From assembly GCF_000237995.1 (NCBI RefSeq), contig NC_016605.1:186001-250000 (forward strand): a DNA stretch of 64,000 nt, read 5' to 3'. The notes under the pieces were generated by a model. It was not told the DNA's origin. It did no database searches and worked only from the letters and a program-made list of their open reading frames with translations. Below, piece after piece: positions 1 through 64,000 of the stretch; the stretch's first letter is position 1; every line of letters begins with the position of its first letter. The DNA is from Pediococcus claussenii ATCC BAA-344 (GTDB lineage Bacteria > Bacillota > Bacilli > Lactobacillales > Lactobacillaceae). Made by a program: the position numbers and the translations under genes.

Positions 1-321
1 CGCCAGCAAATTATTGAAGAAACATATCAAAAAGTCATGAGTAAAGAGCCAAAAAACTTGCCAATACAAGTAAAACAGGTGATTTACACAAGGGTTACCG
101 TTCAGGTTGATAAGAAAATCAAAGACACAAATTCAAAAGTCACGAATGTTGTTAGCAAAATTAAAAGTAATACTAAGAATTTAATTGTTGAGGCGTTTAT
201 CAGGCCATATAAGATTACGTTTCCTTTTACAGTTCTGGCAATGTTAATTGCTTTGTTATTTGAGGAAAAAAGATCATATTTGAAAGTTAAACAACAACAG
301 TTGAAACAAGATATAAAATAA
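1..321 (+). CDS. Partial unknown membrane protein, C-terminal part
   Basis: The reading frame is open to the left edge of the window, so this is the 3' end of a longer gene; the first in-frame ATG (37) is probably internal. The visible 106 residues are lysine-rich and hydrophilic (about residues 1-75), followed by one hydrophobic segment around ITFPFTVLAMLIALLF and a short basic, glutamine-rich tail. That suggests a C-terminal membrane anchor with a cytoplasmic tail. I do not recognise the family. It is followed by a strong bidirectional terminator shared with the convergent MFS gene. Confidence 0.55.
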   Translation, partial: RQQIIEETYQKVMSKEPKNLPIQVKQVIYTRVTVQVDKKIKDTNSKVTNVVSKIKSNTKNLIVEAFIRPYKITFPFTVLAMLIALLFEEKRSYLKVKQQQLKQDIK

Positions 322-383
322 TATGTGAAGTAAAATCCCGATATAAGTTGCAAGTTTTCTAGACAGGTATATATGACTTAATA

Positions 384-455
384 AAAAATAACGGCTCCCA
401 TATCAATTGAGTTTGCATTAAATGCGTGCCACTCGATATGGGAGCCGTTATTTTT
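384..455. terminator. Bidirectional rho-independent terminator
   Basis: A perfect 21-bp stem (384-404 with 435-455) carries A-runs on the left and T-runs on the right, so it works on both strands. The 30-nt apical part holds a further short GAGT/ACTC pairing. It separates the partial gene on the left from the convergent MFS gene. Confidence 0.9.
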
Positions 456-1881
456 ATTTAGCTGAATTTAATGTTGCACTGCGACGCCAACGCACGATTG
501 CAATAACATCTGCAATTGCTAATAGAACTGCTGAAATTAAAAATGCAATTCTCATACCATCAATGAATAAACCGCTTTGATGATAAGGGTAGCTGGAGAT
601 AGTACGGTGTGAAATAGCGCTCATTACTAAGAATAAAGAAGATGTGGACAAACTTACACCTAAAATCATACCTAAGTTTCGTGCTAAAGCATTAACACTA
701 CCGGCGATTCCCAAGCGGCTAAAGGGGACAGCAGACATGACGACCGCATTATTTGGTGATTGGAATAGTCCGGTTCCGATCCCTGCTAATATTGTACCGA
801 TGATAAAGAACCAGATGGGAGTTTGTAAGTTATAGAACATAATTAAGATTTGTGAAATAAGTAAGGTACTCAAGCCTAAAACTGTAATACGAGGGCCACC
901 AAATTTGTCAGATAGAACACCACCAAGTGGTCCGAAAATAACCATGGTTAATGGAACAATTGACATCAATAATCCAGAATAACCGGATGAATAGCCACGC
1001 GCATTAACTAGGTAGTAGGGAATTAAAACGTTGAAGAAAAAACCATTAATGAACACGAATAGGGCTGCTAAAAGGCCTAAGCTATAGTCTGCAATTTTAA
1101 AAATAGACAAATCTAGTAGAGGGTTTTTAGTGTGAGTTTCAACGTAGATAAACATTGCAATTGCAAATAAAGAAATAACAAATGTAGAGATAACCACGGG
1201 GCTAGTGTAACCAACAACAGGGCCTTGAAGTAATGAATAGAAGAAGGTTGCAATAAAAATCATAAACAATAGGGTTCCGATCCAGTCAAGGTTATCACTT
1301 TTCTGTGTTGTTTCAGATTTGGGGAGTGCAATAGCGCCGGCAATGATTGCAATAATTCCAATTGGAACGTTAATCCAAAAGATATAGTTCCATGGCAGGT
1401 AATTGAGAATTAATCCTCCGATAGCGGGACCAGCAACTGACCCAAGGGCAACAAAGGTTCCAATAACTCCCATAGCACGCCCACGCTGCTCCATTGGGAA
1501 GGTGCTGGTTGTGATTCCAAAGCTATTAGACATGGTCATTGCAGCCCCAATAGCTTGAATAACACGTGCACCAAGGAGAAATGCAAGTCCGAGGTTAACC
1601 CCGGCTAAAAATGAGCCAAGAAGGAAAACAGCTGTTCCAATTCGGAATATGACAGTTTTTCCAACTGTGTCCCCCAGTCTGCCAAAAAACATAAGCAAAG
1701 AACTGATGGTCATCAAATAGATTGAAACAACCCATTCAATTTGACTGATTGATACATGGAGTGATCTTGACATGACTGGCATGGCGATGTTGACGATTGA
1801 TCCGTCTAGTGTAGACATAAATGTGAACATGCCAAGCGCAATTAAAATCAAAATTCGTTTTTTTGAATTATTTTCATTCAT
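454..1881 (-). CDS. MFS drug:H+ antiporter, DHA2 (14-TM) family
   Basis: A 475-residue integral membrane protein of the EmrB/QacA type, expected to export drugs or other toxic compounds using the proton gradient. It starts with a short cytoplasmic N-terminus, then a first helix containing the DHA motif TLDGSIVNIAMPVM (about residues 22-37). The loop 2-3 motif GRLGDTVGK is near residue 66, and a motif C-like stretch VALGSVAGPAIGG is near residue 145. The length fits 14 helices. The ATG at 1881 has the ribosome binding site AGAAGGGA about 9 nt upstream. It stands alone, convergent with the left-edge gene. The substrate cannot be read from sequence. Confidence 0.88.
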   Translation of the reverse strand: MNENNSKKRILILIALGMFTFMSTLDGSIVNIAMPVMSRSLHVSISQIEWVVSIYLMTISSLLMFFGRLGDTVGKTVIFRIGTAVFLLGSFLAGVNLGLAFLLGARVIQAIGAAMTMSNSFGITTSTFPMEQRGRAMGVIGTFVALGSVAGPAIGGLILNYLPWNYIFWINVPIGIIAIIAGAIALPKSETTQKSDNLDWIGTLLFMIFIATFFYSLLQGPVVGYTSPVVISTFVISLFAIAMFIYVETHTKNPLLDLSIFKIADYSLGLLAALFVFINGFFFNVLIPYYLVNARGYSSGYSGLLMSIVPLTMVIFGPLGGVLSDKFGGPRITVLGLSTLLISQILIMFYNLQTPIWFFIIGTILAGIGTGLFQSPNNAVVMSAVPFSRLGIAGSVNALARNLGMILGVSLSTSSLFLVMSAISHRTISSYPYHQSGLFIDGMRIAFLISAVLLAIADVIAIVRWRRSATLNSAK

Positions 1882-1981
1882 AAATTAAAATCCCTTCTTC
1901 AAAAACAAGTAGTAATAATAAATATTCCACTTTCTGCAGTATATTTCAACTAATCTTTCTGATCTAGGAAGTATGTGAGTA

Positions 1982-2491
1982 TTAATTTACACTTTGTACG
2001 ATGCCAGCAGCACGGAGAAACATCATGGTAACAATTGGTCCGACAAAGGTAAAACCACGTCTTTTAAGATCTTTTACAATGTTTTGAATGAATGATTGGT
2101 TATTTGCAAGTTGATCTTCAAGTGCGCCATCAACTAATTTAGGTTGGTTATCGGTAAAGCTCCATAGGTACTTGGAAAATGACCCAAATTCTGATTGAAC
2201 TTTGAGGACAGCCCGAGCATCAATAATAACAGCTTTTATTTTACGATTATTGTGAATCATATCAGGGTTGTTCATAGGAATAGAAAGATCTTCAGGATTT
2301 AGTGCTGCAACTTTTTTAATATCAAAGTTAAAGAAAACTTGGCGAAATACAGGTAATTTGCTAGCCGAAGCCTTCCAACTGAGACCTGCTTGAAAAATGC
2401 CAACAGTTAATAACTCAAATAATTCTGTATCGTTATGGGTTGGATGCCCAAAACGCTTGTGATATTCTTGCACGCCATCTGATTCGACCAT
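1982..2491 (-). CDS. DNA-3-methyladenine glycosylase I-like protein (Tag family), divergent
   Basis: A 169-residue Tag-family protein; the family removes 3-methyladenine from alkylated DNA. Conserved blocks are YH (10-11), FQAGLSW (33-39) with the base-stacking Trp, DARAVLKVQ (about 91-99), LWSF, and KRRGFTFVGP near the C-terminus. It differs from E. coli Tag in two ways. The Glu of the EGQQAGLSW motif (E38) aligns with Gly31. The zinc-binding Cys at the N-terminus and the C-terminal His/Cys pair are absent; the protein ends soon after the conserved core. The start at 2491 has AAAGGAG at good spacing. Activity on 3-methyladenine is therefore uncertain. Confidence 0.78.
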   Translation of the reverse strand: MVESDGVQEYHKRFGHPTHNDTELFELLTVGIFQAGLSWKASASKLPVFRQVFFNFDIKKVAALNPEDLSIPMNNPDMIHNNRKIKAVIIDARAVLKVQSEFGSFSKYLWSFTDNQPKLVDGALEDQLANNQSFIQNIVKDLKRRGFTFVGPIVTMMFLRAAGIVQSVN

Positions 2492-2515
2492 GTGACTTCT
2501 CCTTTTGTTATAAAT

Positions 2516-2543
2516 AAAAAATCAACCACTACATGGGTTGATT
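2516..2543 (-). terminator. Rho-independent terminator of the small HTH-like gene
   Basis: An 8-bp perfect stem (AATCAACC at 2520-2527 with GGTTGATT at 2536-2543) is followed, on the minus strand, by a T-rich run. It lies just downstream of the 59-residue minus-strand gene. Confidence 0.65.
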
Positions 2544-2572
2544 AAATAGTTACTGGATTATTTACTAATGAT

Positions 2573-2752
2573 TTAGCGTATAAATTCTTTAATGCGCCTC
2601 AAATCATCATCTGTAGGTGTATACGAATTGTTTTTAATGCGATGAATCTTCTCTACTGATAAATGTGTGCCAAATGCCACATCAGCATCTGTCAAATCAT
2701 TTTCGCGTTGATATTTAATGATTTCTTCTGCCAAATTTGTTACATCATCCAT
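2573..2752 (-). CDS. Small HTH-like protein, 59 aa
   Basis: The ATG at 2752 is preceded by GGAGGG with about 9 nt spacing, and the frame runs 59 codons to TAA. The protein begins MDDVTNLAEEIIKYQ and continues as predicted helices with the look of an HTH: a helix ending YQRENDLTD, then ADVAFGTHLSVEKIHRIK as a possible turn and recognition helix. Similar short proteins occur in lactobacilli (I recall the label LBP_cg2779 family, not verified). It could be a small DNA-binding protein. It lies between tag and guaC on the same strand and has its own terminator. Confidence 0.7.
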   Translation of the reverse strand: MDDVTNLAEEIIKYQRENDLTDADVAFGTHLSVEKIHRIKNNSYTPTDDDLRRIKEFIR

Positions 2753-2798
2753 AAACTTAACCCTCCGTTTACTTGTTACTTAGAATCCTACCATAAGT

Positions 2799-2921
2799 GA
2801 GAGGGTGCAACAAGCCGTTTAGTTCCTAAGCATTAACGGAAAATGGTAATTATGAAGTTTTAGGTCTTGGTTACCATTTGGAGTTAAGCGAAAGAAAACT
2901 GGATCGTTAAGCTTGTCTCAA
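2799..2921 (+). repeat. Nested-hairpin repeat, copy A
   Basis: One of eight related palindromic elements. Its left arm reads GAGAGGGTGCAACAAGCC and its right arm ends AAGCTTGTCTCAAC. Nested pairings are GAG/CTC, CAAGC/GCTTG, TTAAC/GTTAA and an inner 9-bp stem AAATGGTAA/TTACCATTT. By comparison with the other copies it is in plus orientation, so it is antisense to the flanking minus-strand genes. There is no T-run, so it is not an ordinary terminator. Confidence 0.7.
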
Positions 2922-2951
2922 CTACAAACAGAAGATTAACACAACTAAATG

Positions 2952-3923
2952 CTAATCTCCATTGAAAATGGTATTGCGTACAATAGTATACCCAACTTTT
3001 CTAATAGCTTCTAAGTTGCGACCGCCGGAATATGAAATTGATGATTGTAAGTCTTCTTTCATTTCACTAAGTGTGTCAAGGATACTATTTTTTGCTGGGA
3101 CCCAAAGCTTTTTGCCCTCGACGTTTTTATGAATACCTTTTTGATACTCTGAGGCGCTCCCAAAGTATTCTTTAAATGTTTTTCCGTCCTCAACTTTAGT
3201 CTTACCAGGAGATTCAATGTGGCCGGCCATTAAAGATCCAATCATTACCATACTGGCACCAAAGCGGATTGATTTAGCTATATCACCATTTGTTCGGATT
3301 CCACCATCGGCAATGATGGGTTTACGAGCCGCAGAAGCGCATGCCTTAATAGCAGAAAGTTGCCAGCCACCAGTACCAAATCCTGTTTTAACCTTGGTGA
3401 TGCAGGCTCTACCGGGACCGATTCCAACTTTGGTAGCATCTGCACCGGCTTCTTCGAGGTCAATTACGGCTTGCGGAGTGCCAACGTTACCAGCAATCAC
3501 GAAACTTGCTGGAAGGTGCTTTTTTAGATATTTAATCATATTAATAACGGATAGAGAATGACCATGCGCTATATCGATGGTGATGTAATCAGGAGTGAGG
3601 CGTTTTTCTACGAGAGAATCAATAAAGCGATATTCATCAGCTTTAACGCCAACGCTAATAGAACTAAATAGTTCGGCCTTTTTCATCTCTTTGATGAAAT
3701 CGATTCGACTTTCAGGATTAAATCTGTGCATAACATAAAAATAACCATTCTTTGCTAATAATGTTGCAATTTTTTCATTGATAACAGTTTGCATGTTTGC
3801 TGGAATTACTGGAATTTTAAAAGTCCTATTTCCGAACTTTACTGTTGTATCACATTCAGATCGGCTATTGACGACACACATTTCAGGGATGAGCTGAATA
3901 TCTTCATAATCGAATGATTCCAT
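2952..3923 (-). CDS. guaC: GMP reductase
   Basis: Catalyses NADPH-dependent conversion of GMP to IMP in purine salvage. The 323-residue protein aligns closely along its whole length with Bacillus subtilis GuaC. Hallmarks are [13 protein letters not shown] at the start, PANMQT (41-46), and the catalytic loop [15 protein letters not shown] with the thioimidate Cys at 174, followed by [11 protein letters not shown] and [16 protein letters not shown] chose the ATG at 3923: it has AAGGAG 10 nt upstream and matches homologue N-termini, whereas an in-frame ATG at 3956 would add 11 unsupported residues. It is a single gene with a possible PurR operator upstream. Confidence 0.93.
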
Positions 3924-3973
3924 GACATTAAATCTCCTTAGTTTTAAAAATAACATTAAACAACCATTTAATA

Positions 3974-4018
3974 ATATACGAAATATATAATTAAATCAAC
4001 CTTAAATAGTTCGTATAT
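3974..4018 (-). promoter_or_regulatory. Candidate PurR operator: two inverted PurBox-like sites
   Basis: ATATACGAAATAT (3974-3986) and, on the other strand, ATATACGAACTAT (4006-4018) each match the PurBox consensus AWWWCCGAACWWT with one or two changes. They face each other, 19 bp apart, about 50-95 bp upstream of the guaC start. Inverted PurBox pairs are the PurR/PRPP-responsive arrangement in Bacillus and relatives, usually with 16-17 bp spacing. The assignment is inference. Confidence 0.5.
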
Positions 4019-4032
4019 AATCAAAAATAAAC

Positions 4033-4077
4033 AAAAAAAGTAACTATCACTACGTCATACGTAGGATAATTACTTTT
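4033..4077 (-). terminator. Terminator of the lmrB-DUF4811 operon
   Basis: A hairpin pairs AAAAGTAA-type arms and an inner TACGT/ACGTA stem. On the minus strand it is followed by a run of seven T. It lies directly after the DUF4811 stop codon. Confidence 0.8.
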
Positions 4078-4090
4078 GAAATTATGCGAA

Positions 4091-4855
4091 TTATTTTTTA
4101 GCCTCGGCTATTAATTTATCCATGGCTTTAGCTTGAAATTCTGCCCCATATTTAGCAGCGGCCTCTTTAGAAGTTTGCTGAATAAGAGCTTGCTTTGATT
4201 TTGGACTTAATTGTGGGTCCTTCATCATGGCCTTCATAACAGTTTCCTTAACTGTTGCTTCAACCTTAGGCTTAACGTAAGCTTCGCCCTCGCTCTTCAT
4301 CTTTCCTTGGTTGGCCTTTACAAGTTTTTGTAGCTTAGCAGCTTGTGTAGTTGAAAAATTTTGCCAATCCTTTGGTATATAAAAGATATTGTGACGTTTA
4401 ATTAATTTGTGATTATTATCAGCGATTCCAAACCAGAATTTGTAGGCACCGTTCTTGTAAACCCAACGAGTTGTTTTTGTAACTAACTTTGCATCTTCGT
4501 TGTTAGAATCTTTTACTACATTACTGGTTTTATCAACTGGAGTATGACCAGGTTTCTTTTGATCTTCGGTTTTTTTATAAATGTAAACTTGTTCAGTTCC
4601 CTTTGTGCCAATGTTTTGATATAAAAGCATTGGCATCTGCTTAGAAGGAGATGGTGAGTATATTTTACTAGAAGTTTCTTCCGTAACTTTTTTCATACCA
4701 AAATGCTCACGATCATTTAATACCATTGCAGTCATACTTCCAATAATAATAATTGCAAATAGAAATGATGTAATGATACGTGGCAAGGATTTTGAAATTA
4801 ATGCCATGGAAATAAATAGACAGAGTACTGCCAATATTAGAAGGTAAATAATCAT
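4091..4855 (-). CDS. DUF4811-type membrane-anchored protein
   Basis: 254 residues with two closely spaced N-terminal hydrophobic helices (about 1-20 and 27-47). An extracytoplasmic domain follows, then an alanine/lysine-rich helical C-terminus (about 165-254). The architecture and the position immediately after an LmrB-type exporter match the DUF4811 family of lactobacilli. Its ATG overlaps the exporter stop codon by one base (TAATG), so the two are translationally coupled. This suggests an accessory role to the exporter; the biochemical function is unknown. Confidence 0.72.
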   Translation of the reverse strand: MIIYLLILAVLCLFISMALISKSLPRIITSFLFAIIIIGSMTAMVLNDREHFGMKKVTEETSSKIYSPSPSKQMPMLLYQNIGTKGTEQVYIYKKTEDQKKPGHTPVDKTSNVVKDSNNEDAKLVTKTTRWVYKNGAYKFWFGIADNNHKLIKRHNIFYIPKDWQNFSTTQAAKLQKLVKANQGKMKSEGEAYVKPKVEATVKETVMKAMMKDPQLSPKSKQALIQQTSKEAAAKYGAEFQAKAMDKLIAEAKK

Positions 4856-6333
4856 TATTTTTCGCCTCCCTTTGTTGATACAACTTGTGCTTGGCTACCA
4901 GCTTTATTGCTGATGAAGAATGAAATTACTAAACCAATTACACAGAATAGGATGGCAACCCAGAATGTTGCGTGATATCCAGAAATAGTAGCATTAAGTG
5001 CTTGATCCTTGTACGCAAGTGGCGTTTCTTTAAGGATATGTTTTGCAGGCATATCGGTTTTAGTTACATTAGTTAAAATACTGATTAAAATAGCAGTACC
5101 AACAGAACTAGCAACTTGACGAAGGGTATTATTAACGGCAGTTCCGTGACCCATCATGTTAAATGGAAGAGCGTTCATACCAGCAGTTGTAACAGGCATC
5201 ATGGTCATAGCAATACCTGCCATCCGTGTGGCGTAAAGTACAATCAAATAAATCATTGGCGTTGTACGGGTAATAAATGCAAACGGAATTGTTCCAGCAG
5301 TTAATAGGAACATACCAGTAATAGCTAAGCGGCGAGCACCAATACGGTCAAACAGACGACCAGTAATTGGACTTAAAATACCCATCATAAGAGCACCAGG
5401 TAAAAGGGTTAATCCAGAATGAAAAGCCGATTCACCACGTACAATTTGAATATATAATGGCATAACCATTTCAACACCAACCATTGCCATCATCGAAAAT
5501 GAACTAAGAAGTGCCGATACAGAAAACTCAGGATTCTTAAGAACACGTAACTCAAGGAATGGCTTATCGATTGTAAGCTGACGCCAACCGAATAGAACAA
5601 TGAAAATGACACCAGCGATTAAGGTTGAAATAACAATTGCGCTTCCCCAACCCTTATCCCCAACTTCTGAGAATCCGTATAGTAAACTACCAAAACCGAC
5701 TGTAGATAGAATTGCTGAAAGCCAGTCCAGCTTAGTTTTTGATGTGTCAAGAACATCGCGCATGAAAAATGCACCAGCGAGAAGAACTAATATAACGATT
5801 GGAATAATCATTCCAAATAATGTACGCCATTGGTAATTATCAATAACCCATCCAGAAAGAGTAGGTCCAATAGCGGGTGCTACACCGATAACTAATCCGG
5901 CCATACCCATGGCAGCCCCACGAGCATTAGCAGGGAAGATTGATAACATCAAGGTTTGTAAAAGTGGCATTGAGATACCAACACCAATTGCTTGAATCAA
6001 ACGTCCAGTCAGTAAGAAACTAAAATTAGGTGCGGTGTAACACATAATAGTACCAATTAAAAACACCGACATGGCCGACAAATAAAGACGTTTTGATGGA
6101 ACCCGTCCGGTTAGCCAAGCACTAATTGGAATCATAATTCCGTTAACCATCAAAAATCCAGTGGTTAACCACTGTACAGTCGAGGTACTAATATCAAACG
6201 CCTTCATTAAAGTTGGAAAAGCAGTACTTAAAATAGTTTGATTCAGCACCGTACAGAAGGTACCAATAAGCAAAACGGCAACCAAGAGTCCACGTCGGTA
6301 TGGTTTGCCATGCGCATCAATTGCTTGATTCAT
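4855..6333 (-). CDS. lmrB: MFS multidrug exporter, DHA2 family, LmrB-like
   Basis: A 492-residue, 14-helix drug:H+ antiporter of the LmrB/EmrB type. After a short cytoplasmic start, helix 1 carries VLNQTILSTAFPTLM. Motif GRLIQAIGVGISMPLLQ is near residue 110, and the motif C-like VIGVAPAIGPTLSGWVID is near 147. It is encoded with a DUF4811 protein and lies divergent from a MerR regulator; a palindromic operator overlaps the -35 boxes of both promoters. The minus-strand promoter reads TTGACA, 17 bp, TATATT (6400 to 6372). The substrate is not known. Confidence 0.85.
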   Translation of the reverse strand: MNQAIDAHGKPYRRGLLVAVLLIGTFCTVLNQTILSTAFPTLMKAFDISTSTVQWLTTGFLMVNGIMIPISAWLTGRVPSKRLYLSAMSVFLIGTIMCYTAPNFSFLLTGRLIQAIGVGISMPLLQTLMLSIFPANARGAAMGMAGLVIGVAPAIGPTLSGWVIDNYQWRTLFGMIIPIVILVLLAGAFFMRDVLDTSKTKLDWLSAILSTVGFGSLLYGFSEVGDKGWGSAIVISTLIAGVIFIVLFGWRQLTIDKPFLELRVLKNPEFSVSALLSSFSMMAMVGVEMVMPLYIQIVRGESAFHSGLTLLPGALMMGILSPITGRLFDRIGARRLAITGMFLLTAGTIPFAFITRTTPMIYLIVLYATRMAGIAMTMMPVTTAGMNALPFNMMGHGTAVNNTLRQVASSVGTAILISILTNVTKTDMPAKHILKETPLAYKDQALNATISGYHATFWVAILFCVIGLVISFFISNKAGSQAQVVSTKGGEK

Positions 6334-6371
6334 AAATTTACATCTTCTTTCATAAAAAATAAGTCTAGAAT

Positions 6372-6433
6372 AATATAGCCCCTTAATTAATCTTTGTCAA
6401 CTTATTTGACAAACGTGTCAAAAAATATACAAT
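6372..6433. promoter_or_regulatory. Divergent promoters with palindromic MerR/GlnR-like operator
   Basis: Leftward promoter for lmrB: TTGACA as the complement of 6395-6400, 17-bp spacer, TATATT as the complement of 6372-6377. Rightward promoter for the MerR gene: TTGACA 6406-6411, 16-bp spacer, TACAAT 6428-6433. Over them lie TTGTCAA-N5-TTGACAA (6394-6412) and TTTGACAAACGTGTCAAA (6405-6422), giving three half-sites. The site TGTCA-N7-TGACA (6395-6411) fits the TGTNA-N7-TNACA consensus known for MerR-fold GlnR/TnrA. Confidence 0.7.
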
Positions 6434-6489
6434 GGTTGTTGTAATTGTTTACAAGGGTATTTGATTTAAATAAAATATAGGTGATAATT

Positions 6490-6945
6490 ATGGATATGGA
6501 AAGTGCAACAGAACGTTTTAAAAGGGTCAAATTTCTTTTAAACCAAGAAGCTCTCCTATTAAGTATTGGGGATGTTGCAAAAGCAATTGGCTCAACAACA
6601 CGTCAACTTAGGTATTGGAAAAAGAAAGGATACATTAATGGTATTCAATCTGGAACTGGTCAACGTAAATTTAATTATCCTGAAGTAATTAGAGCGGGTG
6701 TTATTCAGGGGCTAATTGAAGATGGATATACCTTATCAGGGGCGGTAAAACGCTCTAAAGAAAATGATTTTGTGTTTAAAGAATTAAGGGAATTACTGTC
6801 AGAGCGCTTTAATAATGTATATGAAAGAGACGACGGAGTCGAATTTGATTTGGGGGAAATTGAGGATTGTGAGCCTAATCAACATTTATTCGTTGTTTTA
6901 AGAAATAATGGAAAAAACGGATTCCGAATTGGTTCACACGATTAA
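6490..6945 (+). CDS. MerR/GlnR-fold transcriptional regulator, probably of lmrB
   Basis: A 151-residue DNA-binding protein. The winged HTH of the MerR superfamily spans about residues 20-90: LSIGDVAKAIGSTTRQLRYW, followed by the wing GTGQRKFNYPEVIR. The RQLRYWKKKGYI segment is closer to the GlnR branch (RQIRYYE) than to metal-sensing MerR. The C-terminal 60 residues lack the cysteines of metal sensors and are acidic in part. Divergent orientation to lmrB and the shared palindrome point to control of the exporter and of itself. ATG 6490 is chosen because AGGTGA lies 5 nt upstream; the GTG at 6481 would overlap that site. Confidence 0.85.
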   Translation: MDMESATERFKRVKFLLNQEALLLSIGDVAKAIGSTTRQLRYWKKKGYINGIQSGTGQRKFNYPEVIRAGVIQGLIEDGYTLSGAVKRSKENDFVFKELRELLSERFNNVYERDDGVEFDLGEIEDCEPNQHLFVVLRNNGKNGFRIGSHD

Positions 6946-7003
6946 AATTAATTGACTAGAAGCTAGTAAGTATTATAGAATCAGAATGTAATTAAATAGC
7001 AGG

Positions 7004-7126
7004 TTCATCTTCAAGGGGCAGGGTGTAATTCCCGACCGGTGGTACAGTCCATGACCCGTCGTTTTGGCGGTTGATTCGGTGTAATTCCGAAACCGATAGT
7101 TAAAGTCTAGATAAAGGAAGATTGAA
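7004..7126 (+). ncRNA. FMN riboswitch (RFN element)
   Basis: The conserved RFN blocks are present in order: GGGGCAGGGTG, CCCGACCGGTGGT, ACAGTCC, GACCCG, TTGATTCGGTG and CCGAAACCGATAGTTAAAGTC. The closing P1 stem is TTCATCTTC (7004-7012) with GAAGAT and TGAA (7117-7126). It controls ribU downstream. A terminator hairpin follows at 7171-7207, consistent with transcription attenuation when FMN is bound. Confidence 0.95.
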
Positions 7127-7170
7127 TTTATTTGCGTATTTAGTCTTTTTCAATTTTTTTGATAAAAACT

Positions 7171-7207
7171 AAAGCCATTGCCCCTTTTTTTGAGCAATGG
7201 CTTTTTT
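7171..7207 (+). terminator. Terminator of the FMN riboswitch expression platform
   Basis: The stem AAAGCCATTGC (7171-7181) pairs with GCAATGGCTTT (7194-7204) and is followed by a T-run. It lies between the RFN aptamer and the ribU start codon, so it is the likely switching element. Confidence 0.85.
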
Positions 7208-7254
7208 GCGTAAATAGACCAAGAAGGTGCTCCTACAATTAGGAGGAATTTTTG

Positions 7255-7830
7255 ATGGGCGTTTCTAGTATTAAACGATTAGTAGCAGTTGCTATGTTAG
7301 CTGCAATTTCGTTTGTTTTGCTATTTATAGGTTTTCCGGTTTTACCTGGTTTTAGTTTTTTAAAGGTGGATTTTGCTAACTTACCAATTCTAATTGGTGC
7401 CGTGGCATTTGGACCAGTATGGGGTGCAGTTACGGCTGTTTTAGGTGGATTATTAGATGTTATGCTTAAAGATGGTGGTCCTGTGGGGATGCTGGGTGTA
7501 GCAGCTAATTTATTAGCTACGTTATCATATGTACTACCGATTTATTATTGGACCAAAAATAGTGCCAAGGAATCTGGAAAGATACGTGTGCGAAAGCTCA
7601 TGATTGGGATTGGTGTTGGAACAATTCTGATGACGGCTATTATGTCATTAGCTAATCTGTTCGTGTTGCTGCCTATTTATATGAAGTTAGCAAGTTTTCA
7701 AGTTAGCGTTTCAACTCTTAACATGGTTGTTTATGGGGTAATACCTTTCAACTTAATTAAAGGAATATTAGTCGGCTTGGTAATTGCTATTTTGTTTTAC
7801 CGATTACTACCAATTGTTAAACGAGGTTAA
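7255..7830 (+). CDS. ribU: Riboflavin ECF transporter S-component
   Basis: A 191-residue, mostly hydrophobic protein with about six helices. It matches the RibU family, which binds riboflavin and docks on the shared EcfAA'T module. The typical stretch LPILIGAVAFGPVWGAVTAV is near residue 45, followed by GGLLDVML. The FMN riboswitch in its leader fixes the substrate as riboflavin or FMN. ATG 7255 has AGGAGGA 7 nt upstream; an upstream TTG at 7252 is less likely. No EcfA/T genes are in this window, so the energising module must be encoded elsewhere. Confidence 0.93.
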   Translation: MGVSSIKRLVAVAMLAAISFVLLFIGFPVLPGFSFLKVDFANLPILIGAVAFGPVWGAVTAVLGGLLDVMLKDGGPVGMLGVAANLLATLSYVLPIYYWTKNSAKESGKIRVRKLMIGIGVGTILMTAIMSLANLFVLLPIYMKLASFQVSVSTLNMVVYGVIPFNLIKGILVGLVIAILFYRLLPIVKRG

Positions 7831-7840
7831 TAAGAGGTTC

Positions 7841-7907
7841 AAAAACGGGATGTCCCTAAAATGGTTTGTATTACAACAAATCTTTTTAGGAATATCCCGT
7901 TTTTTTT
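7841..7907 (+). terminator. Terminator after ribU
   Basis: A two-stage hairpin (AAAAACGGGAT with ATCCCGTTTTT, inner CCTAAAA with TTTTTAGG) ends in a run of eight T. Confidence 0.85.
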
Positions 7908-7981
7908 GCAAGTACAATCTTACTTTTTAATATGTATTTTTACTTGCTAATGGGTATAATATTATGCTAAGGAGGGCATAT

Positions 7982-8542
7982 ATGGAAAAACAAACTATTT
8001 TAGCTGAAAAGCAAATCATTAAAACTAAACGTCTTCTACTTCGTCCAGTTCGACTTGATGACGCTAAAGATATGTACGAATATACATCGAATCCAGATGT
8101 GGTTAGATACACAACGATGACCACAGCCACTTCCGTTAAACAAACGTATGACGGGATTGCCGAATTTTTTATTGCTAATCCAGTTGGAAAATGGGGTATT
8201 GAGAGTCTTGCCGAGGAGCGTCTGATTGGCACTATTGATTTGCGATTAGACAGCAACAATAATGCAGCTGAAATTGGATACGCATTAAATGAAAAGTTTT
8301 GGGGTAACGGTTTTATGCCCGAGGCAGCAAGTGTAGTATTAAAACTTGGTTTTGAGGAGCTTAAACTACATCGAATCTATGCTGTTCACGATATTGATAA
8401 TCCAAATTCTGGACGAGTTATGAAGAAGATTGGAATGCAAAAAGAAGGGGTTTTGAGAGAAGCTGCGTATATAAAAAATAGATACATAAACCATTGCGTT
8501 CATTCAATTTTAAGTACGGAATATTTTGGAAAAAATGTTTAA
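7982..8542 (+). CDS. GNAT-family N-acetyltransferase, RimJ/RimL-like
   Basis: A 186-residue acetyl-CoA-dependent acetyltransferase of the RimJ/RimL subfamily. It opens with TKRLLLRPVRLDDAKDMY. It contains EIGYALNEKFWGNGFMPEAA (beta strand 4 and the acetyl-CoA pyrophosphate loop, here WGNGFM), and ends with HRIYAVHDIDNPNSGRVMKK, the conserved NxxS region. ATG 7982 is used because TAAGGAGG precedes it; the in-frame ATG at 7964 lies upstream of that site. An extended -10 TGGGTATAAT at 7951-7960 is the likely promoter. The acceptor (ribosomal protein, antibiotic or other amine) cannot be assigned. Confidence 0.85.
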   Translation: MEKQTILAEKQIIKTKRLLLRPVRLDDAKDMYEYTSNPDVVRYTTMTTATSVKQTYDGIAEFFIANPVGKWGIESLAEERLIGTIDLRLDSNNNAAEIGYALNEKFWGNGFMPEAASVVLKLGFEELKLHRIYAVHDIDNPNSGRVMKKIGMQKEGVLREAAYIKNRYINHCVHSILSTEYFGKNV

Positions 8543-8695
8543 GAATTAAACAAAAATAAAATATTGTTCTTTTTTACTGGACAATTGCAGTATAGTATTC
8601 CCCATACGCAATAAATTGTTACGTTTCCTTTACAAATCCCACGATTAATGGGAATATACAATAGGTATTATTTTAAATTTAAGGGGGGAGTTGTG

Positions 8696-8845
8696 ATGCA
8701 AAACTTTTTTAGTTCTGTTTGGCAACACGGTTCTGTTAGATTTATCACAAAAACTGTATTCTACTTCGCTGTTATGCTGGTTTTAATATACTTATACGGA
8801 TATAGCGGTATGACCGGTGGAACGTTTATTTACAATGAATTCTAA
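8696..8845 (+). CDS. dltX: D-Ala-teichoic acid biosynthesis small protein DltX
   Basis: A 49-residue peptide directly before dltA, as is typical of Firmicute dlt operons. It has one hydrophobic helix (about residues 17-35) and the characteristic C-terminus GGTFIYNEF; the conserved final residues of DltX interact with the D-alanylation machinery. ATG 8696 has AAGGGGGG about 8 nt upstream. A longer frame from 8648 would add 16 residues without a ribosome binding site. It is essential for D-alanylation in several species. Confidence 0.88.
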   Translation: MQNFFSSVWQHGSVRFITKTVFYFAVMLVLIYLYGYSGMTGGTFIYNEF

Positions 8846-8865
8846 ATAGGGGGATTTAGTTATTT

Positions 8866-10389
8866 ATGAAAGTTTCAGACGTAATAAAAAAGATTGACCA
8901 AATTGCTGTTGAATCGCCAGAAAAGATTGCTTATGACTATTTGGGGGAAACCAATACATATGGTGAATTGAAGACAATGTCTGATGGATTAGCTTCTGAA
9001 ATTTCAGGAATGAATCTATCAGATGCACCTATCATGGTGTATGGTGCCCAGACCTTTGAAATGATTGCTACATTCTTGGGAATTGTCAAGAGTGGTCGTG
9101 CTTATATTCCAGTTGATCAACATTCACCAGCTGAACGTTTGACAATGATTAATGAAATTGCACATCCAGCCGCTTGTGTGGCAGTTGAGGATTTACCAAT
9201 TTCGTTGGGTGAGGAATTGCCAGTGATCGAAAATTCACAGCTTACTAATGCATTTAAGAATGGTAATACGGTAAACGAAGATAATTTTGTTAGTGGTGAT
9301 GATGATTTTTACATTATTTTCACATCCGGAACGACTGGACTCCCTAAAGGTGTTGAGATCAGCCATGATAATCTTTTAAGCTTTGTTAATTGGGAAGTAT
9401 CTGATTTTTCACTTCCTGAAAACCCAGTTACACTTTCCCAACCACCATATTCATTTGATTTATCAGTTATGGATCTTTATCCAACGCTTGTCATGGGTGG
9501 GACACTCAAAGCAGTTCCTAAGCAAGTTACTGATAATTTCAAACAACTATTTGAAGTGTTACCAACTCTTAACCTGAATGTCTGGGTTTCAACTCCGTCA
9601 TTTATGGATATTTGTTTGTTACAGCCAACTTTTGATGCTGAACACATGCCTTCACTAACATCGTTCTTATTCTGTGGAGAAGAGTTGACACATAGTACGG
9701 CAGCAACACTAAAAAAACGTTTTCCTAATGCTAAAATTTTTAACACTTATGGACCAACTGAAGCAACAGTTGCGGTTACAAGTATTGAAATCACAGATCA
9801 AGTTCTCGAAAAATATGATCGATTACCAATTGGACATGCTAAAAGCGATACACTTGTTTACGTCATTGATGATGGTGGTTCGCCAGTTGAGGCAGGAACT
9901 GAGGGCGAATTAATTATTTCTGGTCCTAGTGTTTCTAAGGGTTATCTTAATAATCCTGAAAAGACTGCCAATGCATTCTTTGATCATGATGGCCATGCAG
10001 CCTACCATACTGGTGATTTAGTGGTAATGGATGAAGACGAGATGGTATTCTACCGTGGCAGAACTGATTTTCAAATTAAGTTGCACGGATATCGAATTGA
10101 GCTTGAAGAAGTTAATCATCATTTAAGTAACGCTAAGTTGATCAAGCAAGGTGTTGCGGTTCCTAAATATGATAAGGATCATAAGGTTTCACAATTAATT
10201 GCTTACGTGGTTCCAGAAGAAAACGACTTTGAATCTCAGATCAAGTTAACTGTTGCGATTAAAGAGGGACTCAAAGAAGATATGATGGAATACATGATTC
10301 CAAATCGTTTCATTTTTGTTGACAGTTTACCGCAAACTGCAAACGGAAAGATTGATATTAAAACCGTTATTAGTGAGGCTAATAAGTAA
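8866..10389 (+). CDS. dltA: D-alanine--D-alanyl carrier protein ligase
   Basis: A 507-residue cytoplasmic adenylating enzyme. It activates D-alanine with ATP and loads it onto the phosphopantetheine of DltC. ANL-family motifs are visible: FTSGTTGLPKGVEISH (A3, about 152-167), YGPTEATVAV (A5, about 292-301), YHTGDL (A7, about 380-385), RGRTDFQIKLHGYRIELEE (A8), and NGKID (A10) with the catalytic Lys near the C-terminus. The start at 8866 follows GGGGGATT. Its stop overlaps the dltB start (TAATG), indicating tight coupling. Confidence 0.96.
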   Translation: MKVSDVIKKIDQIAVESPEKIAYDYLGETNTYGELKTMSDGLASEISGMNLSDAPIMVYGAQTFEMIATFLGIVKSGRAYIPVDQHSPAERLTMINEIAHPAACVAVEDLPISLGEELPVIENSQLTNAFKNGNTVNEDNFVSGDDDFYIIFTSGTTGLPKGVEISHDNLLSFVNWEVSDFSLPENPVTLSQPPYSFDLSVMDLYPTLVMGGTLKAVPKQVTDNFKQLFEVLPTLNLNVWVSTPSFMDICLLQPTFDAEHMPSLTSFLFCGEELTHSTAATLKKRFPNAKIFNTYGPTEATVAVTSIEITDQVLEKYDRLPIGHAKSDTLVYVIDDGGSPVEAGTEGELIISGPSVSKGYLNNPEKTANAFFDHDGHAAYHTGDLVVMDEDEMVFYRGRTDFQIKLHGYRIELEEVNHHLSNAKLIKQGVAVPKYDKDHKVSQLIAYVVPEENDFESQIKLTVAIKEGLKEDMMEYMIPNRFIFVDSLPQTANGKIDIKTVISEANK

Positions 10390-11588
10390 TGTTGTCAATG
10401 ACACCTTACGAAGACCCAACTTACTTCTTAATGTTGGCAGTTGCCTTCATTCCAATTGTTGTTTTGATGTTAATGGGGAAAAGAGCTCACTGGTATGAAT
10501 TACTGGTATCGTTCTTCTTCTTATTACTAACATTTGGGGGACCTAAGTGGGGACAAGGAGTTGCCTTAATTGGTTATCTTCTTTTTGAAGTGGTTCTCAC
10601 TTCTATTTATAATAAATATCGTAAGCAACATAATGACACTTGGGTGTTTGTTATTGAGGTGTTACTTGCGATCGTACCACTAGTTGTGGTAAAAGTTACA
10701 CCATTGCTGGCGGGAGGAGCCGATTCAATTATTGGCTTCCTTGGAATTAGTTATTTAACATTTAAATCGGTTCAAACGGTTATGGAGATGCGTGATGGGA
10801 CCCTTAAAGATTATAGTCCCTGGTTCTTCTTACAGTTCTTAGCATTCTTTCCAACCATTTCGTCTGGTCCAATCGATCGTTATAGACGTTACAGAAAAGA
10901 TTATGATACGGTTCCCGATCGGGATAAGTATCTAGGAATGCTTGAAAAAGCTGTACATTACATTTTTCTTGGCTTTGTTTACAAGTTCATGCTGTCATAC
11001 TTCTTTGGTACGTTCTTACTACCAAGAATTGAGCGAATGGCATTGGTACACGGTGGATTCTCTTGGCCTTTAGTTGGTGTGATGTATGTATATAGTATGT
11101 ACTTGTTCTTTGATTTTGCTGGTTACAGTTTATTCGCGGTTGCAACTAGTTATTTTATGGGGATTGAGACGCCGATGAACTTTAATCGTCCGTTTAGATC
11201 TCGTAATATCAAGGAATTCTGGAATCGTTGGCACATGACCTTATCGTTCTGGTTCCGTGATTTCGTTTATATGCGAATGGTGTTCTTTTTCATGAAGCAC
11301 AAAACGTTTAAGAATCCCAAGACGGCTGCCAATGTTACTTATATTTTGGACATGGGGCTAATGGGATTCTGGCATGGCCTAACATGGTACTATATTTTAT
11401 ATGGATTCATTCATGGTTTTGCTTTAGTTATTAATGATTGGTGGCTCTCGGTTAAGAAAAAACATCCCGGTCGTTTACCAAGCAATAAATTCACTGAATA
11501 CTTTGCGGTATTCATCACATTTAATTTTGTTTGTTTCACTTTTCTGATTTTCTCAGGATTTTTAGATACTTTGTTATTTCATAGATAA
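10389..11588 (+). CDS. dltB: D-alanyl transfer protein DltB (MBOAT)
   Basis: A 399-residue polytopic membrane O-acyltransferase that takes D-alanine from DltC across the membrane for attachment to teichoic acids. MBOAT hallmarks are SGPIDRYRRYRKDY (about 157-170), the FWNRWHMTLSFWFRDFVY block (about 275-292), and GFWHGLTWYYILYG with the putative catalytic His near residue 328. The start overlaps the dltA stop by one base. Length and helix distribution are normal for the family. Confidence 0.96.
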   Translation: MLSMTPYEDPTYFLMLAVAFIPIVVLMLMGKRAHWYELLVSFFFLLLTFGGPKWGQGVALIGYLLFEVVLTSIYNKYRKQHNDTWVFVIEVLLAIVPLVVVKVTPLLAGGADSIIGFLGISYLTFKSVQTVMEMRDGTLKDYSPWFFLQFLAFFPTISSGPIDRYRRYRKDYDTVPDRDKYLGMLEKAVHYIFLGFVYKFMLSYFFGTFLLPRIERMALVHGGFSWPLVGVMYVYSMYLFFDFAGYSLFAVATSYFMGIETPMNFNRPFRSRNIKEFWNRWHMTLSFWFRDFVYMRMVFFFMKHKTFKNPKTAANVTYILDMGLMGFWHGLTWYYILYGFIHGFALVINDWWLSVKKKHPGRLPSNKFTEYFAVFITFNFVCFTFLIFSGFLDTLLFHR

Positions 11589-11611
11589 GATAATTTAGGG
11601 GGAATATTATT

Positions 11612-11845
11612 ATGGATACAAAAGAAACAGTATTAAGCATTTTGGCAGATTTAACAGGTAACGATGTAAGCGGTGATTTAGACAGCAATTTATTTGATTC
11701 AGGACTTCTTGATTCAATGGGAACAGTTCAATTATTATTGCAATTACAAGCACAATTAGGAATTGAAGTACCAGTTTCAGAATTTGAAAGAACTGAATGG
11801 GATACACCAAATAAAATTATCGCTAAAGTTGAGAGTATGCAGTAG
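11612..11845 (+). CDS. dltC: D-alanyl carrier protein
   Basis: A 77-residue acyl-carrier-like protein that carries D-alanine as a thioester. The phosphopantetheine attachment Ser35 sits in [10 protein letters not shown]. It needs an ACP-synthase-type transferase; acpS is present in this window at 41.6 kb. The start follows TTAGGGGGAAT. Two bases separate its stop from the GTG start of dltD. Confidence 0.96.
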
Positions 11846-11847
11846 TC

Positions 11848-13125
11848 GTGGCAAAACGACTTTGGATGATTTTTGGGCCAATCGTGGTTGCTGCACTTGT
11901 CTTAGCAGCGCTCCTATTTTCCCCATTCAAAATAGATGGTATTAGCTCGAAAACCGAGAGACAGGCGGCAACATCGCTATCACCAAATGTGTTTAAGGGT
12001 CAAGAAATTAAGCAGCGCTCACTTAGTAGTGGCTATTATGTTCCTTTCTTTGGTTCTTCCGAATTATCACGTTTTGATCTAGCACATCCGTCTGTTTTAG
12101 CAGAAAAATATAACAGGAATTACAGACCTTTTCTATTAGGAGCACCTGGTACGCAGTCTCTTACTCAGTATTTCCAAATGCAATCAATTAGTTCTGATAT
12201 GAAAAATCGAAAAGCAGTTTTTGTGATTTCTCCTCAGTGGTTTGTTAAACAAGGAACTAATCCTAAATATTTCCAATTCTATTTTTCTGCGATGCAAGCA
12301 ACTAGTTTTATTTATCAAAATCATAAATCAACACCAGCTTCGCGTTATGCGGCAAAGCGTTTGGTAGCACTTGAGGGTCCAACTTTAAATGCGCGTTTGA
12401 AAGATGCACTTATTAAGATGGGTCAAGGAAAGCCAATTTCTAGTGAAGATAAAACATACTTTGAGTATTATTCTCGCTTATTGAGACATGAGGATCAGTT
12501 ATTCTCTGGTATTAGATTGGGTAACAATGTCGGTACTATTGATAAGCAAGAAGCTAAATTACCAAATAATGATAATTCCAAGGAAGTTCAAGAGGCTGTC
12601 AATAAAGAGGCTAAGGCAGAAACGACTAATAATCCATTTAAGATTAAAAACAGTTTCTACAGCAAGCGTTTAAAGAATAATATTGGACGTAAGATAAAGC
12701 CTGGCTTTGAAAAGAATTATGATTATACTGAATCACCAGAATTTGCAGATTTTCAATTGGTATTAGATCAGTTTAACAGGCAGAACACTAATGTTATGTT
12801 TATTATTCCGCCTATTAACGAACGTTGGGCTAAATATGCTGGCTTATCAATGAACATGATAAGAGAATTTGATAAAAAGATTAATTATCAATTGAAGGAA
12901 CAGGGCTTTACAAATGTGGTTGATTTAACGAAGGATGGTTCAAAACCATACTTTATGGAAGATACGATTCACATTGGTTGGAACGGTTGGTTAGCTGTTG
13001 ATAAGAAAGTTAAACCATTCCTTGAAAAGAAGCAGAAGGAGCCTAAGTACCATATTGAAGATCGATTCTTGTCTAAGGATTGGCAATATTTAAATCCGAA
13101 CGATATTAGTTCATTCAAAAAGTAA
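11848..13125 (+). CDS. dltD: D-alanyl transfer protein DltD
   Basis: A 425-residue protein with one N-terminal membrane helix (about 5-27) and an SGNH-like extracytoplasmic domain. It takes part in the final transfer of D-alanine to lipoteichoic acid. Family signatures are PFFGSSELSRFDLAHPS (near 65-81), with the Ser of GSSE as nucleophile, and EDTIHIGWNGW (near 370-380), which supplies the Asp and His. It starts with GTG at 11848, two bases after dltC. The operon ends here; a hairpin repeat and then a strong terminator follow the stop. Confidence 0.95.
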   Translation: MAKRLWMIFGPIVVAALVLAALLFSPFKIDGISSKTERQAATSLSPNVFKGQEIKQRSLSSGYYVPFFGSSELSRFDLAHPSVLAEKYNRNYRPFLLGAPGTQSLTQYFQMQSISSDMKNRKAVFVISPQWFVKQGTNPKYFQFYFSAMQATSFIYQNHKSTPASRYAAKRLVALEGPTLNARLKDALIKMGQGKPISSEDKTYFEYYSRLLRHEDQLFSGIRLGNNVGTIDKQEAKLPNNDNSKEVQEAVNKEAKAETTNNPFKIKNSFYSKRLKNNIGRKIKPGFEKNYDYTESPEFADFQLVLDQFNRQNTNVMFIIPPINERWAKYAGLSMNMIREFDKKINYQLKEQGFTNVVDLTKDGSKPYFMEDTIHIGWNGWLAVDKKVKPFLEKKQKEPKYHIEDRFLSKDWQYLNPNDISSFKK

Positions 13126-13133
13126 TAAAAAAA

Positions 13134-13237
13134 CAGAGAGTAAAACAAGCTGATTAGCTTGTGAGGATTACTTTGTTTCACAAAGTCACTCATAATGTCG
13201 GCCATTCCTATGGGCGAAGAGCGCCTCGTAACTAGCA
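13134..13237 (+). repeat. Nested-hairpin repeat, copy B (truncated, two-module)
   Basis: It starts nine bases after the dltD stop. The first part (GAGAG, then ACAAGCTGATTAGCTTGTGAGGA) resembles module 1 of the family. The rest resembles module 2: hairpin CTTTGTTTCACAAAG, then ACTCATA, then GGCG/CGCC. The 3' half of the second long stem is missing compared with the copy at 58.4 kb. It lies between the dlt operon and its terminator, so it would be in the dlt mRNA 3' end. Confidence 0.6.
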
Positions 13238-13242
13238 AAGAC

Positions 13243-13284
13243 AAAAGACGAACGATGAATGGGCTATTCATCGTTCGTCTTTTT
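13243..13284 (+). terminator. Terminator of the dlt operon
   Basis: A perfect 18-bp stem (13243-13260 with 13266-13283), loop GGGCT, T-run. The right half is also the left end of repeat family 2. Confidence 0.9.
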
Positions 13285-13374
13285 GTATTTAAGCGGAATG
13301 ATTTGACTTATTTCTCGCATTTTTGCTATTTAGTTTGAAAAATAAATTCAGCTTTTAATTATGTCACGCTTCGA
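13264..13374 (+). repeat. Repeat family 2, copy 1
   Basis: About 110 bp that align with 27497-27602, starting at GCTATTCATCGTT. They share AGCGGAAT-ATTTGACTTATTTC, GCTATTTA and GCTTTTAATTAT/GCTTTAATTAT blocks. I judge identity at roughly three quarters by eye. No open frame or transposase remnant is recognisable. Confidence 0.6.
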
Positions 13375-13409
13375 TTTTTTAGTTAAAATGATAAAAATTA
13401 GAAAATTAC

Positions 13410-13463
13410 TTGATGTTTTGGTACCTAAATAATATAATAATCAATGTTAATTAGGTACCTAAT
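13410..13463 (+). promoter_or_regulatory. Promoter with two MarR-type operators
   Basis: -35 TTGATG (13410-13415), 17-bp spacer, -10 TATAAT (13433-13438). The spacer holds a TTGGTACCTAA half-palindrome centred near 13422. A perfect palindrome ATTAGGTACCTAAT lies at 13450-13463 before the start codon. The same motif sits at equivalent places in the marR promoter at 23.95 kb. Confidence 0.7.
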
Positions 13464-13481
13464 ATAAATGAGGTGATTACG

Positions 13482-13928
13482 ATGATGGAACTAACAGATT
13501 TTGAATCGGGGGAAAAACATACAAACGGTGAAGATCCTTTTTTATTACAAAATGAAGTATTGAAGCTAGTTGAAAAACTTTTTAAAAAAGTAGACTATTA
13601 TAAATTTAGTGATTTATATCTAAATGATTTCTTCGATGTTGATCCTGAAATGACAATCGATGGCGAAAATTTTGAAGGGGTTCAAACAGTTACAAGTAGG
13701 TTGGCACGGGAATTTGAAGAGTATTCTGAAAGCGATTATGAATATTCAAATATACAAGTTCATTGTGATCCTGATTTAGTTGTTAATTTTTCAATGAATT
13801 TTAATGGTAATCATCAAACAATGATGGACAGCAACATAACTGCAATTAAAAGCTCAGGAACAATTTCGGGACAAATTTCTGTTGAAGAAAAGCTTAAAAT
13901 TATGACATTAGAAATCGAAAAACGTTAA
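13482..13928 (+). CDS. Unknown protein, 148 aa, possibly NTF2-like
   Basis: I do not recognise this family. It is acidic and soluble, without signal peptide or membrane segment. A helical start (LLQNEVLKLVEKLFKKVDYY) is followed by alternating strand-like segments (NIQVHCDPDLVVNFSMNF, SGTISGQISVEEKLKIM). That pattern would suit a small cone-shaped NTF2/SnoaL-like fold; this is a weak inference. The ATG at 13482 is preferred over GTG 13473 because GAGGTG lies 6 nt before it. The promoter carries the same palindromic operator as the MarR gene at 24.0 kb, so it is probably in that regulon. Confidence 0.65.
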   Translation: MMELTDFESGEKHTNGEDPFLLQNEVLKLVEKLFKKVDYYKFSDLYLNDFFDVDPEMTIDGENFEGVQTVTSRLAREFEEYSESDYEYSNIQVHCDPDLVVNFSMNFNGNHQTMMDSNITAIKSSGTISGQISVEEKLKIMTLEIEKR

Positions 13929-13933
13929 ACCTT

Positions 13934-13974
13934 TTGTAAGGAGTTGTGTCGATGTATAATTAGTAAAATTATAC
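13934..13974 (+). promoter_or_regulatory. Promoter with overlapping inverted repeat
   Basis: -35 TTGTAA (13934-13939) and -10 TATAAT (13955-13960) with a short 15-bp spacer. A perfect inverted repeat GTATAATT-AGTAA-AATTATAC (13954-13974) covers the -10 and the probable start point. It is either an operator or chance in AT-rich DNA. Confidence 0.4.
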
Positions 13975-13989
13975 TCGGAGGTTATTGCA

Positions 13990-14310
13990 ATGTTAACGGT
14001 ATTTGATGCGATTCGGATTTTACGAGTGAATCATCGCGGAATTAATAGTCAACAGATTGTTGTGACTGATTTAGGCGGGAAGCCCAATGCAATTTTAACA
14101 GCACTTAATCAGGATGTGTTGGAAAAGATTAATATTTTTATGTCGATTGAGTACGATACAACAATCGACGATGTATTGTTCATGCTTTCAGCTAACACGC
14201 CATTACCGGAGGATGTTTTATCAGAATATGAAAAGATTTTGACTGAAAATGTTATTGAAGTTAATTTCGCTACTCGTAAGAACCTAATTGAAATTGTAGT
14301 TGGAAATTAG
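13990..14310 (+). CDS. Unknown protein, 106 aa
   Basis: Preceded by CGGAGG 9 nt before the ATG, so it is translated in all likelihood. It is soluble, with a mixed alpha/beta look: FDAIRILRVNHRGINSQQIVVTDLGGKPNAI, then a long helical middle and a short C-terminal strand NLIEIVVGN. There are no cysteines and no obvious metal or nucleotide motif. It lies between the 148-residue unknown gene and yitT, all on one strand, but has its own promoter-like sequence. Family not recognised. Confidence 0.65.
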   Translation: MLTVFDAIRILRVNHRGINSQQIVVTDLGGKPNAILTALNQDVLEKINIFMSIEYDTTIDDVLFMLSANTPLPEDVLSEYEKILTENVIEVNFATRKNLIEIVVGN

Positions 14311-14377
14311 CTTTTTTCTGTACAATGTCTTCATTGATATGACACAATGATACATAGGTAAATACAATGGAGGTAGC

Positions 14378-15208
14378 ATGGGAAGAAAAATAATTCGGTG
14401 GGGTTTTGAATTAATTATAATTATGATTGCCCTTGAGATCCTTGCAGTGAGTATTAATATGTTTTATGCACCGCATAATGTTGCGGCAGGGGGAGCCACT
14501 GGTATTTCAATTTTGCTATACGATGCATTTAAGTGGAATCGTGCAATCGTTGTTTTGAGTATTAATATTGTAATGTTAATACTTTCTTGGATAACGTTAG
14601 GTAGGACGACAACGGCGCGCATTACAATTGGTAGTTTTTTATTACCATTTTTCTTGGCCGTGACGCCTAATATTAGTCTGGTTAGTGATCGGACACTAGC
14701 AGTTATTGTTGGTGGTGCCTTATATGCAATTGGAATAGCAATTCTGTATCAGATTGACGCATCCAGTGGAGGGACTACTGTTCCCCCGTTAATTTTAAAA
14801 AAATATTTCAACGTCAAGCCGGCATTGAGTTTATTGGTAATTGATACGATGGTTTGTGTGTTGAATATTTGGAGCTCTGGAATTGAAGCCTTTATTCTGG
14901 CTTTATTTTCATCAGTGATAACCTTACTGATCATGAATTATGTTGAAACTGGAATGGACCGTAAGAAGACGGTTTACATAATAAGTAACCAGTTGGATCG
15001 AATTCAGCAGGAAGTTCTTAAGGATAACGAACAAAGTTTTACAAGTATTGAGGTTCGCGGTGGCTTTTCCGGTAATAATCGAGAGATGTTAATGGTTGTA
15101 GTCGAAAATTCTGAATATCAGCGTTTAATTAATCGAATCCATGTGATCGATCATGATGCTTTTATTTTGGCGAACAACGTTGCAGAGGTCCATGGTGGTG
15201 GGTTTTAA
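14378..15208 (+). CDS. YitT family membrane protein (DUF161 + DUF2179)
   Basis: A 276-residue protein. The N-terminal two thirds form five or six membrane helices with the family motif FYAPHNVAAGGATGISILLYD (near 27-47) and a second copy-like QIDASSGGTTVPPLILKKY (near 126-144). The C-terminal soluble part (about 195-276), including YIISNQLDRIQQEV and GFSGNNREMLMVVV, corresponds to the DUF2179 domain. The role of the family is unknown; transport has been suggested. The start has TGGAGG upstream. It is a single gene ending in a strong hairpin. Confidence 0.88.
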   Translation: MGRKIIRWGFELIIIMIALEILAVSINMFYAPHNVAAGGATGISILLYDAFKWNRAIVVLSINIVMLILSWITLGRTTTARITIGSFLLPFFLAVTPNISLVSDRTLAVIVGGALYAIGIAILYQIDASSGGTTVPPLILKKYFNVKPALSLLVIDTMVCVLNIWSSGIEAFILALFSSVITLLIMNYVETGMDRKKTVYIISNQLDRIQQEVLKDNEQSFTSIEVRGGFSGNNREMLMVVVENSEYQRLINRIHVIDHDAFILANNVAEVHGGGF

Positions 15209-15246
15209 AACAAATAATGAATTAATCAAACCCATGAATAAATAAC

Positions 15247-15299
15247 AAAATCCAGGGTAGGATATGGTCTCATTTAACCAAATCCTACCCTGGATTTTT
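15247..15299. terminator. Bidirectional terminator between yitT and tetR
   Basis: A perfect 17-bp stem (AAAATCCAGGGTAGGAT with ATCCTACCCTGGATTTT) has A- and T-runs at both sides. It serves the two convergent genes. Confidence 0.9.
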
Positions 15300-15342
15300 G
15301 CGCGGATTGAGGAGTATAACTTCAATGTTTTAAGCTTAACAA

Positions 15343-15942
15343 TTACTTCCAATTTAGATTTGACTTAATTAATTCAAATTGGCTATCAATTTTTTGCTCG
15401 GTAATACCGCCCGTTAGCGCTAGGACGCTAAGACCTTCAATTAAAAACATAATTTGCTCTGAAATAACGTCTAAATGGTCACTCTGCAGGGCGTTACTAG
15501 ACACACCATACTGTAATATTAAAAGAATGGTTTGCTGAATTACGTTAAATTGTTCCTGTTGAAATTGACGATCGGATGTTTCTTTGTGGGTGAAATAATA
15601 TTCATAAACAGCGCGTAGTAAACTACTGTCGACACGATTTAATAAACGATCCTTTTGACCATCAAAATATTTATTTAAAAGTTTACTAAAAGAAATATTG
15701 GACTCAATGTCAGTCCTAATATTATCTAATGAATGATCATTGCGCTGTTTGAGAACAGCAATGAAGATTTCGTCAACCGATTTAAAGTATAAATAAATAC
15801 CACCACGACTAATATTGGCTTTCTCAATAATGTCTCTCATGGTGACATCTAAAAAGCCTTTTTCTTGAAAGATGATTTTAGCGCTATCTAAAATCACTTT
15901 TTCTTTTATTTGTTTTCTCTGTTCATTTGTTATTTTTGACAT
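15343..15942 (-). CDS. TetR family transcriptional regulator
   Basis: A 199-residue repressor-type protein. The N-terminal TetR HTH spans about residues 10-57 (LDSAKIIFQEKGFLDVTMRD, then NISRGGIYLYFKSVDEIF). The helical C-terminal ligand/dimer domain follows. The ATG at 15942 is chosen (AGAGG upstream); the frame extends to 16032 but would run through the operators. It is divergent from an ECF S-component gene, and two near-identical palindromes sit between them. That points to repression of the transporter and of itself, with the vitamin or a related compound as possible inducer. Confidence 0.88.
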   Translation of the reverse strand: MSKITNEQRKQIKEKVILDSAKIIFQEKGFLDVTMRDIIEKANISRGGIYLYFKSVDEIFIAVLKQRNDHSLDNIRTDIESNISFSKLLNKYFDGQKDRLLNRVDSSLLRAVYEYYFTHKETSDRQFQQEQFNVIQQTILLILQYGVSSNALQSDHLDVISEQIMFLIEGLSVLALTGGITEQKIDSQFELIKSNLNWK

Positions 15943-15960
15943 AAATACCTCTAAAAAAAT

Positions 15961-16014
15961 AATGACATTGGTGTCATTTTGTAGTATAGTACATTTAATG
16001 ACATAAGTGTCATC
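15961..16014. promoter_or_regulatory. Twin TetR operators in a divergent promoter
   Basis: AATGACATTGGTGTCATT (15961-15978) and AATGACATAAGTGTCATC (15997-16014) are 18-bp palindromes with the same TGACA-N4-TGTCA core, centred 36 bp apart. For the rightward gene, ATGACA (15962-15967), 17-bp spacer, TATAGT (15985-15990) forms a promoter whose -35 is inside operator 1. Operator 2 covers the transcription start region. Confidence 0.8.
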
Positions 16015-16030
16015 AAATGGAGGGAAGAAC

Positions 16031-16639
16031 ATGGATTCAAAAGAACGTACTCAAAGATTAGTTACAAGGGCCATTTTTATTGCTATTATTGCATTACAAA
16101 CCATGGTTCCAGCACTAGGTTATATTCCGTTAGGATTTGTATCTTTAACGATTATTCATATCACAGTTATTGTAGCAGCAATTATGATGGGACCTGTTGA
16201 CGGTATGCTAATTGGTTTTGTTTGGGGGGCGCTTACTGTTGTTCGCGCGTTTATGACACCAACCAGTCCGCTGGATACCATCATTTTTACTAACCCAATT
16301 GTGTCCGTAATACCTCGTGTACTTGTTGGACTAGTTGCTGGTTTAGTATTCCGGACATTGTATCGCAAGTTTGAAAACTTAACGGTCGCAAGTATTGTAG
16401 CAGCAATATTCGGAACTTTAACAAATACTTTTTTGGTTGTTACCCTCATGGGTACATTATACACATCTACGCTCACAAAAAGTTACAATGTTTCAAGCGC
16501 AGGCTTAGTAAAAGTATTAATGGGAATAATCGGATCAAATGGAGTTGTTGAAGTGGGAGCTGCAGTTGTTATCACGCCCTTGATTATCCAAGCTTTGTCG
16601 AAAACAAGAAAAGAATTCTCAAATATGTATACTAAGTAA
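16031..16639 (+). CDS. ECF transporter S-component, substrate unassigned
   Basis: A 202-residue membrane protein of the ECF S-component fold with about six helices. It begins with a basic cytoplasmic stretch (KERTQRLVTRAIF). The family-typical loop AAIMMGPVDGMLIGFVWGAL (near 53-72) is followed by FTNPIVSVIPRVLVGLVAGL. It would bind a vitamin or micronutrient and work with a shared EcfAA'T module not in this window. No riboswitch precedes it; control appears to be by the divergent TetR regulator, which is unusual for this class. The ATG at 16031 has GGAGGG 6 nt upstream. Confidence 0.82.
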   Translation: MDSKERTQRLVTRAIFIAIIALQTMVPALGYIPLGFVSLTIIHITVIVAAIMMGPVDGMLIGFVWGALTVVRAFMTPTSPLDTIIFTNPIVSVIPRVLVGLVAGLVFRTLYRKFENLTVASIVAAIFGTLTNTFLVVTLMGTLYTSTLTKSYNVSSAGLVKVLMGIIGSNGVVEVGAAVVITPLIIQALSKTRKEFSNMYTK

Positions 16640-16771
16640 AGCGTAGGAATGGACCGTTTAGTTTTGAGGGATAATGAAGGACGATACTTGATGTTTTTTC
16701 AAGGCTCCGTCCTTGGTTATTCGCAGAAAATTGGCTTTCACTCATTCTATTTTGTCAGCCCAATAATGCTT

Positions 16772-16810
16772 AAAAAGAGTAGAACAAGCTCAGCTTGTTC
16801 TACTCTTTTT
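16772..16810. terminator. Bidirectional terminator
   Basis: A perfect 19-bp stem with a single-base loop, A-run left and T-run right, between the convergent ECF and FAD-protein genes. A second hairpin without a T-run (AAGGACG/CGTCCTT with inner CTTGA/TCAAG, about 16677-16713) precedes it in the ECF 3' region. Confidence 0.9.
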
Positions 16811-16821
16811 AAATACATATT

Positions 16822-18693
16822 TTAAATAGCTTGGTTAAGTAAAGCTGCTACTTGTGATCCGATTTTATCCGCCATACGTAATCGAATGTCATTCACACCT
16901 GGAATTGGCGAGCCGTTGGTTAACCAATGACGCTGTTCGGTTGACAGTCCCCAAACAAAAAAATTCTTTACAGGCAAGCCGTTAGTACTAATTAGTTCAG
17001 CTGTATCAGCTGTTGTATCAATGGCTCCAGTTTGGAAGGTGGTACCGTTTGATAGCTCTAATTGGTAGATTCGACCTAAACCGCTCTTGATAAGGTTTTG
17101 GATCAAAGAATTTGTAGTACGTCTTGCATCGGGTGCGGGTAAGCGGCCTTCAATTAAAGCAGTTGCGTGGTAAACTTTATCGTTCAGTAGTCCAGACTTA
17201 ATAGCAAACTGATTTTCCTCAGTGAAAACTTCCATATCTGGTCCGACCAGAGTTAAAACAGACGCTTTTATTAAAGCAAGAACTTGTTCAATCCTAAAAA
17301 TAGGAGGCCCAACTGATAAGAAACTATTGGCATTATTGAATTCACGAAGGAAAATATTTAGAAAGTCATCATTACTAATTAAATTATATGAAACTACTTT
17401 TCTAATGTTCGTGCGAAGTTCTCGCAGTTTTTCAAATGCACTAGAGATTGGATCCGTTTTATTGCCACGTTTGGCGTTCTCAATGTCTTGTTTGAGGTAG
17501 GTCTTTACGAATTCTGTAAATGAATTACTATCCTTAATATTATTAGGAAGTGGATTAACAAGTTTGTCCCAACTAAATCGGTTCTGACTAATATCATACT
17601 TATCTAAAACTGAAGCAAACTTTTCGTTGCTTGCGAGCAAGTCTTTTTTAAAATCATCAAGTTTTACTCGTGGATAGTCATTTTTAACCAAATGAACGTA
17701 ATAAGAGTATGACATTTCCAGCTGAATTAGGTGCATAAATTGTTTTCCAGAAATTTGACTATCAGAATCAATTAATTGAGTTATGAATTGATCACTAAGA
17801 AAATGACGGGGAGATGTTTCACCGACTATTTTTTGGTCAAGCGCTCGAGCGTGATAAGGTAATCCACGCCTAGAACTTGCATAGATTGTGGGTTCGTCTC
17901 CCGAACGGTGATAAATCATGTCGCCATTATCATCACGATCAAAAACACCACCACGGCGTTCGGTTAGATCAGAAAGATAATCCACGAAACTTAATCCAAG
18001 TCCTCTGATGATAACAGAATCGTTTGGTGCGATATCATCAATATCAACTTCATTAATATAAGCCGCTGGAACATAAGTTAGGTCATGCTCTTTTGCAAAT
18101 TCGGAGAGTTGTTCTTCTTCTTGACTGAGATAATCAGTTCCTTCACCAAGTGCTGCGGAAACTGCCGAAACTTCATAGGCGGAAGAATCCGAGATAACCA
18201 CGAAAAGATCATCGTCTTTTCTATGAACGTTTGAAACTTGCTCTAAATGTTTTTGAATGTGAATGTTTGCAGGCAAGTGGGCGATTAACTGGTCATAGTA
18301 CCACCATTGGTATACGCCAAAAAGCGCTCGTGACGAATACGAAAGCTGATCTAACTCAGAGACTTCTTGAAGAAGCCCTGATTCGCGAGCAAAATCATGT
18401 TGTTCAATGTATGCGGCAGCTGATTGTTTTGCCCATTGGTATAAGGTGGGTCCCTCAACAATTGGTCCGTCTATTTCAACGGAAGAGTCATTATAGAGAG
18501 TGATTTTACTGGCAAGTGAATTCATCTTGTATTCTAGATTCTGACTAGGTGTCCACACCCGACCAGCGATGTTGTAAGGGTCAAAGATGTGAACAGTTAA
18601 ATCAGTTTGTGCGGCACTGACGTTTGACTACGAAATAATTCGTTCCAAAGCCATTAGGTTTCTGGGGCCAGCACCAATTAAAGCGATTTCCAT
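16822..18693 (-). pseudogene. FAD/NAD(P)-binding protein, interrupted by an in-frame stop
   Basis: The gene should start at ATG 18693: the frame reads MEIALIGAGPRNLMALERII, a Rossmann dinucleotide-binding start (GxGPxN). Codon 22 is TAG (18628-18630), after which the same frame continues without lesion for 601 codons. Past the stop come VHIFDPYNIAGRVWTPSQN and IIRGLGLSFVDYL. The family (NAD_binding_9, about 620 residues) has unknown function. Translation from internal starts (GTG 18558 or later) would lack the FAD-binding N-terminus. This is either a recent nonsense mutation, a suppressed stop or a sequencing error. Confidence 0.8.
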
Positions 18694-18792
18694 AATACGA
18701 TTTCCAGTCCTTTATTTTTCTACACATTATCATATCATATATAATGGACTAGATAGGTATTAAATAGTCAGAAAAGGGAGAGGCAAACTTTT

Positions 18793-19428
18793 ATGAGTAA
18801 GTATCAGGTAGTAATGTTTGATTTGGATAATACATTGTTGAAAACGGAGCAAGCTTCAATTGCAGCTTTAACACAGGCGTTAAATGAAGATGGCGTAAAG
18901 GTAAAGGCTAGCGCGATTCGCAAATTGATGGGGATTCCTGGATTAGAAATGGCAAAAAGGTTAGGTTCGTTTGAACCAACAAAAACGATCAACCGGTTTA
19001 ACCAGTTGATCGGTAAAAAAGTAGATTTGATTGAAACATATGATGGTATAAAACAGATGATTACTGCCTTGGGAGATTCCTCGTTGGAGTTTGGAATCGT
19101 TACTTCGAAATTAAAAGAGGTTTACGATGCAGAAATGCCACATTTTCCTGAAATTAATGCCATTAAAAAAGTGGTTTACTCGGATGATACCAAGGAACAT
19201 AAACCTAATCCTGAACCAATTGAATTCGCCCTAGAAAACAAGTTTGATCATATCAGTGTTAATAACGCATTGTACGTTGGTGATTCTTTATTTGATATGC
19301 AGGCGGCACATGCAGCACACGTAGATTTTGCAAATGCACACTGGGGTGCTCTGCCCAATGACGATTTTTCAGACGCGGAGTATATCTTGAACCATCCAAG
19401 TGAATTGTTAAAAATAGTTAATGACTAA
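18793..19428 (+). CDS. HAD-superfamily hydrolase, PGP/beta-phosphoglucomutase-like
   Basis: A 211-residue phosphatase-type protein. Motif I is MFDLDNTLL with nucleophile Asp10 and acid/base Asp12. A helical cap follows (about 15-85), then motif II around VTSKLKEVYDAEM, motif III Lys in KEHKPNPEPIEFAL, and motif IV VGDSLFDMQAAHAAHVDF. The layout matches phosphoglycolate phosphatase and PpaX-type enzymes; the substrate is not determinable. The start has GGGAGAGG upstream. It overlaps the convergent 80-residue gene by four bases. Confidence 0.87.
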   Translation: MSKYQVVMFDLDNTLLKTEQASIAALTQALNEDGVKVKASAIRKLMGIPGLEMAKRLGSFEPTKTINRFNQLIGKKVDLIETYDGIKQMITALGDSSLEFGIVTSKLKEVYDAEMPHFPEINAIKKVVYSDDTKEHKPNPEPIEFALENKFDHISVNNALYVGDSLFDMQAAHAAHVDFANAHWGALPNDDFSDAEYILNHPSELLKIVND

Positions 19429-19667
19429 TTAGCTTCTACTAACCAGTCATTAGGTAATAATTGGTGAAAACTTTTAGTAATAGGAAGCCATAGTTTATTA
19501 TTGATAATATCAACAAGCGATTTCCAAAATAGTGGATCAGTCGCTTGTTCTTGTGTGGGATAAACGAACACGTATGTATCCTTGCTGGTTTTAGCCATGA
19601 TTTTGTGTTCGGACTTTCCGATTAATTGAACTTCGAGATAGTCACTTGATTTATCATTAATAATCAT
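19425..19667 (-). CDS. Unknown small protein, 80 aa
   Basis: Supported by AAAGGAAC before the ATG at 19667 and by protein-like composition; it is convergent with the HAD gene and overlaps it by four bases. It reads like a compact domain: two strand-like segments (YLEVQLIGKSEHKIMA, TYVFVYPTQEQATDP), then a helical WKSLVDIINNKLWLPITKSF. There is no membrane segment or signal. Family not recognised. Confidence 0.6.
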   Translation of the reverse strand: MIINDKSSDYLEVQLIGKSEHKIMAKTSKDTYVFVYPTQEQATDPLFWKSLVDIINNKLWLPITKSFHQLLPNDWLVEAN

Positions 19668-19842
19668 AAGTAAAGTTCCTTTCTTTTAGCATAAGTTAAG
19701 CATAGTAAAAAAGTTTGAATAGGTATTGGACATTTTCTTAAACTTGACTAAAGAAGTAAAAAAAGAATCTAGGGTTCTAAGGTACAAGCTACGATTTAAA
19801 GTGTAAAATGACAATAAATTACGAATTTGGGCGGTAATCTTC

Positions 19843-20511
19843 ATGCAAAAAAGGTTGATAACCATTAGCAAGAATATTTTGATTCTATTGGGAACTTTTG
19901 TGGTTTATCAGGTTGCAATGCTCCCGCAAATTATAGCTGAATATGTTGCTAATATTGAAATTGTAAAAGTTATTTTGGCGGTAATGTATATTGCTGCAGC
20001 GGGTGCTACGATACTCTTGCTATGGCAAATATACCAATATCTACTCCAACGTAATCGTTCACAAGCTGGAATCGAACCTTTTACCAAGAAAACGCTTTAT
20101 TTTATGGTTTTGATTTTAGCACTTTGGGCGCTATTTATGTTCTGCAGTGCTTGGTATTCTAAATGGATTGGTGGAGGGCAAACTCCTGAAAATCAACAGA
20201 TTATTAATGATCTGATTCGTAAATTACCAGTATGGACATTTTTTGATGTAGTAATTTTTGGACCAATTTCTGAGGAATTAATTTTCAGAGGCATATTTTT
20301 TGAATTATTTTTTAAAAGCGAGAAAAATTGGGTTCAAGCTTTAGGAATTCTGGTAAACGGAATTTTATTTGGAAGTTTGCATGATACAGGATCGGCCTTT
20401 CCTATCTACGCAATAATGGGTTGTTTACTTGCATTTACGTACGTAAAAACAAAGGACATTCGTTGTAGCATGTTTGTTCATATATTGAATAATTTTATTT
20501 CGTATATTTAA
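19843..20511 (+). CDS. CPBP family intramembrane glutamic endopeptidase
   Basis: A 222-residue multi-span membrane protein of the Abi/CAAX-protease type. The three family motifs are present: ISEELIFRG with the EE pair at 144-145, FGSLHD (about 176-181), and FVHILNNF near the C-terminus. In lactic acid bacteria such proteins are associated with bacteriocin immunity or processing, or with other membrane proteolysis. No bacteriocin gene is visible next to it, so the partner is unknown. It is 19 nt upstream of the MATE gene and probably co-transcribed. Confidence 0.88.
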   Translation: MQKRLITISKNILILLGTFVVYQVAMLPQIIAEYVANIEIVKVILAVMYIAAAGATILLLWQIYQYLLQRNRSQAGIEPFTKKTLYFMVLILALWALFMFCSAWYSKWIGGGQTPENQQIINDLIRKLPVWTFFDVVIFGPISEELIFRGIFFELFFKSEKNWVQALGILVNGILFGSLHDTGSAFPIYAIMGCLLAFTYVKTKDIRCSMFVHILNNFISYI

Positions 20512-20530
20512 AATGAAGGCGGGTGGATAA

Positions 20531-21865
20531 ATGAATAGTGTTTTAACAAAGGGAAATCCAATACGTGGAATAATTATTTTTAGCATTCCATTGTTATTAG
20601 GAAATATATTTCAGCAAATTTATACGATTTCAGATACATTAATTGTTGGACGGGTAGTCGGTGTATCGGCGTTGGCATCGGTTGGAGCAACTAATGGGCT
20701 AACTTTTTTAATTATTGGGTTTGCACAAGGAATGACAACAGGATTATCAATCATTACAGCACAGCATTATGGGGCTGGTGATGGTCGCGGGGTGAAGAAG
20801 AGTTTTGCAAGTAGTATCTGGATTTGTATATTTACGACTATCATATTAACAACATTAAGTGTCATATTTGCACGACCGTTGTTAATACTGATGCAAACAC
20901 CAAAACCACTATTAGACGGTGCTTCAACATTTTTAACCATCATATGTGGAGGATTGGGAGCGACAATGTTCTTCAATTTATTTTCTAATATGCTACGAGC
21001 CTTAGGAAATAGTAGAGCACCGCTTTTCTTTTTAATCATCGCATGTATAATTAACGTAGTTTTAGATATTATTTTAATTGTCTTCTTGCATATGGGAATT
21101 GCTGGTGCTGGTATCGCTACGGTGTCAGCTCAGTTAGTTTCTGTTTTCCTATGTTGGTTTTATATTCGTAAAAATGTTCCATTTTTAACCGTGGAAAAAA
21201 ATGAGATGAACATTGACTGGAATGGGATTCGAAAACAAATCAATATTGGATTACCGATGGGATTCCAAGCATCAATCATCGCAATTGGTTCAATTATTTT
21301 ACAAGTTTCCTTAAACGAATTAGGGCCACAAGCAATTGCAGCGTATACCGCCGCCGGAAAAGTGGATCAGTTGGCTGTTCAGCCCATGATGTCACTAGGG
21401 ATAACAATGGCAACTTTTACAGCACAAAACTATGGCGCTGGATATTTTAAAAGAATTTTAGTTGGAATTAGGCAATGTTTAGTAACCTCAATTGGATATA
21501 GTGTGGTAGTTGGTGGATTAATAATTTTAAATAGCCATTTTTTAGTTAATTTATTTATTGGGAATTCTGAACAGCATATCACTGATTTAGCGCACCAATA
21601 TTTTGTGATTGTTAGTTCTAGTTATTTTTTACTAGCTATCTTATTTGTGATTAGGTATACATTACAGGGACTCGGTAAGAGTTTTGCTCCAACCATGGCT
21701 GGAATTGCCGAACTAATTTCACGGGTGATTGTTGGTATTGCGGTTGTACCAGTTTTTGGCTTTTTTGGGGCATGTTTTGCGAACCCCCTAGCATGGATTG
21801 GGTCAAACTTGGTATTGGGATGGTCGTACATTCAAACGGTACGTTCTATTCGTAAGCGCATTTAA
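20531..21865 (+). CDS. MATE family efflux transporter
   Basis: A 444-residue, 12-helix exporter with the two-lobed MATE layout. Each half begins alike: FSIPLLLGNIFQQIYTISDTLIVGRVVG (about 17-44), and INIGLPMGFQASIIAIGSIILQ (about 237-258) for the second. GAAAQNYGAG-type motifs appear as TAQHYGAGDGRGVKKSF and TAQNYGAGYFKR. It exports cationic compounds with Na+ or H+ antiport; the substrate is not predictable. The start follows AAGGCGGGTGG. It is probably in an operon with the CPBP protease. Confidence 0.9.
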   Translation: MNSVLTKGNPIRGIIIFSIPLLLGNIFQQIYTISDTLIVGRVVGVSALASVGATNGLTFLIIGFAQGMTTGLSIITAQHYGAGDGRGVKKSFASSIWICIFTTIILTTLSVIFARPLLILMQTPKPLLDGASTFLTIICGGLGATMFFNLFSNMLRALGNSRAPLFFLIIACIINVVLDIILIVFLHMGIAGAGIATVSAQLVSVFLCWFYIRKNVPFLTVEKNEMNIDWNGIRKQINIGLPMGFQASIIAIGSIILQVSLNELGPQAIAAYTAAGKVDQLAVQPMMSLGITMATFTAQNYGAGYFKRILVGIRQCLVTSIGYSVVVGGLIILNSHFLVNLFIGNSEQHITDLAHQYFVIVSSSYFLLAILFVIRYTLQGLGKSFAPTMAGIAELISRVIVGIAVVPVFGFFGACFANPLAWIGSNLVLGWSYIQTVRSIRKRI

Positions 21866-21937
21866 TGCTAAGTAATTTAGAATAACATATAATGACTGGA
21901 ATAAGAGGAATTTTAATGTTCGATTTGATAATAGAAA

Positions 21938-22146
21938 TGTGTTGCATGAGGCACCTCCTTCCGTCTAGCTAAGTAAGCCATCGTGACCAAAAGCGTCATA
22001 ATGGTTCACTCTGCTGCCAGTTTCCATGAGTCGGTTTTTGACCATGGAAATGGACAACGTATGAGTATAAAAAGTTTTGTGAAACAAAACTCACATTACT
22101 AGACGAGCTAGTATACTCAGGAGTTAATCGCCTCATTACACACTCT
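21938..22146 (-). repeat. Nested-hairpin repeat, copy C (two-module, minus orientation)
   Basis: Read on the minus strand it begins AGAGTGTGTAATGAGGCG and ends CGGAAGGAGGTGCCTCAT. Outer pairs are ATGAGGC/GCCTCAT and AACTCC/GGAGGT. Inserted between the arms is a module 2 (AGTTTTGTTTCACAAAACT hairpin, then TTTCCATGG/TCATGGAAA) like the one at 58.4 kb. The inner hairpin CCATTATGAC/GTCACGATGG matches copies E2 and E3. It fills the gap between the MATE gene and the first paralogue. No coding potential is seen. Confidence 0.7.
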
Positions 22147-22163
22147 TATTTGGAGGGTATACC

Positions 22164-22697
22164 ATGATTTTTAAATATGATCCGACTTTAAAAAAAGTTA
22201 TTGAAACAGGAATTACAGTTCAAATTAACTCGGAAAATAAAATAGAAAAGTTGGCTAATATAGAAACTGGAATCAAATACGTGTCTGATAAGGAAGTTAA
22301 CGGTGACTACTATAGTTTTATGTCCTTTGATGATGGTCGCGGAATTGTTTTTTACAGTGATGGCGATTTATTTGACGGTTTTACTGTTTTTGAAACTCCA
22401 CTCGATGATTTTTATTTTGAAGTCAATATGAATAAGGATATGTTAGATCTCGATGATGGTGTTGGAAATGAGACGGATTTTCCGGATTTACTGACAGGAA
22501 ACGAAATTGGTGACCTAGTAAGAGATTATTCAATTAAAGATGATGAAGCGTTGAAGAAGTGTCCGGCTTATTTAGAAATTAGTAAATATGTTGGAAAGTA
22601 TTTGGGATACGGTGAGGAAGAAGAACAACAAATTAATTTAGAATTTACAAAGTTTGTGATGGCAATTTATATTGATCAAAATCATGTAACAAACTAG
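22164..22697 (+). CDS. Unknown acidic protein, paralogue 1 (177 aa)
   Basis: Family not recognised. Strongly acidic, soluble, no signal. It opens MIFKYDPTLKKVIETGITVQ and contains DDFYFEVNMNKDMLDLDDGVG and NETDFPDLL, then an acidic helical C-terminus (AYLEISKYVGKYL, EEEEQQINLEF). The next gene encodes a clear paralogue with the same layout, and both have the same leader TTGGAGGGTAT just before the ATG. That suggests a tandem duplication including the ribosome binding site. Confidence 0.75.
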   Translation: MIFKYDPTLKKVIETGITVQINSENKIEKLANIETGIKYVSDKEVNGDYYSFMSFDDGRGIVFYSDGDLFDGFTVFETPLDDFYFEVNMNKDMLDLDDGVGNETDFPDLLTGNEIGDLVRDYSIKDDEALKKCPAYLEISKYVGKYLGYGEEEEQQINLEFTKFVMAIYIDQNHVTN

Positions 22698-22711
22698 TAA
22701 AATACGAATGG

Positions 22712-22739
22712 TTGCCTTTTACCAAGTTAGTAGTATAAT
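22712..22739 (+). promoter_or_regulatory. Promoter of paralogue 2
   Basis: -35 TTGCCT (22712-22717), 16-bp spacer, -10 TATAAT (22734-22739), in the 84 bp between the two paralogues, so the second gene can be expressed on its own. Confidence 0.6.
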
Positions 22740-22781
22740 TTCTAATGTTTTAAAGATCATTGGAAATATTTGGAGGGTATC

Positions 22782-23309
22782 ATGATTTTTAAGTATGATT
22801 GTTTAAGTGGGGTTTGCTCATCCGGAAAAGCAATTCAAATTAATGAAGATAGTTCAATTAAAAAAATTGACGGATTAGTTGGCGTTGACTACGTTACCAA
22901 GAAGGACCATCGCCATGATTATTATGTGTTTGTTCAAGTTGACGATGAGAACGGAGTAGTTATCAACACGGATAACCATACCGATATGGGTTATTTCATG
23001 TTTCACACGCCACTTAGTGAATTTTACTTTGAAGTAAATACCAAGGCAAGTTTGCTTGATTATTATGATGGCCCCGGCGAGGAAATCGACTTTCCTGACA
23101 TTATGGAGAAGGAAGATATTCCATCGTTATATGAGAAATACCATGAGGCAACGGATGATGAGTTAATGAAAACAAACGCGTATCGTGATCTGGATATCTA
23201 TGTAAGTAAGTATTTGCGTCTAAGTGAACAAACTGAAAAGAAGATTAATTTAACCATTATTCGCTTAGCATTTGTGGCTTATCGGGATTCACAATTGGTA
23301 AAAGCATAA
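22782..23309 (+). CDS. Unknown acidic protein, paralogue 2 (175 aa)
   Basis: Clear paralogue of the preceding gene. Aligned landmarks are MIFKYD at the start, the central strand region (DYYVFVQVDDENGVVI), LSEFYFEVNTKASLLDYYDG, EEIDFPDIM, and the helical end (YRDLDIYVSKYLRLSEQTEKKINL). The two have diverged widely outside these blocks, so the duplication is not recent. ATG 22782 is used (GGAGGG 7 nt upstream); a TTG at 22770 lies within the binding-site region. Own promoter upstream and a terminator downstream. Function unknown. Confidence 0.75.
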   Translation: MIFKYDCLSGVCSSGKAIQINEDSSIKKIDGLVGVDYVTKKDHRHDYYVFVQVDDENGVVINTDNHTDMGYFMFHTPLSEFYFEVNTKASLLDYYDGPGEEIDFPDIMEKEDIPSLYEKYHEATDDELMKTNAYRDLDIYVSKYLRLSEQTEKKINLTIIRLAFVAYRDSQLVKA

Positions 23310-23318
23310 ATATAAGTC

Positions 23319-23355
23319 ATAACAGTTTACTTTTTGTAAGTAAGCTGTTATTTTA
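23319..23355 (+). terminator. Terminator after paralogue 2
   Basis: The 12-bp stem AACAGTTTACTT with AAGTAAGCTGTT (one G-U pair) is followed by ATTTTATT. Confidence 0.65.
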
Positions 23356-23400
23356 TTAGTTACTATATAACTCAGACAATTGTAAAAGACTAATAAGGAG
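23353..23400 (+). promoter_or_regulatory. Inverted repeat overlapping the rpsN2 ribosome binding site
   Basis: TTATTAGT (23353-23360) pairs perfectly with ACTAATAA (23389-23396). The right arm abuts the AAGGAG used by rpsN2. It could be a translational control hairpin or an operator. It does not match the TAAATCGTAATNATTACGATTTA-type Zur box. Confidence 0.35.
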
Positions 23401-23405
23401 AAAAT

Positions 23406-23675
23406 ATGGCAAAAAAATCAAAAATTGCAAAAGCAAATAAAATTCAAGCAACTGTTGATCGTTACGCTGAAGTACGTACAGAGTTGAAAGCAGCTCGAGA
23501 TTATACAGCATTGAGTCGTTTACCACGAAATGCATCGCCAACAAGAATTCATCGTCGTGATGGATTTGACGGACGACCTCGTGGATATATGCGAAAGTTC
23601 AATATGTCACGATTAACTTTTAGAAAATTAGCTTTGGCTGGACAAATTCCTGGCGTAAAAAAAGCAAGCTGGTAG
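23406..23675 (+). CDS. rpsN2: 30S ribosomal protein S14, zinc-independent (C-) form
   Basis: An 89-residue S14 of the long type. It starts [20 protein letters not shown] and ends PGVKKASW, with [34 protein letters not shown] in between as usual for the family. It has no cysteines, so it is the zinc-free paralogue that substitutes for the zinc-ribbon S14 under zinc limitation. The main S14 would be in the S10-spc operon, not in this window. A 39-residue basic frame follows eight bases downstream. Confidence 0.93.
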
Positions 23676-23683
23676 GTGATATT

Positions 23684-23803
23684 ATGGAAAAAACAGATTT
23701 AAGTACAGCACGTCGTATGTTAAAAAGTACTAATATCAAAACAAAGAAACGTGGTCTGAGAGTGATTAAGGCCGTGAAAAAGCAAACTGTTCGCGTTAAA
23801 TAA
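23684..23803 (+). CDS. Unknown basic peptide, 39 aa
   Basis: ATG 23684 is preceded by AGGTGAT 6 nt upstream and starts eight bases after the rpsN2 stop. The 39 residues are about one third Lys/Arg (MEKTDLSTARRMLKSTNIKT, continuing KKRGLRVIKAV and ending TVRVK). The position suggests a ribosome-associated peptide, but it lacks the features of L33 or any ribosomal protein I know. A terminator follows at 23886, so it is the last gene of the rpsN2 transcript. Confidence 0.6.
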   Translation: MEKTDLSTARRMLKSTNIKTKKRGLRVIKAVKKQTVRVK

Positions 23804-23885
23804 CGTGAGTTCTAATTTTGTTAATGTGGATTTGTAAAGAGATATAAGACGGAAGACAATAAGTATTATTAATTTGTAAAAATTA

Positions 23886-23928
23886 AATCCTGAATGATGG
23901 TGTTTTAATCATCTTCGGGATTTTTTTA
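23886..23928 (+). terminator. Terminator after the rpsN2 transcript
   Basis: A hairpin of AATCCTGAATGATG with CATCTTCGGGATT (small mismatch) is followed by a run of seven T. Confidence 0.8.
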
Positions 23929-23949
23929 TTAACCAAGAAATCTTTTCCC

Positions 23950-23998
23950 TTGACTTTTATTTAGGTGCCTATATAATAAATAAATATAAGGTACCTAA
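23950..23998 (+). promoter_or_regulatory. marR promoter with two operators
   Basis: -35 TTGACT (23950-23955), 16-bp spacer, -10 TATAAT (23972-23977). The spacer contains TTTAGGTGCCTATA and the start region contains AAGGTACCTAA (centred 26 bp downstream). Both are versions of the TTAGGTACCTAA palindrome also found before the gene at 13482. Confidence 0.75.
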
Positions 23999-24045
23999 AT
24001 AATACATGTGTTAATTTTAAATCAAACAAAAAGAGGATAATAATT

Positions 24046-24600
24046 ATGGATGAAAGTAAAGATACAAGATTGTTTTTTAACTTGGTTGGAATAATGAAAA
24101 TGGCACGGCGAACACCAATGAGTGGGTTTGATCCTATGCATCATCACGAGGGTGGACCACATGGCTATGGTAAGCAACGTGTATTGAAAGTTTTGCATGA
24201 TAAAGATAATATTACTCAATCAGAAATCGCTGAAATCTTAGACGTAAGACCTTCATCAGTTTCTGAAATGCTAGGTAAACTTGAGAAGAACGACTTGATT
24301 GTTCGCAAACAGGATGAGAATGACAAGAGAATTACACGTGTTCAATTGACGGACAGGGGTCGCAAATTCTTTGAAGAGCAACACGCACATTTTAATAGTC
24401 AAAATAGTCCTTTTGGCGAGTTGTTCGATGTTTTGGATGAAGATGAAAAGGATCAATTATTAAGTTTAACCGATAAAGTGATTGGCAGTCTCAAGGACAA
24501 GGGTGAAGACCAATTTAACGGTATGGGTGATCCGAGAAATATTATGAATCGTCATCATCGTCATGGAGATGATCGCCGCGGATTTGGGTTTAAGTGGTAA
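24046..24600 (+). CDS. MarR family regulator with His-rich ends
   Basis: A 184-residue winged-helix protein. The MarR core spans about residues 45-110: QRVLKVLHDKDNITQSEIAE, then VRPSSVSEMLGKLEKNDLIVRKQDENDKRITRVQLT. The N-terminal DPMHHHEGGPHGYG and C-terminal NRHHRHGDDRRGFGF segments are rich in His, Gly and charged residues. That could mean metal or nucleic-acid contacts. Such genes in lactobacilli usually head an ABC exporter operon, but here nothing follows except a terminator. Autoregulation is likely through the palindromes in its promoter. Confidence 0.88.
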   Translation: MDESKDTRLFFNLVGIMKMARRTPMSGFDPMHHHEGGPHGYGKQRVLKVLHDKDNITQSEIAEILDVRPSSVSEMLGKLEKNDLIVRKQDENDKRITRVQLTDRGRKFFEEQHAHFNSQNSPFGELFDVLDEDEKDQLLSLTDKVIGSLKDKGEDQFNGMGDPRNIMNRHHRHGDDRRGFGFKW

Positions 24601-24677
24601 AAGATGATATAGAATTAGGTTTAACTAAATATAGGCTTTAATTACGATATATTGCGTAAAATCCGTGTCAAAAGAAA

Positions 24678-24710
24678 TCCGAATGATTATTCATTGTTCG
24701 GTTTTTTTTT
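24678..24710 (+). terminator. Terminator after marR
   Basis: A CCGAATGA/TCATTGTTCGG hairpin with a three-base bulge and a long T-run. Confidence 0.75.
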
Positions 24711-24774
24711 GTTAAATGAGGTATATATTGCTTCATGGTATAATGTGGTAATTAAAAAATGAGGAGCGAGTAGA

Positions 24775-25659
24775 ATGATAATGTTTCGGAAACTTGCTTT
24801 AAGTGTTTTTACAATCACGATAATGTTTTTATTAACTGCATGTGGAGGATTTACCAGTCAAAAAAGGACACCAAGGTCAAGCAGTAATGATCAGGTAGCA
24901 ACGACGACTTCTGTGGTAAAAAAAGCGAAATCACTAATTAAAGAGGGACGACTGGATGATGCCCATCAAATTTTAAAAAATGAACAAAAAAAGGCAGCAA
25001 AAAATACAGAGGTAAATCAGTTATTAACCAGTGTTGATAAACTGACTATTGTGAGTGATGCTTTAAAAGATGGAAACAGTAGCACTGCAAAAGCCGAATT
25101 AACCAAAGCCCGTGCTAGTTCTAACAGTCAGGAAGTAGCAACAAGAATAGCTAGTTTTCAGCAACAAGCTAGTCAGTTAGAAAAAGCCAATACGTTATTT
25201 TCAACAATTCAAATTAACTTGAATCAAAAAAATATTGGTGCTGCACAAAATGCAAATGAAGAGTTACAAGCAATAAACGTTAATTTAGCAAAGGTTGTTG
25301 AGATAAAGCAACAAGCTGCAAAGCTTATGCAGGGGCAAGAAGAAGCTACTACTAGTAGTGATAATACTGCTAGTAGCGGCTCAAGTGGGATGAACAGTCA
25401 GCAAATGAGTTCCACACAGAATTTTTCAAATCAAGAAATGACAACGGTTCTGAATAATTTTAGGGCAGCGAGTGGCATTGCCTTTAATGCTGAAACTCAG
25501 TTCAATTTAACAAAAATTTCGGCAGAGGTCTATCAAATCGATGTGAAGAATATAGCAGCTAAGGATAGTAATAACCCTACTGGGACTTACAGATATAATA
25601 TAAAATCAGGAATAGTACAAAAAATGAATCCGGAAACGGGTTCTTTCGGTGGTAAGTAA
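24775..25659 (+). CDS. Lipoprotein of unknown function
   Basis: A 294-residue exported lipoprotein with a basic start, a hydrophobic h-region and the lipobox LLTACG (Cys at about residue 23). The mature part is helical and rich in Lys, Ala and Gln up to about residue 190, resembling TPR-like or coiled repeats (ALKDGNSSTAKAELTKA). A Ser-rich linker (TTSSDNTASSGSSG) follows, then a C-terminal domain of about 75 residues (ATTVLNNFRAASG-like start, TYRYNIKSGIVQKM end). An extended -10 TGGTATAAT lies at 24736-24744. It is two bases upstream of a DUF3899-like gene. A second ATG at 24781 is an equally possible start. Confidence 0.78.
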   Translation: MIMFRKLALSVFTITIMFLLTACGGFTSQKRTPRSSSNDQVATTTSVVKKAKSLIKEGRLDDAHQILKNEQKKAAKNTEVNQLLTSVDKLTIVSDALKDGNSSTAKAELTKARASSNSQEVATRIASFQQQASQLEKANTLFSTIQINLNQKNIGAAQNANEELQAINVNLAKVVEIKQQAAKLMQGQEEATTSSDNTASSGSSGMNSQQMSSTQNFSNQEMTTVLNNFRAASGIAFNAETQFNLTKISAEVYQIDVKNIAAKDSNNPTGTYRYNIKSGIVQKMNPETGSFGGK

Positions 25660-25661
25660 AC

Positions 25662-26018
25662 ATGAAAAATATGTGGAATAAAATAACATTTGGAATAGTA
25701 GTGATTGCCGTTTTAGTTGCCATTTTTGTAAAACCGGTTATTTTGGCGAGCAACATATTATTTATCTTCGGTATTATTTGTGTGTTGGCGGCGGTATGTG
25801 TGATTTTAGCTGATAGTAAGTTATTTATGGGCTTCTGGATTCGAAAACAGAAACGTAATTCGGATTGGATCGATTCCAAATTAGAACAGGAAGACAAAGA
25901 TTTAAGAAAAATTGCTTCACGGAAGAACGAGCCAATCAGGTTTAAACCGGTGACGCGTTTTTTATTGGTAATAGGGGTGCTTACAATTGCGCTGAGTATC
26001 ATTATTACCTTGGTTTAG
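25662..26018 (+). CDS. DUF3899-like membrane protein
   Basis: 118 residues with three hydrophobic segments: about 8-28, 29-50 and 98-118. A charged cytoplasmic-looking loop (IRKQKRNSDWIDSKLEQEDKD) lies between the second and third. Length and layout fit the DUF3899 family; the assignment is moderate. It starts two bases after the lipoprotein stop and so forms an operon with it. Function unknown. Confidence 0.65.
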   Translation: MKNMWNKITFGIVVIAVLVAIFVKPVILASNILFIFGIICVLAAVCVILADSKLFMGFWIRKQKRNSDWIDSKLEQEDKDLRKIASRKNEPIRFKPVTRFLLVIGVLTIALSIIITLV

Positions 26019-26025
26019 ACGAAAT

Positions 26026-26084
26026 AAAAAGAGTTTTGAATGAATTGTGCGTATTTTTCGGCACAATATTTCAAGACTCTTTTT
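26026..26084. terminator. Bidirectional terminator
   Basis: Stem AAAAAGAGTTTTGAA/TTCAAGACTCTTTTT with an inner ATTGTGC/GCACAAT pairing. Shared by the DUF3899-like gene and the convergent HD hydrolase gene. Confidence 0.88.
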
Positions 26085-26086
26085 GA

Positions 26087-27436
26087 TTAGATTAATTGAT
26101 TGTTTTGAATATGATTTTTAAATTGCTCAGTTTGGGTAGAAAACAAAGTTTCGTTACTATCAGCAAGCATTTCTTTTGGAAAATAAAAGCGCTCGTCAGT
26201 GGACACTTTGCCAGAAATGGAACGTACAAGATCACTAACGGATGATAGTTCAATTAAACTACCATCATTTTGAATCAACTCTATCTGGGTTCTAGGCTTG
26301 GAAGAAGTTGGATCATAAGCATCATAAGGTAAATCATAACTACTATTAACAGCGGTGTAGTAATCAGTATCAAAACCGGAGTCAGCTACTATTTGACGAA
26401 GTTCATTTAATTCTTTTTCATGATTATTGCTAAATTGAATTGATTTTAAGGGGATTCGGTTTAAAAATCGTTTTGCCAAATCGCTAAGAATTGGATCATC
26501 ATCATCTTCCCACTGTAAAAAATAAGTATTTAATACTCCGTCATCAAGTTTTAGATAATCATTCAAGGTAAAATTATTGTCAAAGAAAGGGAGAAGATAA
26601 TGTGGTTGGAATGACCGTTGACCATTACCACTGCGTTCTGATTGATAAAGGGTGTTTGCTCGTTGTAATAACCTTGCAAGAATAACTTCCATCGACCTTG
26701 ATACTGAGTGAAAGTAAACTTGTAAATACATTTGAAAGCGACTGACAATAAAGTCTTCAACGGCGTGAACTCCACTGACCTGAAATCCAATTCCACCCTT
26801 GTACGGACGCATTACTCGCAGAATTCTAGTGAGATCGAAGGTCCCGTAGTTAGTTCCAGTGTAGTAAGAATCACGAAGTAAGTAGTCCATACGATCAGCA
26901 TCTAACTGACTTGATATTAATTGAACGACTTGTGGGTTAGGATAGTCGTGACTAATGACTGAAGCAACTTGGGATGGAAAATCAGGACTAATTTTACTTA
27001 ATACCTGATTCACTTCGGTACTAGGATCAGTAATGATTTGGGTGGTAATCTCTTCGTGATTAGTATTGAAGATATGCTCAAATGTATGTGAGTAAGCACC
27101 GTGCCCAATATCGTGAAGCAATGCGGCGCAAAGCGTAACAAGCCGTTCACTGTTATCCCATAGCCCATCATTGGCCTCTTTGGATGGGTAATTACGTTCA
27201 AAGCTTGAAACTATCTGGCGTGCAACTTCATAACATCCAAGCGAATGAGAAAAGCGGGTGTGTTCAGCACCGTGAAACACAAAAGATGTTGTTCCAAGTT
27301 GATGAATACGGCGCAATCGTTGAAATTCCTTCGTATTAATTAGGTCTAAGATAACCTGATCTTGAACGTAAATATAATTATGGATTGGATCACGAAAAAC
27401 TTTTTCCATTGGAAGTTGTTGATTTGAATTATGCAT
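26087..27436 (-). CDS. HD-domain phosphohydrolase, YwfO/dNTPase-like
   Basis: A 449-residue metal-dependent phosphohydrolase of the SAMHD1/dGTPase-like HD group, similar in layout to B. subtilis YwfO. Metal-binding motifs are HTRFSHSLG (His near residue 58), LLHDIGHGAYSHTFEH (HD near 108-109) and LDADRMDYLLRDSYYTG (Asp near 185). It may hydrolyse deoxynucleoside triphosphates or related nucleotides. ATG 27436 is chosen because AGAAGGA lies upstream and homologues start near MEKVFRDPIHNYI; the frame itself reaches 27478. Confidence 0.87.
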   Translation of the reverse strand: MHNSNQQLPMEKVFRDPIHNYIYVQDQVILDLINTKEFQRLRRIHQLGTTSFVFHGAEHTRFSHSLGCYEVARQIVSSFERNYPSKEANDGLWDNSERLVTLCAALLHDIGHGAYSHTFEHIFNTNHEEITTQIITDPSTEVNQVLSKISPDFPSQVASVISHDYPNPQVVQLISSQLDADRMDYLLRDSYYTGTNYGTFDLTRILRVMRPYKGGIGFQVSGVHAVEDFIVSRFQMYLQVYFHSVSRSMEVILARLLQRANTLYQSERSGNGQRSFQPHYLLPFFDNNFTLNDYLKLDDGVLNTYFLQWEDDDDPILSDLAKRFLNRIPLKSIQFSNNHEKELNELRQIVADSGFDTDYYTAVNSSYDLPYDAYDPTSSKPRTQIELIQNDGSLIELSSVSDLVRSISGKVSTDERFYFPKEMLADSNETLFSTQTEQFKNHIQNNQLI

Positions 27437-27496
27437 TAGCGTTCCTTCTTCTGGTAATTTATATATAGAGCGAGACATAAGTCGAGAAATGATGAG

Positions 27497-27602
27497 CTAT
27501 TCATCGTTTGTTTCTTACGTATAAGCGGAATCATTTGACTTATTTCGCGCCTTTTAGCTATTTAATTTGGAAATTAAGCTTTAATTATAGTTATGCCTCA
27601 AT
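27497..27602 (+). repeat. Repeat family 2, copy 2
   Basis: Aligns with 13264-13374 over about 105 bp; the shared left end is CTATTCATCGTT. The left half of the palindrome is shorter here than in the dlt terminator copy. It lies in the 284-bp gap between the HD gene and the DUF1934 gene; the rest of that gap shows only AT-rich sequence. Confidence 0.55.
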
Positions 27603-27720
27603 CTCATTATATAGTATATATTGATTATACATTTTTTATTGGATATTGAAAAAAGCTCAAAATAGTAATTTCTGAAATTTGATTTATAATATAGGAAAAT
27701 AGGAGTTTAGGGGTGAAATG

Positions 27721-28161
27721 ATGGCAGAATTAAGAGACGGAGTACCAATTGAAATCCATCTTGAAACTTTTGTGGAACAAGAAGGCGAAGAGACGCACTT
27801 GGTTTTTGACGAACAAGGGCAACTTTTTAAAATGGGTAACTCGATTTATTTGAGATATCAGGAAAATAATCCTGAAACGGGTGAAAATATTCCGGTAACA
27901 ATGAAGATTGATAACGGAGAAAGTATTCTTTTAACGCGTTCTGCAGAGGCTGAGATGCGATTGCGATTTGCTAACGGAAAAAGAATTGAAGCACGGTATA
28001 GAACACCATATGGCATTTTACCAATCCAAACGGTAACACCGATGTTAGACGTTCGCCTACGTGATCGTCCGTTTGCAGGTGTGGTTAATATTGATTATCA
28101 ACTTTTTGCGGGTGAACAACATATTGGTAACTATAAAATACGATTGCAATTTACCGCTTAA
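27721..28161 (+). CDS. DUF1934 family protein, YwiB-like
   Basis: A 146-residue beta-rich protein of the calycin-like DUF1934 family (B. subtilis YwiB). Typical features are alternating strands (VPIEIHLETFVEQ, HLVFDEQGQLFKMGNSIYLRY), the YRTPYGILPIQTVT block and a C-terminal NYKIRLQF strand. It is located directly upstream of rpoE, as in many lactobacilli. Function is unknown. Of the two adjacent ATG codons, 27721 is used; GGGGTG precedes it. Confidence 0.85.
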   Translation: MAELRDGVPIEIHLETFVEQEGEETHLVFDEQGQLFKMGNSIYLRYQENNPETGENIPVTMKIDNGESILLTRSAEAEMRLRFANGKRIEARYRTPYGILPIQTVTPMLDVRLRDRPFAGVVNIDYQLFAGEQHIGNYKIRLQFTA

Positions 28162-28205
28162 ATGTAGTATTATTGCATGTAGACTGTTGAAAGGACGTGC
28201 GCCAG

Positions 28206-28751
28206 TTGAAACTAGAAATTTTTGAAGGTCAAAAAAAAGACGAATTATCTTTAATTGAAGTAGCACATGCTATCTTAGCTAATAATGGCGAACCAATGGC
28301 GTTCGTTGATTTAGCGAATGCTGTTCAAAATTATTTGAGTAAGTCTGATGAAGATTTTAGAAATCATTTATCACAGTTTTATACTGATTTAAATGTTGAT
28401 GGTAGTTTCATTTCACTCGGTGAGAACACTTGGGGACTTAGAACTTGGTATCCATTTGATTCGATTGATGAAGCTGTTAATCATAGTGATGAAGACGAAG
28501 ATGAAGACCGTCCAAGGCCTAAAAAACGTAAACGCGTTAACGCCTTTTTGGCGGATGCTTCAAATGATGACGATGTAATTGATTATGATGCTGACGATCC
28601 AGAAGACGAAGATGACACGCCACTTGACCAGCAAGATGATGATAACGATGACGACTACGAAAGCGTCCATGATGATAGTGAAACATTACCAGATGGTATT
28701 GAAGGTCAATTATCTGAAATGGGTGATGACGACGATGACGATGATGAATAA
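28206..28751 (+). CDS. rpoE: DNA-directed RNA polymerase delta subunit
   Basis: A 181-residue delta subunit. The N-terminal HARE-HTH domain (about 1-75) includes [15 protein letters not shown], the typical motif, followed by [12 protein letters not shown] and [22 protein letters not shown]. The C-terminal half is an extremely acidic Asp/Glu tail. It binds RNA polymerase, promotes recycling and speeds response to nucleotide levels. I use TTG 28206, which has GAAAGGA 10 nt upstream; a GTG at 28197 would be one base from that site. Confidence 0.93.
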
Positions 28752-28797
28752 TATCAACCGTTAAAAGTATTTTTGAAATGTTGACTGATTTTATTGG

Positions 28798-28836
28798 TTG
28801 ACTTATGCGTGAGTTGCCTGTAATATGTTTTTTGGG
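28798..28836 (+). promoter_or_regulatory. pyrG promoter with GGG start site
   Basis: -35 TTGACT (28798-28803), 17-bp spacer, -10 TAATAT (28821-28826). Seven bases later transcription can start at GGGC (28834-28837). This is the initial sequence that allows CTP-dependent reiterative G addition at B. subtilis pyrG. Confidence 0.8.
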
Positions 28837-28904
28837 CGCTGGTGATGTAAGCCAGCCATCAGAACGGACATACCCCCTATTCTTAGGAATAGGGGGTATT
28901 TTTT
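28837..28904 (+). promoter_or_regulatory. pyrG leader attenuator
   Basis: The leader has a small hairpin (GCTGG/CCAGC), then a strong terminator: stem 28870-28882 with 28887-28899, loop TTAG, T-run. The 5' arm of the terminator contains CCCCC. A transcript whose 5' end carries extra G residues could pair with it and block termination, as known for pyrG attenuation in Bacillus and Lactococcus. Confidence 0.8.
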
Positions 28905-28946
28905 GTTTTTAATATGTCGCCGATTTTAATTAAAAGGAGAAGCTAG

Positions 28947-30548
<1,602 letters not shown>

Positions 30549-30564
30549 AATTGTTTAAATAATG

Positions 30565-30592
30565 ACTACTACAAATTTTGTGGTAGTTTTTT
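30565..30592 (+). terminator. Terminator after pyrG
   Basis: An ACTACTACAAA/TTTGTGGTAGT hairpin is followed by TTTTTT. Confidence 0.75.
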
Positions 30593-30780
30593 ATTTAGAT
30601 GTTACAGAGGATACATTTTTTTCAAAGTCTTAAGTGCATGGATACAGAATTCTTTATGAAAAATTTGTGGAATAGTTGTTTTTTACTACAAAATTATTTA
30701 TGATTGATGTTGACTGTAAATATAAATTTAAATACTTAAAGTGAAATTTAGGTCCAAAGTAATTTTGTGAGGAAAAATTC

Positions 30781-32052
30781 ATGAGAAAAATGATTATCGA
30801 GGGTGGACAACGACTCTCGGGCGAGGTAACCATTGGTGGTGCAAAGAATAGCACAGTTGCACTAATTCCTGCTGCAATTTTGGCTGATACGCCGGTTCGA
30901 TTTGATTCCGTGCCGGATATTTTAGATGTGCATAACTTAATGGTTATTCTTGAGTCAATGAATGTACATTCTACATTCGAAGATGGGGTTATGGTTATTG
31001 ATCCAACCGAAATTGTTGAAAATCCACTACCAAGCCGCGCAATTAAAAGTTTAAGAGCCTCGTATTATTTTATGGGTTCCCTTTTAGGAAAATTCAATCG
31101 TTCGACGGTGACATTTCCTGGTGGCGATAATATTGGACCGCGGCCGATTGATCAACATATTAAAGGCTTCAAAGCATTAGGTGCTTCTGTTAGCGAAAAC
31201 GAAGATACAGTTTACATTACGGCTGATAAGCGTGGACTCCATGGAGCTCACATCTTTTTGGATGTCGTTTCGGTTGGAGCAACAATTAATGTGATTTTAG
31301 CGGCAGTTAAAGCACGTGGATTAACTACCATTGAAAACGCAGCTCGTGAGCCTGAAATTATAGACCTAGCAATGTTTTTGAATAGTATGGGGGCCAAGGT
31401 GCGAGGCGCCGGTACAGATGTTATCCGAGTTGAAGGGGTTGAAAAACTCGTTTCAACAACCACCCATACCATTATTCCTGATCGGATTGAAGCAGGAACC
31501 TATTTGTCGTTGGCTGCTGCGGTTGGTAATGGGATTACGGTTAAAAATATAATTCCTGAACATTTGGAGTCGTTTACGTCCAAGTTAGTTGAAGCGGGAA
31601 TTAATATAAAGATGGACGAAGACCAAGTTTATGTTCCTGCTATTTCCAGCATCAGTGCTATTGAGATAAATACGAGTCCTTTTCCGGGATTTGCAACTGA
31701 TCTACAGCAACCGTTAACAGCATCTTTATTGCGTGCTTCGGGGATGAGTGTTGTTAATGATACGATTTACCCAGAACGAGTTAAACATGTAACGGAATTA
31801 AAGAAGATGGGCGCCAAGATTCGAAGCGAAAATGGCGTGATTTATGTGGAACACACTGACCACCTTCAAGGTACTGAGGTAGAAGCTGGTGAAATCAGGG
31901 CTGGAGCATGTTTAATGATTGCTGCTTTTATGGCTGAGGGAACAACAACGATCACACGGGCAGACAATATTATGCGTGGTTATGATAGCTTGATTAAAAA
32001 GCTTACTAAGTTAGGCGCTAAAGTACAGATTATTGAAGAACCTGAACTTTAG
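30781..32052 (+). CDS. murA2: UDP-N-acetylglucosamine 1-carboxyvinyltransferase with Asp at the active-site Cys position
   Basis: A 423-residue MurA/EPSP-synthase-fold enzyme for the first committed step of peptidoglycan synthesis. Conserved residues are GAKNS with Lys22, RPIDQHIKGFKALGA, and PGFATDLQQP with the catalytic Asp. The loop that in E. coli reads GGCTIGARP (Cys115) here reads GGDNIGPRP, with Asp116. Asp at this position is known in naturally fosfomycin-resistant MurA proteins. Lactobacilli often have two murA genes; the neighbours rho and rpmE2 match the murA2/murZ context. The start follows TGTGAGGAAA. Confidence 0.92.
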   Translation: MRKMIIEGGQRLSGEVTIGGAKNSTVALIPAAILADTPVRFDSVPDILDVHNLMVILESMNVHSTFEDGVMVIDPTEIVENPLPSRAIKSLRASYYFMGSLLGKFNRSTVTFPGGDNIGPRPIDQHIKGFKALGASVSENEDTVYITADKRGLHGAHIFLDVVSVGATINVILAAVKARGLTTIENAAREPEIIDLAMFLNSMGAKVRGAGTDVIRVEGVEKLVSTTTHTIIPDRIEAGTYLSLAAAVGNGITVKNIIPEHLESFTSKLVEAGINIKMDEDQVYVPAISSISAIEINTSPFPGFATDLQQPLTASLLRASGMSVVNDTIYPERVKHVTELKKMGAKIRSENGVIYVEHTDHLQGTEVEAGEIRAGACLMIAAFMAEGTTTITRADNIMRGYDSLIKKLTKLGAKVQIIEEPEL

Positions 32053-32072
32053 TTATTGCGAGGAGGAATTTC

Positions 32073-33359
32073 ATGAATGATTTTCTAACAATGAATGACT
32101 TGCAAAGCATGACGTTAAAAGAGATTTACGAGTTAGCTCGCGAATATAAAATTTCTTACTACAGCCAGATGAACAAGAAAGAATTGTCACTGGCTGTTTT
32201 GCGTGCTCAGGCTAAAAAACAATCATTTGTTGAAATGGAAGGCGTTTTAGACGTCATTGAAAATGAAGGATTTGGATTTTTACGTCCTATTAACTACGGC
32301 CCTTCACAAGAAGATATATATATATCAGCTTCACAAATAACCCGATTTGGGCTTCGAAATGGAGATTTAGTAGCTGGAGAGGCACGACATCCTAAGCCAA
32401 AGGAACGATATTATGGATTGATGCGTGTTACCAGTGTGAACGGTAAAAATCCCGAAGAAGCCAAGACACGTCCCCATTTTCCAGCGTTAACTCCGATTTA
32501 CCCCAACAAACAAATTAAATTAGAAACAACGACGGATAATCTCTCAACAAGAATGGTTGATTTGTTTGCACCAATGGGATTTGGACAACGTAGCTTGATT
32601 GTAGCGCCACCTAAGGCAGGGAAGACAACCCTTTTGAAGGCAATTGCTAATGGTATTACAACAAACTATCCAGATGTAAAGTTAATTGTTCTATTAATTG
32701 ATGAGCGACCTGAAGAAGTTACAGACTTGGAGCGCTCAATTGATGGTGAGGTCGTATCATCAACTTTTGATCAAGAACCTAAAAACCATATTAGAGTTTC
32801 CGAATTGGTACTAGATCGTGCTTTAAGGTTAGTAGAAGATCGACAGGACGTTGTGATTTTGTTAGACTCGATTACTCGTTTGACGCGAGCATATAATCTG
32901 GTGATTCCGCCAAGTGGCCGAACTTTGTCTGGTGGGATTGATCCGGCCGCCTTTTATCGACCAAAGAGATTCTTTGGGTCTGCTCGAAACATTGAGGAAG
33001 GTGGGTCACTGACAATTTTAGGAACAGCATTGGTCGATACTGGAAGCCGAATGGATGATGTGATTTATGAAGAGTTTAAGGGAACAGGTAATTCTGAATT
33101 AACCCTTTCTCGAGAAATGGCCGATCGCCGCATTTTCCCAGCCTTGGATGTACGACAATCGAGTACTAGAAAAGAAGAACTATTGTTGGCACCAGCAATA
33201 CTTAAGCAGCTTTGGGAGATTCGCAACTCGATGCGTGGAGACTCACTCAGTTATTCAGAACAGTTGATTAAATTGCTGTCAAATACGGATAATAACAAGG
33301 CTTTTGTAGAAGAATTAAAGAAAACTAAATTAGGAAGAAAGCAGCGAACAACTAAATAG
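32073..33359 (+). CDS. rho: Transcription termination factor Rho
   Basis: A 428-residue RNA-dependent ATPase hexamer. The N-terminal helix bundle ([20 protein letters not shown]) is followed by the cold-shock-like RNA-binding domain ([16 protein letters not shown]). The ATPase core has Walker [14 protein letters not shown] (about 176-188), Walker [18 protein letters not shown], and the Q/R loops ([20 protein letters not shown]). The start at 32073 has GAGGAGG upstream. It lies between murA2 and rpmE2. Confidence 0.97.
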
Positions 33360-33455
33360 TCCTTGTGGCAAGTTATCTATTATGATAAACTTGGGTTCGT
33401 TGATTTATAAATAACTATGATTCAGCATATGATTCATGGCAAAGGAGCGATAATT

Positions 33456-33704
33456 ATGAAGCAAGGAATTCATCCAGAGTATCATCAAGTTGTATTTCAA
33501 GATTCAACAACTGGTTACAAGTTTTTGTCAGGTTCAACTAAAGGTTCAGCTGAAACAATCACTTGGGAAGACGGCAACGAATATCCATTGATTCGTGTTG
33601 AAATTTCTTCTGATTCACATCCTTTCTATACAGGACGTCAGAAGTTCCAACAAGCCGACGGTACAGTTGCTCGATTCAACAAGAAGTACGGTTTGGACCA
33701 ATAA
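33456..33704 (+). CDS. rpmE2: 50S ribosomal protein L31 type B (zinc-independent)
   Basis: An 82-residue L31 of the B type: [20 protein letters not shown] at the start and [20 protein letters not shown] near the end. It has no CxxC, so it does not bind zinc. ATG 33456 is chosen (AAAGGAG about 9 nt upstream); the frame continues upstream to 33417 without support. Together with the zinc-free S14 of this window it suits growth under zinc shortage. Confidence 0.94.
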
Positions 33705-33712
33705 TAACCACC

Positions 33713-33741
33713 AAAGACCTCGCCATGGCGAGGTCTTTTTT
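33713..33741 (+). terminator. Terminator after rpmE2
   Basis: A perfect 12-bp stem (AAAGACCTCGCC with GGCGAGGTCTTT) and a T-run. Confidence 0.92.
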
Positions 33742-33755
33742 TATTTTTAAAATAA

Positions 33756-33812
33756 AAAAGCATTTTCTACTAAAGTTGGTATTTTAAAATACCAACTAAA
33801 GAAAATGCTTTT
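33756..33812 (-). terminator. Terminator of the MFS gene
   Basis: A long two-part palindrome: AAAAGCATTTTC/GAAAATGCTTTT outside, AGTTGGTATTTT/AAAATACCAACT inside. On the minus strand it ends in TTTTTTATTTT. Confidence 0.88.
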
Positions 33813-35034
33813 AGTTTTTAATTGAGGAACGATTCCATTGAAACAATAAGAAGTTAAACAATACTAATATAGATGTTGCAATGAAAACAGCGTTGTAATT
33901 AAAAATACTTGAGACTACTGAGCCAATCAATGGTCCGACCATATTACCAATAGCCTGGAAGGATTGATTCCAACTGAAGACTCGTCCTGTCACCTCAGCT
34001 GGAGAACGTTTTGCAAGAATGCTTTGCACAGCTGGTAACATTGCACCGTCAGAGATTCCGATTAGAAATCTGAAAAATCCTAAGAAGAACACGGACGTAA
34101 CGAACGCCATCGGGATATACATAACCATGGCAAAAATAAAGGCATAGGAAAGGATACGTTCGGTCCCAATGTGGTCCCCAAGTTCACCTAAACGAGGAGC
34201 GGCAAATAAGTTGGCGATTCCTGGAATAGCAGCGACGATACCGGCAGCAATCGTAACACCGGGACCACCATGCATTAACTCACTAACGTACAAGCTTATA
34301 ATGGGTGCAATTGAATTATTGGAAGCTTGAATAATCATTGTGGTGATAAACATGCCAAAAACTATACGAGGATTATCTAACTTACCAATAACTTCCTGTG
34401 TTGAAAGTGGTTTGGAGTGTTCTATGGGTTTATAATGTTCTTCAACAAAAAACCAACTGAGGAAGAATACTATTAGTAATAGCACACCGGTAATAATAAA
34501 TGTTAACCGGTAAGAGAATAATTGTGCTAAGATACCACCAACTAGCGGACCAACCAATGATCCGGAAACATAACCAGTTGATAACGTTCCAAGTGCTTGA
34601 CCACTGTGTTCCTTTGGTGTTTCAGTTGCAATTAAGGCGTTGGAATTACTGATATATCCAGAAAATACTCCTTGAATGAGACGTAGTACAATGAGTTGAA
34701 AGACATTTTGTACAAATCCCATGGCTCCCATAACGATTGACATGCCAAGCGCGGCACGTAAAATCATAATTTTACGTCCCCGTCGGTCGGCAAGTTTACC
34801 CCAGAATGGAGATGCAATGGCTGTGACGAAGTAAGTTGCCGAAAAGGTAATGCCACTATAAAGTGCTAGTTGAGATTTGGAATAATTTCCTAAAGTACTA
34901 ACATACAATGACAGGAATGGCATTATCTCGCTGAATGCTATTCCAGCTATAAAAGTTCCAAACCAGAGGACGAAAAGATTTTGTTCCCATGGCGAACGCC
35001 GTCGGGTGAATTGATATTTCAACCTATTAAACAT
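33811..35034 (-). CDS. MFS transporter, DHA1 (12-TM) family
   Basis: A 407-residue exporter of the PmrA/TetA-like DHA1 family. It has a basic N-terminus (RLKYQFTRRRSPWEQN) and the loop 2-3 motif GKLADRRGRKIMI (about 80-92). Motif C-like stretches are GTLSTGYVSGSLVGPLVGG (near 150) and the mirrored NMVGPLIGSVVSS in the second half. Substrate unknown. It is monocistronic; the ATG at 35034 has GAAAGAAGG upstream on the minus strand. Confidence 0.87.
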   Translation of the reverse strand: MFNRLKYQFTRRRSPWEQNLFVLWFGTFIAGIAFSEIMPFLSLYVSTLGNYSKSQLALYSGITFSATYFVTAIASPFWGKLADRRGRKIMILRAALGMSIVMGAMGFVQNVFQLIVLRLIQGVFSGYISNSNALIATETPKEHSGQALGTLSTGYVSGSLVGPLVGGILAQLFSYRLTFIITGVLLLIVFFLSWFFVEEHYKPIEHSKPLSTQEVIGKLDNPRIVFGMFITTMIIQASNNSIAPIISLYVSELMHGGPGVTIAAGIVAAIPGIANLFAAPRLGELGDHIGTERILSYAFIFAMVMYIPMAFVTSVFFLGFFRFLIGISDGAMLPAVQSILAKRSPAEVTGRVFSWNQSFQAIGNMVGPLIGSVVSSIFNYNAVFIATSILVLFNFLLFQWNRSSIKN

Positions 35035-35113
35035 AATCGGCCTTCTTTCAAAAAAGATATACTATAATACAATAGCACAATTTAAAAAAATGATAAGCTG
35101 GGGGAGCATATTG

Positions 35114-35803
35114 ATGAAAGCAAAAGTAAAAAAATGGTCATATCGAGTCATAATCAGCTTACTAGTATTGGTTAGTTTGGCATTGATTTTTAATCGACAA
35201 ATCAAAAATTGGCTAATTTCTTCCTATAACCCGGTTGTAACGGAAAAAACAATTGCAACAAGCAAAAATAAAAATGCTTCCTTTGATTTTTCAAAGGTTA
35301 AGTCATTGGATTGGGAAACTGTTGCAAAAGCGCGCGCAAAATCAAACCAAATTAATGTGATCGGTGAAGTTGCGTATCCGGACGTGAAAATGAATTTACC
35401 AATTGCAGCTGGTGTTGATAATACTACTTTAGCATTGGCGGCAGGAACCTTAAAAGCTAATCAAAAAATGGGTGAGGGGAATTATGCAATTGCTGGTCAC
35501 CACATGGTAAATAATAATATTCTATTTAGTCCGTTGTATTGGGAAGCACGCGTTGGTCAAAAAGTGTATTTGACGGATTTAAAGAATGTATATGAATACA
35601 CTGTGAATGAGCGAAAGTTTATACCAGCAACGGATGTCAGTGTAATTAATGATGTTCCAAATAAAAAAATGTTGACGATGATAACTTGTGATGCAACAGG
35701 TGCTAAAAGACTTATGATTAGAGCTAAATATGATAAAAAGATGAGTAATAATAAAGCGCCACATAATGTGCAAAAGATGCTTGCATCAAAGTTTAATCGT
35801 TAA
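35114..35803 (+). CDS. srtA: Class A sortase
   Basis: A 229-residue membrane-anchored transpeptidase that joins LPxTG-type proteins to the cell wall. It has one N-terminal helix (about 11-27) and then the sortase barrel. The catalytic residues are in GNYAIAGHHM (His129), LTMITCDATG (Cys192) and RLMIRAKY (Arg203). ATG 35114 follows GGGGGAG; the frame extends 24 bases further up without a binding site. No sortase substrate gene is adjacent, which is normal for the housekeeping enzyme. Confidence 0.93.
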   Translation: MKAKVKKWSYRVIISLLVLVSLALIFNRQIKNWLISSYNPVVTEKTIATSKNKNASFDFSKVKSLDWETVAKARAKSNQINVIGEVAYPDVKMNLPIAAGVDNTTLALAAGTLKANQKMGEGNYAIAGHHMVNNNILFSPLYWEARVGQKVYLTDLKNVYEYTVNERKFIPATDVSVINDVPNKKMLTMITCDATGAKRLMIRAKYDKKMSNNKAPHNVQKMLASKFNR

Positions 35804-35896
35804 AGTATAAGAATTGCTGAATAGATGGTAATAATTTCACTATTTTGCACTTTATTTTGTTAAGATGGACTTAGAATACTTGAAGGAGTGAATAAT

Positions 35897-36484
35897 ATGT
35901 CAGCAATGTGGATCATAATTATTGTTTTAGCAATAATCATTATTGCCGGAATTGTGCTTTATAACAATTTGGTGAAGGCACGCACGTATACACAAGAATC
36001 ATGGAGTCAGATTGATGTACAACTGAAGCGACGGAATGATTTGATCCCTAACTTGGTTTCTACTGTGAAAGGCTATGCCACTCATGAAAAGGAAACCTTT
36101 GAAAAAGTTGTTGAATTAAGAAATCAATTAGTTGATCAGGAATCTAATCCAAATCCCACTAGTGTAGATCGTGAACAAACTATGCAATTGTCTAATCAAT
36201 TGAGTGGACAATTAAAATCGGTTTTCGCTTTGGCAGAAAACTATCCAGATTTAAAGGCTAATACAGAATTTACAAAATTGATGGAAGAGCTAACTAATAC
36301 TGAGAATAAGATTGCTTATTCACGTCAACTTTATAATTCAAGTGTTGCTAGTTACAATATCAAGTTACAAACATTTCCAAGTAATTTAGTAGCAGGAATG
36401 ACTGGATTTAAATCAGTAAATTACTTACAGGTACCCGAGGAAGAAACGGAAGTACCTAAAGTATCATTTGATGACCAAAAATAA
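35897..36484 (+). CDS. lemA: LemA family protein
   Basis: A 195-residue protein with one N-terminal membrane helix (about 3-24) and a long helical cytoplasmic part. It has the family signatures YNNLVKARTYTQESWSQIDVQ, KRRNDLIPNLVSTVKGYA and ENYPDLKANTEFTKLMEEL. The family often travels with the protease HtpX, the next gene. ATG 35897 is used since AAGGAG is 8 nt upstream; the GTG at 35888 overlaps that site. Exact role unknown; membrane stress is suspected. Confidence 0.93.
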   Translation: MSAMWIIIIVLAIIIIAGIVLYNNLVKARTYTQESWSQIDVQLKRRNDLIPNLVSTVKGYATHEKETFEKVVELRNQLVDQESNPNPTSVDREQTMQLSNQLSGQLKSVFALAENYPDLKANTEFTKLMEELTNTENKIAYSRQLYNSSVASYNIKLQTFPSNLVAGMTGFKSVNYLQVPEEETEVPKVSFDDQK

Positions 36485-36506
36485 TAAGGAGTTAGGTGTT
36501 TAAAGG

Positions 36507-37400
36507 ATGCTCTATCAGCAAATTGCACAAAATAAGCGACGTACTATTTATGTGATGATTGGCTTTGCAATCCTACTTTTATTTATAGGTGGAGCCGTTG
36601 GATACGTGTTCTATAATAGTGCGATATCTGGAATCGTGATGGCAGCTGTTGTAACAGCTGTTTATATGGGAATTATGATTGCACAATCTACGGGTGTTGT
36701 TATGGGGATGAACCATGCTCGCGAGATATCTGAACAAGATAATCCAGAGCTGTGGCATATCGTCGAAGATATGGCACTAGTTGCTAAAGTTCCAATGCCT
36801 AGAGTATTCATTATTGACGACCCTAGTCCTAATGCTTTTGCAACCGGAAATGATCCCAAACATGCAGCAGTAGCAGTTACTACTGGGATTATGCAACGGT
36901 TAAATCGTGAAGAAATGGAAGGTGTTATAGGACATGAAGTTTCACATATCAGGAACTATGATATTCGCCTTTCAACGATTGCTTTAGCGTTATCATCGGC
37001 TATTGCGATGCTAGTAAACATCGGAATGCGCAGTTTTTGGTGGGGTGGAGGTAGACGGCGTAATAATAATGATAACGAGGGAAATCTCGGGATTATTTTA
37101 ATGATCATTTCCGTTGTTTTAGTTATATTGGGACCGATTGCGGCTTCGATTGCCCAAATGGCATTATCAAGAAATCGGGAATATTTGGCTGATGCATCGA
37201 GTGTTGAGCTTACTAGAAACCCTCAAGGATTGATTAGTGCTCTTGAAAAAATTTCAGACAGTGCACCAATGAAAGAAGCAGATCCTAGCAGTGCGGCATT
37301 ATATATATCGGATCCTTTTAAACACAAGCGCTCAATGGCACATCTCTTTGATACCCATCCGCCAATTGAAGACCGGGTTGCTAGATTGGAAAAAATGTAA
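36507..37400 (+). CDS. htpX: Membrane zinc metalloprotease HtpX
   Basis: A 297-residue M48-family protease for quality control of membrane proteins. Two N-terminal helices (about 14-32 and 37-60) are followed by the zinc site HEVSH (143-147), two more helices, and the third zinc ligand Glu in [14 protein letters not shown]. It is encoded 22 bases after lemA as an operon. Length and motifs are normal. Confidence 0.95.
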
Positions 37401-37470
37401 GTATTTCTAAGTAAAAGGTAGTACAATGAAATCTGTATTATTAGAGTAGAGTGAGAGAGAGTAGAAAGTC

Positions 37471-38253
37471 ATGCGTGATGATTACATTTACGTACATTTT
37501 GAATCGTTGGTTAATTTAATTTATTCTAGGGGAATTAGCGCTGGCGATTTTATGAATGGGGTCTTACAGAGGCCATCCAATATTTTATTGATTAACGGAC
37601 AAACCAATGATGATTTGCCGATAGATAGTCACACGCTCTTTAATGAACTTAGTGGACAGGATGAGATTGCTGAATATATGTTAACTGGCGCTAAGCAACT
37701 ACGATGGATTGATTTTTCTCAGAAAGAGAGTATTGGTGATTTAACGGATTCAGATATTGCAGATTTACTTTTCATGGGGCATATGGGAACGCATTTGAGT
37801 ACACCATTTTCTTATAAGCTACAGAATGATTTTGTTTATTTGAGTTTGGGTGAAAATCAGGTCAAAACTTATTATCGTCGTTTGAAGAACTTTTACTCGG
37901 TTCTTAACCTCTCGATCCTAAGACATGCAGAAACAATGCAAAATGAACATCGTATGATGTTTCGTCGGGTGGTTCATTTTGATGAGATTCCGCAAACAAT
38001 GATACGTGAATTGATCCCGGTTTTAAGTGAAGGCATTATTTTTGCTTTCGACCAAGCCTTTGAGCAAGATCGACAATATCGCATTCCAATTTTAATGGTG
38101 AGTGATAGCAATTTGGCACCAACGCTGCGAAGTAGAGAGTCTCTTTATAATAAGGCAGCTCAAATTGCTGTCCTAAAATATAATTTCAAAAGTAGACACT
38201 GGCATATGGTTATTTCGGACCCTAAAGCCTTTGACAGTGATAACTTGTATTAA
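37471..38253 (+). CDS. Unknown protein, 260 aa
   Basis: I do not recognise the family. Soluble, no signal, no cysteine cluster. It opens RDDYIYVHFESLVNLIYSRG, has a central GHMGTHLSTPFSYKLQNDFV, and a long C-terminal helical region with many hydrophobic and acidic residues (IRELIPVLSEGIIFAFDQAFEQ). It lies between htpX and murF on the same strand and is followed by a terminator. It is preceded by GAGAGAG rather than a classic GGAGG. Confidence 0.75.
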   Translation: MRDDYIYVHFESLVNLIYSRGISAGDFMNGVLQRPSNILLINGQTNDDLPIDSHTLFNELSGQDEIAEYMLTGAKQLRWIDFSQKESIGDLTDSDIADLLFMGHMGTHLSTPFSYKLQNDFVYLSLGENQVKTYYRRLKNFYSVLNLSILRHAETMQNEHRMMFRRVVHFDEIPQTMIRELIPVLSEGIIFAFDQAFEQDRQYRIPILMVSDSNLAPTLRSRESLYNKAAQIAVLKYNFKSRHWHMVISDPKAFDSDNLY

Positions 38254-38274
38254 GACCTGTTGAGGGTCTTTTTT
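38252..38274 (+). terminator. Terminator before murF
   Basis: A short stem AAGACC/GGTCTT followed by TTTTTT, overlapping the stop codon of the upstream gene. Confidence 0.7.
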
Positions 38275-38355
38275 CTATTACTTTGTCATAATAAAATGGA
38301 ATATTGGACTATGGTATAATTATAAGTGCGTTATTCGAAAAGGAGTACTTAAATT

Positions 38356-39729
38356 ATGAAAATGCAACTGAGTGAAATTGCGAAAGCAGTTGGTATCACA
38401 GAGGTTCCCGAAGAATGGCAAACACTCACTATTACAAGTGTTCAGTTCGACAGTCGCAAGTTAGAACCGGGTGCGCTTTTTGTGCCATTAAATGGTGATC
38501 GTGACGGACATGATTTTATTGAAAATGCCGTAAAGGCTGCAGCAACTGCTACTTTTTGGCAGTCAGAACATGCAAATCAACCGAGTGAAATTCCGGCCTT
38601 GTTAGTTGATAATCCTTTAAAAGCTTTACAAGATTTAGCAAAATACTATTTAGAACGTTTTAATCCTAAAGTGGTTGCGATTACTGGTAGTAACGGTAAA
38701 ACTACTACTAAAGATATGACAGCAGCTATTCTAGGATCAAAATATAATGTTGTAAAAACTAAGGCTAATTTCAATAATGAAATTGGTGTCCCACTTACAA
38801 TTCTGGGTATGACTTCTAATACCGAAGTTTTAGTAATTGAATTGGGAATGGACCGACCAGGACAGCTAGATTTATTAAGTCACATGGTACAACCTGATAC
38901 AGCGGTAATTACAATGATTGGGGAAGCTCATATTGAATTCTTCCATACTCGGAGTGCAATTGCCGATGCAAAAATGGAAATTACACATGGACTCAAGGAT
39001 GATGGTCTATTTATTTACAATGGTGATGAACCACTTTTAATTGAGAGAGCCAAAACAGTTTCTGAACGCCAATCAACTTTTGGGCTTAACGATGCTGATC
39101 AGGTGTTTGCAACTGATATCGTAGTAGAACCAACTAAAACTACATTTAAAGTTAATACAGACCCAACAATTGATTTTTCAATTCCTTTGATGGGCGAGTA
39201 TAACGTGTCAAACGCCCTAGCTGCTATTTCAGTTGGGCTAAATTATCACATGAAAGAATCAGAAATCGCCACTGCTTTGGAGAACTTTGATTTAACTAAA
39301 AATCGAACTGAATGGCTTAAAGGCAAAAATGGTGAAAGGATTCTTAGTGACGTATATAACTCTAACCCAACTGCCGTTCGTGCAGTTTTGGCATCTACAA
39401 CTAGGGTCCCTACAGAAGGTAAAAGAATTGCTGTACTAGGGGACATGCTGGAATTAGGTGTTGATTCAGATGCCATGCATGCTGATCTTGCAGACAGTCT
39501 TAGTCCAGAACAATTTCAAGAAGTATATCTTGTTGGTCCACGAATGAAGTCTTTAGAAGAAAACCTAAAGGGAAAGTATTCGAAGAAAAATATTCATTAT
39601 TATAATAGTGATCAATTAGATGAGTTGAGTTCACAACTAAATGCTATTCTCACTGAAAATGATGTTGTTATATTAAAAGCTAGTCACGGAATTCATTTGG
39701 AAAATGTTGTGGATGCAATTAAAGAATAA
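38356..39729 (+). CDS. murF: UDP-N-acetylmuramoyl-tripeptide--D-alanyl-D-alanine ligase
   Basis: A 457-residue Mur ligase that adds the D-Ala-D-Ala dipeptide to the peptidoglycan precursor. The N-terminal domain contains ITSVQFDSRKLEPGALFVPL, the central ATPase has the P-loop VVAITGSNGKTTTKDM (about 112-127), and the C-terminal domain begins near YNSNPTAVRAVL. An extended -10 TGGTATAAT (38312-38320) precedes it. The start has AAAAGGAG. It is unlinked from ddl here; alr, which supplies D-alanine, is 2.3 kb downstream. Confidence 0.96.
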   Translation: MKMQLSEIAKAVGITEVPEEWQTLTITSVQFDSRKLEPGALFVPLNGDRDGHDFIENAVKAAATATFWQSEHANQPSEIPALLVDNPLKALQDLAKYYLERFNPKVVAITGSNGKTTTKDMTAAILGSKYNVVKTKANFNNEIGVPLTILGMTSNTEVLVIELGMDRPGQLDLLSHMVQPDTAVITMIGEAHIEFFHTRSAIADAKMEITHGLKDDGLFIYNGDEPLLIERAKTVSERQSTFGLNDADQVFATDIVVEPTKTTFKVNTDPTIDFSIPLMGEYNVSNALAAISVGLNYHMKESEIATALENFDLTKNRTEWLKGKNGERILSDVYNSNPTAVRAVLASTTRVPTEGKRIAVLGDMLELGVDSDAMHADLADSLSPEQFQEVYLVGPRMKSLEENLKGKYSKKNIHYYNSDQLDELSSQLNAILTENDVVILKASHGIHLENVVDAIKE

Positions 39730-39934
39730 AATATTTATTTTTCAAGCGTAATTAGTTTGATAATAAAGGGTTTTGCCGCTGAAATGCTTGTGGTGATTCC
39801 CTTTTTGTTTGCTTATGTTCCCTGGATAGGTGTATGATAGTACAGTTAATGTTTAGAAGTGTTTTGCAGTGGCATTTGCCAGGAGGACGGATTTTCTCTG
39901 ATACTGTGAGCACATTTTTTAGGAGGAAATATTT

Positions 39935-41491
39935 TTGAAGTTTACCGAATTAGGTTTAGACGATGACGTCTTAAAAGCAGTTATCGATAATGGTTACGAG
40001 GAACCAACACCAATCCAAGCAGAAACGATCCCGGATGTTTTAGCTGGAAAGGATATTATTGGACAAGCACAAACTGGTACAGGAAAAACGGCTGCGTTTG
40101 GTTTGCCAATATTACAACATGTTGATCTTAATAATCCTAATATTCAAGCGATTATTGTATCGCCAACGCGTGAATTAGCTGCGCAAACACAAGCTGAAAT
40201 TTTTAAATTAGGTAAGTATAAAAAAGCTAAAGTACAAGTGGTTTATGGTGGTGCAGATATTCGTCGCCAAATCAATAGTTTAAAGAGTCATCCACAGATT
40301 GTAGTTGGTACACCAGGTCGTTTGCTTGATCATATCGGACGTAAGACAATTCGTTTGGATCATGTGAATACACTGGTTTTGGACGAAGCTGATGATATGT
40401 TAGATATGGGATTCTTACCCGACATTGAACAAATTATTGAAAAAACACCAAATGATCGTCAAACATTGCTGTTTTCTGCAACAATGCCACAAGCGATCAA
40501 AAAGATTGGTGTCAAGTTTATGCATGACCCTAAACAAGTTACTGTAAAATCAAAAGAATTGACAGCTGACTTAGTTGATCAGTATTATGTTCGTTCGAAG
40601 GAATTTGAAAAATTTGATATTTTAACACGTGTTCTTGATGTACAGGCGCCTAAGTTAGCAGTTATTTTTGGACGTACTAAAAGGCGTGTTGATGAGGTTT
40701 CTAAGGGCTTAGTTGCTCGCGGCTATAATGCAGCGGGCATTCATGGCGATTTGACTCAGCAACGTCGTATGAGTATTTTACATCAATTTAGAAATGGTGA
40801 TCTTGATATCTTGGTTGCTACTGATGTTGCGGCTCGTGGATTGGATATTACTGGTGTAACTCATGTTTATAACTATGATATTACACAGGATCCAGAGAGT
40901 TATGTTCATCGAATTGGTCGTACCGGACGTGCCGGCGCCCATGGTACATCTGTTACCTTTGTTACTAACTGGGAAATGGACTATCTCCGTGATATTGAAC
41001 GTCTAACGAAGAAACGTTTGCTACCATTGAAGCCACCTACTGAACAAGACGCCTTTGCGGGTCGTGCAGCAGCAGCTGAAGATAACATAAAAGATCTCGT
41101 TAAACATACTGATGTTACCAAATATTCCGAACAAGCAGATCATTTGTTAGAAGAATATGATGCTAAAACATTGGCTGCAGCGCTCTTGAAGAAAGAGACT
41201 AAGGCTGATTCAAGTGAAGTTAACGTTAAGATTTCATCAGAACGACCACTTCCCCGTAAGAAGGGTAATGGGGGATCTCATAGCGGTAACGGTGGCGGTG
41301 GTCATCGTGGCGGCAACGGTTCCCGTGGTGGACGTGGCAAGTGGAATGGTAATCGTCGTGACCGTGAACAACGCGGTAATGGCGGCGGACGACGTGACTG
41401 GAAAGACTCCAAGAAACGTAATAACAATAGTAATGGGAAGTCTTCTAACCGCGGTGGTTCTAACCGTAAATTCATCATCAAAGAAAAATAA
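39935..41491 (+). CDS. cshA: DEAD-box RNA helicase CshA
   Basis: A 518-residue ATP-dependent RNA helicase for mRNA turnover and cold growth. The order of motifs is: Q motif with EEPTPIQAETIP, AQTGTGKT (I), PTRELAAQ (Ia), TPGRLLDH (Ib), DEAD (II), SAT (III), then TDVAARGLDI (V) and HRIGRTGRAG (VI). After about residue 420 comes a long Gly/Arg/Asn-rich basic tail, typical of CshA. Translation starts with TTG at 39935, 8 nt after AGGAGG. A leader of about 95 nt lies between a TATGAT -10 (39833) and the start. Confidence 0.96.
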   Translation: MKFTELGLDDDVLKAVIDNGYEEPTPIQAETIPDVLAGKDIIGQAQTGTGKTAAFGLPILQHVDLNNPNIQAIIVSPTRELAAQTQAEIFKLGKYKKAKVQVVYGGADIRRQINSLKSHPQIVVGTPGRLLDHIGRKTIRLDHVNTLVLDEADDMLDMGFLPDIEQIIEKTPNDRQTLLFSATMPQAIKKIGVKFMHDPKQVTVKSKELTADLVDQYYVRSKEFEKFDILTRVLDVQAPKLAVIFGRTKRRVDEVSKGLVARGYNAAGIHGDLTQQRRMSILHQFRNGDLDILVATDVAARGLDITGVTHVYNYDITQDPESYVHRIGRTGRAGAHGTSVTFVTNWEMDYLRDIERLTKKRLLPLKPPTEQDAFAGRAAAAEDNIKDLVKHTDVTKYSEQADHLLEEYDAKTLAAALLKKETKADSSEVNVKISSERPLPRKKGNGGSHSGNGGGGHRGGNGSRGGRGKWNGNRRDREQRGNGGGRRDWKDSKKRNNNSNGKSSNRGGSNRKFIIKEK

Positions 41492-41620
41492 ATTTGTAGC
41501 CGAATAAATTTAGGATTAGTTATCAGAACTTGTGATAAGTTGCCTTCATTTGTTCGGCTTTTATTTTAGAAAGTTTTTGAGATTTTGGTACAATAATAAT
41601 ATTGGGAGTGGGGTGAGTGC

Positions 41621-41977
41621 ATGATTTTTGGAATTGGGGTTGATATAACTGAAATTGAACGGGTTGGAAATATTCAGAAAAGACTTGGATTTGCGCAGAA
41701 GGTATTGACACCTAGCGAATTAGAAGTTTGGAAGGATATGAAGGAACGACGTGCAATTGAATTTTTGGCTGGACGATTTTCAGCGAAAGAATCTTATAGT
41801 AAGGCCTTTGGAACTGGATTAGGTCGGCAACTAGGATTCAAGGATATTGAAATTTTAGATAATAAGGTTGGGAAACCTATAATCACAAAACATCCATTTG
41901 AAGGTAGCGCACATGTTTCACTTTCACATACTAAACAGGTGGTAATGACTGAGGTTATTTTAGAGGAGATTGATTAA
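41621..41977 (+). CDS. acpS: Holo-[acyl-carrier-protein] synthase
   Basis: A 118-residue phosphopantetheinyl transferase that converts apo carrier proteins to the holo form. Motifs are [12 protein letters not shown] with Asp8 and [19 protein letters not shown] with the metal-binding Glu, and [12 protein letters not shown] near the end. It overlaps or abuts alr, which is the conserved acpS-alr arrangement. Besides the fatty-acid ACP it could prime DltC. Confidence 0.96.
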
Positions 41978-41978
41978 T

Positions 41979-43109
41979 ATGGTAGAAGGAATTCACCGTT
42001 CAACACGGATAATTGTAGATGGGGCAGCAATTAGACATAATATTTCAGAAGAAATTAGTAGATTGGACAATAAAAGTGAATTATTTGCAGTGATTAAAGC
42101 GAACGGTTATGGGCACGGAATTCGAGCAGTTGCAAAATTAGCAAAGCAGGCTGGAGCAACTGGTTTTTGTGTTGCGCTCTTAGACGAAGCACTTGATCTT
42201 AGAGAGGCGGGTTTTGTGGAGCCTATCTTGGTATTAGGTATTACACCAGTTGAACATGCGAGATTAGCTGCCGAAAAGGGAATTTCATTAACGGTAGGTA
42301 ATCTTGAGTGGCTACAGGAAGCCGCTCAAAATTACTTAGAAGATATACAACTAAAAATTCATCTTGGCTTAGATACTGGAATGGGACGAATTGGGTTTCA
42401 GACACCATCGGAGCTAACAGTGGCAGACAAATTTGTAAATGAACATCAGGAACAATTTGATTTTGAAGGTGTTTTCACCCATTTTGCAACTGCTGATGAA
42501 AAGGATGAAACCTATTTTAAACTCCAAGTAGGACGTTTTAAAGAATTTATGAACGCTTTAAAAAAGCGACCTAAGTATGTTCATGTTTCAAACACAGCTA
42601 CAAGTCTTTGGCATGCAGCATGCAATGGTAATATGATCCGTTTTGGAGTTGGAATTTATGGTATGAACCCTTCTGGTCGTGAGATTACCCCTCCATACGA
42701 ATTACAACCTGCTATGAGCTTAGTATCGGATCTTAGCTTTGTAAAAAAGATCACTGCTGGTAGATCAATTAGTTATGGAGCAACATATACTGCTAAGAAT
42801 GACGAATGGATTGGGACTATACCTATAGGATACGCAGATGGCTATGAACGCAGATTAACTGGGTTTCACGTTTTAGTTGATGGGAATGAATGTGAAATTG
42901 TGGGACGAATTTGTATGGATCAGATGATGGTTCGGTTGCCAAAGGAGTTTCCAGTTGGAACTACCGTAGTATTGGCAGGCAGGTCTGGTAACCAAATTAT
43001 TACGATGACGGATATTGCTGACTATGCTAACACTATTAATTATGAAATAACGTGTGGATTTACAGAACGAATTCCACGTGAATACAAGAACATGGAAGTG
43101 ACTAAGTAA
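41979..43109 (+). CDS. alr: Alanine racemase
   Basis: A 376-residue PLP enzyme making D-alanine for peptidoglycan and for teichoic acid D-alanylation. [11 protein letters not shown] contains the PLP Lys40, the second catalytic Tyr lies in the SYGATYTA region, and RICMDQMMV is typical. ATG 41979 has GAGGAG upstream and lies one base after the acpS stop. A longer frame from 41970 overlaps acpS and is less likely. Confidence 0.96.
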
Positions 43110-43159
43110 TAACAACGTGTTAAAATACTCTTTAGAATCGATAATAGGAGAAGGCACTC

Positions 43160-43387
43160 ATGAATACACGCGATGAATTAAGACAGACGTACTGTGAATT
43201 TTTTGCGATTGATCCGAACAAAGTACGCGATGATCAAGTTGAAGCATTTTTTGAAAAACATAGCTCAACTAATTTTGGTGCACTTCAAAATGGCTACATC
43301 GAAATGGCACAATTAAATCGTCAAATCACTAACGATTTTTCGTCATGTGAGGCGGAGTGTGAAGCCCATTTATTAGAACGATTTTAA
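43160..43387 (+). CDS. Probable antitoxin of a MazF/PemK pair, not MazE-like
   Basis: A 75-residue acidic protein, 22 bases upstream of mazF and with GGAGAAGG before the ATG. The sequence (MNTRDELRQTYCEFFAIDP and SSCEAECEAHLLERF at the ends) does not show the swapped-hairpin or ribbon-helix-helix pattern of MazE or EndoAI. Position, size and charge point to an antitoxin or a co-factor of the toxin; this is inference. Three Cys (positions near 12, 64 and 68) are unusual for an antitoxin. Confidence 0.7.
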   Translation: MNTRDELRQTYCEFFAIDPNKVRDDQVEAFFEKHSSTNFGALQNGYIEMAQLNRQITNDFSSCEAECEAHLLERF

Positions 43388-43409
43388 AAGAAGATACTGA
43401 GGTGGCATT

Positions 43410-43775
43410 GTGGACGAAAGCCTAATTAAAAGAGGCGATTTGTTTTATGCAGACTTGTCACCAGTCGTAGGATCTGAACAGGGTGGGATGCGCCCTGTTT
43501 TAATAATCCAAAATAATATTGGAAACCGTTATAGCCCAACTGTTATTGTTGCTGCAATTACAGCAAGAATAACTAAGCCCAAGATGCCAACCCATGTGGC
43601 AATTTCTGCGGGTGAGGATGGGATTGAAAGGGATTCGGTTATTTTGATGGAACAGATTCGTACTATTGATAAGCAACGTCTGCATGACCGTATTGGCCAT
43701 TTAAACGATCGTCATATGCTTATGGTTAATGAGGCACTACGTGTGAGCGTGGGCCTTATGACCGATAATACATAA
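43410..43775 (+). CDS. mazF: MazF/PemK-type mRNA interferase toxin
   Basis: A 121-residue endoribonuclease of the NdoA type that cleaves mRNA at short motifs. The family core is intact: [31 protein letters not shown] (about 5-35), with the Arg/Gln loop, then [20 protein letters not shown], and [14 protein letters not shown] with the catalytic Thr region. It starts with GTG at 43410, 5 nt after GAGGTGG. The location after alr is the same as ndoA in Bacillus and lactobacilli. Confidence 0.93.
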
Positions 43776-43783
43776 GAAAAGAA

Positions 43784-43808
43784 GATCTCTGTGAGGAGGT
43801 CTTTTTTT
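43784..43808 (+). terminator. Terminator after mazF
   Basis: Stem AGATCTC/GAGGTCT with one G-U pair, followed by seven T. Confidence 0.7.
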
Positions 43809-43809
43809 G

Positions 43810-44098
43810 TGGTTACGAATTGCTTAGTATTCTTTATTTTAGTTAGTGCTCAAAAATTAATCTTATTTATTGCGTTCTTTTGATGTTAAAGATGACCGTG
43901 TCTAGCTCTCAGTTCAGCTACTTTTAATTTAGCAAAAATGGCAGCATGTTAAGAAAGGCTGTGTTTTGTCAAACTATATAAAAATGCAGAAAAAGGGCTA
44001 GAGTTGGCGAACTATGTTCCACGCAATATTTCAAAGCCCTTTTTCAGGAGCTAACAAAAATAGAGGGGCAAACTCGTACCCAAGTATGCTATGATAAA
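43810..44098. other. Intergenic region before queT
   Basis: About 290 bp without a credible gene. It holds a long hairpin (GAAAAAGGGCT 43989-43999 with AGCCCTTTTTC 44035-44045) that looks like a terminator of either strand. No promoter stands out with certainty, and no homology to the hairpin-repeat families is seen. Confidence 0.5.
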
Positions 44099-44140
44099 TC
44101 CCGTGGTTCGCAATTATCCCACGTAAAAAAACTAAGGAGG
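44098..44140 (+). ncRNA. PreQ1 riboswitch, class I
   Basis: P1 stem CGTGG (44102-44106) with CCACG (44119-44123), loop TTCGCAATTATC, then the A-rich tail TAAAAAAACTAAGG (44124-44137) that forms the pseudoknot. The layout matches short preQ1-I aptamers of Thermoanaerobacter and Bacillus queuosine operons. The tail runs into the ribosome binding site AAGGAGG, so ligand binding should reduce translation of queT. Confidence 0.88.
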
Positions 44141-44149
44141 AATAGTTTG

Positions 44150-44656
44150 ATGGGTAGTAAAAGTAATCGCGTATGGATTGTTAACGCAATGGTTGCAGCA
44201 ATTTATATTGTTTTATCATTATTAGTAAACACATTTGGTTTGGCATCAGGAAATATACAATTTAGGCTTTCAGAGTCCTTAAATCATTTGGTGGTATTTA
44301 ACCGAAAATACTTTTGGGGAGTCGTTGGTGGGGTATTCTTATTTAACTTGTTTGGTCCCACTTCTTTAAATCACTTATTGGATGTTGTTTTTGGAACTGG
44401 GCAGACCGTAATTGCATTGTTAATAACCATTTATGTCGCACCACGGTTAAAAAATATCTGGGCTAAAATGGGATTGAACGTCATTGTGTTTACTGTTTCG
44501 ATGGTGCTAATCGCGCTCGAATTACACTGGACACTTCAAATTCCGTTTTGGGCAACGTATCTTTCAACAGCAATTTCTGAGTTTGTTATAATGATAATTT
44601 CTGCTCCAATTATGTATGGATTAGACAAAGTGCTTGATTTTAACAATCGAATCTAG
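44150..44656 (+). CDS. queT: Queuosine precursor ECF transporter S-component QueT
   Basis: A 168-residue hydrophobic protein of the QueT family. It has about five helices and the family-like stretches GNIQFRLSESLNHLVVF and LFNLFGPTSLNHLLDVVFGTGQT. It imports a queuosine precursor (preQ1 or preQ0) together with the shared ECF module. The preQ1 riboswitch in its leader supports the substrate. ATG 44150 is used, 9 nt after AAGGAGG, although the TTG at 44147 is in frame. Confidence 0.93.
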   Translation: MGSKSNRVWIVNAMVAAIYIVLSLLVNTFGLASGNIQFRLSESLNHLVVFNRKYFWGVVGGVFLFNLFGPTSLNHLLDVVFGTGQTVIALLITIYVAPRLKNIWAKMGLNVIVFTVSMVLIALELHWTLQIPFWATYLSTAISEFVIMIISAPIMYGLDKVLDFNNRI

Positions 44657-44675
44657 GCTAGCTTAAGCAAGAAAC

Positions 44676-44725
44676 AAAAAAGAATCGTTGTAGTATGAAA
44701 GCTCATACTACAACGATTCTTTTTT
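44676..44725. terminator. Bidirectional terminator
   Basis: A perfect 23-bp stem with A- and T-runs, between queT and the convergent cbpB. Confidence 0.93.
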
Positions 44726-44731
44726 AGATTA

Positions 44732-45373
44732 CTAGTTAATTGCTTTTAAGTCTTCAACTTCTGGAACGCGGAATTCTTTGCGCTCTAGATTATCGATAAT
44801 TTGTTCTAGTTTCTTTTGACCAACTTCAGCTGGAAGAGTAAACATGGTCCGATGGACTAGCTCGCCCTCCTGAGCATCTAGGGTGATGACACTGGCAATT
44901 GAAGTATATTTAGTGATGATTTTTGCCATAGCGGCAAGGTCACCGCGTTCGCCACTTGAAACAACGGTTAGAACGTAACTACCCACATTAACATTCCAAG
45001 ATTGAGAAAGGACATCCAGTAGACGAGCATGCGTCAAAATGCCGTAAAAATGATTATTATCATCCAACACAGTGATGTAAGGAAGATCCTTAATTGAGAA
45101 GAAGACATTGAAAAACGCTGCATTAACATTGATATATTTAGTGGCATTTTTTAACAATGAAGTAACTGGATCCTGCATTGAACCACCACGGGACTTATGA
45201 CGGTAAATATGCATCTTATAAATATTACCTCTGAAGAGGGTGCCAGTTTCATCTAAGACAGGCACACACCGAAAACCAGAATCTTCTAAAATTGTTAGTG
45301 CTTGTTCAAGTGTTGCATCTTCACGAACTGTGGTTAAGCGTTCCTTAGGTTTTACAAGTGATTTTAATAGCAT
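44732..45373 (-). CDS. cbpB: Cyclic-di-AMP-binding CBS protein CbpB-like
   Basis: A 213-residue protein with two CBS domains (about 12-60 and 75-130) and an ACT-like C-terminal part. It contains TVREDATLEQALTILEDSGFRCVPVLDETG and ITVLDDNNHFYGILTHARLLDVL. The architecture matches CbpB of lactic acid bacteria, which binds c-di-AMP and in its apo form stimulates (p)ppGpp synthesis by Rel. The start at 45373 has AGGAGG upstream on the minus strand. The naming rests on architecture. Confidence 0.82.
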   Translation of the reverse strand: MLLKSLVKPKERLTTVREDATLEQALTILEDSGFRCVPVLDETGTLFRGNIYKMHIYRHKSRGGSMQDPVTSLLKNATKYINVNAAFFNVFFSIKDLPYITVLDDNNHFYGILTHARLLDVLSQSWNVNVGSYVLTVVSSGERGDLAAMAKIITKYTSIASVITLDAQEGELVHRTMFTLPAEVGQKKLEQIIDNLERKEFRVPEVEDLKAIN

Positions 45374-45409
45374 ATGATGACCTCCTAAGTGATTTTAATT
45401 AAAGATTTA

Positions 45410-46831
45410 TTAGTGAACAACAACTGGGGTTCCAGTTGGCACATCAGCGTAGAGCTTAGGCATAACAGACGGTGGAGTGTTTACGCAACCATGGGAGCCA
45501 TGTGTCTTGAACCAATCGCCTCCAAAAGTTGGTTGCCAAGGAGCATCATGAAGACCAACTCCAGTATAATCAATTGGCATCCAATACTTAACTGGTGAAG
45601 CGTATGAAGTGCCATTATCGTTCTTACCTTTAAGGACAGCATTTTGCTGTTTCTTCCAGACGAACCAAACACCGGTTGGAGTTGTTTGGTTAGGCGGTAG
45701 ACCAGTTACAACTGAGGTTGATAGTTCTAGCTTACCATTGTGGTAGAACCACATATGTTGAGCGGCTTTATCAACTTCGACGTAAGTATTCCCAACCTCA
45801 CCAGGCTTTAATCCCTGACCTGATCCAGAAATGGTAGCCTGCATATCAAAGCTTTTACCAGCTAAAATTTTGTTTTCAAGTGTTGTTTTATCAACGTCAG
45901 TGGAAATTTCCCAGCCAAAGTTTCCGTCTTTAACGGTAATAGTTCCTTGCTTAGTACTCTTAAAGTTGAAAGATTTTTTATAAGTTGAGTACTTATCGTT
46001 TAGGCCATTAAGATAGTTACTAACCTTCGTATCGTCCAGAGATAGACTACGAACGCCATAAACATTAGTGTCTACTTTGAGCCAGCTAACAATCTCGGCA
46101 CTTGGAATCGTTACTTTAGTACCGTTAATATCATATACAGCATCTTCAGCCTGGATCTTTTTATATTGATCAGTAATCTGATTAGCCTTGGTTTCAGTAG
46201 GAGTCTGGTATGAATCTTTCAGATCCATGGAACTTTTTCCAGATGCAACTGTCGCTTTTAGGTTTTTCTTAAATCCGTGAGCATCAATGTAATTACCTTG
46301 TGAGCCACCGGATAATTTAACTGCCCCAGTACTGGTTAAGGTGATTTTAGATGCCTTAGAAGCTGTTCGATCTGAGTTAAGTTCCTTGAGCTCTTTTTTA
46401 GAGAAGGAATCAAACTTTTGGGTATCGGAGTCCTTAATAGTTAAGTCGCCATCTGAAACTTTATCTGCATGGGCAACGTTTACCATCTGAAGTGGCCAAG
46501 TTAATCCGTTCTGCTTCTGAAGGGAGTTAGACACAAAAGCCTTGGCGTTCACTGAAAGACCAGTGTCGGCAACTTTAATGTTTGATATTTTTTTTGCTCC
46601 GTCTTTTAGTGTGATAGTCTGTGATTTAACACTCTGTTCAACTAATTTGGTAGCAGTTGCCTGATCTTTGCCACCTACATCAACACCGGCGATTACTGTG
46701 TTTGGTATGAATTTTTGTGAATTTGAATAATGGTAAACACCAATTCCATATATAGCTGCTATAGCAATGATTCCTGAGGTGATTCCCCAAAGAACTCGAT
46801 GGTGGTTACGATGTAAGTTTGTACGCCCCAT
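45410..46831 (-). CDS. L,D-transpeptidase (YkuD) with PG-binding domains
   Basis: A 473-residue exported enzyme: one N-terminal membrane helix (about 15-37), two peptidoglycan-binding-4 type repeats (about 50-330), and a C-terminal YkuD catalytic domain. The active site is in THGSHGCVNTPP with the catalytic Cys. It cross-links peptidoglycan by 3-3 bonds or attaches proteins. ATG 46831 is used (GGAGG 6 nt upstream) rather than 46852. It is monocistronic. Confidence 0.9.
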   Translation of the reverse strand: MGRTNLHRNHHRVLWGITSGIIAIAAIYGIGVYHYSNSQKFIPNTVIAGVDVGGKDQATATKLVEQSVKSQTITLKDGAKKISNIKVADTGLSVNAKAFVSNSLQKQNGLTWPLQMVNVAHADKVSDGDLTIKDSDTQKFDSFSKKELKELNSDRTASKASKITLTSTGAVKLSGGSQGNYIDAHGFKKNLKATVASGKSSMDLKDSYQTPTETKANQITDQYKKIQAEDAVYDINGTKVTIPSAEIVSWLKVDTNVYGVRSLSLDDTKVSNYLNGLNDKYSTYKKSFNFKSTKQGTITVKDGNFGWEISTDVDKTTLENKILAGKSFDMQATISGSGQGLKPGEVGNTYVEVDKAAQHMWFYHNGKLELSTSVVTGLPPNQTTPTGVWFVWKKQQNAVLKGKNDNGTSYASPVKYWMPIDYTGVGLHDAPWQPTFGGDWFKTHGSHGCVNTPPSVMPKLYADVPTGTPVVVH

Positions 46832-47033
46832 GTTAATCCTCCAATAAATCATCTTTACTAAAGATACTGTAATAATGGGAAATAATCAAGATATTTGAAA
46901 GATAATTACCATGTCTTAAGATGATAAACTACAGTTCTAAATTAATCAGTGTAACTTAACAAATTTTTGCTTTGATAAGCTAGATGTTTTGGCGGGAAAA
47001 TAATATTGACCATTACAAATAAATTATTTTATA

Positions 47034-47063
47034 CAAAAAAGAGCTGGGAACTATCCCAGCTCT
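47034..47063 (-). terminator. Terminator of ldh
   Basis: A perfect 10-bp stem AGAGCTGGGA/TCCCAGCTCT. On the minus strand it is followed by TTTTTTGTAT. Confidence 0.9.
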
Positions 47064-47086
47064 AAAAAGTAATTTAATGTTAAAAA

Positions 47087-48079
<993 letters not shown>

Positions 48080-48240
48080 TTACAACATGAACAGTATAAC
48101 ATTTCCAAAACCAAAAATTGAACACTTTAAGCGATTTATTCTGCTATTTTTAGTTTTTTTTACATAAAATTCAGCTTTAGAAGAAAACTAAGGCGGCTAA
48201 GGCTTGAATAATTTTCCTCAAAAAAGTAATTTTTTTGTTT

Positions 48241-48277
48241 TGTAAACGGTTACATTTACTCTTTAAAATGTTATCAT
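48241..48277 (+). promoter_or_regulatory. CcpA cre site over the pflB promoter
   Basis: TGTAAACGGTTACA (48241-48254) fits the cre consensus TGWAARCGNTTWCA. It overlaps a GTTACA -35 that is 17 bp from a TATCAT -10 (48272-48277). Binding of CcpA would repress pflB when sugar is plentiful. Confidence 0.75.
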
Positions 48278-48334
48278 TCATTTGGAAAGGTGTTACATAT
48301 TTGATTATGGATTTTAATTAACGGAGGCTAAAAA

Positions 48335-50593
48335 ATGATTAAACTGCAAAGTTCTACTACTCCAAAGGCTTGGGAAGGTTTTAAGAGTGGTCATTGGCAA
48401 GAAGAAATTAATATTCGTGATTTTATTCAGCAAAATTTCACACAGTATAATGGAAATGAAGAATTTTTGGAGGGCCCAACCGCTGCTACTAAAACCTTAA
48501 ATGACAAGGTTTTAGACTTGAAGAAAAAAGAGCGTGAAGCTGGTGGAGTTCTGGATGCTGATACAAAGGTTGTATCAACAATCACTTCACATGGTCCCGG
48601 ATACATTGAGAAGGATCTAGAAAAGATCGTTGGATTACAAACTGATAAACCATTGAAACGTGCATTCATGCCATTTGGCGGAATTAGAATGGCAGATGGT
48701 GCTTTGAAATCATACGGATTTACACCGGATGAAGAGAATGACAAAATTTTTACCGAATACAGAAAGACTCATAATCAAGGGGTATTTGACGTATATACGC
48801 CAGATATGCGTAAAGCACGCCATTATAAGATAGTAACTGGTTTACCAGATGCATATGCCCGTGGACGAATTATTCCTGACCTTCCACGTGTTGCAGTATA
48901 CGGAATTGACCGACTGATGGAGGAAAAAGCAAATGACTTTGCTAACATTGGTGATGGTGAATTAACTGATGATGTGATTCGTTTACGTGAAGAGGTACAA
49001 GATCAATACCGTGCTCTAGGCGATATGAAGAAAATGGCTGAAAGTTATGGATATGATATTAGTAAACCTGCTGAAACCGCACAAGAGGCCGTTCAATGGA
49101 TTTACTTTGCATATTTAGCAGCCATTAAAACCCAAAACGGTGCTGCAATGTCTGTTGGTCGAATTGACACCGTAATGGACATTTTCATTCAGCGTGATTT
49201 GGATCGTGGCGTTATAGATGAAAAGCAAGCCCAAGAAATTATTGATCAGTTTGTTATGAAATTACGTATGGTACGTTTTATTCGTACCGAAGAGTATAAC
49301 TCACTATTTTCAGGTGACCCAATCTGGGCAACATTATCAATGTGTGGACTTGGATTAGACGGGCGTCACCACGTTACAAAGACGGCATTTCGTATCCTCA
49401 AAACTTTGGATAATATGGGCGCGGCTCCAGAACCAAATATTACAATTCTTTGGTCGGAGAACCTTCCAGAAGATTTCCAACGTTATGCTACAGAGGTATC
49501 AATTAATAGTTCAACAATCCAATACGAGAATGATGATTTAATGCGTGTTGAATGGGGAACTGATTATTATGGGATTGCATGCTGTGTTTCAGCACAACCG
49601 GTTGCCGATGGTGTTCAATACTTTGGTGCTCGTGCAAACCTTGCTAAGACAGTGTTGTACGCAATTAATGGTGGTAAAGATGAAATTGCAAACGTGCAAG
49701 TTGGACCTGAATATGAACCAATTACTTCTGAATATATTGACTACGATGAATTTATGAAGAAGTTTGATCGTATGATGGACTGGCTTGCTGATGTTTATGT
49801 AAATTCACTCAATGCTATCCATTATATGCATGATAAATACTATTATGAAGCAGCCGAATTGGCATTGAAGGATACAGATTTAAATCGTACGTTTGCAACT
49901 GGTATTTCAGGATTATCACATGCTGCAGATTCAATTTCAGCAATTAAGTATGGTCACGTAAAAGTAATTCGTGACGAGAATGGTATCGCAGTTGATTTTA
50001 AAGCAGATAATGATTACCCACGTTATGGTAACAATGATGATCGCGTTGATGATATTGCTAAGTGGCTAATTAAAGAGTTGTACACCAAGATGAATACACA
50101 TCATCTATATCGTGGTTCTAAACTATCAACATCTGTTTTGACAATCACTTCTAATGTTGTTTATGGTAAAAATACGGGAACAACTCCAAACGGTCGCCAA
50201 AAGGGTGAACCATTCTCACCAGGTGCTAACCCAGCATATGGAGCTGAGAAGAACGGTGCGTTAGCTTCATTGTTATCAACAGCTAAATTACCATACCGCT
50301 ACGCAACTGATGGAATTTCTAATACGTTTGGTGTAACACCAAATACTTTGGGTCACGATCAAGAAGCACGTAAAGATACCTTAGTAAATATGGTTAATGG
50401 ATATATGAATAATGATGGTATGCACTTGAATATCAATGTTTTCAACAAAGATACTTTGATCGATGCACAAAAGCACCCAGAAGAATATCCAACGCTAACG
50501 GTGCGTGTTTCTGGTTACTGTGTATACTTCGCCGATTTGACTAAGGAACAACAGAACGATGTTATTTCACGAACTTTCTTCGATCAGATGTAA
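48335..50593 (+). CDS. pflB: Formate C-acetyltransferase (pyruvate formate-lyase)
   Basis: A 752-residue glycyl-radical enzyme that splits pyruvate plus CoA into acetyl-CoA and formate without oxygen. The active-site Cys pair is in [10 protein letters not shown] (416-417), and the radical Gly727 is in [10 protein letters not shown] close to the C-terminus. The start at 48335 has CGGAGG. It is divergent from ldh, with a cre site upstream. The activase gene pflA follows at 29 bp spacing. Confidence 0.97.
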
Positions 50594-50622
50594 TAACTAA
50601 ATCAAATTGAGAGGGGAAAGTC

Positions 50623-51444
50623 ATGGAAGAAAAAGCAGGGATAAAAGATCAAAGTGAAACCAAGGAACCTTTGATAGGCTATGTCCACTCAATTGAGACA
50701 TTTGGATCGGTTGATGGTCCAGGCATTCGATACGTTGTGTTTCTACAGGGATGTCACATGCGCTGTCAATATTGCCATAATCCTGATACATGGAAATTAA
50801 ACGTTGGCGATAAAATGACAACCGATCAGATTTTGGATGATGCTGAAAAGTACCGCGCTTTCTGGGGCAAAACCGGTGGGATTACAGTTAGTGGTGGAGA
50901 GGCACTTGTTCAAGTTGACTTTGTTTTAGAATTATTTGAAAAAGCGAAGGAAAGAAATATCAGCACGTGTCTTGATACAGCTGGGCAACCATTTACCAGA
51001 GAGCAACCATTTTTTGATAAATTTGAGCGGTTAATGCAAGTTACTGATATTTCTCTAGTTGATATTAAGCATATTAATTCAAAAGAGCATAAAAAATTAA
51101 CGCAGTATGGTAACGAAAATATTTTGGATATGATTCAATATATGGCGGCACACCATAATGATATTTGGATTCGCCATGTACTAGTTCCACAAAGAACGGA
51201 TTATGATAATTATCTGGCAGAATTAGGTGATTATATTGCTAAAATTCCTAACGATATTGTTCAAAAAGTTGAAGTATTACCATATCATACGCTGGGTGTG
51301 AAGAAGTATCATGAAATGAAGATTAAATACCGTCTGGAGGGAATTGAAACTCCAACTCCAGATAGGGTGGCAAATGCTGAAAAATTGTTGCATACCAACG
51401 ACTATACTGGATACAGAAATTGGATGCCGATGCCAAAATTGTAG
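50623..51444 (+). CDS. pflA: Pyruvate formate-lyase activating enzyme
   Basis: A 273-residue radical-SAM enzyme that puts the glycyl radical on PflB. The [4Fe-4S] motif is GCHMRCQYCHNPD (CxxxCxxC, about 42-54), the SAM-binding GGE is in ITVSGGEALVQ, and it ends with TPTPDRVANAEKLL. Its stop codon TAG is formed by the first bases of a hairpin repeat. It needs Fe-S clusters, which the suf operon 1.5 kb downstream can supply. Confidence 0.96.
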   Translation: MEEKAGIKDQSETKEPLIGYVHSIETFGSVDGPGIRYVVFLQGCHMRCQYCHNPDTWKLNVGDKMTTDQILDDAEKYRAFWGKTGGITVSGGEALVQVDFVLELFEKAKERNISTCLDTAGQPFTREQPFFDKFERLMQVTDISLVDIKHINSKEHKKLTQYGNENILDMIQYMAAHHNDIWIRHVLVPQRTDYDNYLAELGDYIAKIPNDIVQKVEVLPYHTLGVKKYHEMKIKYRLEGIETPTPDRVANAEKLLHTNDYTGYRNWMPMPKL

Positions 51445-51562
51445 AGAGCGGAGCAAGCCGTTTAGCTTCTGAGGATTAACAGGAAAAGGGAATTATGACG
51501 AACTTGGTCATGGTTCCCTTTTCAGGTTAACCGGAGGAAGCTGGCTTGTGTAGCTCGTTTCT
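51444..51562 (+). repeat. Nested-hairpin repeat, copy D
   Basis: It begins at the last base of the pflA stop. Pairs from outside in: GAGC/GCTC, CAAGCC/GGCTTG, AGCTTC/GAAGCT, TTAAC/GTTAA, GAAAAGGGAA/TTCCCTTTTC, ATGAC/GTCAT, loop GAACTTG. The right end is GTAGCTCGTTTC. It precedes the pfl terminator, so it is carried in the pflBA mRNA 3' end. Confidence 0.8.
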
Positions 51563-51901
51563 GCTATAAAACTCTCATGAAACTGAGTGTCAAATGGAAA
51601 TACTTTCTAAAAATCACCCTTAAAACTAAAGTTCATAATAACTTGTGAAGTCCTTCTAAAAAATTGTTTTTTAGGAGGATTTTTATTTTGCATGAGAGGT
51701 CAATATTTAACTTCTGATAGAAATTTTTATTAAAAATAAGGCCTAGAATAGAAGCACTATAAACTGCCTCAACGAATATTGAAAAATCAACCAAAGCACT
51801 ATTAAATCAACGATTATTTTTGAAAACCGTATTGAATATAAGTGGTATCAAAGTATAATAAAGTTGGTAATGAAAACGTTTTACTGGCAGAGGAGAAGGA
51901 T
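51563..51901. other. Intergenic region between pflA element and VIT gene
   Basis: After the repeat there is AT-rich sequence with the pfl terminator (51651-51684), then about 200 bp without recognisable signals up to the GAGGAGAAGG binding site at 51891. An open frame from 51842 is in phase with the VIT gene, but its first 20 residues have no support. Confidence 0.5.
51651..51684 (+). terminator. Terminator of the pfl operon
   Basis: Stem TCCTTCTAAAAAA/TTTTTTAGGAGGA with one G-U pair, then TTTTTATTTT. Confidence 0.85.
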
Positions 51902-52504
51902 ATGGAACGTATATCAATCGGAAAGATTAATTGTTTTAGATTTTGGGACAGTTTGAGCGTTTTACGTGCAGGAATTCTTGGTGCAAATGATGGTATCATT
52001 TCAGTATCAGGAATCGTTTTGGGTGCTGTGGGTGCTGACCTGAATAGTTCGACGCTCTTTTTTAGTGGAATTGCGGGAATGATTGCGGGAGCGTGCTCAA
52101 TGGCTGGGGGAGAATATATTTCAGTTAGTGCACAAAGGGATGTGCAACGTAACAAAATTGAACTACAACAAAAATATAAGGAAATTGATAGAAAAGAGTC
52201 CGATACGCTCATTAGAAGTATCGATGTCCTTAATCCTTTTCATGCTTCGATTTCATCGTTCTTTTCGTTTATACTAGGTTCATTAATCCCATTAACGGCG
52301 ATTAGTTTGTCAACGAGCCGGTGGAGAGTAATCAATACGGTGATCGCGATGATTGTGGCATTAACCTTAAATGCGGTTGTTAGTTCAGCGCATTCAGAAA
52401 TATCAACAAGACGAACAATAGCCCGAAATATTGCAGTAGGAATTATAACAATTGTGTTAACGTATGCGATTGGAAGTTTGTTCGGGGTGTCGGCAGCGGG
52501 ATAA
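51902..52504 (+). CDS. VIT1/CCC1 family Fe2+/Mn2+ transporter
   Basis: A 200-residue membrane protein with about five helices. The family start RAGILGANDGIISVSGIVLGAVGA (about 21-44) and the loop MAGGEYISVSAQRDVQR (about 72-88) are intact. The acidic linker EIDRKESD is shorter than in longer homologues. The eukaryotic relatives move Fe2+ or Mn2+ out of the cytosol; the bacterial role is likely metal export or detoxification. Position between pfl and suf suggests an iron link. Start by GAGGAGAAGG. Its stop is followed at once by three hairpin repeats. Confidence 0.85.
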   Translation: MERISIGKINCFRFWDSLSVLRAGILGANDGIISVSGIVLGAVGADLNSSTLFFSGIAGMIAGACSMAGGEYISVSAQRDVQRNKIELQQKYKEIDRKESDTLIRSIDVLNPFHASISSFFSFILGSLIPLTAISLSTSRWRVINTVIAMIVALTLNAVVSSAHSEISTRRTIARNIAVGIITIVLTYAIGSLFGVSAAG

Positions 52505-52509
52505 AAAAA

Positions 52510-52625
52510 GAGAGTGAAGCAAGCTGGTCAGTTTTTGAGGATTAACAGAAGTAGATACATTGGCGGTTTAGGCCAAGGTAGCTACTTGGGTTAACCGGAA
52601 AAAATTAGCTTGAGTAACTCGTTTC
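52510..52625 (+). repeat. Nested-hairpin repeat, copy E1
   Basis: First of three tandem copies after the VIT gene. Pairs: CAAGCT/AGCTTG, AGTTTTT/AAAAAATT, TTAAC/GTTAA, AAGTAG/CTACTT and TTGGC/GCCAA with loop GGTTTAG. The right end reads GTAACTCGTTTC. Sequence of the stems differs from E2 and E3 while pairing is kept. Confidence 0.8.
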
Positions 52626-52633
52626 AGAAAAAA

Positions 52634-52751
52634 GAGAGAGTGGATGGAGGCGGTTAGCTCCTGAGTATTAGCATGTTCCACCATTATGACGCTTTTGGTC
52701 ATGATGGGGGAATGGGCTAAACGGAGGGAGTTGCCTCAAGTAACTCGTTTC
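52634..52751 (+). repeat. Nested-hairpin repeat, copy E2
   Basis: Pairs: GAGT/ACTC, GAGGC/GCCTC, AGCTCC/GGAGTT, TTAGC/GCTAA, then an inner hairpin CCATTATGAC/GTCATGATGG with loop GCTTTTG. It differs from E3 by two substitutions only (at about 52645 and 52727). Confidence 0.8.
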
Positions 52752-52758
52752 AGAAAAA

Positions 52759-52876
52759 GAGAGAGTGGATAGAGGCGGTTAGCTCCTGAGTATTAGCATG
52801 TTCCACCATTATGACGCTTTTGGTCATGATGGGGGAATGGGCTAAACGGAAGGAGTTGCCTCAAGTAACTCGTTTT
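52759..52876 (+). repeat. Nested-hairpin repeat, copy E3
   Basis: Near-identical tandem duplicate of E2 at a period of 125 bp. It ends about 40 bp before the sufC start. There is no terminator between the VIT gene and sufC apart from these hairpins. Confidence 0.8.
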
Positions 52877-52918
52877 AAATCAAAAAAATAGTAAAACCGT
52901 CTAAAAGAGAGGTAAACA

Positions 52919-53740
52919 ATGGCAACTTTAGAAATAAAAAACTTACACGTACGAATTAACGATCCTGAGAATAAGGACACAAGAGAAATTCTTAAGGGCG
53001 TTGACTTAGTTATTAAAACGGGTGAAACTCACGCAATTATGGGGCCTAATGGAACTGGAAAATCAACACTTTCGGAAACTATAATGGGTAATCCTCGTTA
53101 TGAGATAACACAGGGTGATATTTTGATTGACGGACAAAGTTTACTTGAATTACCTGTTGATGAACGAGCACGAGCTGGACTATTTTTAGCGATGCAATAT
53201 CCGGTAGAAATTAAAGGTATAACCAATATGGAATTCATGCGGGCTGCTATCAATGCCAGAAGGGATGATGACGATCAGATGTCAGTTAGGGATTTCCTTA
53301 AAGAGCTAGACAGAAACCTAGATATTTTGAATATGTCGGAATCAATGGCCCGTCGTTATTTGAACGAAGGCTTTTCTGGTGGCGAAAAAAAGCGAAATGA
53401 AATTTTGCAGTTGATGATGATTAAACCCAAGTTTGCCATTCTTGATGAAATTGATTCTGGCCTTGATATTGATGCGCTTCAAGTTGTGGCTAAAGGTGTT
53501 AACGCAATGGCATCACCTGATTTTGGTACATTGATGATTACCCATTACCAACGTCTGTTAAATTACATAAAGCCAGATTTTGTACATGTCATGATGGACG
53601 GCAGAATTGTTAAGACGGGTGACGCAAAATTAGCCCTTAAATTAGAAGATGAAGGCTATGCAGGCTTACGTGACGAATTGGGAATTGAAGCAAAACTGGT
53701 AGATGATGATTTATCGGAGGCGAACCCTGATGGCATTTAA
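52919..53740 (+). CDS. sufC: Fe-S cluster assembly ATPase SufC
   Basis: A 273-residue ABC-type ATPase that works with SufB and SufD in building Fe-S clusters. Walker A MGPNGTGKSTLS (about 41-52), signature LNEGFSGGEKKRNEI (about 148-162), Walker B FAILDEIDSGLD, and the His switch MITHYQRLL. The start has GAGAGG. It is the first gene of sufCDSUB plus the SufT-like gene, all overlapping or nearly so. Confidence 0.96.
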   Translation: MATLEIKNLHVRINDPENKDTREILKGVDLVIKTGETHAIMGPNGTGKSTLSETIMGNPRYEITQGDILIDGQSLLELPVDERARAGLFLAMQYPVEIKGITNMEFMRAAINARRDDDDQMSVRDFLKELDRNLDILNMSESMARRYLNEGFSGGEKKRNEILQLMMIKPKFAILDEIDSGLDIDALQVVAKGVNAMASPDFGTLMITHYQRLLNYIKPDFVHVMMDGRIVKTGDAKLALKLEDEGYAGLRDELGIEAKLVDDDLSEANPDGI

Positions 53741-54959
53741 AAACGAGCCAGTGTGGTTTAAGGATTTACAAGAAACCGTTCAACAGGAAATTCAAAATTT
53801 AAAAATGCCTAATTTAGATCGTTTTGACTATCATCGGTGGAATTTAGATCAAATTGATGAAATGGCAGATGCCGAATCGTCCCCAATACCAAAGGATCTA
53901 TCTAAACAACAACTTGTAAGCTTTGGCGATGCTGTTCACATTAAACTAAGTCAGGAAATGATCGATGCTGGATTAGTCGTCGAGGACTTTAAAACAGCTT
54001 TTGAAAATCATTCTGATTTGCTACAGAGATATTTTATGACGAAAGCTGTACGACTAACCGAAGATAAACTAACCGCACTAAATTTGGTGCGCCTGAACCT
54101 CGGCGTTTTCGTGTATGTCCCAGCAAACGTTCAAATTACAGAGCCCCTCCAGATGTTGATGATTCAAAATAGTTTAGCCAAATCCAATTATTTTGGACAT
54201 GTTTTGATTGTAACGGAGCGAAATAGTTCACTCAAAGTATTACAACAGCTTGAGACGAGGGGAGATATTGCCAATCGTTTTCATTTAATTACTGAAGTTG
54301 TTGCATTAGAAAATAGTCAAGTTGAGTTTACTGGATTGGACTTATTAGCCGAAAAAACAACGTCGTATATTAATCGAAGAGGATACTTGGATGATGCTGC
54401 ACGAATCGACTGGTCAATTGGTGTCTTTAACGATGGAAATACGATTGCGGATTTTGATTCGGATTTAAAAGGTAGCGGATCCGATTCTGAGGTGAAAGTT
54501 GTAGCACTGTCTGGTGGAAAGCAACGCCAATGCATTGATACGAGGGTCACAAACTATGCGCCGTATTCAACTGGGAACATTACTCAACGTGGTGTTATCT
54601 TAGGCAGTTCTGAGCTAATTTTTAATGGTATCGGCAAGATCATTAAGGGCGCACATGGTGCCAGAGCTAACCAAGAAAATAGGGTTTTGATGTTGTCGGA
54701 TAAGGCACATGGTGATGCTAACCCAATTCTTCTAATTGATGAAAATGATGTTTTGGCTGGACATGCAGCAAGTGTTGGTCGGGTTGATGAACATCAGATG
54801 TATTATCTAATGAGTCGCGGTATACCTAAAAAAGTAGCGCAGCGTTTAGTGATTCGTGGTTTTCTTGGTGATGTTTTGAGTAAGTTACCTTCGGAAAAGT
54901 TAAGAAATCAAATGATTGATGTAATCGAGGAGAAGTTAAAAAATGAATTGGAAAATTAA
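53730..54959 (+). CDS. sufD: Fe-S cluster assembly protein SufD
   Basis: A 409-residue scaffold partner of SufB and SufC with the beta-helix core typical of the SufBD family. It contains VFVYVPANVQITEPLQML and, near the end, NPILLIDENDVLAGHAASVG and [20 protein letters not shown]. The ATG at 53730 lies inside sufC (11-nt overlap) with GGAGGC upstream; a frame from 53703 exists without binding site. The pattern of overlaps indicates translational coupling. Confidence 0.95.
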   Translation: MAFKNEPVWFKDLQETVQQEIQNLKMPNLDRFDYHRWNLDQIDEMADAESSPIPKDLSKQQLVSFGDAVHIKLSQEMIDAGLVVEDFKTAFENHSDLLQRYFMTKAVRLTEDKLTALNLVRLNLGVFVYVPANVQITEPLQMLMIQNSLAKSNYFGHVLIVTERNSSLKVLQQLETRGDIANRFHLITEVVALENSQVEFTGLDLLAEKTTSYINRRGYLDDAARIDWSIGVFNDGNTIADFDSDLKGSGSDSEVKVVALSGGKQRQCIDTRVTNYAPYSTGNITQRGVILGSSELIFNGIGKIIKGAHGARANQENRVLMLSDKAHGDANPILLIDENDVLAGHAASVGRVDEHQMYYLMSRGIPKKVAQRLVIRGFLGDVLSKLPSEKLRNQMIDVIEEKLKNELEN

Positions 54960-56178
54960 TGAAGTTCGCAAAGATTTTCCGATTTTAGATCAGCAAGTTA
55001 ACGGCGAACGATTGGCATATTTGGATAATGCGGCCACTATGCAGCAATCAAGACCAGTGACGGATGCTGTTTTACATTACTATCAGACCACTCATTCAAA
55101 TGTTCATCGTGGAGTGTATACGTTGTCGAATCAGGCAACGGATATGTATGAGCAGGCTCGTGAAAAAGTAGCTCATTTTATTAACACGGAAAGTAGTGAG
55201 CAAATTGTGTTCACACGATCAACAACCGAGAGCTTGAACCTTGTTGCCCAGGGATTTGGAGACGCAGTCGTTAATCCTGGTGATGAGATTGTGATTTCGG
55301 TAGCAGAGCACCATAGTAACTTGATTCCATGGCAACAGCTTGCTAGTAGAAGATCTGCACATTTAAAATACATCGAATTGAACGAAGACGGTTCTTTTGA
55401 TATGGATAGTGCAACTCGTGTAATTACGAAAAAAACGAAGATTGTTGCGGTAGCCCACGTAGGAAATGTTATTGGTATTCAAAATCCGATAAACAAACTT
55501 GAACAGTTAGCTCATAAAGTTAACGCTTATTTAGTAGTTGATGGTGCACAGGCGGTGAGTCATATGGCTGTTGATGTGCAAGAGTTGAATGCTGATTTTT
55601 ATGCATTTTCGGGTCATAAACTAGGCGCACCAACCGGAATTGGAGTATTATTTGGGAAATCTAATTTACTTGCTAAAATGAATCCAGTCCAATTTGGTGG
55701 TGAAATGATCAGTAAAGTCACGAGAGATGTTGCAACATGGAAAAAAACACCATTAAAGTTTGAAGCTGGCACACCAAATATTAGTGGTGCAATTGGATTA
55801 GGCGTGGCGATCGACTATGTTCAGAAGATGGGATTAAAATCAATTCAAGATTATGAAGAAAAGTTAATGCAACGCATGTTGACAGGAATTGAAGGGATTT
55901 CAGGGGTTACAATTTATGGCCCCCACAATACCAAGAAGAGATTGGGTGTACTGTCTTTCAATATTGATGGTGTCCATCCTCACGATGTGGCAACTGGACT
56001 AGATTTATTGGGAATCGAAGTACGAGCTGGCCATCATTGTGCACAACCGTTGATGCAGGATTTAGGAGTGGCAGCCACTGCACGAGCAAGCATTGCTTTT
56101 TATAATAATATGGCGGACGTTGACCAATTAATCGACGGGGTTAAACAAGTAAAGGAGTTCTTTTTGCATGAGTCTTGA
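54943..56178 (+). CDS. sufS: Cysteine desulfurase SufS
   Basis: A 411-residue PLP enzyme that takes sulfur from cysteine and passes it to SufU. It contains AYLDNAATMQQSRPVTD, AEHHSNLIPWQ, the PLP Lys in FSGHKLGAPTGIG, and the active-site Cys in RAGHHCAQPLM. It starts 17 bases before the sufD stop with GAGGAG upstream. It belongs to the group II desulfurases that need SufU. Confidence 0.96.
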   Translation: MNWKINEVRKDFPILDQQVNGERLAYLDNAATMQQSRPVTDAVLHYYQTTHSNVHRGVYTLSNQATDMYEQAREKVAHFINTESSEQIVFTRSTTESLNLVAQGFGDAVVNPGDEIVISVAEHHSNLIPWQQLASRRSAHLKYIELNEDGSFDMDSATRVITKKTKIVAVAHVGNVIGIQNPINKLEQLAHKVNAYLVVDGAQAVSHMAVDVQELNADFYAFSGHKLGAPTGIGVLFGKSNLLAKMNPVQFGGEMISKVTRDVATWKKTPLKFEAGTPNISGAIGLGVAIDYVQKMGLKSIQDYEEKLMQRMLTGIEGISGVTIYGPHNTKKRLGVLSFNIDGVHPHDVATGLDLLGIEVRAGHHCAQPLMQDLGVAATARASIAFYNNMADVDQLIDGVKQVKEFFLHES

Positions 56179-56617
56179 TCAAATGAATGATTTATACCGG
56201 GAAGTCGTATTAGACCATGCACAGCATCCTCACCATTATGGCCAAATTGGCAAAGACAGTGTTCATTTTCAAATGGAAAATCCAACCTGCGGAGACGTGA
56301 TTGATGTATCAGCAATTATTAAAGATGGAAATGTTGATGAGATTGGATTTACTGGAACTGGGTGTACGATTTCGCAGGCGTCAGCAAGTATGATGACAAC
56401 AGTGTTGACGAATAAATCAGTAAGCGAAGCACGTGATCTTATTTTGAGTTTTTCAGACTTGATCACTGGGAAAGAAATTAACGATAAAAAAGAGGACCAA
56501 CTTGGAGATGCCAGTTTGTTAGCCAGTGTGGCAGAATTTCCGGCAAGAATAAAATGTGCTACCTTAGCCTGGCATGCATTGGACGAGTTATTGCAGAAAG
56601 AGGGAACTTCCAAATGA
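56168..56617 (+). CDS. sufU: SufU zinc-dependent sulfurtransferase
   Basis: A 149-residue protein that accepts sulfur from SufS. Zinc and sulfur ligands are in [10 protein letters not shown] (Cys near 40 and the Asp), [14 protein letters not shown] (Cys near 66) and [13 protein letters not shown] (Cys near 127). The 20-residue insertion typical for SufU compared with IscU is present. It overlaps sufS by 11 bases and its stop overlaps the sufB ATG (ATGA). Confidence 0.95.
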
Positions 56618-58020
56618 GCGATGTAGAATCAATTGTGCGCGATACAGAAGATTACGATTATGGCTTTCATGATGATGTTACACCTGTCTTCTCGACGGGA
56701 CACGGATTGAGTGAAGAAGTTGTTAGGAAAATTTCGGCTGAAAAACATGAACCGCAATGGATGTTAGATTATCGTTTGCAATCTTATGAAGCGTATAAAA
56801 AGATGCCAATGCCCAATTTTGGCCCTGATTTAAGTGGTTTGGATTTAAAGAATATGCTGTACTATCAAAAAGCGACGGATAAGAAATATCGTGATTGGGA
56901 TGACGTTCCGGAAAAGATTAAAACAACCTTTGATCGTTTAGGAGTCCCAGAAGCTGAGCGAAAGTATCTGGCAGGTTCGTCCGCACAGTATGAATCCGAG
57001 GTGGTCTACCATAATATGCGTGAAACGTTTGAAAAAATGGGCATAATTTTTACGGATACCGATACGGCTTTGCAAGAGTATCCGGAGTTATTTAAGAAGT
57101 GGTTTGGAAAGCTAGTAAAGCCCACTAATAATAAGTTTGCTGCTCTTAACAGTGCTGTTTGGTCGGGAGGAACTTTTATTTATGTGCCAAAGGGTGTCCG
57201 TGCCAAGACTCCAATTCAATCTTATTTTAGAATTAACGCTGAAAATACGGGACAGTTTGAACGAACGCTGATTATTGTCGACGAGGGAGCCAGTGTGGAT
57301 TACGTTGAGGGATGTACGGCTCCAAAGTATGATTCGGATAGCTTACATGCTGCCGTTGTTGAAGTGAATGTCCAAAAAGATGCATATTGCCGTTATACAA
57401 CAATTCAAAACTGGTCAAATAATGTGTATAGTTTGGAAACAAAGCGGGCAGCCGCAGCCGAAAATGCAACGATGGAATGGGTCGATGGTAATATGGGATC
57501 GAAAATCACGATGAAATACCCCTCCGTGTATTTAAATGGTGAGGGTGCGCGTGGAACGATGCTGTCAATTGCCGTCGCAGGACACAACGTTGATCAAGAT
57601 ACAGGGGCACAGATGATTCATAATGCGCCAAATACATCTTCTTCAATTGTCTCGAAGTCGATTGCAAAAGATGGTGGAGCTGTCGATTATCGGGGAAAGG
57701 TTCGTTTTGGAAGAAAGGCGGACGGGTCGTTGGCACATGTCGAGTGTGACACGATTATTATGGACGATAAATCTTCAAGTGATACAATTCCCTATAATGA
57801 AATTTATAATGGTAATGTTGCAATGGAGCATGAGGCCAAGGTATCTAAGATTTCTGAGGAACAACTCTACTATTTGATGAGTCGTGGTATTTCTGAAAAA
57901 AAGGCAACGGAAATGATTGTAATGGGATTTGTGGAGCCCTTTACCAAGGAATTACCGATGGAGTACGCGGTTGAATTGAATCGTTTGATTAGTTTTGAAA
58001 TGGAAGGATCGATTGGATAA
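56614..58020 (+). CDS. sufB: Fe-S cluster assembly protein SufB
   Basis: A 468-residue scaffold protein of the SufBCD complex. It has typical blocks: [33 protein letters not shown] with the cluster-related Cys, [13 protein letters not shown], and at the end [24 protein letters not shown] 56614 overlaps the sufU stop; an in-frame start at 56554 lies deep in sufU and is not likely. Confidence 0.96.
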
Positions 58021-58331
58021 TGGCGGAAGCAACTTTTAAAGAACAGGCATATGAAGCATTAAGCCACGTGATTGACCCAGAGCTGGATGTGGATTTGGTT
58101 AGTATGGGCCTGATTTACGATGCTAAGTTGACTGACGAAGGGGTGGCAGAAATCACAATGACATTAACAATTGTGGGATGCCCTTTAACGGAATGGTTGG
58201 CGGATGCGATCCAAAAAGAAATCCAGAAAATAAAAGGGATAAAAGAAATCGAGATTGAAATCGTGTGGGAACCAGCCTGGTCAGAAGAAATGATGACAAG
58301 GGAAGCAAGGGTGCAATTGGGAATATATTAG
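58020..58331 (+). CDS. SufT/MIP18-like Fe-S assembly factor (DUF59)
   Basis: A 103-residue protein of the DUF59/MIP18 family, associated with cluster maturation in many bacteria. It contains VIDPELDVDLVSMGLIYDA (about 18-36) and LTIVGCPLTEWLADAI with the conserved Cys, ending VQLGIY. The ATG overlaps the sufB stop (TAATG). The stop TAG is shared with the first bases of the following repeat. Confidence 0.9.
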   Translation: MAEATFKEQAYEALSHVIDPELDVDLVSMGLIYDAKLTDEGVAEITMTLTIVGCPLTEWLADAIQKEIQKIKGIKEIEIEIVWEPAWSEEMMTREARVQLGIY

Positions 58332-58547
58332 AGAGAGCGAAGCAAGCCGTTTAGCTTCTGAGGAATAACTGGAAACGTCGGATTGACGAACTTGTTCGTC
58401 GAGCAGAGGTTTCAGGTTATCCGCAGGAAGCTGGTACTAGCTCGTCAAGAAATGAAGCTTTGTTGCACAAAGCAGGATACTCATACGCGGACCATTCCAA
58501 TGGGCGAACTACGCCTCATTGGAACTGGTCTGTGTAAGCTCATTTTA
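58330..58547 (+). repeat. Nested-hairpin repeat, copy F (two-module)
   Basis: Module 1 (58330-58437) pairs AGCTTC/GAAGCT, ATAAC/GTTAT and GACGAAC/GTTCGTC. Module 2 (58438-58547) has CTTTGTTGCACAAAG and a long stem GACCA-TTCCAATG-GGCG with CGCC-TCATTGGAA-CTGGTC. The element starts inside the stop codon of the SufT-like gene. No terminator with a T-run follows, so the suf transcript may run into the hydrolase gene. Confidence 0.8.
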
Positions 58548-58600
58548 ACTATAAAAATTGCATAGCTCTATATCGAATACAACAAAAAGAAGGTAAAAAA

Positions 58601-59386
58601 TTGTTTTTCAAAACATCTGATCGCATCAAAATAGCTTATGATGACCAAGGAACCGGGCAACCAATTATCCTCCTAGCAGGAATCGGAAGCAGTCGTCACG
58701 TTTGGGATTTTCAAGTTAATTATCTAGTAGAACAAGGCTATCGGGTTATTAATATTGATGCACGAAACCAAGGAGAATCACAACATACTTCAAAAGGACT
58801 TAGAATCACGCGTCATGCAATTGATGTTTACGAGTTATTACAAGAACTAAAAGTTGAAAAACCAATCATGATTGGAAATTCTATGGGCGCCGCTACTTTT
58901 TGGGCGTATATATCATTGTATGGGGATAAAAATATCAAGGCTTTAATTGATGTTGATCAAAGTCCTAAAATGATTAACGATTCAACATGGTCTTTTGGAT
59001 TTAAACAATTAAACTGGGAGAACTTTCCCGATGACCTATTACAACCTTTTGGAAGGGCAACGCATAAAAGAATAGATGACCAGCTACGAACAGTTATTAA
59101 AACTGTGGGTAGTGATCATCCATATGATGCGGAAATTAATTATCCGTTTTTACGCGACCATGCTTTTCAAGATTGGCGCGATATTATTCGTCAGCTACGG
59201 ATTCCCTTTTTAGTGGTAGCTGGAAGTAATTCGCCATTCTTTAATCCAGAATTTGCAAAGGTTACTGCTCAAATGGCACCCGCTGGGGAATACACCATGG
59301 TTGAAGATTGTGGACACATCGTGATGGCCGAACAATCTGTTTTATTTAATCAAACGGTGCAAGATTTTATTCAAAAAATTAATTAA
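58601..59386 (+). CDS. Alpha/beta-hydrolase
   Basis: A 261-residue esterase- or lipase-like enzyme. It contains the oxyanion region LLAGIGSSRHVWDFQ, nucleophile elbow GNSMGAATFWAY with Ser near residue 94, an Asp region VVAGSNSPFFNPEF, and catalytic His in VEDCGHIVMAEQ. It starts with TTG at 58601 after AAGAAGGT. It overlaps the convergent SorC gene by four bases. Substrate unknown. Confidence 0.88.
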   Translation: MFFKTSDRIKIAYDDQGTGQPIILLAGIGSSRHVWDFQVNYLVEQGYRVINIDARNQGESQHTSKGLRITRHAIDVYELLQELKVEKPIMIGNSMGAATFWAYISLYGDKNIKALIDVDQSPKMINDSTWSFGFKQLNWENFPDDLLQPFGRATHKRIDDQLRTVIKTVGSDHPYDAEINYPFLRDHAFQDWRDIIRQLRIPFLVVAGSNSPFFNPEFAKVTAQMAPAGEYTMVEDCGHIVMAEQSVLFNQTVQDFIQKIN

Positions 59387-60333
59387 GATTCTTTATTTGC
59401 TGATAAAATGCGGTGTGCTATGCTTTCATCTAACACGATGTCAGTTAACATGTTTCCACGGAGTGCGCCTAAGGCTGCGTCTGTTTTAAAGCGACTTTTT
59501 AAAACTCCGAAACGACGGGGTGTTTTAAGAATATCTGATAAAGGAACACCAAACGTAGTGTCTTCGGTTGGAATCAGAAAGTTTCCCTTGATATCATATG
59601 GGCGACCAAATAGCATGCCGGCGACTTCACTAGGTTTTACACCAGGAAAGATTTGTTCTCTTGAATTTTTCCATGCCTCAATTGAATTAACAGAGGCTAG
59701 GGTTCCTAATCCACAAAAAATTAAATCCATGTTTGTAGCAGCGTGAAGAGCGGCAGAAAGTGCAGGCTCTTTTTTTAATCCCTCACGAACGGATTTATTG
59801 ACGACATAAAGAGGAGCGGGAATTGTTAAATAGTTAGCTCCCAGTTTGTTAGCCGCATGTTCAACCATACGAGTTGAGCCAGCTAGCGAATTGTACTTCA
59901 TGTTTTCTCCCATATACTGGGTAAAAGTTATGTCAGGTTTGGCATCGGTGTGAAAATGGTCAATCAGATTAAACATAGTACCACCCCAAGAGATGCCAAC
60001 AATTTTAGAGTGAATAACTAAAGCTTGAATCTGTTGAGCAGCGTAGGTAATGATGTTAGATCCGTCATTGGTGGGATTATCCTGATTTTTTAAAATATAA
60101 ACGTGGTCAATGTTAAACAATTCTGAAAATTGAGCTTCTAATTGAAAGTTACGAGAAACAGGTGAGTTGATCTGAATTGTGACAATTCCTTCTTCAAGAG
60201 CCTGTTCCAAATACTTACTAATAAGATAGCGACTCACACCATATTTTTCGGTCAGTTCGCCAATTGTTATTTTTGATAAATAGTAATCTTGAGCAATCTG
60301 GGCGAGTTGCTCGGCGTTTGTTAAGTTATCCAT
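59383..60333 (-). CDS. SorC/DeoR-type sugar-binding transcriptional regulator
   Basis: A 316-residue regulator: an N-terminal HTH (about 14-45, YYLSKITIGELTEKYGVSRY) and a C-terminal SorC-type phosphosugar-binding domain (about 60-312) with ISWGGTMFNLIDHF. Such proteins respond to phosphorylated sugars. No sugar gene is adjacent, so its target is not in sight; it is an orphan here. The start has GGAGGAAG upstream on the minus strand. Confidence 0.87.
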   Translation of the reverse strand: MDNLTNAEQLAQIAQDYYLSKITIGELTEKYGVSRYLISKYLEQALEEGIVTIQINSPVSRNFQLEAQFSELFNIDHVYILKNQDNPTNDGSNIITYAAQQIQALVIHSKIVGISWGGTMFNLIDHFHTDAKPDITFTQYMGENMKYNSLAGSTRMVEHAANKLGANYLTIPAPLYVVNKSVREGLKKEPALSAALHAATNMDLIFCGLGTLASVNSIEAWKNSREQIFPGVKPSEVAGMLFGRPYDIKGNFLIPTEDTTFGVPLSDILKTPRRFGVLKSRFKTDAALGALRGNMLTDIVLDESIAHRILSANKES

Positions 60334-60526
60334 AGGCTTCCTCCGCGATGTTGATTCTATCCTAATTATATCACTGGATACGATGGGGAATAATAGTGTG
60401 AAACTAAATTGATGAATGTTAACCGTATTAAAAATAAACCGTTTAAACCTTTTAAATTATTAATTATTATTGATACATAATTTATTTATAATATTCTTTT
60501 GCGTTTCTTAGTGCTAAGATTAAAAC
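60334..60526. other. AT-rich region between sorC and decayed gene
   Basis: About 190 bp of very AT-rich DNA with a possible -10 TATAAT at 60487-60492 pointing right. I see no structured element or further gene here. Confidence 0.4.
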
Positions 60527-60982
60527 ATGACAAAAAATAATAATACCAAAATAAAAACCTTAATATTAAGTTTTATGCTGTCAATATTATTTACCGGAGG
60601 AATGTTTGCTCATGCAGATGAGCTGAATAAATCTGCCAGCAGTCCTGGTGCATTTCTTGAGGAAATTAAGATTCTCGTCTAAATATCCATAATCGACCAA
60701 CTTCTAAACTTGATGTACTACGTAACAATGTCAAAAATATTGTTTGTTTCAACCTCTGATTCTGGAATTGCTTTAATATCTATGAGTTATTCAAAAATCG
60801 AAAAAAGTAGCACATTTGGTTATAAAAAAGTAAGTAAGGGAATTAAACAGCTAAATCGAATAATTAGACGTAGTTATAAAAGTATATTTGTCTAAGTTAT
60901 AGAAGAGTTTACAGTCCTGTATAGACGAGCTGTACGACAAGCCTTACATCGAATTGGAAGGTTCTTTAGACATTGGTTTTAA
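60527..60982 (+). pseudogene. Remnant of a secreted basic protein gene
   Basis: ATG 60527 opens a 51-codon frame with a clear signal peptide (a KIKTLILSFMLSILF core and a cleavage region FAHADE). After the stop at 60680 another phase continues (from about 60670) as DSRLNIHNRPTSKLDVLRNN, and a third from 60710 to 60893 as SKIEKSSTFGYKKVSKGIKQ. Past an in-frame TAA, the latter runs on as VLYRRAVRQALHRIGRFF to 60982. This looks like one gene broken by two frameshifts and a stop, but I cannot name the family. Separate small peptides are an alternative. Confidence 0.4.
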
Positions 60983-61000
60983 AAATAGATGAGGTTATAA

Positions 61001-61522
61001 ATGAAAAGAAGATTAATTTGGACAGTACTAGTTATGGTAACAATACTCATCGGACTAGGAATCGGAGTATGGCGGAATTTGGATAATAACGCGTATTATT
61101 ATGCGACACATATGCCATATCGGAAAGATTATTATCCGGTGTTTAGGGTAGTCGCTGTAAAACCGTTACCACAGAGTGTGAATAAGGTTTATCCCAGTAA
61201 TATTAATTATGCAATTAAAAATGACAACGTTGATGGACTGAATGGTGCAATTAACATTGATAATGTATATAAAAAGGGTGATTATTGGTCTGTTGACAGT
61301 GATAGCTTGTACTATAGTTTGAAATTTGATTCAACTTCGTTAAAGGGCATGACCGCTGAATTTACGTCCAAAATGAGATTATATGATCGTGAGGGAAATG
61401 GTATGAAATATGATCGGTCAAAAATGGATAACAAACTAAAGGACATCACACAAAGAATCAAGAAGGCTGTAAAAAAGCCTAAAGTTAATCTCCAATTTTT
61501 ATACAACTGGATTTATATGTAA
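61001..61522 (+). CDS. Unknown membrane-anchored protein, 173 aa (tandem copy 1)
   Basis: A short basic start and one membrane helix (about 5-23), then an extracytoplasmic domain. Features: the block AYYYATHMPYRKDYYP (about 31-46), SKMRLYDREGNGMKYDR (near 122-138) and a basic helical end with KKAVKKPKVNLQFLYNW. It is followed 30 bases later by a related gene that is frameshifted. Family not recognised; a YxeA/DUF1093-like protein is possible by size, but I see no decisive motif. Confidence 0.7.
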   Translation: MKRRLIWTVLVMVTILIGLGIGVWRNLDNNAYYYATHMPYRKDYYPVFRVVAVKPLPQSVNKVYPSNINYAIKNDNVDGLNGAINIDNVYKKGDYWSVDSDSLYYSLKFDSTSLKGMTAEFTSKMRLYDREGNGMKYDRSKMDNKLKDITQRIKKAVKKPKVNLQFLYNWIYM

Positions 61523-61552
61523 TCAAACTGGTTAAAATATGAGAGAAGTTAA

Positions 61553-62048
61553 ATGATAAGAAAAATAATATGGTTTTTAATATTCTTTGGAATGATATTT
61601 TTAGGAATCGGAACAGGAATATGGCGAAACTTAAATAATAGTGCCTACTACTATGCAACACACATGCCATATCGAAAAGATTACTATCCGGTGGCAAGAG
61701 TAATTAGCTTTGAGCCATTACCTAAAGCAGTTAACAAAATATATTTTAGTAACCTCAATGAGGCGGTTAAAGAGGATAGGTCGATAGCAAAGAGCGGTGC
61801 CATTATAAATGAAAATATGTATGAAAAAGGTGATACATGGATTGTTGATAACGGAGGTATCACTTATGATAGAGGGGATTCAGCTGGTATGATGGTGTAC
61901 CTTTCCTCGAAAATGAAGCTATACGATCGTGAAGGAATGGATATGAAATATGACCGATAGGTTAAAAGACATTACACAAAGAATCAAGAAAGCCGTGAAA
62001 AAGCCCAGAGTTAACCTCCAGTTTATATACAATTGGATTTTTATGTAA
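61553..62048 (+). pseudogene. Tandem copy 2 of the unknown membrane protein, frameshifted
   Basis: The first frame (61553-61960, 135 codons) matches copy 1 throughout: YYYATHMPYRKDYYPVARV, SSKMKLYDREGMDMKYDR. It then stops. The C-terminal part continues in another phase (61950-62048) as DRLKDITQRIKKAVKKP and VNLQFIYNWIFM. Compared with copy 1, a few codons (SKMDNK) and the frame are lost at about 61955. The truncated form may still be made. Confidence 0.75.
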
Positions 62049-62065
62049 AAAACGGTACTTCCTTT

Positions 62066-62126
62066 AAAACTAGGATTAATGCCAGGATTGATGTGATTTA
62101 ATCCTGACATTAATCTTAGTTTTTTT
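62066..62126 (+). terminator. Terminator after the duplicated gene
   Basis: Stem AAAACTAGGATTAATG/CATTAATCTTAGTTTT (one G-U pair) with inner CAGGATT/AATCCTG and a T-run. Confidence 0.85.
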
Positions 62127-62189
62127 GTACCACATAATCTAGTTTATGGGCAGATTTATTTTTATATTTTTAAAAAAACATACAAAAAT

Positions 62190-62236
62190 TTGCAAAATTT
62201 TAAAAAGAGAGTACTATTTAGTTGACAACGTTTACA
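62190..62236 (+). promoter_or_regulatory. Malic enzyme promoter with cre site
   Basis: -35 TTGCAA (62190-62195), 16-bp spacer, -10 TACTAT (62212-62217). Immediately downstream, TGACAACGTTTACA (62223-62236) matches the cre consensus TGWAARCGNTTWCA with one mismatch. CcpA bound here would block transcription. It lies just ahead of the ribosome binding site GGGAGGA. Confidence 0.7.
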
Positions 62237-62257
62237 GTAACTATGGGAGGAATGTCT

Positions 62258-63403
62258 ATGGATCAGGATAATGAAGTTTTTGAACTGCATAAAAAGCATA
62301 CTGGGGTCTTAAGTATTGAACCAGAAATGCAAGTTAGTAATAAAAAGGAATTAGGCGAAGCTTATACACCTGGAGTTGCGGGAATTGCCAAAGATATTGA
62401 AGCGCATGCGGAGTTAAAAGATGAATTAACTCTAAGCGGGAAGCTTGTCGCGGTAGTAACGGATGGTTCAGCAGTTTTGGGTCTTGGAAATATTGGACCA
62501 GCTGGTGGACTCCCAATTGTTGAGGGAAAGTCACTTCTATATAAGGAATTATCAGGGGTAGATGCCCTTCCAATGGCAGTTGATCAAGTTGAAACAGATG
62601 AATTTGTGAGAACCATTAAAAATATTTCAACATCATTTGCAGGGATTCATTTGGAAGATATTGCCGCACCAAGATGCTTTGAAATCGAAGACAAATTGAG
62701 TGCCAGTCTTGATATTCCGGTGTATCACGATGACCAAGAAGGAACGGCAATTGTCGTTTTGGCGGGACTACTCAATGCAGCAAAAGTTGTTGGTAAAGAT
62801 GTTAAAGATTTAAAAATTGTTATGAATGGATTGGGCGCATCAGGAGTGGCAACGGCAAAATTACTTTATGATTTTGGAATTCATAATTTAACCTTAGTCG
62901 ATATTCATGGCGTTATTCGAAGCGATTCAAGTGAATATAATTCATATCAAAAAGAATTAGCACAAAAAATAGGGTTGAATGTCAAAGGACAAAGCCTTGA
63001 TGATGTGATTGACGGTCAGGATGTCTTCGTTGGACTTTCAGACGCCAACGTTTTGTCTGGCGAACAGGTTAAGAGAATGGCAGACGATCCAATTATTTTT
63101 GCCCTAGCTAACCCCCTCCCAGAAATTGATCCAAAGGTGGCAGCAGATGCTGGTGCAAAAGTGATTGCAACAGGTTCAAGCCAATATCCAAACCAGGTTA
63201 ATAATATTTTGGCATTTCCGGGATTGTTCAGAGGACTACTTAAGAGTGGTATTAAGAAGGTTGATTTTAGTTTAGAAATAATCGTTGCAAATGCTTTGGC
63301 AGGAATGATTACAAAACCAACAGCAGAAAAGATTATTCCAGGAGTTTTTGATTCAGGGGTCGCAGATACAGTTACCAGTGCAATTATTAATAGTACAAAA
63401 TAA
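62258..63403 (+). CDS. maeE: NAD-dependent malic enzyme
   Basis: A 381-residue enzyme converting malate to pyruvate and CO2 with NAD+. It contains GEAYTPGVAGIAKDIE, IVEGKSLLYKELSGVDALP with the catalytic Lys, HLEDIAAPRCFEIED with metal ligands, and the NAD fold VMNGLGASGVATAKLL. It is the short bacterial type, so malolactic enzyme (about 540 residues) is excluded. ATG 62258 is 6 nt after GGGAGGA; earlier in-frame starts at 62222 or 62252 conflict with that site. A permease gene follows after 32 bp. Confidence 0.93.
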   Translation: MDQDNEVFELHKKHTGVLSIEPEMQVSNKKELGEAYTPGVAGIAKDIEAHAELKDELTLSGKLVAVVTDGSAVLGLGNIGPAGGLPIVEGKSLLYKELSGVDALPMAVDQVETDEFVRTIKNISTSFAGIHLEDIAAPRCFEIEDKLSASLDIPVYHDDQEGTAIVVLAGLLNAAKVVGKDVKDLKIVMNGLGASGVATAKLLYDFGIHNLTLVDIHGVIRSDSSEYNSYQKELAQKIGLNVKGQSLDDVIDGQDVFVGLSDANVLSGEQVKRMADDPIIFALANPLPEIDPKVAADAGAKVIATGSSQYPNQVNNILAFPGLFRGLLKSGIKKVDFSLEIIVANALAGMITKPTAEKIIPGVFDSGVADTVTSAIINSTK

Positions 63404-63435
63404 AATATTTTAAGCTTCACCTAGGAGGAATTATC

Positions 63436-64000
63436 ATGAGTGTATTTCTTACATCAATTCAAAGTGTCCTAGCAATTGTAATTATGATCGGAGTCGGCTA
63501 TTTTGGTCAGGCTAAGGGCTGGTTCGATAAAAAAGTATCTAGTGCTTTATCAAAACTGATTATGCAAATCGCTTTACCCGCTTCAATTTTTGGTGCCATG
63601 TTAAAATTCTTTAATCCAAGCAAGTTGGCGACACTTTCGCAAGGACTTATTTACTCAATTCTTTCAATTTTGATTGGCTATGTAGTGGCTTGGCTTTACG
63701 TACGAGTAACAAAGGTTCCACGTGGTCGCCGTGGACTAATGATGACGGCTATCAACGGAGCAAATACGGTGTTTATTGGAATGCCCTTAAATATTGCTTT
63801 GTTTGGACAAATTTCAGTTCCTTATTTATTGGTTTACTACATTGTTAACACGGTTATTATTTGGACTCTCGGTGTATGGGTAATTGCTAATGATGATCCA
63901 ACAACGACAGACGGTTCCAAGGCGACATTTGACTGGCATCATTTGATTCCAACTCCACTTTGGGGATTTATCATAGCATTGCCATTCATCTACTTTGCAC
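63436..64000 (+). CDS. AEC-family permease, probably for malate (partial)
   Basis: The frame opens at ATG 63436 (TAGGAGGA upstream) and runs to the right edge, 188 codons visible. About five helices are seen, beginning MSVFLTSIQSVLAIVIMIGV. Typical auxin-efflux-carrier stretches are LSKLIMQIALPASIFGAM and INGANTVFIGMPLNIALFGQ. In lactobacilli, members next to malic or malolactic enzyme genes carry malate (MleP/MaeP type). The context supports malate, but it is an inference. Confidence 0.85.
   Translation, partial: MSVFLTSIQSVLAIVIMIGVGYFGQAKGWFDKKVSSALSKLIMQIALPASIFGAMLKFFNPSKLATLSQGLIYSILSILIGYVVAWLYVRVTKVPRGRRGLMMTAINGANTVFIGMPLNIALFGQISVPYLLVYYIVNTVIIWTLGVWVIANDDPTTTDGSKATFDWHHLIPTPLWGFIIALPFIYFA

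What the first reader, a model, noticed from the sequence alone, without database searches (positions are those of the whole stretch)
2799..58547. Family of nested-hairpin repeats with compensatory base changes, eight copies
Elements A (2799-2921), B (13134-13237), C (21938-22146, minus), D (51444-51562), E1-E3 (52510-52876) and F (58330-58547) share a frame: GAGAG..., a first arm, CTGAGGA-like spacer, a variable inner hairpin, CCGGA-like spacer, the second arm, and GTAACTCGTTTC-like end. The stems vary but stay paired. Outer stem: CAAGCC/GGCTTG in D, CAAGCT/AGCTTG in E1, GAGGC/GCCTC in E2/E3, ATGAGGC/GCCTCAT in C. Inner stem: TTAAC/GTTAA in D, A and E1; TTAGC/GCTAA in E2; ATAAC/GTTAT in F. 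This covariation implies selection for structure, as RNA or as a DNA cruciform. I know of no named element that fits.
Basis: partly seen in the sequence, partly recalled or inferred. Interest (0 to 1): 0.88.

Follow-up and report, generated by a model that had tools for sequence, protein, structure and literature searches.

The report
Hairpin RNA repeats at gene ends
Many lactic acid bacteria carry a few to over a hundred copies of a long hairpin sequence that usually starts exactly where a gene's protein-coding part stops; the copies differ in letters but keep the same fold, and what they do is still unknown.

Summary
The repeats form a ~118-nt family (X) with stacked helices (41 base pairs). 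In 27 own-genome units 33 of 41 pairs show two-sided changes; in 136 matches (122 distinct) from other genomes all 41 do. Sense RNA folds better than antisense in 27 of 27 and 111 of 115 units, and G-U cells outnumber A-C. A covariance model gives 63 matches here, 116 and 100 in sister species, and hits in 189 of 397 Lactobacillaceae genomes but 5 of 398 sampled from the class. Rfam 15 has no match. The main new fact is position: 83 of 128 elements start -8 to +12 nt from the stop codon of a same-strand ORF, 35 sharing the G of a TAG stop; only 1 of 128 lies backwards behind a gene. B, C and F carry a second structured module (Y). I read the family as REP/BOX-like repeats living as structured 3'-UTR RNA, probably blocking exonucleases or ribosomes. 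Fold, position and spread are shown; function and route of spread are inferred. No target duplication, no plasmid or phage match (one unit as query), and no Y1 transposase or reverse transcriptase in this genome was found.

The parts
51444..51561 (+). Element D: complete X unit (helices P0 to P4); its first G is the last base of the TAG stop of the radical-SAM gene 50623-51444
   Evidence: CM 133 bits; fold z -8.4; ORF, Pfam
51652..51687 (+). Intrinsic-terminator-like hairpin downstream of D
   Evidence: sequence
52510..52625 (+). Element E1: X unit, 5 nt after the stop codon of the VIT1-family gene 51842-52504
   Evidence: CM 112.4 bits; fold z -5.1
52636..52751 (+). Element E2: X unit of the second stem type
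   Evidence: CM 108.5 bits; fold z -6.5
52761..52876 (+). Element E3: near-identical tandem copy of E2
   Evidence: CM 106.6 bits; 98% identity to E2
58333..58547 (+). Element F: X unit with a Y module inserted in its tail; 1 nt after the stop of the FeS_assembly_P gene 58020-58331
   Evidence: CM 62.7 bits
58436..58529 (+). Y module inside F (two hairpins)
   Evidence: fold z -3.9
2801..2919 (+). Element A: diverged X unit, antisense to its neighbouring ORFs, not at a stop codon
   Evidence: CM 71 bits; fold z -2.3
13134..13237 (+). Element B: X head (GAGAG at 13136) joined to a 5'-truncated Y module, no P4 or tail; 10 nt after the stop of ORF 11848-13125, followed by a terminator-like hairpin near 13244-13285 (by eye)
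21938..22146 (-). Element C: X unit with a Y module (22016-22112) inserted; antisense to both neighbours
16639..16748 (+). Degenerate ninth X copy directly at the stop codon of ORF 16007-16639; terminator-like hairpin near 16772-16812 (by eye)
   Evidence: CM 26.6 bits, E 0.0003; sequence; fold z -2.4

Best explanation
A family of dispersed structured repeats of Lactobacillales that sit in the 3' UTR of ordinary genes, usually starting at the stop codon. SHOWN by computation: the conserved fold, its sense-strand polarity, its position and orientation at stop codons, gain and loss of units and swapping between family members in two sister genomes, and modular insertion of Y in this genome. INFERRED: the RNA is made as part of the mRNA, before the terminator; the stable hairpin (-41 to -66 kcal/mol in six strong units) acts as a roadblock directly behind the stop codon, against 3'-to-5' exonucleases and/or for the terminating ribosome, as reported for stop-codon-proximal REPs of E. 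coli; and copies spread and are homogenised by recombination or by an unidentified mobilising enzyme. Roughly: dispersed repeat family whose sense strand folds, near certain; an effect on the host mRNA, about 0.5; which effect, open.
For: Covariation: 33 of 41 pairs in 27 own units and 41 of 41 in 136 matches, 122 distinct, 95.1% of cells paired against 62.5% shuffled (that alignment was fitted to the model). Polarity: G-U 95 against A-C 8 (shuffled 147 and 67), or 63 against 8 without the two U-G-rich apex pairs (shuffled 115 and 65), and 288 against 78 in the others (shuffled 574 and 415); sense MFE lower in 27 of 27 and 111 of 115. Position: 83 of 128 at -8..+12 nt from the stop of a same-strand ORF of at least 100 codons; elements lying backwards behind a gene 1 of 128, opposite-strand stop at the element start 0, same-strand stop at the element end 0. 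In 400 kb of G002, 12 of 26 clusters meet -3..12 nt against 3.2% of random intergenic points. Stops used: TAG 43, TAA 37, TGA 3; 35 at exactly -1, all TAG. Context: at the sufB end of Companilactobacillus nodensis and C. insicii the element lies between stop and a terminator; in C. baiquanensis and C. zhongbaensis a terminator follows the stop at once (read by eye). Dynamics between G001 and G002. Spread. No common function among 20 upstream genes tested. REP precedent: passages of PMC12306157.
Against: No expression data were available. 33 of 128 elements show no ORF end at their start, and 9 more have an ORF running 9-40 nt into them; some of the 33 lie right after a T-run, and one weaker copy follows a tRNA-Arg, so translation cannot be the whole story. 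Sense-direction terminators were found after 14 of 22 own arrays but opposite-direction ones in 13 of 22, so that test does not support the point. Swapping and unit deletion show that the sequence is not tightly held at each site. The pairs were defined on the sense strand, which favours G-U over A-C to some degree. A single-stranded DNA intermediate of the sense strand would also give the polarity.
Confidence: 0.55

Rival explanations
1. Selfish non-autonomous mobile element: the folded sense strand (RNA or single-stranded DNA) is what an unidentified enzyme recognises, gene ends are the tolerated or chosen target, and there is no host benefit.
For: Copies in one genome share idioms of the inner hairpin (seen by eye); some sites differ in presence between sister genomes (no model hit at 2 of 14 and 3 of 16 resolved sites); at 2 of 12 compared orthologous sites plainly another member; the authors of the pneumococcal repeat paper favour a parasitic reading for BOX, RUP and SPRITE (passages of PMC3049150).
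Against: No match in plasmids or phages (blastn with D only), no Y1_Tnp and no RVT_1 in this genome, no target duplication at 50 single copies. Tolerance alone does not predict a start within about 10 nt of the stop codon in one orientation (83 against 1 of 128).
Confidence: 0.35
2. Covariation made by a DNA process: quasi-palindrome correction (template switching within an inverted repeat) keeps the arms complementary without any selection on RNA.
For: The arms are near-perfect inverted repeats and whole arms differ between copies.
Against: Such a process is strand-symmetric, yet G-U 95 against A-C 8 and the MFE polarity are asymmetric; internal loop letters and the stop-codon position stay conserved.
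Confidence: 0.05
3. Ordinary intrinsic terminators or remnants of them.
For: Position at gene ends; large stems; the GAGTGGGACAAAAG subfamily in G001/G002 may be part of a giant terminator (by eye).
Against: The X unit ends in a conserved (A/G)TTTC with no U-run behind the stem, and separate terminators follow several arrays.
Confidence: 0.03
4. Recombination sites like integron attC: single-strand hairpins behind the stop codon that mark gene-cassette borders.
For: Position after the stop, variable but complementary arms, and one site where different upstream sequence joins the same element (L170:17021 against L218:16346).
Against: Units lie in tandem and behind ordinary chromosomal genes. 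No integrase and no R/L boxes were looked for.
Confidence: 0.02

Closest known systems
BOX elements of Streptococcus (boxA-boxB(n)-boxC)
   Same: Modular, dispersed, structured repeats; an inner module in 0 to several tandem copies inside an outer frame; enriched between convergent genes (passages of PMC3049150)
   Different: X has its own fold and a sense position at the stop codon; X often occurs without any inner module; by blastn Y was found only in this genome of 12 in the genus. BOX sequences themselves were not aligned to X or Y.
REP/BIME elements of enterobacteria
   Same: Extragenic palindromes in high copy, part of them within 15 nt of a stop codon, with reported ribosome stalling (passages of PMC12306157)
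   Different: About 118 nt with stacked helices and conserved internal loops, against short palindromes (size of REPs recalled); no RAYT-type Y1 transposase in this genome; covarying arms; one orientation to the gene
MITEs (e.g. RUP)
   Same: Small, non-coding, high copy, foldable
   Different: No target duplication seen; structure covaries throughout; terminal pairing 4 bp in this genome but up to 14 pairs in some sister-genome units
Stem-loop families of Cozzuto et al. 2008, e.g. Efa-1 of Enterococcus faecalis
   Same: Intergenic foldable repeat families in bacteria of this order (PMC2267715 passages)
   Different: In the passages seen L. johnsonii is the one lactobacillus, and its family Lac-1 is typed G where other families are typed I; the Efa-1 sequence was not compared here

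Membership tests
Rfam 15 families | Score at or above a family's gathering threshold | tested here: not met
   No family on any element in the window or in 8 and 20 loci; relaxed search on 51000-58700 gave only matches far below gathering scores
BOX elements | boxA-boxB(n)-boxC modules with BOX sequence | not tested
   Modular architecture resembles it, but no BOX model or sequence was aligned
REP / RAYT system | Y1 transposase (TnpA-REP) in the genome | tested here: not met
   PF01797: 0 matches in G000; 5 of 14 control genomes ring
REP / RAYT system | Palindromes within 15 nt of stop codons (feature of part of the E. coli REPs) | tested here: met
   83 of 128 at -8..+12 nt
MITE | Target-site duplication | tested here: not met
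   50 single copies, observed 95 against permuted 103.9, p 0.94; the repeat of flank bases before second units in 24 arrays fits tandem duplication as well
MITE | Terminal inverted repeats related to a resident transposase | tested here: inconclusive
   Ends pair over 4 bp here, more in some sister-genome units; resident IS ends were not compared
Intrinsic terminator | U-run directly after the hairpin | tested here: not met
   Conserved (A/G)TTTC end, alignment A1
Integron attC | IntI integrase and R/L boxes | not tested
   Only the position and fold analogy were considered

The most novel reading that the evidence does not exclude
A stop-codon 3'-UTR regulon: across Lactobacillales, scores of unrelated mRNAs per genome carry one RNA structure, with conserved internal loops (GAGNA opposite N'CGGA), directly behind the stop codon, read by one protein or by the terminating ribosome, giving a global post-transcriptional control layer that has gone unnoticed.
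Probability: 0.3. Interest if true: 0.88.

Novelty: new variant of a known kind. Interest (0 to 1): 0.68.

Why it matters
Structured repeats tied to stop codons over much of a bacterial order of food and gut bacteria would change the 3' ends of a few percent of the mRNAs in richly loaded genomes (45 clusters on this 1.83-Mb chromosome; the percentage is my inference). They allow a direct test of how hairpins behind stop codons act on translation and decay outside E. coli, and they are natural markers and recombination points for comparing strains. I found no description: Rfam 15 has none and paper searches listed none; most subscription journals and preprints are not covered.

Tried and rejected
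Rfam at gathering and relaxed thresholds: nothing on the elements. Own genome for Y1 transposase and reverse transcriptase: none. Plasmids and phages by blastn with unit D only: none. Target-site duplication at single copies: not found. A regulon of related genes: the 20 upstream proteins scanned share no function. Terminator test: inconclusive. An origin-proximal bias as a general rule: strong in G000 (42 of 45 clusters in the origin half), present in G323 (53 of 73), absent in G126 (30 of 55), so kept as a side note. For G126 and G323 only the places listed were used (98 matches each, list cut); for G000 I merged matches by hand and left out three short ones, all in the origin half. dnaA of G002 was not found in the held stretches.

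Rows dropped before counts: the 128-element set holds first units of clusters at about 60 bits or more and leaves out weaker or Y-split hits; G001 and G002 are sister species, so some of its sites are counted twice. One search covered the window and 79 of the 80 loci (L099 left out). One search used 108 clusters, weaker hits included: 84 with a same-strand upstream ORF, 64 of these at -3..12 nt, 21 antisense, 3 unresolved. In one search, 26 of 35 own clusters have a same-strand upstream gene and 23 of the 26 start -1 to 9 nt from its stop; for the other three the model hit starts inside a Y module. One search compared 12 orthologous pairs that I picked; their identities are 0.67, 0.70, 0.72, 0.75, 0.77, 0.86, 0.87, 0.92, 0.97, 0.97, 0.99 and 0.99. 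One search folded 115 distinct units of more than 100 nt out of the 136 matches.

Papers: only passages were read of PMC2267715, PMC1590033, PMC12306157 and PMC3049150; all others were seen in listings only; the study behind ribosome stalling at REPs (reference 17 of PMC12306157) was not opened. The name Pediococcus claussenii for the source genome is a guess from recalled genome and plasmid sizes; tool support is only the brewery-plasmid match of the first 3 kb of one contig (another contig had none) and the SufC neighbours.
Full report
What is there. The eight pieces are real. A, D, E1, E2, E3 and F contain a near-complete ~118-nt unit, X; B, C and F carry a second module, Y, of about 95 nt with two hairpins, truncated in B. 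A degenerate ninth X copy lies at 16639-16748, right at a stop codon.

Fold. From 27 own-genome units the structure is: P0 (4 bp, GAGT/ACTC type), P1 (6 bp, CAACCC/GGGTTG type), a four-base bulge, P2 (7 positions, one often G-G), an internal loop GA opposite GGA, a G-C pair plus a covarying pair with a bulged A (GAGNA opposite N'CGGA), P3 (5 bp, TTAAC/GTTAA type) and a variable P4 of 17 pairs. 94.0% of cells pair against 77.4% in shuffles and 29-49% in slid controls; 33 of 41 pairs have changes on both sides. A covariance model collected 136 matches (122 distinct rows, some loci overlapping) in 68 loci of other genomes; there 41 of 41 pairs have changes on both sides and 95.1% of cells pair against 62.5% shuffled (this alignment is fitted to the model and leans towards it). 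Folding six strong units without alignment gives this nested structure in all six, z from -5.1 to -12.8; A and the ninth copy reach only -2.3 and -2.4. Y covaries less: 7 of 22 pairs, 96.0% paired against 93.1% shuffled, in 27 distinct own-genome copies.

Which strand. G-U cells outnumber A-C cells 95 to 8 (147 and 67 expected from shuffles) in the own units, 63 to 8 (115 and 65) without the two U-G-rich apex pairs, and 288 to 78 (574 and 415) in the others. The sense RNA has the lower free energy in 27 of 27 and 111 of 115 units. A cruciform or a strand-symmetric DNA repair process does not predict this; the pairs were defined on the sense strand, which leans the same way to some degree.

Where. 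In the own genome the nearest upstream gene is on the same strand for 26 of 35 clusters, and 23 of these 26 start -1 to 9 nt from its stop codon. Over 128 elements of about 60 bits or more, 83 start -8 to +12 nt from the end of a same-strand ORF of at least 100 codons (21 of 28 own, 62 of 100 others). Controls on the same 128: an opposite-strand ORF ending at the element's 3' end, as expected if elements also lay backwards behind genes, 1; an opposite-strand ORF ending at the element start, 0; a same-strand ORF ending at the element end, 0. Another 9 ORFs run 9-40 nt into the element, 3 are ORFs of 40-99 codons, and 33 show neither; 9 of 128 shifted control points meet the weaker ORF test. The commonest place is -1 (35 of 83), always a TAG stop running into the element as TAGAG or the like. 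In 400 kb of G002, 12 of 26 clusters meet -3..12 nt against 3.2% of random intergenic points. One weaker copy starts 7 nt behind a tRNA-Arg, and a few elements start right after a T-run, so the common factor may be the gene end and not translation.

How wide. 63 matches in this genome; 12 of 12 genomes of the genus, from 2 to 116 matches each; 189 of 397 Lactobacillaceae genomes and 20 of 40 genera; 76 of 395 in the order, 46 of them in other families and mostly with few copies; 5 of 398 in the class at E up to 1e-5, the window's own genome and one more Lactobacillales genome included. The wide scans use strict filters and score 9 candidates per genome, so copy numbers there are lower bounds. 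Named carriers include Companilactobacillus, Paucilactobacillus, Secundilactobacillus, Lentilactobacillus, Liquorilactobacillus and Lactiplantibacillus species.

How it changes. Behind sufB in 14 Companilactobacillus loci, C. insicii, C. nodensis and C. hulinensis have the element directly at the stop, C. jidongensis has a head-and-tail remnant, and ten have none there; in C. baiquanensis and C. zhongbaensis a terminator follows the stop at once (read by eye). Between the sister genomes G001 and G002, in the held stretches, 12 of 14 resolved G002 sites have a model hit at the same place in G001, and 13 of 16 resolved G001 sites in G002. Of 12 pairs compared, 7 are 86-99% identical and 5 are 67-77%; two of the five (70 and 72%) hold plainly another member, closer to copies elsewhere (77-84%), with both arms changed together although the gene ends match at 88-90%; in the other three an end or flank is rearranged. 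Arrays gain or lose whole units (L172:4837 against L220:1209). Bases in front of the first unit recur in front of the second (91 of 144 against 71.3 permuted, 0 of 20000), but single copies show no target duplication (p 0.94). So units are copied, swapped and deleted by recombination, by an unknown agent, or both.

Function. The 20 upstream genes scanned are mixed (AccA, MTHFR, ABC transporter, glycosyl hydrolase, aldose epimerase, VIT1 and others), so this is not a classical regulon of one pathway. The position recalls REP elements: a 2025 survey states that REPs within 15 nt of a stop codon stall ribosomes (PMC12306157 passages). By that analogy, and because the element lies before a terminator at several sites, I think a stop-codon roadblock or a 3'-end shield on mRNA most likely. 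This step is inferred and untested, and the automatic terminator test was inconclusive (14 of 22 in sense, 13 of 22 in the opposite direction).

Verdict. A real, widespread and, as far as my searches go, undescribed family of structured gene-end repeats; a new variant of the REP/BOX kind, with a sense, stop-codon position and full-length covariation as its distinguishing features.

Noticed in passing
G000 contig C1, about 570-1413 kb: None of the matches lies in 843 kb around the terminus; 42 of 45 clusters lie in the origin half. G323 shows a weaker bias, G126 none.
   Followed up: partly
L002:1601-1809: An element starts 7 nt behind the 3' end of a tRNA-Arg gene, so the gene end need not be a stop codon.
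   Followed up: no
L221:13203-13322 and L179:5598: A more homogeneous subfamily (GAGTGGGACAAAAG...) has a copy here in G001 and none in G002; its head can pair with a sequence just before the terminator T-run, so the whole may form one giant terminator (by eye).
   Followed up: partly
L187, L038, L205, L184, L020 (around the element starts): Elements begin directly after a terminator-like T-run, in L184 after what looks like a T-box terminator (label recalled, not found by Rfam).
   Followed up: no
L170:17021-17140 and L218:16346-16464: The same element and downstream flank are joined to different upstream sequences in two sister genomes.
   Followed up: no
window 7003-7126, 44097-44141, 33415-33447: Known Rfam elements: FMN riboswitch, PreQ1 riboswitch and L31 leader.
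   Followed up: no
L015:1265-1647, L156:7480-7849, L158:2014-2302, G000:C1:1773359-1773644: Tandem arrays of 3 to 4 Y modules, some copies identical or nearly so.
   Followed up: partly
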